Shown: positions 1-23,455 of the stretch, one piece after another
How positions within the stretch are numbered: the stretch's first letter is position 1
Layout: each line of letters begins with the position of its first letter
IMG/VR virus record: IMGVR_UViG_3300020204_002611
Coordinates: 1-23,455 of that record
DNA: 23,455 nt
Reading direction: 5' to 3' (one strand)
Source of the DNA: a virus
Translations under genes and position numbers: made by a program
The notes under the pieces: model-generated
Databases searched by the model: none
The model's input: the letters and a program-made list of their open reading frames with translations, nothing else
What the model was told of the DNA's origin: nothing

Positions 1-161
1 TCTTTAAGTTTTGGTTCGAATATTATTATAAGTTCATCTGTGTATTTATCAAAATATTTTATATTCATAGTTAGATAGGAATCGTCAGGTAAATCTGTTA
101 CCACTTCTTTCAGAAGTCCCATCATTTCTCTAATTCTTAATATGTTTTCTTGTAGGTTCAT
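1..161 (-). CDS. Partial tagged protein, C-terminus outside the window
   Basis: The reverse strand reads an open frame from ATG at 161 to the window edge, beginning MNLQENILRIREMMGLLKEV. Ten of its first eleven residues match the start of the gene upstream (158-907), and the DNA over the first roughly 27 bases is also nearly identical, so the N-terminal tag was duplicated or gene-converted. The remaining visible part (DLPDDSYLTMNIKYF, then a stretch ending FEPKLK) has no domain I recognise. The start codon overlaps the upstream stop (ATGA), so the two genes are translationally coupled. Inference: a virion-associated protein carrying a shared N-terminal targeting segment. Function unknown. Confidence 0.75.
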   Translation of the reverse strand, partial: MNLQENILRIREMMGLLKEVVTDLPDDSYLTMNIKYFDKYTDELIIIFEPKLK

Positions 162-907
162 TTCTTTGTTTTCTTAACACAATTAGGGTATCTCTTACCA
201 AACATTGTCTTCATTCCTTTTTGAGTATAACCTGGCCAACACTTTTCAGTTAATTCACTTTGATTTGTCTCTGTTTTATTTTGTTTTAGTTTATCTACAG
301 ATTCTATGAACTTGTAACATTTTTGGGACACTCCACCTTCATCATGGTCAGAAATGGTAACCCTAACATTGTCATATTTAATTTCAAGGTCAGGATGATG
401 ATTTTGTGCCTCAGCAATTTTTGCCACCTTGTTTACAAAATTCATGGATTCTTTAAAATCTTTAAACTTAAATTCTCTTGATAGCTTTTCCGTAGAATTT
501 CCCCATCCCTTTTCTGTTAATTCAGATTCATTTTGTTTTTGCAATCTGATTGTTTTTTTCTTTGACCTTTCTTTTTCACCTTCTATATAATCATACGCTC
601 TTTTGAGTCTTTGTTTTGTTTCAGGGTCTTTTGCGTTTTGATACGCGGCTCTAACTCTTTGGTGAATAAGATTAATAATCTGTGATTGTCTTTTATGTGA
701 TTTGGATTTGAAACTCTCTTTATTGAGGGTATCCACAATATCTTCTTTGGTTCTAAACTTTACAGATACGGTATCGTTTGGGTTTTCATCGGTGTATAAT
801 CTTCTGCCTGAACCTTCTGGTTTTTTACCGGTACCTACCTTTGGGTCTGATTCCATAATCAACCCCATAACTTGTTTAATCCTTAATATGTTTTCTTGTA
901 GGTTCAT
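158..907 (-). CDS. Tagged protein with pterin-4a-carbinolamine dehydratase-like domain
   Basis: This 249-residue protein has a composite layout. Residues 1-20 are an amphipathic tag (MNLQENILRIKQVMGLIMES) shared with the next gene. Residues 41-125 are a basic helical region. Residues about 135-206 match the pterin carbinolamine dehydratase (DCoH) family: an F-KFKDF segment, HHPD at 170-173, and SDHDEGG at 186-192. His170, His171 and His188 align with the three catalytic histidines of the family, so the site looks intact. The motif SELTEKxW occurs twice (128-135 and 217-224), and the C-terminus (CWPGYTQKGMKTMFGKRYPN at 223-242) is a Cys/Lys-rich tail. The known family dehydrates 4a-hydroxy-tetrahydropterin or acts as a dimerisation cofactor; the role in a phage is unknown. 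TATTTATC lies 6 nt before the ATG, and the gene downstream overlaps by ATGA. Confidence 0.85.
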   Translation of the reverse strand: MNLQENILRIKQVMGLIMESDPKVGTGKKPEGSGRRLYTDENPNDTVSVKFRTKEDIVDTLNKESFKSKSHKRQSQIINLIHQRVRAAYQNAKDPETKQRLKRAYDYIEGEKERSKKKTIRLQKQNESELTEKGWGNSTEKLSREFKFKDFKESMNFVNKVAKIAEAQNHHPDLEIKYDNVRVTISDHDEGGVSQKCYKFIESVDKLKQNKTETNQSELTEKCWPGYTQKGMKTMFGKRYPNCVKKTKK

Positions 908-912
908 TCATA

Positions 913-922
913 GATAAATACC
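913..922 (-). promoter_or_regulatory. Putative late-type promoter motif TATTTATC
   Basis: On the minus strand GGTATTTATC lies 6 nt before the ATG at 907. The same TATTTAT core precedes the genes starting at 1639, 2364 and 7875. The stretch from the terminator T-run through TTTATATGGTATTTAT is shared with 1803-1830. The motif differs from the TAnnTTTG promoters of the plus-strand genes; a phage-specific late promoter is inferred. Confidence 0.5.
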
Positions 923-931
923 ATATAAAAC

Positions 932-958
932 AAAAAACCCTCCGATGTGGAGGGTTTT
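932..958 (-). terminator. Terminator of the peptidoglycan-binding-like gene
   Basis: AAAACCCTCC (934-943) pairs with GGAGGGTTTT (949-958) around a 5-nt loop. Read on the minus strand, a run of T follows the hairpin. It lies 18 nt beyond the stop of the gene at 977-1639. Confidence 0.85.
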
Positions 959-976
959 AAGTTTATTATATGGTTG

Positions 977-1639
977 TTATTTAACCCATGCTAACTCAAT
1001 GACCCCTTTTAGAATCATTCTATCGTCATCACTTTGAATTCCCGTAGTTTCACCGGTGGACTTACAAACAACATCCATATCGTAAGGATATTGTGTTTTT
1101 GTAAAACTCTTTGTCCAATTTTTGGCTTTCATTATTTCTTCTTTGGTGGAGATACTTTTGTACCTGTTCCAAGTTCTACAAGCCATCATTTTTAACTCTT
1201 TGTCATCTAGCGATTCGCCATTTCTTAATTTTGTTGGTTGTTCATCAAGCCCCAACATATGGAGACCTTTATCGATGATGTCACCATATTCAGATTTGCA
1301 ATCTTTATACATCGCAACATCTTTCGGTGGCATTTTCTCCATGGTATCAGGACCCCAAACACCGTCCACAGGATAAACACCAAGTTTTTCTTGGTATCTT
1401 GCAATGGCTTGAGCCGATTTTGAATTAGGGTAGTTACCGATAGAACCATCAATTTTTAATGGTTGACCAGCATCATCCTTAATACCCTTCTTATTTAAGA
1501 AACATTGGATGGCTCTGTTTATATTATAAGTCACCTCATCTTCGTTTAATTGATAAACAGCAGATTTATAACCGTTGGTAACATGACTCTCAAGAATCTG
1601 TTTTTTTTCTTCTTCTGAAATTTTGAAATTTTTATACAT
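977..1639 (-). CDS. Tagged protein with peptidoglycan-binding-like domain
   Basis: This 220-residue protein starts with MYKNFKISEEEKKQILESH, a charged amphipathic helix of a kind that differs from the MNLQENILRI tag but fills the same position. Residues about 40-104 resemble the PG_binding_1 fold: a helix (INRAIQCFL), then SAQAIARYQEKLGV at 75-88 and the characteristic DGVWGPDTMEKM at 92-103. Proteins with this domain usually bind cell-wall peptidoglycan, as in phage lysins and tail-associated wall enzymes. No catalytic domain is evident in residues 105-220, which contain several cysteines. It has its own hairpin terminator downstream and a TATTTAT motif 13 nt before the start. I infer a virion component contacting the wall; an endolysin without a recognisable enzyme domain is the alternative. 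Confidence 0.8.
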   Translation of the reverse strand: MYKNFKISEEEKKQILESHVTNGYKSAVYQLNEDEVTYNINRAIQCFLNKKGIKDDAGQPLKIDGSIGNYPNSKSAQAIARYQEKLGVYPVDGVWGPDTMEKMPPKDVAMYKDCKSEYGDIIDKGLHMLGLDEQPTKLRNGESLDDKELKMMACRTWNRYKSISTKEEIMKAKNWTKSFTKTQYPYDMDVVCKSTGETTGIQSDDDRMILKGVIELAWVK

Positions 1640-1652
1640 TGGATTTTATTAT

Positions 1653-1660
1653 ATAAATAC
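1653..1660 (-). promoter_or_regulatory. Putative late-type promoter motif GTATTTAT
   Basis: On the minus strand GTATTTATATAAT lies 13 nt before the ATG at 1639, in the 24-nt gap after the 49-residue gene. It shares the TATTTAT core with the other minus-strand genes. Confidence 0.45.
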
Positions 1661-1663
1661 TTT

Positions 1664-1813
1664 TTATTTACGCATTTCCTCCCAAATCTTTCTTAACACC
1701 TCATTGTTCTTTTCGATTCTACGAGAGGTCTTCTTAACAGATTTTCTGCTTTTGGGTTTGGGATGTTCTTTTCTTGCTTTTGCCACGGTAAATGATTTCT
1801 CAATAAATACCAT
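1664..1813 (-). CDS. Small basic protein, 49 residues
   Basis: On the reverse strand an ATG at 1813 opens a 49-codon frame ending TAA at 1664. The protein begins MVFIEKSFTVAKARKEHPKP and ends RKIWEEMRK. It is strongly basic, with Lys/Arg clusters at 12-33 followed by an amphipathic helix. It fills the space between the collar gene's terminator and the next start, and both boundaries fit a gene. The start is uncertain: the codons after ATG also form the TATTTAT motif found before neighbouring genes, so translation could begin further in, for example at the GTG for Val10. A small nucleic-acid-binding or head-internal protein is possible; I recognise no family. Confidence 0.6.
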   Translation of the reverse strand: MVFIEKSFTVAKARKEHPKPKSRKSVKKTSRRIEKNNEVLRKIWEEMRK

Positions 1814-1820
1814 ATAAAAC

Positions 1821-1843
1821 AAAAAACCCCACTTTCGTGGGGT
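1821..1843 (-). terminator. Terminator of the tail-collar gene
   Basis: ACCCCAC (1826-1832) pairs with GTGGGGT (1837-1843) around a GAAA tetraloop on the minus strand, followed by a T-run. It is 5 nt beyond the stop of the gene at 1849-2364. Confidence 0.85.
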
Positions 1844-1848
1844 CTCTT

Positions 1849-2364
1849 TTAATCTCTCATGGGATATAACCCATTAGTCACACAGATAATAAATCGAATA
1901 CCTAATGAAGGTTGGATAATTGTGATGGGTAAACTACCACCAGGTTGAACGGGATACAGATTAACGGTCTCTTGTCCTTGTGTGGGTTTTGGAACACTTA
2001 CAGGGGGTGCAATTAACATTGGAAGATTATTTGGTGTAAGGGTTACATTATTTGAACCGAACACTTCTCCTTGAACAACGGGAGCAATTCCCGGTGATGT
2101 CTGATTTACACCCACAGGAACACGACCCCTTAAATCAGGTAGTTGGAATGTTGTTTGACCATTACCACCATAGGTCGTACCTAATAGTGAGAATAATGCA
2201 GCATTTTGTGATACTTGTAATGTTTGTCCCTCACAGAACATCCACCCTGTTGGTGCAAACGAACCAGCAAACATTCTTATCTCACCAAGAAAGGCGTCCT
2301 CTACTTGTCCATAGGATTTACCCATGGATATAGTCATCATTAAAATTAAAAATAGTTTTTTCAT
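1849..2364 (-). CDS. Tail-collar-domain protein with signal peptide
   Basis: This 171-residue protein has a collar domain (Phage tail collar family, as in microcystin-dependent proteins) at about residues 26-82: GEIRMFAG, then GWMFCEGQ, a Q-AALFSLLGTTYGGNGQ-TF block and LPDLRGRVP. The C-terminal YQPSLGI-type end appears as QPSLGIRFIICVTNGLYP. The first 20 residues (MKKLFLILMMTISMGKSYGQ) look like a classical signal peptide, which collar proteins assembled in the cytoplasm do not need. Either the protein is exported, or the gene was taken from a bacterial microcystin-dependent-protein locus. A TATTTAT motif lies 17 nt before the ATG, and a terminator follows. The family call is firm; the location in the virion is inferred. 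Confidence 0.9.
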   Translation of the reverse strand: MKKLFLILMMTISMGKSYGQVEDAFLGEIRMFAGSFAPTGWMFCEGQTLQVSQNAALFSLLGTTYGGNGQTTFQLPDLRGRVPVGVNQTSPGIAPVVQGEVFGSNNVTLTPNNLPMLIAPPVSVPKPTQGQETVNLYPVQPGGSLPITIIQPSLGIRFIICVTNGLYPMRD

Positions 2365-2381
2365 AGTACAATTGTATTATA

Positions 2382-2389
2382 ATAAATAC
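2382..2389 (-). promoter_or_regulatory. Putative late-type promoter motif GTATTTAT
   Basis: Minus-strand GTATTTATTATAATAC lies 17 nt before the ATG of the collar gene and shares the TATTTAT core seen before the other minus-strand genes. Confidence 0.45.
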
Positions 2390-2651
2390 ATTTTTCCAAA
2401 ATTTGAAAAAATTTCCCGGAAATTCCAGAAACGGTTTTTGACCTTTTTTCAGATTTTTAGAATTTTTTGGAAAATTTTTTTTTTTCAGAAATAGGGGGTA
2501 AAGTCAACTTTTCAGATTTTTTCCGGAAAAATTTCTGTTAAGGTATTGTCCCCCCTCCACAGACACCCAAAATACCCTTATAAGATAAATATCTTGAATT
2601 AAGAGGTGTATCCCCCTTGATAATTTTATTTATTTTATGTATGTTTTTTAT
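2390..2651. other. Intergenic region before the HNH pair
   Basis: About 260 bases without a gene. The left half is extremely A/T-rich with repeated TTTCCGGAAA-like palindromes. It then holds the first copy of the 50-bp direct repeat (2515-2564). AAGGTATT at 2540 can pair with AATACCCTT at 2572. A minus-strand ATATTTATCTTATA at 2583-2594, identical to the sequence just before the gene starting at 7875, has no gene after it. A TATTTAT at 2627 lies 18 nt before the probable HNH start. Confidence 0.6.
2515..2564 (+). repeat. 50-bp direct repeat, copy 1
   Basis: This block is identical over 50 bases to 4194-4243. It starts GATTTTTTCCGGAAAAA (a palindrome) and ends CCCCCCTCCACAGAC. The two copies bracket the two HNH genes, and looser similarity extends upstream of both. 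Confidence 0.95.
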
Positions 2652-3593
2652 ATGAGCACAAAAGCGACGAAAAAACGTAATTTTATCTTAAAGAGATTAA
2701 TTGAGTTATCATATCTACCCGAAGATGAAACCCAAATGACCGAAGGACAAATTGAAATTCATAAACAAATCATGTCCGATAATTTTGAATATTGGGAGAT
2801 GGTTAAGAAAAAACATGGTTGGGCGACAACATCATTTTCACCATATGAAGATAAGGAAGTAATTAGAAAAAATGCAGAAAAAAGAGGTAATGTTAGAAGT
2901 TATCTAAGGAGAAAGGGAATACTTCCTCAATATGGTGAGGAATTGAATGGGGAGCAACAAGTTTTAATGAATCAAATTGATAACAATGATTTTACCTTCT
3001 ATGATAATATGGTAAAAGAAAATATCAAAAAACATACAACACCAAAATATGTACTACCGTTAAGAGTAACAAGAGATAATATAGAATTAAAAAATGTTGA
3101 GGGATATACCACCGCCTCCCTCCCGAAATTTGTTTTATCGTCCTTGAGAAGGTTAGAGGTGTTACCATCATTGGATTCCGATTTAAATGATGAACATAAA
3201 AAAATTATTGATGACGTAAAAACTAATTGGTTTGGTAAACCAAAAAGTTACTTTTTAACAAAATATCTACATCTATCCACACCAAGAGGTAGGTTACTAC
3301 ATAGAATGTATAAAAGTCATTTGGATTTTGGATTTAATTTTAATTTAACCCACGATGATATTATTATCCCAAAATATTGTCCGTTACTCGGAATTGAACT
3401 TAGTACAAATCCGGAAGAAATGAATCAACCAAACTATTACACCGCAGATAGAATTGATTCATCTAAAGGTTTGGTTAAAGGTAATCTGCAAGTAATTTCC
3501 ATGAGGGCAAACAAGATGAAAAGTAAAGCAACTGAAAACGAATTGCTACAATTCGCAACTAACGCACTAAAAATGTTTGAAAATGGATTATAA
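2652..3593 (+). CDS. HNH-type endonuclease with repeated LP-x-LT-EQ modules
   Basis: Using the ATG at 2652 the protein is 313 residues (an in-frame ATG at 2637 would add five). The C-terminal third is an HNH-like nuclease of the phage type: CPLLGIEL at 243-250, ADRIDSSKG at 265-273 and KGNLQVIS at 276-283, then RANKMKSKA. The N-terminal part contains three degenerate copies of a helical module at about 7-43, 78-114 and 157-192, each with LP, a short linker, LN/MT-E-Q and I-x-x-I (for example GILPQYGEELNGEQQ). A fourth copy is in the next protein, so the module probably binds DNA. The pair overlaps the next gene by 11 bp and is bracketed by the 50-bp repeat, suggesting a free-standing homing-type element. 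The start remains uncertain. Confidence 0.85.
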   Translation: MSTKATKKRNFILKRLIELSYLPEDETQMTEGQIEIHKQIMSDNFEYWEMVKKKHGWATTSFSPYEDKEVIRKNAEKRGNVRSYLRRKGILPQYGEELNGEQQVLMNQIDNNDFTFYDNMVKENIKKHTTPKYVLPLRVTRDNIELKNVEGYTTASLPKFVLSSLRRLEVLPSLDSDLNDEHKKIIDDVKTNWFGKPKSYFLTKYLHLSTPRGRLLHRMYKSHLDFGFNFNLTHDDIIIPKYCPLLGIELSTNPEEMNQPNYYTADRIDSSKGLVKGNLQVISMRANKMKSKATENELLQFATNALKMFENGL

Positions 3594-4101
3594 AATTAAA
3601 AGGTCAAGAGTTATTAAATTTGTTGGGTTTGGTATTCTACCCGAAAATTTAGAAAATCTTACAGAACAACAACATGAAATAATCGAACATATTTCCACGT
3701 CAAAAAAATCTTTTGATTCACTTCTAAATGAATATATTAATCATGCAGATACTTTGGGTAAACAAAAATATATCTTTAGGAAAATTAAACAAAAAAAATA
3801 CATGAGGTCCCACGTAAATGTGGACCCGAATTTAAAACCTGAAGATATTATTGTTAATGAATATTGTCCGTTCTTTAACACAAAACTAGATTACCGAAGC
3901 GACTCTGACGTAAAAAGAATCACAAAAAACAAATACAGTATTGATAGAATTGATAATTCTAAAATGTATACTAAGGGAAACATATGGGTAATATCCAGAT
4001 ATGCCAACACAATTAAAAATGATTCGACATTAAATGAATTAAAAACCTTTAGTATTAATGTAATTAAACAGATATTAACTAATAGAAATATAAGAATTTA
4101 A
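3583..4101 (+). CDS. Second HNH-type endonuclease, shorter paralogue
   Basis: This 172-residue protein starts at ATG 3583, 11 bp inside the preceding gene; a TTG at 3577 is possible but less likely. It has one N-terminal module (9-44) with GILPENLENLTEQQHEIIEH, like the repeats of its neighbour. The nuclease segment has CPFFNTKL (95-102), SIDRIDNSK (119-127) and KGNIWVISRYAN (131-142). The order and spacing match the neighbour's C-terminus, so the two genes are paralogues from a tandem duplication with loss of two modules. Cys95 and the DRID block are retained, so it may be active. The gene is AT-rich, ends just before an A/T-rich segment and the second repeat copy, and shows no terminator of its own. 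Confidence 0.82.
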   Translation: MDYKIKRSRVIKFVGFGILPENLENLTEQQHEIIEHISTSKKSFDSLLNEYINHADTLGKQKYIFRKIKQKKYMRSHVNVDPNLKPEDIIVNEYCPFFNTKLDYRSDSDVKRITKNKYSIDRIDNSKMYTKGNIWVISRYANTIKNDSTLNELKTFSINVIKQILTNRNIRI

Positions 4102-4193
4102 TTTTTTTCTTTTATTATACCCCCCCACTCTCAAATTTTTGAAAAAATTCTGGAAAATTTCCGGACGACATTTTACCCTTTTCCGATTTCTCG

Positions 4194-4243
4194 GATTTTT
4201 TCCGGAAAAATTTCTGTTAAGGTATTGTCCCCCCTCCACAGAC
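4194..4243 (+). repeat. 50-bp direct repeat, copy 2
   Basis: Identical to 2515-2564. It lies 92 bp after the stop of the second HNH gene; the two copies are offset by 1679 bp. Confidence 0.95.
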
Positions 4244-4264
4244 GACCTAAAACACGTATTTTAA

Positions 4265-4331
4265 GGGGGGATACGGGAGGGAGGGGGGTATGGTTTGAGG
4301 GGAGGGGGTAGGTATATGGGGTATAGGGGGG
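4265..4331 (+). other. G-rich tract with G-quadruplex potential
   Basis: Within about 67 bases there are at least eight runs of three to six G on the plus strand, separated by short A/T linkers (for example GGGGGGATACGGGAGGGAG). Many combinations of four runs satisfy the usual quadruplex pattern. It could alternatively pair with the CCCCCC of the repeat just upstream. Confidence 0.75.
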
Positions 4332-4366
4332 TCGCCAACCAATTTTCGGATACGGGCGACAGGTGG

Positions 4367-4412
4367 TCATCGGGTTCGTGGGTAGTTTGGCAAATTAGAT
4401 AAAAAAAAATTT
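4367..4412 (+). repeat. 46-bp copied P-site/promoter-upstream module
   Basis: Identical over 46 bases to 5830-5875. It carries the TTTGGC half-site, the A9 run and the start of the -33 region. A related version with GACAGGTGGTCATC upstream also occurs at about 10760-10800. Confidence 0.9.
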
Positions 4413-4441
4413 TGTTTATATGGAAAACCATATTATATTTG
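4411..4441 (+). promoter_or_regulatory. Bacteroidota-type promoter for 4471 gene
   Basis: TTTG at 4411-4414, 19-nt spacer, TATATTTG at 4434-4441. The leader contains AAACCAATTAAA. Confidence 0.85.
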
Positions 4442-4470
4442 TATTCATAAACCAATTAAAAATACCAAGT

Positions 4471-5016
4471 ATGAACAAAGAAACCAAGAGAGTAACCCAA
4501 GAGGAAATCATCTCAATTCTCAACACCATTGACAAACCGACATTTTGTAACATTGTTACTGAAACCATTGTACGAATGAACAAGGGTAAAACCAAAGAGG
4601 GTAACAACGAAGTAAACCCCTATCACAATAAAGTAACCAAGAGAAAGAGTGGTAACTTTTTTGTAGGTATTGACTACGAAAAGAGAGTGAACACCAACGA
4701 TACCAAAGAGGGTGGAGAGGGTAACTTTGAAGTGAGTGAAAACAAAGTAGGGGAACACATTAGTAAATGTATTCTTTACAACGAGAAGTTGAACAAATAC
4801 TATTTGTTTCACGAAAGGTTTGACGAAGTAAAACCCAAGACCGAATATCTTTACGAGGGTAACACCATTGATAAAATGATATTTGACAAGTGGGTAAGTG
4901 AAAGTGGTAACTACGAAAACCAACCCCAAGACCGAAAAGTAAAGGTAATGAGTGTGAGTATCTCAAATATCAAAGAAATAAGTTTGGAAGGTACGAAGTA
5001 CATTTTAGAGGGGTAA
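4471..5016 (+). CDS. Conserved phage/plasmid protein, function unknown
   Basis: The ATG at 4471 gives 181 residues; an upstream in-frame ATG at 4420 lies inside the promoter and is excluded. The N-terminus has TFCNIVTETIVRMNKGKTKE followed by NPYHNKVTK and VGIDYEKRVN at about 66-75. This pattern (a T-E-T-x-x-RMNK strand, then NPY-K, then a YE-VN motif) belongs to a family I have seen repeatedly in phages and plasmids of Bacteroidota and other hosts without an assigned function. The protein is rich in Lys and Glu with no membrane segment. It is a single-gene unit with a strong promoter and terminator. Confidence 0.8.
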   Translation: MNKETKRVTQEEIISILNTIDKPTFCNIVTETIVRMNKGKTKEGNNEVNPYHNKVTKRKSGNFFVGIDYEKRVNTNDTKEGGEGNFEVSENKVGEHISKCILYNEKLNKYYLFHERFDEVKPKTEYLYEGNTIDKMIFDKWVSESGNYENQPQDRKVKVMSVSISNIKEISLEGTKYILEG

Positions 5017-5036
5017 AGACACCGAGAGAAAAACCG

Positions 5037-5065
5037 AAGGGGGTACGAAAGTATCCCCTTTTTTT
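5037..5065 (+). terminator. Terminator after 4471-5016
   Basis: GGGGGTAC pairs with GTATCCCC around a GAAA loop, followed by seven T. Confidence 0.9.
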
Positions 5066-5079
5066 GTGTGTGAAATTTT

Positions 5080-5249
5080 CGGAGAACCCGTGAACCATCT
5101 CAAATGTTGTTTGGCGGGTATGAATAAAAAAAGTAAGAAAAAATTTGGGAACAACCCGTTTGTACGGAGAACCCGTGAACCATCTCAAATGTTGTTTGGC
5201 GAGTATGAATAAAAAAAGTAAGAAAAAATTTGGGAACAACCCGTTTGTG
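5080..5249 (+). repeat. 85-bp tandem duplication
   Basis: Copy 1 is 5080-5164 and copy 2 is 5165-5249. They differ by one internal base (G5117 versus A5202) and the last base. Each copy carries TTGTTTGGC (5107-5115 and 5192-5200), so the duplication added an orphan L arm. Such similarity implies a recent event. Confidence 0.95.
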
Positions 5250-5268
5250 AGGGCTGCGCTGTTAGATA

Positions 5269-5323
5269 TTGATTGGCGAGTTCGGGTAGTTTGGTTAATC
5301 TCTAACCAAAGTTAGCCAATCAA
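5269..5323. repeat. IR element, 55 bp, perfect 9-bp arms
   Basis: TTGATTGGC (5269-5277) and GCCAATCAA (5315-5323). The loop contains a second perfect hairpin, TTTGGTTA with TAACCAAA. Short direct repeats TGCGCTGTT flank the element at about 5256 and 5335. The P half-site GTTGGC ends at 5378. Confidence 0.85.
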
Positions 5324-5398
5324 ATTTCAAGCATGCGCTGTTGCTCGAAGGAGAAGTTGCTGGTGTTATCAAGTTGGCAAAATAGATATAAAAAAAAG

Positions 5399-5428
5399 TT
5401 GTTTATATTGAAACCTATTGTATATTTG
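5399..5428 (+). promoter_or_regulatory. Bacteroidota-type promoter for 5459 gene
   Basis: TTG at 5399-5401, 19-nt spacer, TATATTTG at 5421-5428; leader TTAAACCAATAAAAC. P half-site AGTTGGC lies at 5372-5378. Confidence 0.85.
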
Positions 5429-5458
5429 TATCGTTAAACCAATAAAACAAAAAGAAAA

Positions 5459-5662
5459 ATGAAAAAGTTATTTCCTTACATCGCAATCATCGGGTTCATT
5501 GTTTATTCAATGTGGGTGGCGTTAACTTGGGATATTCCCGTTGACAACCAAATTGGAATGTTCTTCATTTCGTGTATGTGTATCGGAATGTTCTTCATCA
5601 TTTTATTTGAGGACATCCGAAACTACTTTAAGAAAAAGAAACCACAACCCCAAAGGTTCTAA
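5459..5662 (+). CDS. Small two-helix membrane protein, 67 residues
   Basis: The protein has two hydrophobic segments, about residues 4-24 (FPYIAIIGFIVYSMWVALTW) and 32-50 (IGMFFISCMCIGMFFIILF), joined by a short polar turn. It ends in a Lys-rich cytoplasmic tail (YFKKKKPQPQRF). A lone positive N-terminus (MKK) and basic C-terminus suggest both ends are inside. Small inner-membrane proteins of this type in phage early regions often act on host envelope functions or superinfection, but nothing here identifies the target. Own promoter and terminator. Confidence 0.75.
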   Translation: MKKLFPYIAIIGFIVYSMWVALTWDIPVDNQIGMFFISCMCIGMFFIILFEDIRNYFKKKKPQPQRF

Positions 5663-5683
5663 AAGTTTGATTAAAATTAACCA

Positions 5684-5713
5684 AACCCTCATCAGAAATG
5701 GTGGGGGTTTTTT
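5684..5713 (+). terminator. Terminator after 5459-5662
   Basis: An ACCCTCAT/ATGGTGGGGGT hairpin (with one mismatch or wobble) followed by T6. It belongs to the recurrent CCCTCA-GAAA-TGGGGG family. Confidence 0.8.
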
Positions 5714-5724
5714 ATTTTCTGTCC

Positions 5725-5759
5725 ACTTGAGTCGGGGCCCTGAAGGAAAATTGTTTGGC
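5725..5759 (+). repeat. 35-bp copied L-arm module
   Basis: Identical over 35 bases to 7035-7069. It runs from ACTTGAGTCGGGGCCCTGAA to the end of the L arm TTGTTTGGC. Confidence 0.9.
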
Positions 5760-5797
5760 GAGCAGATTAATAATCACCAATAACCGAGCCAATCTAA
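5751..5797. repeat. IR element, 47 bp
   Basis: L arm TTGTTTGGC (5751-5759) and diverged R arm GCCAATCTAA (5788-5797). P half-site TTTGGC at 5849-5854. Confidence 0.7.
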
Positions 5798-5829
5798 TTT
5801 CCCACCATGCACCGTGCGACGAAGGAGAG

Positions 5830-5875
5830 TCATCGGGTTCGTGGGTAGTTTGGCAAATTAGATAAAAAAAAATTT
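5830..5875 (+). repeat. 46-bp copied P-site/promoter-upstream module
   Basis: Second copy of 4367-4412, identical over 46 bases. Confidence 0.9.
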
Positions 5876-5904
5876 GGTATATAAGAAAAATAGTTTTATA
5901 TTTG
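5873..5904 (+). promoter_or_regulatory. Bacteroidota-type promoter for 5924 gene
   Basis: TTTG at 5873-5876, 20-nt spacer, TATATTTG at 5897-5904. The block 5872-5905 is identical to 7925-7958 (34 bp). Confidence 0.87.
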
Positions 5905-5923
5905 TATCCTAAACCAATTAAAA

Positions 5924-6217
5924 ATGACAAACTCTAAATTTATCACAACACAAAACAAAGGTTTTCAGATGACCTATGAAAATGGATGGACAATCTCTGT
6001 TCAATGGGGTACATTTAATTATTGTTCCCGTAAAACTTTTGACGTAGTTATTCCAATGTCCGAAATGAGAGAAGATTTGGTTACATCACCCGATTGTGAA
6101 ATTGCAATTTGGGATAAGAACAATGTGTGGTACGATTTTGGAACTGACCAAGTTAAAGGATATTGTAATACAGATGAAGTCGCAGAGTGGATTTGGAGAG
6201 TAAAGAACTTTGAGTAA
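5924..6217 (+). CDS. Conserved phage protein (NKGF-x-ENGW family), function unknown
   Basis: This 97-residue protein begins with a strand-rich segment containing NKGFQMTYENGWTISVQWG (11-29) and NYC, then EIAIWDKNNVWYDFG (about 60-74) and GYCNTDEVAEWI. The combination is familiar from short conserved proteins in many phages and plasmids that carry no assigned function. It is small, soluble and mildly acidic, consistent with a compact beta fold closed by a C-terminal helix. Single-gene unit with promoter 20 nt upstream of the ATG and a clean terminator. Confidence 0.8.
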   Translation: MTNSKFITTQNKGFQMTYENGWTISVQWGTFNYCSRKTFDVVIPMSEMREDLVTSPDCEIAIWDKNNVWYDFGTDQVKGYCNTDEVAEWIWRVKNFE

Positions 6218-6239
6218 TCAGTAAGATTGTTTGAAGTAG

Positions 6240-6267
6240 ACCCCGACCGAAAGGTTGGGGTTTTTTA
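6240..6267 (+). terminator. Terminator after 5924-6217
   Basis: ACCCCGACC and GGTTGGGGT with a GAAA tetraloop (6249-6252), followed by T6. Confidence 0.9.
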
Positions 6268-6308
6268 TTTACACGAAGTTCTGTGGAGAACCTGAGCATG
6301 GTAGAAAA

Positions 6309-6363
6309 TTGTTTGGCGGTATAAAGGGTTAGAATAGAATGTATTATGTAACACGCCAACCAA
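6309..6363. repeat. IR element, 55 bp
   Basis: TTGTTTGGC (6309-6317) and GCCAACCAA (6355-6363). The loop contains TGTATTATGTAACA. P half-site AGTTGGC ends at 6412, so R to P is 58 bp. Confidence 0.85.
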
Positions 6364-6441
6364 AAATCAAAATCCGTCTTCTGTCCCTCGACATCCCGTA
6401 TGATAAGTTGGCAAAAAACTTGAAAAAAAAATATAGTTTTA

Positions 6442-6473
6442 TTTGGAATATCCGTTTAATCATATTATATTCG
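6442..6473 (+). promoter_or_regulatory. Bacteroidota-type promoter, variant -7, for 6502 gene
   Basis: TTTG at 6442-6445, 20-nt spacer, TATATTCG at 6466-6473 (one departure from TAnnTTTG); leader TTAAACCAATAAAAAC. Confidence 0.75.
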
Positions 6474-6501
6474 TATTGTTAAACCAATAAAAACAACAAG
6501 T

Positions 6502-6906
6502 ATGAACAATTACAAAGACATTGAAGAAATTAGAGAGTTCATTGAAGGAATGACACACTCTGCAAAAGTGAGTACCGAAGAAATGTTGGAAACAAACGAT
6601 AGTGTTCCCAATGTGAAAATGTACCTTTTGAAAAAAGTAAACGAAGAAGGTGAAACCCAATATGGTATGGGTGGTGGTGCAATCCCTACTGATGAAATCG
6701 GTAAAATGATTTACAACAAAATCGTTCCCAAAATTATTGAAGAAGGTGGACACGAAATTTTGTGTACTTGTGAAACGACATTTTCAAACGGAATTATTAA
6801 AGTGGAGTTCCACAATTTTGTAACCGATGAAAAACACCAAGAGGTTTTTGATTTTACAAAACCTTATCAAGTTTCCGACCTTTTGTCTAATGTTTGTCTT
6901 AATTAA
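6502..6906 (+). CDS. Hypothetical acidic protein, 134 residues
   Basis: No family recognised. Residues 1-35 form an acidic helical start (YKDIEEIREFIEGMTHSAKV). The middle has a Gly-rich turn (QYGMGGGAIPTDEIGKM), and two cysteines sit close together in EILCTCETTFSNG. The ending is beta-like. No signal peptide or membrane helix. It is followed after 14 nt by the 16-codon hydrophobic frame at 6921, which shares its transcript. Confidence 0.7.
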   Translation: MNNYKDIEEIREFIEGMTHSAKVSTEEMLETNDSVPNVKMYLLKKVNEEGETQYGMGGGAIPTDEIGKMIYNKIVPKIIEEGGHEILCTCETTFSNGIIKVEFHNFVTDEKHQEVFDFTKPYQVSDLLSNVCLN

Positions 6907-6920
6907 GAAAGGAGTAAACA

Positions 6921-6971
6921 ATGGGAATTTTAATTGTGTTTATTTTAATAGTAATCGGTAGTAAACTTTGA
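6921..6971 (+). CDS. Putative 16-residue membrane peptide with Shine-Dalgarno
   Basis: AAAGGAGTAAACA precedes ATG at 6921, a near-perfect Shine-Dalgarno at suitable spacing and the only strong one I see in the window. The frame encodes MGILIVFILIVIGSKL then TGA: a continuous hydrophobic helix with a positive end. It follows the 6502 gene on the same transcript and precedes the terminator. Single-helix micro-proteins of this kind exist in phages, but no family can be assigned at this length. A chance frame is possible, although the SD, length and composition argue for translation. Confidence 0.5.
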   Translation: MGILIVFILIVIGSKL

Positions 6972-6990
6972 AAACTATCGGTTGTGGTTC

Positions 6991-7022
6991 AAACCCCTAT
7001 CAGAAATGGTGGGGGTTTTTTT
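6991..7022 (+). terminator. Terminator after 6502/6921 unit
   Basis: AACCCC with GGGGGTT around TATCAGAAATGGT, followed by T7; a member of the recurrent terminator family. Confidence 0.8.
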
Positions 7023-7034
7023 ATTTCTTTCGGG

Positions 7035-7069
7035 ACTTGAGTCGGGGCCCTGAAGGAAAATTGTTTGGC
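7035..7069 (+). repeat. 35-bp copied L-arm module
   Basis: Second copy of 5725-5759, identical over 35 bases. Confidence 0.9.
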
Positions 7070-7114
7070 TCGTATTACATATAGTGAGTATCGTATTACA
7101 CCTACGCCAACCAA
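7061..7114. repeat. IR element, 54 bp, no P site
   Basis: TTGTTTGGC (7061-7069) and GCCAACCAA (7106-7114). The loop has CGTATTACA twice. Unlike the others no P half-site follows, and the next gene is on the opposite strand. From 7115 to 7257 I see only A/T-rich sequence. Confidence 0.85.
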
Positions 7115-7257
7115 TTTGTGGGATGGGAAGGTCCCTCAATCTTTTTGATATAAAATAAATAGTTTGTTCGTTAAAAAAAAGAATTTAATGTTGATGAGAT
7201 TGGTGGTATTTGTAAAAATTAACAACCTTAAGATGTTTCTTTTTTAAAAGGTGGTGT

Positions 7258-7875
7258 TTAATTAACTGATATAATTTTAAACCATCCTCTATCATCAGTT
7301 TCACCAACTTCAATTTTACTAAACTCACAATGATTCATTTTTTTTAAATTTCTCATTGTTGACTTAACTGAACGTCGTTCTAAACCTTTAGTTAGACCTA
7401 TTACTGCGCTAAGTTGACCCTTTTTTGATTCTGGGAAATATTCAGCACGAACTGAAAATCTACTTGTGCCAACTTCCTTACCAAATCCAAACTCTTCATC
7501 ATCATCTTGTGTATATTTACCAAAATATGGCACTTCTCTTCCACCTATATCTAATACTATTTCACCAACCCTAATACTCATATTTTCATCATGAAGACTT
7601 CTATCTAAAGTAACTTCATCTACAATAGTTATGCGGGATGGAACTCTTGCATTTTGTGGAATCCAATCTAATAATTCAGACTTGATTTTTTCTTTACCTT
7701 CATCAGTTATTTGTAAGGTTATCTTTTCAGGCGCTTTTAATTTATCAAACAATATACGATTATCTCTCATCATATTATCCCATGTAGGAGTTTCATTTTC
7801 TGTTTCATTTTCCTTTATAATTCGTCTAACAATTCTTGTTAAATCAGATTCCGTTAATCTAACAACTTTTTTCAT
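7258..7875 (-). CDS. Tagged virion-type protein embedded in the array
   Basis: This 205-residue protein is the only sizeable minus-strand gene in the array. It begins MKKVVRLTESDLTRIVRRII, a third kind of N-terminal amphipathic tag of a type that heads many unrelated proteins in large Bacteroidota phages. The rest (an acidic linker at 21-35, then mixed alpha/beta sequence with DNMMRDNRILFDKLKAPEK, VGEIVLDIGG and LSAVIGLTKGLERRSVKSTM) has no domain I recognise. A TATTTAT motif lies 5 nt before the ATG, as for the minus-strand genes in the first 2.4 kb, so it is probably co-regulated with them. It is divergent from the 7983 gene. Inference: a head- or virion-associated protein inserted among early genes. 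Confidence 0.78.
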   Translation of the reverse strand: MKKVVRLTESDLTRIVRRIIKENETENETPTWDNMMRDNRILFDKLKAPEKITLQITDEGKEKIKSELLDWIPQNARVPSRITIVDEVTLDRSLHDENMSIRVGEIVLDIGGREVPYFGKYTQDDDEEFGFGKEVGTSRFSVRAEYFPESKKGQLSAVIGLTKGLERRSVKSTMRNLKKMNHCEFSKIEVGETDDRGWFKIISVN

Positions 7876-7879
7876 ATAA

Positions 7880-7887
7880 GATAAATA
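7880..7887 (-). promoter_or_regulatory. Putative late-type promoter motif TATTTAT
   Basis: Minus-strand CATATTTATCTTATATG: the TATTTAT core lies 5 nt before the ATG at 7875. ATATTTATCTTATA is also present at 2583-2594 without a gene. Confidence 0.45.
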
Positions 7888-7925
7888 TGATGAGAAATAA
7901 AAACCAAGAAAAAAATAAAAATAAA

Positions 7926-7957
7926 TTTGGTATATAAGAAAAATAGTTTTATATTTG
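7926..7957 (+). promoter_or_regulatory. Bacteroidota-type promoter for 7983 gene
   Basis: TTTG at 7926-7929, 20-nt spacer, TATATTTG at 7950-7957; leader TTAAACCAATAG. Identical over 34 bp to 5872-5905. No TTGGC half-site lies upstream. Confidence 0.87.
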
Positions 7958-7982
7958 TGTAGTTAAACCAATAGACAAAATC

Positions 7983-8198
7983 ATGAAAGTTATCTCATCA
8001 AGAATTACCGAACAACCAAAGAGTTTGTTCGACCCGATGCCCCAAGTGTGGGTTACAATGGAAAATGGACAAGAAGAATTTTTGTTCGACTACTATCCCG
8101 ATGAAATCAGTTTTACCCCCGACGAGTTTGTGGGGTTGACGATTGAGGAATGTAAACACCTCAAATTTTTGAAAGACAAGAAATACTTGACCTCCTGA
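7983..8198 (+). CDS. Conserved small protein (ISSR-TEQP family), 71 residues
   Basis: MKVISSRITEQPKSLFDPMP is followed by QVWVTMENGQEEFLF and YYPDEISFTPDEFVGLTIEE, and the protein ends LKFLKDKKYLTS. I recognise the ISSR/DPMP/YPDE/F-GLT pattern from short conserved proteins in Bacteroidota plasmids and phages, none with a known function. Predicted as a small beta-sheet followed by two helices. Single-gene unit; the terminator lies inside the next IR element rather than before it. Confidence 0.78.
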   Translation: MKVISSRITEQPKSLFDPMPQVWVTMENGQEEFLFDYYPDEISFTPDEFVGLTIEECKHLKFLKDKKYLTS

Positions 8199-8214
8199 CG
8201 GAAGATGTTAAAAT

Positions 8215-8278
8215 TTGATTGGCGAACCCTCACCGAATGGTGGGGGTTTTTATTTAGTGGTCTTATTGAGCCAACCAA
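8215..8278. repeat. IR element enclosing a terminator, 64 bp
   Basis: TTGATTGGC (8215-8223) and GCCAACCAA (8270-8278). The loop contains the complete terminator of the preceding gene, unlike the other elements where the terminator lies outside. Confidence 0.75.
8225..8253 (+). terminator. Terminator after 7983-8198
   Basis: CCCTCACC and GGTGGGGG around GAAT, then T5; it lies within the loop of the IR element. Confidence 0.87.
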
Positions 8279-8332
8279 TATTGCACTGGGAAGACTGGGT
8301 ACCCCTGAAGAAAAAAATAAAAATAAATTTGG
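8270..8332 (+). repeat. 63-bp copied R-arm/promoter-upstream module
   Basis: Identical over 63 bases to 19654-19716, 11.4 kb away. It starts with the R arm GCCAACCAATATTGCACTGG and ends at the -33 TTTGG. Confidence 0.95.
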
Positions 8333-8359
8333 TAAAATAAAAAACACATTATATCTTTG
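8328..8359 (+). promoter_or_regulatory. Bacteroidota-type promoter for 8390 gene
   Basis: TTTG at 8328-8331, 20-nt spacer, TATCTTTG at 8352-8359. Confidence 0.85.
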
Positions 8360-8389
8360 TATTGTTAAAAAAATAAAATTCAATAAATT

Positions 8390-8668
8390 ATGTTTCAATC
8401 AAAACACGAAAATTTGAGTATTCTATGGATGAATACCAAACATGCAATGTACTCACAAGTGGGTGACAACAAGATTTTTATGGAACCTCCTATGATTTCC
8501 GAAGACCAATTTGTAATCATTACACAAGGAGCAACAAGAAAAACACACGGAACACCAATCGGTTCTATTTGGAAAGAAGACGGAATTTGGAATGTTCAAA
8601 TTGACACCGAACATTTTAAAGATGTTTTAAGAGTTGAAGAAGAGATTGGGAGTGAACAATTAGTTTAA
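8390..8668 (+). CDS. Hypothetical protein, 92 residues
   Basis: No family recognised. The sequence alternates short strands and turns (NTKHAMYSQVGDNKIFMEPP, then FVIITQGATRKTHGTPIGSI and GIWNVQIDTEHF) and ends in an acidic helix. The T-P-I-G-S-I-W segment suggests a small beta fold. Soluble, without Cys or membrane segment. It sits between a strong promoter (30 nt to the ATG) and a GC-rich hairpin, as a monocistronic unit. Confidence 0.7.
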   Translation: MFQSKHENLSILWMNTKHAMYSQVGDNKIFMEPPMISEDQFVIITQGATRKTHGTPIGSIWKEDGIWNVQIDTEHFKDVLRVEEEIGSEQLV

Positions 8669-8673
8669 GAAAA

Positions 8674-8699
8674 AATCCCCCGATGGAAGTCGGGGGATT
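8674..8699. terminator. GC-rich hairpin after 8390-8668
   Basis: AATCCCCCGA (8674-8683) pairs perfectly with TCGGGGGATT (8690-8699). On the plus strand no T-run follows; an A-run precedes it, so as an intrinsic terminator it works better for minus-strand transcripts. It may end transcription without a U-tract or protect the 3' end. Confidence 0.6.
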
Positions 8700-8718
8700 C
8701 ACCACATGGTGTTGAAAT

Positions 8719-8767
8719 TTGATTGGCAAAAAAAGATTTGGATATAAAAAAATTTGTGTTATATTTG
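8719..8767 (+). promoter_or_regulatory. P half-site plus Bacteroidota-type promoter for 8795 gene
   Basis: TTGATTGGC at 8719-8727, TTTG at 8737-8740, 19-nt spacer, TATATTTG at 8760-8767; leader TTAAACCAATAAAAC. No L/R pair precedes this unit. Confidence 0.85.
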
Positions 8768-8794
8768 TATAGTTAAACCAATAAAACAAAAAAA

Positions 8795-9169
8795 ATGTCA
8801 AGAGGAATTTTAATCGACGTAGAAAACAAAACAATTTCCGAAGTTGAGGTTGTTCGTGATGAAACTGGTAGTCAGTTACCAAGTATCTATGGACACTTAA
8901 AGTGTTCAACCTTTGAAGTTGTTGGGTATGATTATGAAAATGATGTGTATGTAGATGAAGAAGGTTTGATGTATATGAATGATGACACAAAGTTTTTTAA
9001 GTTGAAGAATTACCCACAACCTTTATCGGGTAATGGGTTGATAATGGGTTACGATGATGAAACGGGTGAAAATGGTGATACCAAACTTTCACTTGAAGAA
9101 GTCAAAGAACAAGTATCGTTTATGTCCGCGTTTGATGTGGCGTTAAAAGCAAGGTTTGGTTCATATTAG
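8795..9169 (+). CDS. DUF3846-like conserved phage/plasmid protein
   Basis: This 124-residue protein has the order of features I associate with DUF3846: an N-terminal strand pair (GILIDVENKTISEVEVV), an IYGHLKCSTFEVVGYD segment, VYVDEEGLMYM, then PLSGNGLIMGYDDETGENGD. The Asp/Glu-rich GNGLI-G-D-ETGE block at about 77-92 is the clearest element. DUF3846 proteins are common on plasmids and phages and have no established activity. The match is by eye and could be to a sister family. Monocistronic, with a promoter 27 nt before the ATG and a terminator about 20 nt after the stop. Confidence 0.6.
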   Translation: MSRGILIDVENKTISEVEVVRDETGSQLPSIYGHLKCSTFEVVGYDYENDVYVDEEGLMYMNDDTKFFKLKNYPQPLSGNGLIMGYDDETGENGDTKLSLEEVKEQVSFMSAFDVALKARFGSY

Positions 9170-9191
9170 ATTTGGTTTAGTTAGGTTGGAA

Positions 9192-9220
9192 AGTCCTCGG
9201 CGAAAGTCGGGGATTTTTTT
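9192..9220 (+). terminator. Terminator after 8795-9169
   Basis: TCCTCG and TCGGGGA around a CGAAAG loop, then T8. The same sequence recurs at 11634-11663. Confidence 0.85.
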
Positions 9221-9261
9221 TGCTCGGAAGATTGCTCTCAGCGGACCGCGCAGTCCACAAT

Positions 9262-9315
9262 TTGTTTGGCGTTGTATGACACTATCGTACATTGTATTAC
9301 ACCTACGCCAAACAA
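9262..9315. repeat. IR element, 54 bp, perfect arms
   Basis: TTGTTTGGC (9262-9270) and GCCAAACAA (9307-9315), perfectly complementary including the usually mismatched fourth base. The loop contains TGTATTACACCTAC. No P site follows; the promoter begins 43 nt later. Confidence 0.85.
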
Positions 9316-9358
9316 TTTGTAGGATGGGAAGGTCCCGTGAAAAAAAGTTTCAAAAAAA

Positions 9359-9389
9359 TTTGGTTATAATCAGAATTGTTTTATATTTG
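9359..9389 (+). promoter_or_regulatory. Bacteroidota-type promoter for 9420 gene
   Basis: TTTG at 9359-9362, 19-nt spacer, TATATTTG at 9382-9389; leader TTAAACCACTAAAAC. Confidence 0.85.
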
Positions 9390-9419
9390 TATTGTTAAAC
9401 CACTAAAACAAAAAACAAA

Positions 9420-9722
9420 ATGGAAAAGTACATTGATTTCTCTATCGACTACGATGGTAATTGTGAATGTGTTGATGATTTCCTCGTTAATAACGAAGAA
9501 GTAGATATTGACGATTCAGATGTTCAACCTCTAATTGATGAATTGGAAAAGATTGAAGGTTTTCACATTTCCGAACACCGAACCCAAGTCCGTATTTGGT
9601 GGAACGAAGATGGAACAATGGATATCCGTTATCGTTATTTCAATGAACCCGATTGGGGGGAATTTGATGATTACGAACTATTGGGTATCCCACAAATTGA
9701 GTTTGAACCCGAAGTTTTTTAA
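9420..9722 (+). CDS. Highly acidic hypothetical protein, 100 residues
   Basis: No named family recognised. The protein is strongly acidic throughout: DFLVNNEEVDIDDSDVQPLI, then DELEKIEG and a tail rich in Glu/Asp (PDWGEFDDYELLGIPQIEFE). The central part (RTQVRIWWNEDGTMDIRYRYF) should form a beta hairpin with exposed aromatics. Net charge is very negative, raising the possibility of a DNA-mimic inhibitor such as those phages use against restriction or other DNA-binding host proteins, but charge alone does not establish this. Monocistronic with promoter and terminator. Confidence 0.7.
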   Translation: MEKYIDFSIDYDGNCECVDDFLVNNEEVDIDDSDVQPLIDELEKIEGFHISEHRTQVRIWWNEDGTMDIRYRYFNEPDWGEFDDYELLGIPQIEFEPEVF

Positions 9723-9727
9723 CAACG

Positions 9728-9756
9728 AACCCTCACCGAAAGGTGGGGGTTTTTTA
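9728..9756 (+). terminator. Terminator after 9420-9722
   Basis: CCCTCACC (9730-9737), GAAA, GGTGGGGG (9742-9749), then T6. Confidence 0.9.
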
Positions 9757-9793
9757 TGACCTGAAGACATGGAGTCACGGTTCAGGGTGGATT

Positions 9794-9856
9794 TTGGTTG
9801 GCTTACTTTACAGATTAGTAGGTTTTTACTTTACACTTTGCAAGAACGCCAAACAA
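9794..9856. repeat. IR element, 63 bp
   Basis: TTGGTTGGC (9794-9802) and GCCAAACAA (9848-9856); the fourth arm base is mismatched. P half-site AGTTGGC ends at 9930. Between R and P lies CCGGGTACCCGG, a perfect 12-bp palindrome. Confidence 0.75.
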
Positions 9857-9948
9857 TTTTCCACGACGCCGGGTACCCGGCCGGGTCCTGAGGTGTTACC
9901 GAATGGTAAGTTACCTATTGGTTAGTTGGCAAGAAAAATAAAAATAAA

Positions 9949-9980
9949 TTTGGTAAAATAAAAAACTCGTTATATCTTTG
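9949..9980 (+). promoter_or_regulatory. Bacteroidota-type promoter for 10005 gene
   Basis: TTTG at 9949-9952, 20-nt spacer, TATCTTTG at 9973-9980. Confidence 0.85.
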
Positions 9981-10004
9981 TATCATATTAAAATCGACAA
10001 AGTA

Positions 10005-10553
10005 ATGAAAACACTTGTAATTCACCCAAAAGACAAATCGACACAATTTTTAGATATTGTGTACGAACCGATACCGAATAAAACAATTATTACGGGCGGA
10101 GTAACAAAATCGGAAGTTAAAAAACTAATCGAAGCCCACGACAGAGTAATAATGTGTGGACACGGAGCACCTATGGGGTTGTTTTCAGTTGGACAATTCC
10201 CTGGTTCAAATGGGTTTATCATAGATGAAAGTATGGTGTACCTATTAAAAGAAAAAGACAATTCAGTTTTTATTTGGTGTAACGCGGACAAATTCGTAAA
10301 CTACTATCAGTTGAAAGGTTTTTATTCGGGTATGTTCATTTCCGAAGTTGGGGAGGCATACTATTGTGGTTTACCTGGTACTGAACAAGAAGTAGTTGAT
10401 GAAAGTAATTATGGTTTCTGCGAACTTTTATCGGAGTGTATTAACGAACCACAAGATAAAATGTACGAAAGAATTAAAAAGGAATATGGTAAGATTGCGG
10501 AAGAAAACCCAGTCGCACTATACAATCACAACCGCCTCTACTTGTCGATTTAA
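10005..10553 (+). CDS. Conserved protein with possible caspase-like His/Cys dyad
   Basis: Start ATG 10005 (182 residues); upstream codons fall inside the promoter. It belongs to a conserved but unnamed family that I recall from Bacteroidota: MKTLVIHPKDKSTQFLDIVY, then a T-x-I-T-G-G segment. The layout resembles clan CD (caspase/CHAT) proteases: a hydrophobic strand DRVIMC running into GHG (His53), and a second strand SVFIWC whose last residue is Cys92 followed by NAD, 39 residues later. Then FYSGMFISEVGEAYYC forms the next strand. Spacing and strand context fit the His/Cys dyad, but the A-C or S-C signature is replaced by W-C, so protease activity is unproven. Other possibilities: a non-enzymatic flavodoxin-like fold. 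Monocistronic. Confidence 0.72.
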   Translation: MKTLVIHPKDKSTQFLDIVYEPIPNKTIITGGVTKSEVKKLIEAHDRVIMCGHGAPMGLFSVGQFPGSNGFIIDESMVYLLKEKDNSVFIWCNADKFVNYYQLKGFYSGMFISEVGEAYYCGLPGTEQEVVDESNYGFCELLSECINEPQDKMYERIKKEYGKIAEENPVALYNHNRLYLSI

Positions 10554-10577
10554 TTGGTTTAACATCGGTTGTGGTGG

Positions 10578-10606
10578 AAAGGGTAGCAGAAATGTTACCC
10601 TTTTTT
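10578..10606 (+). terminator. Terminator after 10005-10553
   Basis: AAAGGGTA and TTACCCTTT around a GCAGAAATG loop, then T-run. Confidence 0.88.
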
Positions 10607-10627
10607 ATTGCGTTTTAGTTTCGACGC

Positions 10628-10641
10628 ACAGCACGTGCTGT
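10628..10641. repeat. 14-bp perfect palindrome
   Basis: ACAGCACGTGCTGT, just before the L arm of the next IR element. It could be a dimeric-protein site; the function is unknown. Confidence 0.7.
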
Positions 10642-10650
10642 ATCCAAAAT

Positions 10651-10745
10651 TTGGTTGGCATTGTATGACACCTAATAAACACGTATTACGTTATATAGTT
10701 TGTTTAACCTTTTAGTCAAAACATTAAACAAATTAAGCCAAACAA
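10651..10745. repeat. IR element, 95 bp, longest loop
   Basis: TTGGTTGGC (10651-10659) and GCCAAACAA (10737-10745), loop 77 nt. Variant P site GTGTGGC ends at 10793 (R to P 57 bp). The R-P interval has GACAGGTGGTCATC, as upstream of 4391. Confidence 0.7.
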
Positions 10746-10824
10746 TTTTTTGGATTTGACGACAGGTGGTCATCTGTTTCGTGGTAGTGTGGCAAAATAG
10801 ATAAAAAAAAAATATACTTAAATG

Positions 10825-10854
10825 TTGTGTATATTGAAATTTGTTTTATATTTG
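10825..10854 (+). promoter_or_regulatory. Bacteroidota-type promoter for 10875 gene
   Basis: TTG at 10825-10827, 19-nt spacer, TATATTTG at 10847-10854. Confidence 0.83.
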
Positions 10855-10874
10855 TATCGTAATACATAATTAGT

Positions 10875-11030
10875 ATGAGTAAGAAATTAATTCCAATGGA
10901 AATCAAAGTCGGTGTTTACTATTATATTGATGAAGAAACCAATCAACCAGTATTTGATACTGATGAAATGAGAAATGAGTTTGAACAAAAACTTAAAGAA
11001 ATAGAAGATGAAAAAGAATGGGAACAATGA
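10875..11030 (+). CDS. Small conserved-looking acidic protein, 51 residues
   Basis: ATG at 10875 follows the promoter by 20 nt and opens a 51-codon frame: MSKKLIPMEIKVGVYYYIDE, then ETNQPVFDTDEMRNEFEQKL and a charged helix ending EKEWEQ. The pattern (a short strand VGVYYYIDEET, then D-x-DEM-x-x-EFE helix) is typical of small phage and plasmid proteins and is unlikely to be chance. Function unknown. It has no clear intrinsic terminator; only a weak CTTAAT/ATTAAG hairpin (11035-11048) and a stable CCTTCGGCGAAGG hairpin at about 11101-11113 follow, so transcription may continue into the next gene. Confidence 0.75.
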   Translation: MSKKLIPMEIKVGVYYYIDEETNQPVFDTDEMRNEFEQKLKEIEDEKEWEQ

Positions 11031-11130
11031 AACCCTTAATGGATTAAGTGTGAGACACGTCGCACAAATAGTCCGTAGGAAAATGTTACAGAAGTCAAAA
11101 CCTTCGGCGAAGGTGTACAGACGAATAAAG

Positions 11131-11176
11131 TTTGGCAAAAAAGATTTGGTAAACGAATAAAATTGTTATATATTTG
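11131..11176 (+). promoter_or_regulatory. P half-site plus Bacteroidota-type promoter for 11200 gene
   Basis: TTTGGC at 11131-11136, TTTG at 11145-11148, 20-nt spacer, TATATTTG at 11169-11176; leader AAACCAATAAA. No L/R pair in this intergenic region. Confidence 0.85.
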
Positions 11177-11199
11177 TATAAACCAATAAATTAAAAAAT

Positions 11200-11607
11200 A
11201 TGTATCAAGATTTAGACAACCCACGGAGTTGGGACAACCTCGGAAAAATGGTGTGTTTTCACGGACGTTACAACCTCGGAGACAACCACGACTACAACCA
11301 CAATAACTACAATAGTTGGGAAGAAATGAAAAACGCAATTATCAAAGAAGAAGATGTTTGTGTTATCTTACCCCTTTACTTGTACGACCACTCGGGAATT
11401 ACAATGAGTACAACCCCCTTTCATTGTCCTTGGGATAGTGGACAAGTTGGGTGGTACTTTGTTTCAAAAAAGAAAGTCCGTGAAGAATATGGTGTAAAGA
11501 AAATTACCCACAATCTTATTGACAAAGTAACCGAAGTGTTAATAAGTGAAGTTAGAACTTACGACATGTACCTCACAGGTGAATTGTACGAAGAAGAATA
11601 CGAATAG
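11200..11607 (+). CDS. Conserved phage/plasmid protein (LYLYDHSGIT family)
   Basis: This 135-residue protein has NPRSWDNLGKMVCFHGRYNL (7-26), then LGDNHDY and the diagnostic block LPLYLYDHSGITM followed by FHCPWDSGQVGWYFVSKKKV (74-93). I recognise this combination from a widespread but uncharacterised phage/plasmid family. Conserved His, Asp, Cys and Trp residues (HGRYNLGDNHD; YDHSG; CPWDSG) hint at metal or nucleotide binding, though no catalytic assignment exists to my knowledge. The C-terminal helix ends with a TYDMYLTGELYEEEYE segment. Monocistronic with a strong promoter and a terminator identical to that of the gene at 8795. Confidence 0.83.
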   Translation: MYQDLDNPRSWDNLGKMVCFHGRYNLGDNHDYNHNNYNSWEEMKNAIIKEEDVCVILPLYLYDHSGITMSTTPFHCPWDSGQVGWYFVSKKKVREEYGVKKITHNLIDKVTEVLISEVRTYDMYLTGELYEEEYE

Positions 11608-11633
11608 GTTTTATTTTGTTTTAATTGGTGAAA

Positions 11634-11663
11634 AGTCCTCGGCGAAAGTCGGGGATTTTTTTT
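11634..11663 (+). terminator. Terminator after 11200-11607
   Basis: TCCTCG (11636-11641) and TCGGGGA (11649-11655), then T8. It duplicates the terminator at 9192-9220. Confidence 0.87.
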
Positions 11664-11700
11664 ATATCAGAATTCGTCCAGCTCACGCCTGGTGGGGATT

Positions 11701-11745
11701 TTGTTTGGCGTCGTATTACATATTGGGGTGTAGTACGCCAACCAA
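11701..11745. repeat. IR element, 45 bp, extended arms
   Basis: ATTTTGTTTGGCG and CGCCAACCAAAAT, with loop TCGTATTACA and onward. P half-site GGTTGGC ends at 11793 (R to P 57 bp); R and P arms GCCAACC/GGTTGGC are perfectly complementary over 7 bp. Confidence 0.85.
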
Positions 11746-11812
11746 AATTTTTCCGACTCTGGGTGAAACAGTGGTTGGTGTTGATAGGTTGGCAAAAAAT
11801 ATAAAAAAAAGT

Positions 11813-11843
11813 TTTGTTTATATGGAATAGTGTTTTATATTTG
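11813..11843 (+). promoter_or_regulatory. Bacteroidota-type promoter for 11858 gene
   Basis: TTTG at 11813-11816, 19-nt spacer, TATATTTG at 11836-11843. Confidence 0.85.
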
Positions 11844-11857
11844 TATCAATAAACTAT

Positions 11858-12109
11858 ATGAATATGAAAATAAATGAAAATTTAATCGGAAAAAGAATTC
11901 GTCTTGTTTCAATGGAGAACGACCCTAACCCCGTTGAGAAAGGTTCAATGGGAACAATTTATCACGTTGGTCATGGTGTTATCAATGTCCATTGGGATAG
12001 TGGTAGGACTCTTGGTGTAGTTGAGGGTGAAGATGAATATGAAATCATTGACACTTTCGACACTTATTTACCACCCAATAACTTTCTCGTATTTTCGGGA
12101 AATATATGA
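11858..12109 (+). CDS. DUF4314-family protein
   Basis: This 83-residue protein matches DUF4314: LIGKRIRLVSMENDPNPVEK (9-28), then GSMGTIYHVGHGVINVHWDSGRTL, and EYEIID. The family consists of short beta-barrel-like proteins that set out a G-x-R-I-x-L / DP-P / G-x-G-T / W-D-GR-L pattern; they are frequent in phages and mobile elements and lack a known function. The residues after EIID (TFDTYLPPNNFLVFSGNI) extend beyond the usual domain. Two ATGs (11858 and 11864) lie 15 and 21 nt after the -7 box; either may be used. No intrinsic terminator is evident before the next promoter. Confidence 0.85.
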   Translation: MNMKINENLIGKRIRLVSMENDPNPVEKGSMGTIYHVGHGVINVHWDSGRTLGVVEGEDEYEIIDTFDTYLPPNNFLVFSGNI

Positions 12110-12133
12110 GGAGATGGTGACTCGTCGAATTAG

Positions 12134-12178
12134 TTTGGCACAATAGTTTGTATATTCTAAAATTCATTTGTATATTTG
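12134..12178 (+). promoter_or_regulatory. P half-site plus Bacteroidota-type promoter for 12202 gene
   Basis: TTTGGC at 12134-12139, TTTG at 12147-12150, 20-nt spacer, TATATTTG at 12171-12178. Confidence 0.85.
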
Positions 12179-12201
12179 TTCAATAATTAAAAAATAAAGA
12201 A

Positions 12202-12561
12202 ATGTTAATTAAACTCACCTATCAAGGTAAAGGAACTCCAACTCTTGTAAACTTAAAAAATGTTAAAAACGTTTTTACCATTTTAGATAAAAGAGATAAC
12301 AAAATCGTAACAAAAATTGAATACATAGATGGTACTTATATAAATGTTGAAGAAGATATTAAAACCATTTATGAAATTCAATGGAAAATGATGAACGGAA
12401 GTTGTGATATGGACTTTGATGTTCCATCAGTTGATGATATGATTAATAACTCATTTTACGAAAATGGTGGTTTTGAAAACCGACATTGGGTTGGTCAACG
12501 ACCTAACAACCCTCGTAAAAGGGTTTACCGAAACAACTACGATAACCAAAACAATTATTGA
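12202..12561 (+). CDS. Hypothetical protein with basic Asn-rich tail
   Basis: No family recognised. Residues 1-60 read as alternating strands (MLIKLTYQGKGTPTLVNLKN, then VFTILDKRDNKIVTKIEYID and GTYINVEEDIKTI), suggestive of a small beta fold. Residues 60-90 are acidic, and the C-terminus is rich in Asn, Arg and Tyr (NNPRKRVYRNNYDNQNNY) and probably disordered. The stop is one base away from the next gene's ATG (TGAtATG), so the two are co-translated. Confidence 0.72.
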   Translation: MLIKLTYQGKGTPTLVNLKNVKNVFTILDKRDNKIVTKIEYIDGTYINVEEDIKTIYEIQWKMMNGSCDMDFDVPSVDDMINNSFYENGGFENRHWVGQRPNNPRKRVYRNNYDNQNNY

Positions 12562-12562
12562 T

Positions 12563-12703
12563 ATGTTTAAGGATATGTTTTTAACTTTCAAAGAAGTTTA
12601 CCAAGAAGACCGAAAGGAATTTTGGGATGGAATTTTGGGTGGTGTTGTAATACTTGGGTATTTCCTATTGACAATGTTCGTTTTAATTCCTATATTTGGT
12701 TAA
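12563..12703 (+). CDS. Small single-helix membrane protein, 46 residues
   Basis: ATG at 12563 follows the previous stop by one base. The 46 residues are an amphipathic charged N-terminus (MFKDMFLTFKEVYQEDRKEF) and a hydrophobic helix (about 24-45, GILGGVVILGYFLLTMFVLI) that ends at the C-terminus. The arrangement predicts a peripheral helix plus one transmembrane segment. Many large phages encode such proteins next to soluble partners; the preceding 119-residue protein may be its partner, but that is inference from coupling alone. Confidence 0.72.
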   Translation: MFKDMFLTFKEVYQEDRKEFWDGILGGVVILGYFLLTMFVLIPIFG

Positions 12704-12753
12704 AGTGTAATACACTTGATTTGTAGTTCATAGATTAGTTTTATTTGGTTAAG

Positions 12754-12782
12754 AACCCTCACAGAAATGTGGGGGTTTTTTA
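12754..12782 (+). terminator. Terminator after 12202/12563 unit
   Basis: CCCTCACA (12756-12763), GAAA, TGTGGGGG (12768-12775), then T6. Confidence 0.9.
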
Positions 12783-12828
12783 TTTGCTAAAAAAATTCGT
12801 CGCCGGGTGCGTCTCGAGTGAGATTTAG

Positions 12829-12858
12829 TTTGGCGGGTGTATGACAGATGCCAACCAA
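12829..12858. repeat. IR element, short version, 30 bp
   Basis: TTTGGC (12829-12834) and GCCAACCAA (12850-12858). The 15-nt loop has GTGTATGACA. No P half-site before the promoter. Confidence 0.75.
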
Positions 12859-12910
12859 TTTCTGAGATGGGACGGTGAATTCTGGGGTCAGAAAAAAAAA
12901 TAAAGATTTA

Positions 12911-12942
12911 TTTGGATTATAATAAAAAGTGTATTACATTTG
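12911..12942 (+). promoter_or_regulatory. Bacteroidota-type promoter for 12965 gene
   Basis: TTTG at 12911-12914, 20-nt spacer, TACATTTG at 12935-12942. Confidence 0.85.
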
Positions 12943-12964
12943 TATCAAATTAAAAAACATCCAT

Positions 12965-13819
12965 ATGTCACAAGAAAATCGTACACAGCAAGTTCTCGAC
13001 CAAGTCGGCCTGAATTGGACCGTAAGAGAAGAAAGTATCGCTACAGAAAGTGGTATCATTGTTCCTAAGAGTAAAGCAATCATCCGTGAGGACACCAACA
13101 CTGTTTTGTCTGTACATGGTGATGGTTACTTTCCTTATCAGAATCATCAGATGGTTGATTTACTAGACAAGGTATCTCAACAGGTTGGTTTACCAATTCA
13201 CAAAGGTGGTTACTTTGGTGGAGGTGAGAAAGTATACCTTCAATTGAAATCAAATGATTTGAAATTGGGCAATGACAGAGTTGAGGGTTATATAACTGGT
13301 GTGAATTCCTTCGATGGGTCAACTAGTTTGGCATTCGGTCCAAGTAATATTACAATCAGTTGTCAGAATTCATTCTTCGCCGCGTTCCGTAACTTGAATG
13401 CAAAAATTCGTCACACCAAAAACATGGAGATGAGAATCGATGATATCTGTCGTGGTTTGGAGGGAGTACTCGAGGAAGAAAAAGAGATGTTCGAAGACAT
13501 TAAGAAACTTTCTGAAACGAAGATGACCAAGAAACAAGAGGATTGGGTTACACGTACATTGTTCAATATCATGAAAGATGTTGATTTGAATAGTGAAAAA
13601 GATGTGTCGACCGTGACTCGTAATCGTCTTTCTCGTTTCTACGTAGACCTTAACGGTGAAATAAAAGAGAAAGGTGATAACCTTTGGGGGTTGTTCAGTG
13701 GGGTTACTAAGTACACCACACATTCCTTAAGTAAAGGTGATAACTCTGAAAACAAGATGTTTGGAACCTATGGACAAAGGGAACGTCAAATTTTCAAAGA
13801 ATTGGTTGAGTTGGTTTAA
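12965..13819 (+). CDS. DUF932 (phage/plasmid-like) protein
   Basis: Start ATG 12965 (284 residues); the upstream ATG at 12929 overlaps the promoter. The protein has the DUF932 layout: VREESIATESGIIVPKSKAI near the N-terminus, LSVHGDGYFPYQNHQMVDLL at about 43-62, then GGEKVYLQLK, VEGYITGVNSFDGSTSLAFG and ITISCQNSF at about 128-136, and a long coiled-coil-prone acidic helix (EGVLEEEKEMFEDIKKLSET). Members are common on phages and conjugative plasmids and often lie near replication or recombination genes; no biochemical function is settled. It is slightly shorter than typical members (around 300-350 residues). Monocistronic with terminator. Confidence 0.9.
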   Translation: MSQENRTQQVLDQVGLNWTVREESIATESGIIVPKSKAIIREDTNTVLSVHGDGYFPYQNHQMVDLLDKVSQQVGLPIHKGGYFGGGEKVYLQLKSNDLKLGNDRVEGYITGVNSFDGSTSLAFGPSNITISCQNSFFAAFRNLNAKIRHTKNMEMRIDDICRGLEGVLEEEKEMFEDIKKLSETKMTKKQEDWVTRTLFNIMKDVDLNSEKDVSTVTRNRLSRFYVDLNGEIKEKGDNLWGLFSGVTKYTTHSLSKGDNSENKMFGTYGQRERQIFKELVELV

Positions 13820-13846
13820 GATTGGTTAGGTACTCAATTAATAAGA

Positions 13847-13871
13847 ACCCCGCAGAAATGTGGGGTTTTTT
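13847..13871 (+). terminator. Terminator after DUF932 gene
   Basis: ACCCCGCA (13847-13854), GAAA, TGTGGGGT (13859-13866), then T-run. Confidence 0.9.
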
Positions 13872-13914
13872 ATTGCACCAAAACTCCTCGTGAGCTGCGC
13901 GCAAACAGTGAAAA

Positions 13915-13970
13915 TTGTTTGGCATTACCTAAAACCAATAAAATCAATACTTTGGGTTTGAGCCAACCAA
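13915..13970. repeat. IR element, 56 bp, with flanking direct repeats
   Basis: TTGTTTGGC (13915-13923) and GCCAACCAA (13962-13970). The loop carries CCAATAAAATCAATACTTT, almost identical to the loop at 16406-16460. GCTGCGCGCAA-CAG occurs in direct orientation on both sides (about 13894 and 13979). Confidence 0.85.
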
Positions 13971-13999
13971 AATCGAGGGCTGCGCGCAATCAGGAGATG

Positions 14000-14131
14000 T
14001 TACATATCTTCCCAAAATCTAAATGGTTTTTCTTTGTAATCTTCTTTTAATTGTCTTCTTAACTCGTAACAATACCATATTAAAAACAACACGAACTCAA
14101 CTCCTAATGTATAAAGTATCCCTTCTATCAT
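14000..14131 (-). CDS. Possible 43-residue membrane protein, antisense in the array
   Basis: On the reverse strand ATG at 14131 opens 43 codons ending TAA at 14000: MIEGILYTLGVEFVLFLIWY, then CYELRRQLKEDYKEKPFRFW and EDM. One hydrophobic helix (4-21) is followed by a charged amphipathic tail, a coherent small membrane protein that fills an otherwise unexplained 200-bp gap between the R arm and the P site. I see no clear promoter or SD; CTTATTATT lies just before the ATG. Probably real but unproven; a chance frame is possible. Confidence 0.5.
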   Translation of the reverse strand: MIEGILYTLGVEFVLFLIWYCYELRRQLKEDYKEKPFRFWEDM

Positions 14132-14176
14132 AATAATAAGTATCCAAGATGGTGATGACACAGCACAGGACAACTT

Positions 14177-14245
14177 TTGTTTGGCAAAAAAGTATGAAAA
14201 AAATAAAAAAAAAGTTTTTTTATACGAAAAATAGATTTATATTTG
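14177..14245 (+). promoter_or_regulatory. P half-site plus degenerate promoter for 14266 operon
   Basis: TTGTTTGGC at 14177-14185. TATATTTG at 14238-14245 is perfect, but the -33 position reads TTTT (14215-14218) without G, so the promoter may be weaker or need an activator. Confidence 0.7.
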
Positions 14246-14265
14246 TACCATAAAACAATTAAAAA

Positions 14266-14544
14266 ATGAAAAACAAGAAAGTAACTCCGAAGAAAAAACA
14301 CACACTCTTAAAGGGTGAAGGTGTTAACCAGCACACTCTGTATGGTGATTTCGTAATTGATGAAACACAAACAGAGTTCGCAGAGGTTGAAGTAAAAAAG
14401 GATAGTGTATTAAGACACGAACAACCAGATGGAAGTTTCTCAAAGGAACACAAACCACTCAAAGTTGAGAAAGGCGATTGGGTTATGGGAAAACAAGTTG
14501 AGTACAATCCATTTGAAGGTACAATCACTCAAATTTGGGATTAA
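14266..14544 (+). CDS. Hypothetical protein, first gene of four-gene operon
   Basis: This 92-residue protein begins with a basic stretch (MKNKKVTPKKKHTLLKGEGV), followed by strand-rich sequence (LYGDFVIDETQTEFAEVEVK) and KGDWVMGKQVEYNPFEGTIT near the C-terminus. The composition suggests a small beta-barrel with a basic tail, reminiscent of DNA- or RNA-binding folds, but no family is recognised. Its stop lies two bases before the next ATG, making it the lead gene of the cluster 14266-16301. Confidence 0.72.
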   Translation: MKNKKVTPKKKHTLLKGEGVNQHTLYGDFVIDETQTEFAEVEVKKDSVLRHEQPDGSFSKEHKPLKVEKGDWVMGKQVEYNPFEGTITQIWD

Positions 14545-14546
14545 CT

Positions 14547-14951
14547 ATGGCGAACCCACTAATTCACTCAAAAAGCAGCGTCAAGCGTTGGGGTGGTAAG
14601 GTAGAAGATTATTTACCTATCCACGAACTTATTGATAGTCCGAAAGCGACAATGAACAATAATAGTTCTCGGTTACTCACCCACAACACTTGGTTCGCAT
14701 ACACTATCATTCCAAAAATCTTCGGTTACAACATTACCAATAGCGACGGCAAGTCAGTTGATGTTGTTGATATTGCGATGTTACATATCGCAGAAGATTT
14801 TAGAATGAAGTTTGTTCCAACCCCACAAGATTACCTTAAACATTTAGAGGTTCAACCCTGGATGTGTAATGGGGTAAAAGATTTAGACAACCCCGAAGCG
14901 TACGAAGTAGTTAAACAATTAAACCAAAAAATCCACGAATATGCAAACTAA
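14547..14951 (+). CDS. DUF6915-like protein
   Basis: ATG 14547 gives 134 residues; a TTG at 14535 overlaps the previous gene and is unlikely. MANPLIHSKSSVKRWGGKVE with DYLPIHELIDSPKATM and a conserved FG-ITNSDGK block, then HIAEDF (about residues 91-96) and a W-M ending, is the pattern I associate with DUF6915. The usual HRALRHH motif of the family is replaced by SRLLTHNTWFAY, so this is a divergent member. Function unknown. It overlaps the next gene by 11 bp. Confidence 0.65.
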   Translation: MANPLIHSKSSVKRWGGKVEDYLPIHELIDSPKATMNNNSSRLLTHNTWFAYTIIPKIFGYNITNSDGKSVDVVDIAMLHIAEDFRMKFVPTPQDYLKHLEVQPWMCNGVKDLDNPEAYEVVKQLNQKIHEYAN

Positions 14952-15591
14952 TGAAGCAATCGCACTCTGGAAAGAGTTAGGTATTACAAGCGCAACTATG
15001 GAATTTAGTTGTGGTGGTGATAGTATGAATGATTATCACTTTAATTTTTACAATTCCGAAAACAAAGAAGTTGAGAGTGGTGAACTTGATAGTTTCTTTG
15101 ATGATGAAGTTTTCCGTAGGGTAGAGTTTTATGTGAACTCTGACGGACACTACATTGGTGAATTTGGAAGTGTTGAGATTACACTTGATGAGGACAACGA
15201 AGAACCCGATTTCTCGTATTACAAATCCGCACAGGCGGAATGGTCAGAGAGTTTTACGGAAGAAGTTGGAATAGAACTCACAGAAAAAGAAGTTGAGTTT
15301 GTCAGAACCAAAGTTCGCAATTTGGTTGGCAGTCAAGACGGAAGTTCAATTAACTATAAAGGTGATTGTATTCTTAATAATGAGGAAGAACAAATTTCCG
15401 ACACCATTTTGGAAAAGATTACTGATGTTGTTGAGAACCACGAATTTGAAAACGCAGACGGCGAACAAGAGGATTGGTTTCAATTCAACACAGAAGAAGT
15501 GGATAGTGATGTATTACCTAAAATTGTAGATAACACATTATTCGTTTCACTAACAAGACAATTTTTGGTATTGAGTGATAGTGATATGTAA
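14941..15591 (+). CDS. Acidic conserved protein, possibly DUF6878-like
   Basis: This 216-residue, strongly acidic protein contains MEFSCGGDSMNDYHFNFY (20-37), then ELDSFFDDEVFRRVEFYVNS and DGHYIGEFGSVEITLDED at about 66-83, and FSYYKSAQAEWSE. The CGGDS-D and SDGHYIG-x-G-x-V-I-L-D elements resemble the DUF6878 group, often found with DUF6915-type neighbours, as here. Asp-rich motifs could bind metal. Residues 120-216 are a second acidic half that may be a degenerate repeat of the first. It starts 11 bp inside the preceding gene, so translation is coupled. The family label is tentative. Confidence 0.6.
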   Translation: MQTNEAIALWKELGITSATMEFSCGGDSMNDYHFNFYNSENKEVESGELDSFFDDEVFRRVEFYVNSDGHYIGEFGSVEITLDEDNEEPDFSYYKSAQAEWSESFTEEVGIELTEKEVEFVRTKVRNLVGSQDGSSINYKGDCILNNEEEQISDTILEKITDVVENHEFENADGEQEDWFQFNTEEVDSDVLPKIVDNTLFVSLTRQFLVLSDSDM

Positions 15592-15611
15592 ACAATTAAA
15601 AAGTAAAAGAA

Positions 15612-16301
15612 ATGAAAATCATAATTGAAAACACTCGTTTTGACTACAACATTGGTTGTCGTCTATTAAAAACAAAGTATCGTAATACACCCTTTAATGG
15701 TTTGGAAGATATATGGGAAGATATTGTTCCTATTACTTTCAAAGAGATTGCAACCGAAATTCAAAACATTGAACAGAGGCGTATCGCCGTAGGTTGTTTG
15801 GGTTTGGAAAACATTTACAAAGAAGTGAACCCCACACTTATTAAGTCCGAAACAATTTCAAAAGAAACATTTTGGGTTGGTGAGAATGGTGAACTTATTG
15901 AAAAAAAGTTTAAGGACACCTATGAACTATACCAAGTAAATGGAAATGATTGGGGTGAAGGTGCGGAATTTGGTTGGCGTAAACCAGAGAATGTTCACTT
16001 TGTAAAATGTAAAGACACCTCAACTGATAGAGAGTATTTTATTTGGGTGGACGCACAAAGTGTTTATCGTACTAACAACAAAGACAAATGGTTGAGTAGT
16101 AGTGAGGACTTTGGTAGTAAGATTACTCCTATCCAAGCAATTGCGTGGACAATTCAAACAGACATTAAAGAAGGTGGAATTGAGAAAATTGTTCGGCAAG
16201 GTGATTGTGTTCTTATTAAGAAGAAAAAAAAGTGTGAAAGTGGTTCGGTTAGACACTTGACCGAAAAAGAATACCGAAAACTATTGGTCGCAGAGAGTTA
16301 G
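15612..16301 (+). CDS. Conserved plasmid/phage protein (RHLTEKEYRKLLVAES family)
   Basis: This 229-residue protein carries several blocks I know from a widely distributed, unnamed family: VPITFKEIATEIQNIEQRRI (39-58), LGLENIYKEVNP, CKDTSTDREYFIWVD (about 133-147), IQAIAWTIQT, KIVRQGDCVLIK and the C-terminal RHLTEKEYRKLLVAES. The family occurs on plasmids and large phages of many bacteria. The fold is unknown to me; the conserved GDCVLIK plus DTSTDREY suggest a modified or ligand-binding beta domain. Last gene of the operon, followed by a terminator. Confidence 0.85.
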   Translation: MKIIIENTRFDYNIGCRLLKTKYRNTPFNGLEDIWEDIVPITFKEIATEIQNIEQRRIAVGCLGLENIYKEVNPTLIKSETISKETFWVGENGELIEKKFKDTYELYQVNGNDWGEGAEFGWRKPENVHFVKCKDTSTDREYFIWVDAQSVYRTNNKDKWLSSSEDFGSKITPIQAIAWTIQTDIKEGGIEKIVRQGDCVLIKKKKKCESGSVRHLTEKEYRKLLVAES

Positions 16302-16312
16302 TTGTTTCATTT

Positions 16313-16352
16313 TTATTGGTTAAAACCCTCACTCAAAAGGTGGGGGTTTTTT
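16313..16352 (+). terminator. Terminator after the four-gene operon
   Basis: CCCTCAC and GGTGGGGG around TCAAAA, then T6. The preceding TTTATTGGTTAAAA (16313-16324) is complementary to the leader motif TTAAACCAATAAA found at other gene starts. Confidence 0.87.
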
Positions 16353-16366
16353 ATTGCTCCAAAGTT

Positions 16367-16390
16367 GCTGCTGGTTGCGCTGCTGGTTGC
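16367..16390 (+). repeat. 12-bp tandem repeat GCTGCTGGTTGC
   Basis: Two perfect copies plus a partial third (GCTGCTGTTCG). CTGGTTGCGCTG recurs beyond the R arm at about 16470, so the IR element is bracketed by related GC-rich repeats. Confidence 0.8.
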
Positions 16391-16405
16391 GCTGCTGTTC
16401 GTGAT

Positions 16406-16460
16406 TTTGTTTGGCATTCTGTAAACCCAATAAAATCAATACTTTCTGTGTGCCAACCAA
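16406..16460. repeat. IR element, 55 bp, with extended stem
   Basis: TTGTTTGGC (16406-16414) and GCCAACCAA (16452-16460). The stem extends outward: GTTCG-TG-ATTTTG on the left pairs with CAAAATCGAAC on the right with a 2-nt bulge. P half-site TTGTTTGGC at 16559-16567. Confidence 0.87.
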
Positions 16461-16585
16461 AATCGAACCTGGTTGCGCTGGTTGCAGCTTCTGGTTTTTC
16501 TAGCCATTGCTTCTAGGTTTAACTAGTTTCCTGCTGCAGGGACCTGAAATCCAATAACTTGTTTGGCAAGAAAAATAAAAAAATA

Positions 16586-16617
16586 TTTGGATTATATTAA
16601 TTACTGATTTATATTTG
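16586..16617 (+). promoter_or_regulatory. Bacteroidota-type promoter for 16638 operon
   Basis: TTTG at 16586-16589, 20-nt spacer, TATATTTG at 16610-16617. Confidence 0.85.
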
Positions 16618-16637
16618 TATTATAAAACGATAAGACA

Positions 16638-16856
16638 ATGATAAAATCAATTAATGAAAAACAAGGGGGTATCGAGATTGACCTCACAGGACCTGATGGG
16701 AACGCATTCGTTCTTATTGGTCTCGCCTCAAAATGGGCGAAACAACTCGGTTTGGACTCCAAGAAAATTCAAGAGGAGATGATGAGTGGGGATTATGAGA
16801 ATTTGATTGGCGTGATTGAAAAGTATTTTGGTGACTATGTAACTCTTTATCGTTAA
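16638..16856 (+). CDS. Conserved small protein (IDLTGPDGNAF family)
   Basis: This 72-residue protein contains EIDLTGPDGNAFVLIGLASK (13-32), WAKQLGLD, then EEMMSGDYENLIGVIEKYFG and ends DYVTLYR. The pattern of a short beta hairpin with GPDGNAF and two helices with M-SGDY-LI is familiar from small phage and plasmid proteins; no function is assigned. First gene of a four-gene cluster (16638-17490) with gaps of 4, 1 and 2 nt, suggesting one transcript with tightly coupled translation. Confidence 0.8.
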   Translation: MIKSINEKQGGIEIDLTGPDGNAFVLIGLASKWAKQLGLDSKKIQEEMMSGDYENLIGVIEKYFGDYVTLYR

Positions 16857-16860
16857 TCAT

Positions 16861-17064
16861 ATGACACACAAAATTCAAATCCTATCCCCTGATGGGTTCA
16901 CACTCGAAAGGGATGTACCCTACTACAAGTCGCACAAAGCGGCCGCCAAGGCGTTCGAAGAATGGAAGAAAAGATACGAAACTCAAGGGTATTATTCTTC
17001 CGTAAAATATGGTCGTATACCATTAGTAGACCTTGAGGATTATTGTCAATTAAATTATTTGTAA
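16861..17064 (+). CDS. Conserved small protein (LSPDGFTLERD family)
   Basis: MTHKIQILSPDGFTLERDVP is followed by YYKSHKAAAKAFEEWKKRYE and TQGYYSSVKYGRIPLVDLED, 67 residues in all. The ILSPDGF-RD-YY-S-A-AF-W-RYE-QGYYSS-GRIPL-DL consensus is widespread in phages and mobile elements with no known function. The fold is probably a strand, a helix, then strands. A central helix with Lys/Ala (HKAAAKAFEEWKKRY) is strongly amphipathic. Second gene of the cluster. Confidence 0.8.
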   Translation: MTHKIQILSPDGFTLERDVPYYKSHKAAAKAFEEWKKRYETQGYYSSVKYGRIPLVDLEDYCQLNYL

Positions 17065-17065
17065 C

Positions 17066-17386
17066 ATGAAAAAGTTCAGTCAAGTTTGTGTTTGGCCCGC
17101 AACTATCATCGGTAAGTCCAACATTAAAGATTTCGAAAAGTGGGCGAAAGAAGAATTCAGTGTTCGTGTAAAGTATTGTGAAGAAGTGGAAACATTACCT
17201 ACACCTGGTGAACCAGATACTGGTGGAAGAAATGATGTTTTTTTCAGAGTCCACGAAAACGATATCCCAAAGTTTGCCGTACCTCGTTTACGAATTGGTA
17301 TTCGTTGGTGGGAGGATGTATTACTTAATGGCGATGGTGTTCTCTATCCTGAAGATGTTTTGGAAAGATACCCTAAAACTTGGTAA
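17066..17386 (+). CDS. Conserved protein (CVWPATIIG family), 106 residues
   Basis: MKKFSQVCVWPATIIGKSNI is followed by DFEKWAKEEFSVRVKYCEEV, then TGGRNDVFFRVHENDIPKFA, VPRLRIGIRWWEDVL and a C-terminal LYPEDVLERYP-TW. This order (CVWP-T-G, F-VR, TGGR-D-FF-VH-DI--FAVPRL--GIRWWED) belongs to a conserved unnamed family seen in plasmids and phages. The FF-VH-ED and RWWED blocks probably form the functional core. Third gene of the cluster; the ATG is one base after the previous stop. Confidence 0.83.
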   Translation: MKKFSQVCVWPATIIGKSNIKDFEKWAKEEFSVRVKYCEEVETLPTPGEPDTGGRNDVFFRVHENDIPKFAVPRLRIGIRWWEDVLLNGDGVLYPEDVLERYPKTW

Positions 17387-17388
17387 CT

Positions 17389-17490
17389 ATGGAAAAGTTT
17401 AATTTCTACCTTGACCAAAAGGTAACAACTTGGATGAGAACGAATTTCTCAGTGGAAGGTGAAAGGTTGAATATTGATTGGCAAGAATAA
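17389..17490 (+). CDS. Short, probably 3'-truncated gene, 33 residues
   Basis: ATG 17389, two bases after the previous stop, reads MEKFNFYLDQKVTTWMRTNF then SVEGERLNIDWQE and stop. The N-terminal FYLDQKVTTW-RTNF pattern resembles the start of a longer conserved phage family (F-FY-D-K-TTW-R--F-VEA). Here it ends after 33 residues, at a TTGATTGGC half-site (17474-17482) immediately followed by the promoter of the next gene. Inference: a regulatory cassette replaced the 3' part of the gene. The remaining peptide may still be made because the cluster is translationally coupled. Confidence 0.55.
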   Translation: MEKFNFYLDQKVTTWMRTNFSVEGERLNIDWQE

Positions 17491-17491
17491 C

Positions 17492-17521
17492 TTGTAAAAT
17501 TAAATAATCTTTATACCTTTG
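17492..17521 (+). promoter_or_regulatory. Bacteroidota-type promoter for 17537 gene
   Basis: TTG at 17492-17494, 19-nt spacer, TACCTTTG at 17514-17521; the half-site TTGATTGGC upstream is inside the preceding coding frame. Confidence 0.83.
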
Positions 17522-17536
17522 TAAAAAATCATTCGT

Positions 17537-17788
17537 ATGACAAATCAAGAATTAACTACCCATTGGGTAAACCAAAGTGAGAAAGTCCTAAAAGGACGAG
17601 TTATTAAATCAGTTCGTTATCTTACCGATGAGGAAATGGAACTTATGGGTTGGTACAAGAGACCTATTTGTTTTGAGTTGGACAATGGAACACTATGTAT
17701 TCCTTCTATGGACGATGAGGGAAATGATGGTGGAAGTTTGTTCTACCAAGAAAAAGGTAAAGAACTTGATGTATTACCTGTAATCTAA
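17537..17788 (+). CDS. Conserved small protein (GR-I-VRYL-D family), 83 residues
   Basis: The protein reads WVNQSEKVLKGRVIKSVRYL (10-29), EEMELMGWYKRPICFELDNG and PSMDDEGNDGGSLFYQ, ending LDVLPVI. The L-GR-I--VRYL--EE-E--GW--RP--F-LD-G-----DDEGN--GSLF motif set is known to me from mobile-element proteins, with no assigned function. The Asp/Gly-rich DDEGNDGG loop at about 59-66 could bind metal. It has its own promoter 15 nt upstream of the start and a terminator 90 nt after the stop. Confidence 0.78.
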   Translation: MTNQELTTHWVNQSEKVLKGRVIKSVRYLTDEEMELMGWYKRPICFELDNGTLCIPSMDDEGNDGGSLFYQEKGKELDVLPVI

Positions 17789-18082
17789 AAAACACTTGAC
17801 ATTATGAAATAAGATGTTTATGTTTTATTCAGATTACATTTCATAGTTGTAATTTTGTGTTTGGTTTGACACACTAAAGGGGTTCTTTGGAATCCCTTTT
17901 TTTATTTATAAACCACTGAAAATCAATAAATTAAATCGTCCAGTCGGTCCGCTGGGCGAATTTGTTTGGCAAAATAAACACTAGTATTTTTGATAATATC
18001 ATAAAAATCTTCGGTATGTTTGTCATACATAAAGTCAAAAAAATGTTTGTGGAAAACTTTTTTTAAAAAAAATGAAATAAAA
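17789..18082. other. Intergenic region before ParB-like gene
   Basis: About 290 bases. It holds the terminator (17876-17903), a lone L/P-type arm TTGTTTGGC (17962-17970) with no R arm, and a GTATG/CATAC hairpin (18015-18029). A 35-codon minus-strand frame (17923-18030) is seen but is weakly supported. Confidence 0.55.
17876..17903 (+). terminator. Terminator after 17537-17788
   Basis: AAAGGGGTTC and GGAATCCCTTT, then T7. Confidence 0.83.
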
Positions 18083-18114
18083 TTTGGAAAAAAAGAAAAA
18101 CCATTATACCTTTG
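18083..18114 (+). promoter_or_regulatory. Bacteroidota-type promoter for ParB-like gene
   Basis: TTTG at 18083-18086, 20-nt spacer, TACCTTTG at 18107-18114. The upstream region is A/T-rich, and the half-site lies about 115 nt before the -33. Confidence 0.83.
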
Positions 18115-18152
18115 TACCCAACATTAATTCATAAACTTAAATTAGAAACGAA

Positions 18153-18905
18153 ATGACAAAAAATGTTCAAGTAAAATTTACCCAAAATTTGGGTATGTTC
18201 AAACTTCACAATGTAAATCGTGAGGTAGACACTCCACGCGTCAAGCGTATTACAGATTCAATGAAGAAAGACGGGTTGAAACTCGTTCCAATCATTGTTA
18301 ATTCGCAGTACGTGGTTGTAGACGGACAACACCGACTAACCGCAGCAAAAGAAGCCGGAAAAGGTATCTACTTTATTGTAGACAACTCAATTCCTAACAC
18401 CACGAAAGGTATCTTTGATGCCGCACGTAAGTTCAATCAAAACATGAAAGAGTGGGGTAAGAAAGATTACATTCATGGTTTCTCTGAACAAGGAAACAAA
18501 TCCTACAAAACATTGGAGGAATTTTCAAAAGAGTTTCCAATGTTCTCCCTTACCGAAAGAATTATGTTACTTCAAAATTCGGGTACTCGTCATTGTGATA
18601 AACAAGATTTTGCAGACGGAAAATTTATTGTAGGGGATATGACCACCGCTAAAGAGTGGGCGAATAACCTACTTCAATTAAAACCCTACTTTGAAAAAGG
18701 TTACAACAAATCAGTATTTGTTCGTACCATTCTTACAATTATGGAGAAAAAAACCGATTTTAAATTTCAGGAGTTTCTTCACAAGGTAAAACTTCGTCCA
18801 AGTTCAATCTTTATGTGTGGCGATAAAAAGTCATACGCGGAGATGATTGAGGATATCTATAACTACAAACGTAAAACAGGGGATAAGTTAAATCTTCGTT
18901 TCTAA
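18153..18905 (+). CDS. ParB/sulfiredoxin-fold domain protein
   Basis: This 250-residue protein opens with a ParB-like nuclease/CTPase domain: RVKRITDSMKKDGLKLVPII at 29-48, then VNSQYVVVDGQHRLTAAKEA with DGQHR at 57-61, the family's phosphate-binding box. The rest (residues 80-250) is helical, with IHGFSEQGNKSYKTLEEFSK and LNLRF at the end, and lacks a recognisable helix-turn-helix or dimer domain, so it is not a chromosome-partition ParB. Phage ParB-like proteins can be CTP switches, ADP-ribosyl/ATPase-type enzymes or nucleases; the exact role is unknown. Monocistronic, with a 38-nt leader and strong terminator. Confidence 0.85.
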   Translation: MTKNVQVKFTQNLGMFKLHNVNREVDTPRVKRITDSMKKDGLKLVPIIVNSQYVVVDGQHRLTAAKEAGKGIYFIVDNSIPNTTKGIFDAARKFNQNMKEWGKKDYIHGFSEQGNKSYKTLEEFSKEFPMFSLTERIMLLQNSGTRHCDKQDFADGKFIVGDMTTAKEWANNLLQLKPYFEKGYNKSVFVRTILTIMEKKTDFKFQEFLHKVKLRPSSIFMCGDKKSYAEMIEDIYNYKRKTGDKLNLRF

Positions 18906-18929
18906 CTTTTAGTTTAGGGGTTAGTAATT

Positions 18930-18957
18930 GGGGTGACTGAAAAGTTACCCCTTTTTT
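18930..18957 (+). terminator. Terminator after ParB-like gene
   Basis: GGGGTGAC and GTTACCCC around TGAAAA, then T6. Confidence 0.9.
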
Positions 18958-19005
18958 ACGCTCAAAATTTCACAAGATGTTTTGTCCTGAAGACGACTCC
19001 AAATT

Positions 19006-19014
19006 TTGTTTGGC
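19006..19014 (+). repeat. Orphan L arm
   Basis: TTGTTTGGC with no matching R arm. Downstream ATTTGTTCA (about 19070) pairs with TGAACAAAT (about 19088), a different hairpin. CCTGAAGAC precedes the arm, as at several other elements. Confidence 0.7.
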
Positions 19015-19108
19015 TTAGTTTTCAACACTTAAATGTTCATATTCCAATAAAAAATACACTATTTGTTCAGTGTTTTGTAAAAAAAGTTGAACAAATTAAA
19101 AATATTTG

Positions 19109-19139
19109 TTGGAAATAGAAAATATTCTTATTATTTTTG
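19109..19139 (+). promoter_or_regulatory. Bacteroidota-type promoter for 19163 gene
   Basis: TTG at 19109-19111, 20-nt spacer, TATTTTTG at 19132-19139. Confidence 0.7.
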
Positions 19140-19162
19140 TACTGTAATTCAAAAAATTGATT

Positions 19163-19534
19163 ATGATAAAAAAACCAAGAAAGACTACGGCTAATTCATT
19201 GAAGAAGTCTTTGCACGAAATTCGTGAATGCCTAAATGAGAGTTTACCAAATTTTGAGAAAAAAGAAATGGTAGGTATTAAGTTTTCTCGAGTTGGTACT
19301 CGTTACCACATTGAAAACGCACCAGTTCCTCCTACCGATAAAATTGGTGTACAGCTTGAACGTTCTTTTAATGACTTTATGCGTAAGCTGAAAGTAAATT
19401 ATGGTGGAATGAAACTTGAAGGTTCAATGGTGTTTGGAACCAAAGACGATTTGTTTTTGGTTGGATACAACAACTATGAGCGTAAAGGTAAAAACCTCAC
19501 CAAAAAAGGACACTCGATAGAAGGGGTTCTGTGA
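19163..19534 (+). CDS. Hypothetical basic protein, 123 residues
   Basis: ATG 19163 is chosen over the TTG at 19157. The protein starts with a basic helix (MIKKPRKTTANSLKKSLHEI), then RECLNESLPNFEKKEM, and has mixed strands afterwards with VGTRYHIENAPVPPTDKIGV and MVFGTKDDLFLVGYNNYERK. A basic, Lys-rich C-terminus (KGKNLTKKGHSIEGVL) completes it. No family recognised. The net positive charge at both ends suggests nucleic-acid or membrane-surface contact, without proof. Monocistronic; the promoter has the most diverged -7 box of the array (TATTTTTG). Confidence 0.7.
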   Translation: MIKKPRKTTANSLKKSLHEIRECLNESLPNFEKKEMVGIKFSRVGTRYHIENAPVPPTDKIGVQLERSFNDFMRKLKVNYGGMKLEGSMVFGTKDDLFLVGYNNYERKGKNLTKKGHSIEGVL

Positions 19535-19566
19535 TTTAGTATATTGATTTAATGTTCGGTTCGAAA

Positions 19567-19594
19567 AGCCCTCACAGAAATGTGGGGGTTTTTT
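19567..19594 (+). terminator. Terminator after 19163-19534
   Basis: CCCTCACA (19569-19576), GAAA, TGTGGGGG (19581-19588), then T6. Confidence 0.9.
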
Positions 19595-19640
19595 ATGCTC
19601 GGATGTGTGCAACAGAGCTGCACAGTTACATCTCGGGATT

Positions 19641-19662
19641 TTGTTTGGCGTGTGCCAACCAA
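19641..19662. repeat. IR element, minimal version, 22 bp
   Basis: TTGTTTGGC (19641-19649), a 4-nt loop GTGT, and GCCAACCAA (19654-19662). With the outer ATT/AAT it can form a tight hairpin, the shortest of the family. Confidence 0.85.
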
Positions 19663-19716
19663 TATTGCACTGGGAAGACTGGGTACCCCTGAAGAAAAAA
19701 ATAAAAATAAATTTGG
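19654..19716 (+). repeat. 63-bp copied R-arm/promoter-upstream module
   Basis: Second copy of 8270-8332, identical over 63 bases. Confidence 0.95.
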
Positions 19717-19743
19717 AATATAAAAAAATTTGTTTTATATTTG
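19712..19743 (+). promoter_or_regulatory. Bacteroidota-type promoter for gp88-like gene
   Basis: TTTG at 19712-19715, 20-nt spacer, TATATTTG at 19736-19743; leader TTAAACCAATGG. Confidence 0.85.
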
Positions 19744-19756
19744 TATTGTTAAACCA

Positions 19757-19782
19757 ATGGAGTATAGAAATGGAGTATAGAA
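19757..19782 (+). repeat. 13-bp tandem duplication at the start codon
   Basis: ATGGAGTATAGAA occurs twice in succession. The first copy opens a 7-codon frame (MEYRNGV, stop); the second is the true start of the gp88-like gene. Confidence 0.9.
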
Positions 19783-20540
19783 ATAAAACCCAAGCAAGAA
19801 AGGAGACTGGTATCAATTATTTAGGTTCAGTCAACCTCACATCAAAACACGCTAAAGCGTACAAGTATGATGAATTAACCTACAGTCTTTATCTAGCACC
19901 CGCGGACTTAAGTGGTTACGAAGTTTGTCCGATGAGGAATGAAGAATGTACTGCACTATGTTTAAACGAATCTGGTATGAATCGAATGAACATGAGAGAT
20001 GACATGATTACTCAGAGTAGAATTAAAAAAACAAAATTGTTTTTTGAACACCGTCAGTATTTTATGCAATGGATGGTTGCAGAAATTGAGGCAGCAAAAA
20101 AGAAAGCTGAAAAACAGGGTTATCACTTTAGTGTTCGTTTAAATAACACTTCAGACATTTCGCCCGAATCTTTTCATATGGTTGTAGATGGTAAAAGAAA
20201 AAACATTTTGCAATTGTTTCCTGATATTATGTTTTACGACTATAGCAAAGTAGGTAAACGAATGGAGTTAGTTAAGAAGTATAAGAACTACGACTTAACA
20301 TTTTCATTTAGTGGTACAAACTTTTCAGATTGTATTAGTATGTTGAACAATGGTATACGAGTTGCCGTTGTTTTCAAAAAAGAAATACCCAAAAAGTTTT
20401 GGGGTAGAAAAGTTATCGATGGTGACTTATATGATATGAGATATCGAGATGAGAACGACATTATTGTGGGATTAAAATATAAAGTCACACGAAAACGACC
20501 TCAAAAAGATAGCAAGTTTATAGTAGACCCCTCACAATGA
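19770..20540 (+). CDS. gp88-like phage protein (Gene product 88 family)
   Basis: ATG 19770 gives 256 residues. The signature blocks of the gp88 family are present: LYLAPADLSGYEVCPM (40-55), with Cys53, Cys60 and Cys64 in CPM-EEC-ALC, RLNNTSD at 123-129, FYDYSK at 155-160, YDLTFSFSGTN and VIDGD at 215-219, then RYRDENDIIVGLK and a basic C-terminus. The family is named from mycobacteriophage L5 gp88 and is widely spread among tailed phages; the molecular function is not established. Three conserved Cys suggest a metal or Fe-S site, as inference. The stop codon lies inside its own terminator hairpin. Upstream ATG at 19757 is a duplicated decoy. Confidence 0.88.
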   Translation: MEYRNKTQARKETGINYLGSVNLTSKHAKAYKYDELTYSLYLAPADLSGYEVCPMRNEECTALCLNESGMNRMNMRDDMITQSRIKKTKLFFEHRQYFMQWMVAEIEAAKKKAEKQGYHFSVRLNNTSDISPESFHMVVDGKRKNILQLFPDIMFYDYSKVGKRMELVKKYKNYDLTFSFSGTNFSDCISMLNNGIRVAVVFKKEIPKKFWGRKVIDGDLYDMRYRDENDIIVGLKYKVTRKRPQKDSKFIVDPSQ

Positions 20541-20550
20541 GGGGTTTTTT
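20527..20550 (+). terminator. Terminator overlapping the stop of the gp88-like gene
   Basis: CCCCTCA (20528-20534), CAA, TGAGGGG (20538-20544), then T6. The TGA stop is within the right arm. Confidence 0.88.
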
Positions 20551-20594
20551 ATTGCTAAAACATTTGCTGCGCTTTTGCGCCGGTCTTCAGGATT

Positions 20595-20649
20595 TTGTTT
20601 GGCGTAACTCAAAGTGTTGATTTTATTACATTTACAGAATGCCAACCAA
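20595..20649. repeat. IR element, 55 bp
   Basis: TTGTTTGGC (20595-20603) and GCCAACCAA (20641-20649), arms extended by ATT and AAT. P half-site TTGTTTGGC at 20726-20734. GC-rich TGCGC-type repeats occur on both sides. Confidence 0.87.
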
Positions 20650-20753
20650 AATCACATCTGGTTTGCGCGGCTATTGCTACCAGTTTTTCTGGCTATTTTG
20701 CTGGTGACCCCGGTTAATCCAAAAATTGTTTGGCAAAAAAAATATAAAAAAAA

Positions 20754-20784
20754 TTTGATTATATTAAAAATAGATGTATATTTG
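20754..20784 (+). promoter_or_regulatory. Bacteroidota-type promoter for 20805 gene
   Basis: TTTG at 20754-20757, 19-nt spacer, TATATTTG at 20777-20784. Confidence 0.85.
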
Positions 20785-20804
20785 TATCATAAAACAACAT
20801 AGTT

Positions 20805-21407
20805 ATGGGACAGTATTATAAACCAATCATTTTAGGTATCACCCCAAAAGAGGGTGAACACGAAACAGTTAAAGCGTGGATGTATTCACACGAGTACGAC
20901 AACGGACTCAAACTGATGGAGCATTCCTATCAAGGGAACAACTTCGTTTCAACTTTTGAAAAACAATTAACCCGTAGAGGTGAACATTACAAAAGTCGTG
21001 TAGTGTGGGCGGGTGATTACGCAGAAGAAGAACCAGGAGTAAAAGTCATTTCGGAAGGGAAGGAGTACGACGCAAATTTGTATTCACTTTGTAATGATGA
21101 AAACCAAATCAAACCAAAGGTTTCATCAACTGACGAATACCCCTACATTGTAAACCACAGCAAAAAAATGTTCGTGGACAAAAACAAAGTTCCCGAAATT
21201 CAAGGATGGGATGGTGCAAAAATTCACCCTTTACCACTATTAACTAGTGAGGGTAACGGACAAGGTGGTGGAGATTTTAGAGGTGATGATGAAAATGAGA
21301 TTATTGGTTCGTGGTCGAGAGATGTCATCTCAATAGAAAAAGATAGTCCACTTGTTACCAACGGCACAATGGATTACGCCGAATTGATTTTTGATTTGAA
21401 AGAATAA
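20805..21407 (+). CDS. Conserved protein (MGQYYKPI family), 200 residues
   Basis: The protein begins MGQYYKPIILG and contains GLKLMEHSYQGNNFV (34-48), RVVWAGDYAEEE at 65-76, YIVNHSKKMFVDK at about 114-126 and IHPLPLLTSEGNGQGGGDFR (141-160), then W-RD. I recognise this pattern as a widespread conserved family in bacteria and phages without a name or known reaction. Conserved Trp/Gly/Asp blocks (WAGDYA, EGNGQGGGDFRG) imply a conserved pocket. The gene is monocistronic; its terminator T-run also forms the arm of the next half-site. Confidence 0.85.
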   Translation: MGQYYKPIILGITPKEGEHETVKAWMYSHEYDNGLKLMEHSYQGNNFVSTFEKQLTRRGEHYKSRVVWAGDYAEEEPGVKVISEGKEYDANLYSLCNDENQIKPKVSSTDEYPYIVNHSKKMFVDKNKVPEIQGWDGAKIHPLPLLTSEGNGQGGGDFRGDDENEIIGSWSRDVISIEKDSPLVTNGTMDYAELIFDLKE

Positions 21408-21411
21408 AAAG

Positions 21412-21435
21412 GTCCCCCGTCACAGGGGGATTTTT
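21412..21435 (+). terminator. Terminator overlapping the next half-site
   Basis: TCCCCC and GGGGGA around GTCACA (21413-21430), then T5. The T-run is shared with the arm TTGTTTGGC that follows. Confidence 0.87.
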
Positions 21436-21482
21436 GTTTGGCAAAAAACATTTGGAATATAAAAGAATTAATATTATATTTG
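21434..21482 (+). promoter_or_regulatory. P half-site plus Bacteroidota-type promoter for 21501 operon
   Basis: TTGTTTGGC at 21434-21442, TTTG at 21451-21454, 20-nt spacer, TATATTTG at 21475-21482; leader AAACCAATCAAG. Confidence 0.87.
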
Positions 21483-21500
21483 TATCATAAACCAATCAAG

Positions 21501-21890
21501 ATGAGTAAGAGTATTAAAGTTAGGTTCAATCTCGGTAGAGGTAAGAACTACCTGAAATGGAAAGTACAACACCCAGACGGTAGTGTATTGTATTACAGTC
21601 CAACCGATAATCAATTAGTGATGACGGGTTGCACATTTAAGAACCACAGGAAAACCGCACAAAAGATTTTTGATGGTGGTAATAAAGTAGTGTGCGCGTG
21701 GATACTTTGTAAGGACATTAAGATTTACACAGGTCAACCATACAAGGATGAAAGTCGTAGGGTTCGATACAATCCACGAGTTCAACCTAACTGGTTATTT
21801 GATGGTCACATCATGGATAATGATGGGGTACCACAATTACATACCATCGATTACGGAGTGTACATCACAACAGGTGAAGGTGAAATTTAG
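21501..21890 (+). CDS. Conserved protein (FNLGRGKNYLKWKV family), 129 residues
   Basis: ATG 21501 is chosen; an upstream TTG at 21438 precedes the promoter. The protein reads IKVRFNLGRGKNYLKWKVQH (5-24), then SVLYYSPTDNQLVMTGCTFK and NHRKTAQKIFDGGNKVVCAW, RRVRYNPRVQPNW at about 89-101 and IDYGVYIT near the end. The blocks FNLGRG-NY-KWKV, C--KN---A-KIF and VCAW--C--I are those of a conserved phage/plasmid family of unknown role, rich in Lys and Arg. It shares a transcript with the SprT-like gene (22-nt gap); the gap begins with TTTGGC (21891-21896) but no promoter. Confidence 0.83.
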   Translation: MSKSIKVRFNLGRGKNYLKWKVQHPDGSVLYYSPTDNQLVMTGCTFKNHRKTAQKIFDGGNKVVCAWILCKDIKIYTGQPYKDESRRVRYNPRVQPNWLFDGHIMDNDGVPQLHTIDYGVYITTGEGEI

Positions 21891-21912
21891 TTTGGCCACA
21901 AAATAAAACAAC

Positions 21913-22389
21913 ATGGACTTAATTAAAGCACAACAACTCGCAGATAAGTTAATTCGTAAACACAAGTTAGATGTTAATGGATGGACATTTGTGTATGACA
22001 ACGCAAAACTTAGGTTTGGGTGTTGTAAATACAGACCTAAACAAATTACACTATCCAAAGTATTGACATTACTTAATGATGAAAGTCATGTAAAGAATAC
22101 TATTCTACATGAAATTGCACACGCACTTTGTCCTGGTCAAAAACATAACCATGTATGGAGAGCGAAGGCAATTGAAATAGGTTGTGACGGACATCGTTGT
22201 TATAGTAGTAAAGTAGTTGAAACATCCGAAACAAAATATGTTGCAACATGTGTTGGTTGTGGTAAAGTATCCAAAGCGCATCGTTTAAGAAGAAGGTCTT
22301 ATTCGTGTAGTAATTGTTCAGGTGGTAGTTACAACCCTAAATACAAATTGGAGTTCAGGTTGAACCCCAGATTCACGGGGGGGATTTAG
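21913..22389 (+). CDS. SprT-like zinc metalloprotease-type protein
   Basis: This 158-residue protein carries HEIAH at 66-70, the zinc-binding signature of SprT/Spartan-like proteins, in the helix KNTILHEIAHALCP. The third ligand is probably His80 in HNHVW. Residues 113-135 form a zinc ribbon (C113-x2-C116 and C132-x2-C135), as in many SprT-like proteins. The N-terminal part (residues 1-55) is the usual helix plus strand segment, including WTFVYDNAKLRFG. In eukaryotes Spartan cleaves DNA-protein crosslinks; the role of phage SprT-like proteins is not known. No promoter of its own; translated with the preceding gene. The C-terminus (NPRFTGGI) merges into the copied regulatory module at its stop. 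Confidence 0.88.
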   Translation: MDLIKAQQLADKLIRKHKLDVNGWTFVYDNAKLRFGCCKYRPKQITLSKVLTLLNDESHVKNTILHEIAHALCPGQKHNHVWRAKAIEIGCDGHRCYSSKVVETSETKYVATCVGCGKVSKAHRLRRRSYSCSNCSGGSYNPKYKLEFRLNPRFTGGI

Positions 22390-22450
22390 GTTGGCAACAA
22401 AGTTCAAAATAAATTTGGTATAAAAGAAAAATTGTTATATCTTTGTATTA
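22383..22450 (+). repeat. 68-bp copied P-site/promoter module, copy 1
   Basis: Matches 23133-23200 with three differences over 68 bases. It includes GGTTGGC (22389-22395), the -33 and the -7 boxes. Its first seven bases (GATTTAG) hold the last codon bases and stop of the SprT-like gene. Confidence 0.9.
22414..22445 (+). promoter_or_regulatory. Bacteroidota-type promoter for 22469 gene
   Basis: TTTG at 22414-22417, 20-nt spacer, TATCTTTG at 22438-22445. Confidence 0.85.
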
Positions 22451-22468
22451 CAATTAAATCAAAAAAGT

Positions 22469-23059
22469 ATGGGATACACAACCGATTTCGAAGGTGGATT
22501 TGAATTCAGTCGTCCACTCACTAGTGATGAAAAAAATTACATCACCAAGTTCAACAACACTCGTAGAATGAAACGAAATGTTGAGAAACTCTATGAGTTA
22601 TTTAAGGGTGAACACGGAAACCCTTTTCTACCAAAAGAAGAAACCTACGGAAACGATGGTGAATACTTTGTTGGTGGTAATGGGTTCGCGGGTCAAGACA
22701 AGGATGATAGTATTGTTGATTACAACACACCTCCAGGTCAACTTGATTTTCTAACAACTAACTACAACGAAAGGTGGACACAAAATGATTTGAGAACGCG
22801 AGAGGGTAAATGTCAACCTGGTTTATGGTGTCAATGGACTACGGATGAAAATGGAATTCATCTAATGTGGGATGGTGGTGAGAAGTTTTACAACTACGTT
22901 GAGTGGTTGAAGTATCTTATCAATCATTTCTTTGAGAAGTGGGGTGTGAAATTAAATGGTGAGGTTTATTGGAAAGGCGAGGATGGTGAGGACATGGGTA
23001 AGATTGTTGTAAAGGACAACTGGGTCACAGTAAAATACGCGAGGATTACTTATGATTGA
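22469..23059 (+). CDS. Conserved protein (MGYTTDF family), 196 residues
   Basis: MGYTTDFEGGFEFSRPLTSD opens the protein; the following FNNTRRMKRNVEKLYELFKG and GNDGEYFVGGNGFAGQD blocks, then DYNTPPGQ and the central QPGLWCQWTTDENGIHLMWD, GGEKFYNYVEWLKYLI and EVYWKGEDGEDMGKI are all typical of a widespread unnamed family. The WDGGEKFY-YVEWL core at about 134-147 is the most distinctive. Members occur in bacteria, phages and plasmids with no reported activity. Monocistronic, followed by a GAAA-loop terminator. Confidence 0.87.
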   Translation: MGYTTDFEGGFEFSRPLTSDEKNYITKFNNTRRMKRNVEKLYELFKGEHGNPFLPKEETYGNDGEYFVGGNGFAGQDKDDSIVDYNTPPGQLDFLTTNYNERWTQNDLRTREGKCQPGLWCQWTTDENGIHLMWDGGEKFYNYVEWLKYLINHFFEKWGVKLNGEVYWKGEDGEDMGKIVVKDNWVTVKYARITYD

Positions 23060-23074
23060 TTGGTTTAAGGGGAG

Positions 23075-23102
23075 AACCCCACAGAAATGTGGGGTTTTTT
23101 AT
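23075..23102 (+). terminator. Terminator after 22469-23059
   Basis: ACCCCACA, GAAA, TGTGGGGT, then T-run. The segment before it, ATTGGTTTAA (23058-23067), is complementary to the leader motif TTAAACCAAT. Confidence 0.9.
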
Positions 23103-23132
23103 TAAAAACCTCGTACACATAGGATGGACATT

Positions 23133-23200
23133 GATTTAGGTTGGCAACAAAGTTGAAAATAAATTTGGTATAAAAGAAAAATCATTATATCTTTGTATTA
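23133..23200 (+). repeat. 68-bp copied P-site/promoter module, copy 2
   Basis: Second copy of 22383-22450 with three differences. It includes GGTTGGC (23139-23145). Confidence 0.9.
23164..23195 (+). promoter_or_regulatory. Bacteroidota-type promoter for 23200 gene
   Basis: TTTG at 23164-23167, 20-nt spacer, TATCTTTG at 23188-23195. The ATG begins only 5 nt after the -7 box. Confidence 0.85.
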
Positions 23201-23455
23201 TGAAAAAAGAAAAAGTAATCCACTCGGTATCATCTCACTTGAGAGATAAGTCATATGAGATGAGAATTATTCAAAATGAGAATAATGTCAAATTGAAAAT
23301 GACCTACGAAGCGTACAACGCACAAGAAAGGTTCACAGGTGAACAATTCATCAATGGTAAATGGGAACACACATTTGGAATGTTGGATTTGGGTGTTCTA
23401 CCTGATAAATCAATCTACGTGTGTAGTGAAGGAAAAAGAGAGGATAAGGCGGAAA
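23200..23455 (+). CDS. Partial gene, conserved (VIHSVSSHLRDKSYEM), runs off window
   Basis: ATG at 23200 opens a frame continuing to the window end (85 codons seen). It reads MKKEKVIHSVSSHLRDKSYE, MRIIQNENNVKLKMTYEAYN, AQERFTGEQFINGKWEHTFG and MLDLGVLPDKSIYVCSEG. The VIHS-SSH-RD-SYEMRI / YE-YN-QERF--E-F-NGKWEH pattern is a conserved unnamed phage/plasmid family, and it supports the first Met as the start. The ATG is only 5 nt past TATCTTTG, so the message would be leaderless or nearly so, unlike the 15-40 nt leaders of most neighbours. The C-terminus is outside the window. Confidence 0.8.
   Translation, partial: MKKEKVIHSVSSHLRDKSYEMRIIQNENNVKLKMTYEAYNAQERFTGEQFINGKWEHTFGMLDLGVLPDKSIYVCSEGKREDKAE

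Follow-up and report, generated by a model that had tools for sequence, protein, structure and literature searches.

Very large viruses of Bacteroidota-type bacteria appear, from the genomes compared here, to have replaced a half-site preceding their early genes at nearly all of its copies at once, and to have done so at least eight times among relatives. This family-wide switch is the main new result of our analysis of an IMG/VR phage fragment (the window, 23,455 nucleotides). The sites, designated L, R and P, are predicted to be half-sites of a phage-specific, trans-acting protein controlling early promoters of host type, a reading to which we assign a probability of roughly 0.7.

Half-sites in the window

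Taking exact matches as sites unless marked as variants, we found 26 forward TTGNTTGGC sites (L or P) and 14 GCCAANCAA sites (R) in the window, and no match there to the same pattern read backwards as a control. Thirty-six of the 40 exact sites are intergenic (odds ratio 20, Fisher p = 1.5e-14); the others lie at 15322, 15970, 16803 and 17474, the last overlapping a gene end. The array described in the initial annotation is thereby confirmed. Fourteen L-R units were found (Table 1), two with one arm one base off (GCCAATCTA at 5788 and TAGTTTGGC at 12826). At 4334 an orphan R stands without an L partner. The reported loop range of 4 to 77 was found again, and seven units do span 54-56 bp, the one placed at 16406 starting at 16407. 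The four R-P intervals of 57-58 bp hold as well, with a variant P (TGTGGC) at 10789. A T:C mismatch at the fourth arm base, described as usual, is present in 8 of the 14 units, and the others have A:T, T:A, G:A, A:C or T:T; since this base varies among units, the position is degenerate, with no mismatch conserved.

Table 1. Half-sites and L-R units of the window, with junctions relative to the related phages G003 and G008
Feature	Position	Strand	Remarks
R half-site	4334..4342	-	orphan; array start; G003 homology resumes here
P half-site	4383..4391	+	47 bp before -10
Lone L	5107..5115	+	copy 1 of 85-bp tandem duplication
Lone L	5192..5200	+	copy 2 of 85-bp tandem duplication
L-R unit	5269..5323	.	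loop 37
P half-site	5370..5378	+	
L-R unit	5751..5796	.	loop 28; R one base off
P half-site	5846..5854	+	
L-R unit	6309..6363	.	loop 37; G003 lacks L, loop and left flank; junction at R
P half-site	6404..6412	+	
L-R unit	7061..7114	.	loop 36; GTATTACA family
L-R unit	8215..8278	.	loop 46, terminator inside; L is left end of direct repeat flanking a gene cassette that G003 lacks
Spacer, 31 bp	8280..8310	+	R to promoter; identical to spacer after R at 19654
P half-site	8719..8727	+	37 bp before -10; right end of cassette direct repeat
L-R unit	9262..9315	.	loop 36; G003 loop 97% identical, both flanks unrelated
L-R unit	9794..9856	.	loop 45; loop inverted in G008, left flank unturned
P half-site	9922..9930	+	
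L-R unit	10651..10745	.	loop 77
Variant P	10785..10793	+	AGTGTGGC
P half-site	11128..11136	+	37 bp before -10
L-R unit	11701..11745	.	loop 27
P half-site	11785..11793	+	extra G003 gene unit ends here
P half-site	12131..12139	+	
L-R unit	12826..12858	.	loop 15; L one base off
L-R unit	13915..13970	.	loop 38; IHF-like AATAAAATCAAT family
P half-site	14177..14185	+	
L-R unit	16407..16460	.	loop 36; AATAAAATCAAT family
P half-site	16559..16567	+	
P half-site	17474..17482	+	over upstream ORF end
Lone forward site	17962..17970	+	before promoter
Lone forward site	19006..19014	+	122 bp before -10
L-R unit	19641..19662	.	loop 4 (22-bp palindrome)
L-R unit	20595..20649	.	loop 37; inverted versus G003 within collinear 5.8-kb block
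P half-site	20726..20734	+	
P half-site	21434..21442	+	37 bp before -10
P half-site	22387..22395	+	
P half-site	23137..23145	+	

One half-site per genome

Nine half-sites, among them TTGNTTGGC, TTACTGGG, TTAGTGGGGC and TTCTGTGGC, occur in twelve related genomes. Each genome uses a single one, at 16-59 sites that lie mostly in a common early region. In the relatives G003 and G004 the motif is largely confined to the promoter-rich early region, and the 233- and 311-kb relatives have most of it within a single stretch of 20-30 kb where host-type promoters abound. Loop sequences are common to phages with different arms, i.e., the arms differ and the loops are kept. The tree of relatives, on which phages of the TTAGTGGGGC and TTAGTCTGG types branch from within the TTGNTTGGC type, requires at least eight half-site switches. 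Together, one half-site per genome, shared loops and the repeated switches imply a trans-acting, phage-specific DNA-binding protein. The other half-sites of relatives had gone unnoticed in the initial annotation.

How a regulator changes its DNA specificity when dozens of sites must follow is an open question, to which this one virus family would contribute at least nine solved cases. As near-identical and distant genomes are both present, it becomes testable in what order the changes came, which protein is involved and what selection drove them.

A host operator was rejected, as the 22-bp palindrome had one match in 295 genomes of Bacteroidia, the class of the likely hosts, the same as its reversed control. 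Neither inside genes nor in these genomes are the sites as common as at unit borders; equal frequency would have spoken against the original proposal.

Spacing of facing half-sites and of promoters

Adjacent sites are arranged forward-reverse in 104 pairs and reverse-forward in 3, so that L and R face each other. Loop lengths in the window's group are periodic with a best period of 10.4-10.5 bp (R = 0.69, n = 80), units with loops of 28, 63 and 72 being off-phase. Phasing was retained after clustering (R = 0.63, n = 34 clusters, p ~ 2e-6) and was also seen in further TTGNTTGGC phages (R = 0.48, n = 31, p = 9e-4) and in TTACTGGG phages (R = 0.41, p = 0.006), all p-values being approximate because units share descent. 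Pairs in TTGTCTAGTT and TTACCGGG phages showed no helical phasing. Most copies of one loop family contain an IHF-like WATCAANNNNTTR; a phage-encoded IHF/HU acting at the loops was looked for, and none was found.

Distances from P to the -10 element cluster at 36-38, 46-49 and 57-60 bp, in helical phase (R = 0.83, n = 80), and in TTACTGGG phages, likewise, the site nearest upstream of the promoter is in phase (R = 0.63, n = 31). Within the window's group, the distances from R to P and from R to the promoter show no phasing. Helical phasing, of loop lengths as of P-promoter distances, is absent from the earlier description. The core promoters are near the host consensus, and all window sites lie upstream of them, with none overlapping -33 to -7 and none between promoter and gene. 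A search of bacterial genomes for the P-promoter pattern returned isolated matches only.

Exchange at the sites

Comparison with G003 revealed gain or loss of gene units with junctions at L, R or P. In orthologous units of relatives, loops are inverted exactly between L and R, a further feature missed at first, and loops recur at several places of the array in both orientations. Over 16.1 kb, the only difference between the window and the related genome G009 other than point differences is the 31-bp spacer at 8280..8310, which starts at R. The junctions of insertions, losses, swaps and inversions do fall at L, R and P, and the breakpoints did not refute the original proposal; breaks are also found at promoter A-tracts and terminators, which fits short-homology exchange. 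Judged from these junctions, L, R and P appear to double as exchange joints for loops, spacers and genes. Active inversion was rejected, with no case of loop inversion among nine near-identical contigs.

Proposed mode of action

We interpret L, R and P as copies of one double-stranded recognition half-site, approximately RAWWTTGNTTGGC, through which a phage-specific trans-acting DNA-binding protein would govern host-type promoters across the early-gene region. An L-R pair would be occupied by two molecules that face each other across a bendable loop, in this phage group from the same side of the helix. At P, next to the promoter, a further molecule would stand at about -59 (also -49 and -70), in helical register with the polymerase, as do upstream regulators that make contact with it. 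Protein and sites would share one specificity per lineage, so that a change replaces the specificity of the whole array, and the repeated half-sites would provide short homology for swapping loops, spacers and gene units. We infer the protein, its phage origin and the polymerase contact from these patterns; activation is slightly favoured over repression, because no window site overlaps the core promoter. Paired binding sites for a phage protein had been among the readings first suggested, and this one is well supported by the phasing, the lack of arm covariation (see below), the absence from Bacteroidia and the single half-site per phage. Such a system would yield a regulatory map for the early genes, mostly of unknown function, of large Bacteroidota-type phages. 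More tentatively, and with slightly less than even odds in our estimation, it may constitute a "private" operator code, in which one protein and 16-59 half-sites would have been rewritten together at least eight times with loops kept, under pressure from hijackers or from relatives competing in the same infected cell; the giant phages concerned have no recognisable lysogeny module.

Among about 100 conserved G003 proteins, no helix-turn-helix regulator was found among the best 25 families per scan, and annotation gave no candidate binder. Matching gene presence to motif type yielded two small genes restricted to TTGNTTGGC genomes. One of the two encodes 97 aa and lies at G003 193353-193646, among probable virion genes; its identification as an HsdS-like recognition domain found no support from Pfam, PHROGs, PDB sequences, PF01420 or AlphaFold/Foldseek. 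DUF932 and ParB-like proteins were rejected because their presence fails to track the motif.

Alternative readings

Pairing of R alternately with L or P, in DNA or RNA, would explain why the inverted arms can pair at 8 of their 9 bases, and why both change together across phage types. Yet complementarity at the outer, inner and fourth arm positions is no higher within units than in shuffled units, and at position -1 it is lower (p = 0.9995). This lack of covariation rejects a selected hairpin and gives no support to the two mutually exclusive hairpins initially proposed; unpaired P and lone sites change along with the arms, and helical phasing would be meaningless for a hairpin loop. The arms behave as double-stranded half-sites, and we regard the hairpin reading as very improbable. 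Dedicated recombination sites, attC-like or of an invertase, that shuffle early gene cassettes are improbable to a lesser degree. The exact loop inversions, the spacer replaced from R onward between near-identical phages and the gain or loss of gene units agree with them, and the suggestion that the sites delimit cassettes holds to the extent that breaks fall at L, R and P. It falls short in that promoters and terminators are breakpoints too, 36-bp loops are very short for a synaptic invertase, near-identical contigs lack inversions, and P is phased with the promoter. In a search for recombinases of the tyrosine integrase type, PF00589 was absent from 10 relatives, including contigs of 288 and 311 kb, with positive controls. 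Integron attC R boxes read RYYYAAC ... GTTRRRY, in that order. The array resembles them in its inverted arms, its 54-58-bp size and its position between gene cassettes, but has TTGNTTGGC before GCCAANCAA, GTTTGGC breaks GTTRRRY, and neither an IntI-type integrase nor compensatory arm changes were found; attC-like folding thus lacks support. Spread of L-R through the array as a miniature transposable element with terminal repeats is the least probable reading and is not needed: loops do occur at several places in both orientations, but partnerless P sites stand at fixed helical positions before promoters, arms rather than loops differ between phages, and the elements are confined to one region.

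A phage early-gene repressor, also conferring immunity against related co-infecting phages so that escape from cross-repression drives the switches, is a stronger contender that we still consider unlikely. Uniform specificity within each genome and its repeated switching between relatives agree with it, and stoperators diversify likewise (PMC6550527). Near-consensus core promoters should fire from the start, which makes switching off the more natural task for a regulator that appears later. Against repression stand the placement of all window sites upstream of the core promoter, the missing tyrosine integrase in 10 relatives and the lack of a recognisable repressor among the best 25 families per scan.

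Comparison with known systems

The closest known systems are the ESAS and stoperators of mycobacteriophages. ESAS (Extended Start-Associated Sequences) of cluster K phages are imperfect inverted repeats of 17 bp with variable spacers, mostly 4-13 bp, located before many genes at translation starts, beside a second, asymmetric element, GGGATAGGAGCCC; their consensus varies by subcluster, and the authors thought hairpins unlikely and preferred DNA-binding proteins of different specificities (PMC3203893). The array likewise has inverted repeats of variable spacing ahead of many genes, an asymmetric second element next to them and a subgroup-specific consensus, but its spacers reach 77 bp in helical steps, its sites lie upstream of promoters and not at translation starts, and its half-sites diverge much more between relatives. 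Stoperators of cluster A phages, which are temperate, are asymmetric 13-bp sites that occur singly; the phage immunity repressor binds them and elongation stops there (PMC6550527, PMC9283540). They have in common with the array tens of dispersed sites, a genome-specific motif and specificity diversifying among relatives. A single asymmetric site in one orientation describes P but not L-R, whose inverted pairs lie upstream of promoters, in large phages in which an integrase was looked for without success. PeSLs of T4-type phages, as far as described in the work citing them, are units of an early promoter and a stem-loop that serve as exchange joints amid intense gene shuffling (cited in PMC4503421). 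On that description, host-type promoters and terminators at unit borders, with breaks at them, are common to both, and the L-R-P sites form an extra layer included among the joints.

Distribution of the sites

Recounting confirmed the numbers and positions of sites in the initial annotation. The exact half-sites of the window are intergenic in 36 of 40 cases (p=1.5e-14), with the consensus gaAwwTTGnTTGGC for L and R (forward and facing reverse half-site) and wTwGnTTGGCAAaAAA for P (second forward half-site, just upstream of the promoter). Two lone L sites lie in an 85-bp tandem duplication (5080-5245). In all units, L and R are flanked by G+C-rich modular spacers (e.g. GACGACAGGTGGTCATC, CCTGAAGA) that are exchanged between units, in a genome of 35% G+C.

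The 23,455-bp window, the whole IMG/VR record, is a linear fragment. Small genes, mostly one per promoter, fill its right four fifths, each with a terminator and a Bacteroidota-type promoter (TTTG - ~19 bp - TAnnTTTG); Flavobacterium promoters have TAnnTTTG at -12 to -5 (PMC9723704). Its relatives include large contigs, of 202-288 kb at 95% identity in a ParB-like protein and of 311 kb at 43%, so the window is interpreted as the early region of a very large phage; both "early" and the host are read solely from promoter type and gene layout. In two related genomes, G003 (233 kb) and G004 (311 kb), a single stretch with clustered host promoters (150-190 kb and 40-60 kb, respectively) contains 45 of 51 and 46 of 58 of the sites. 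A 200-aa window protein of unassigned function (20805-21407) shares ~38% identity with proteins of ~185 large Mycobacterium phages.

Half-site switching among relatives

A profile scan with DUF932, a conserved protein of the array, gathered 78 loci. According to de novo 8-mer counts, relatives with the same promoter array have other half-sites, again in both orientations. Each of twelve genomes or large contigs has one half-site, concentrated in one region, with the other half-sites near background.

Half-sites and their counts in twelve genomes or large contigs
Half-site	Sites	Genomes
TTGNTTGGC	51, 58, 36, 32	four
TTACTGGG	28	one
TTAGTGGGGC	49	one
TGANYGGC	38	one
TTCTGTGGC	21	one
TTGTCTAG	31	one
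TTACC[GA]GG	59	one
TTAGTCTGG	22	one
TTGNTTCGC	16	one

Adjacent pairs were F..R in 104 cases versus R..F in 3. Phages that differ in half-site type share loop families GTATTACA and AACTCATTGATTATCAAT, which occur in either orientation. In the DUF932 tree, TTAGTGGGGC and TTAGTCTGG phages are nested with the window's TTGNTTGGC group (clade support 100/98), and at least eight half-site changes are needed overall.

Hairpin, recombination site or binding site

The hairpin suggested initially for L-R was rejected. Among 68 units from seven phage contigs, complementarity at no outer, core or inner position exceeded that of arms shuffled among same-genome units. It leaned below chance at the fourth arm base (p=0.955), which is degenerate, and fell below chance at position -1, just outside TTG (p=0.9995), where the window arms look as if perfect palindromes were avoided. 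L, R and P behave as double-stranded sites.

The proposal of recombination sites bounding gene units holds in part. Orthologous units are mosaics in which left flank, loop, R-P spacer and P-promoter part are swapped one by one; the loop of unit 9262 is 97% identical to G003, with both neighbouring parts unrelated. Some loops are inverted between orthologues next to unturned flanks (9794 versus the relative G008, z=13 inverted and -0.3 forward; 20595 versus G003, 87% on the minus strand within a 5.8-kb plus-strand block). Over 16.1 kb, a single SNP and a single 31-bp block are all that separates the window from the related G009. This block extends from R (8270-8278) up to the promoter A-tract and is identical to the spacer that follows R at 19654 in the window itself. 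G003 lacks the unit of gene 8390-8668, which lies between two aaatttgaTTGGC direct repeats. Where gene units differ, the breaks fall at R (4332, 6354), L (8226) and P (11789, 16556), but also at promoters and terminators; no inversion was seen among nine near-identical contigs, and no tyrosine integrase was found in 10 relatives. We read the exchange as short-homology exchange among repeats, not the work of a dedicated recombinase. One loop family (13915-13970, 16407-16460, 20595-20649, and relatives) keeps an IHF-like AATAAAATCAAYnnTTTR in either orientation.

Helical phasing

L-R loop lengths cluster at 4, 15, 25, 36, 46 and 76, with a best period of 10.4-10.5 bp over the 6-20 bp scanned (R=0.69, n=80), orthologous units of shared descent being counted in these phasing statistics. 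The periodicity persists when counted by 34 loop clusters (R=0.63, p~2e-6) and when the 36 peak is left out (p~2e-5). From P to the downstream -10 element the distance is 36-38, 46-49 or 57-60 bp (R=0.83, n=80; p~4e-8 after removal of the main peak), which places P at about -49, -59 and -70. R-P distances (mode 52) and R-promoter distances were not phased in the window's group (R~0.2). P and promoter, and L and R, are therefore two separate modules, not tied to each other. A reverse-strand gene (7258-7875) separates one R site from its promoter; the corresponding gap in G003 measures only ~20 bp.

Other half-site types show phasing in part: for L-R pairs of TTACTGGG phages (R=0.41, p=0.006) and for the promoter-proximal site (R=0.63, n=31). 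Further TTGNTTGGC phages show loop phasing (p=9e-4); none was seen in TTGTCTAGTT and TTACCGGG phages. In a 15-kb relative, promoters throughout are without P, and a repeat, TTTAACA..TTTTAACAA, stands just before the -33 element instead.

Putative reader and known systems

As each genome has one half-site, and unpaired P and paired L-R all change together, a trans-acting, phage-specific reader, putatively a protein, is needed. Annotation scans of conserved G003 proteins (best 25 families per scan) and motif tracking did not lead to a protein that could be named as the reader. In the Bacteroidia genomes sampled, the L-R palindrome does not serve as an operator of the host. A 97-aa protein (G003 193353-193646, minus strand; 13353-13646 in locus L117) occurs only in the TTGNTTGGC genomes of the set; its likeness by eye to a type I restriction recognition domain was unsupported by searches.

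That the sites precede the promoter and keep register with it suggests a role in transcription control, and activation is slightly favoured because no window site overlaps a core promoter. The repeated switching recalls immunity repressors. ESAS of cluster K mycobacteriophages (PMC3203893), with similarly subgroup-specific arms, are nearest in anatomy, stoperators (PMC6550527) in evolutionary behaviour, and PeSLs, as described where cited (PMC4503421), in shuffling. Judged by these descriptions, none has phased inverted pairs upstream of promoters together with half-sites that are unrelated from one relative to another.
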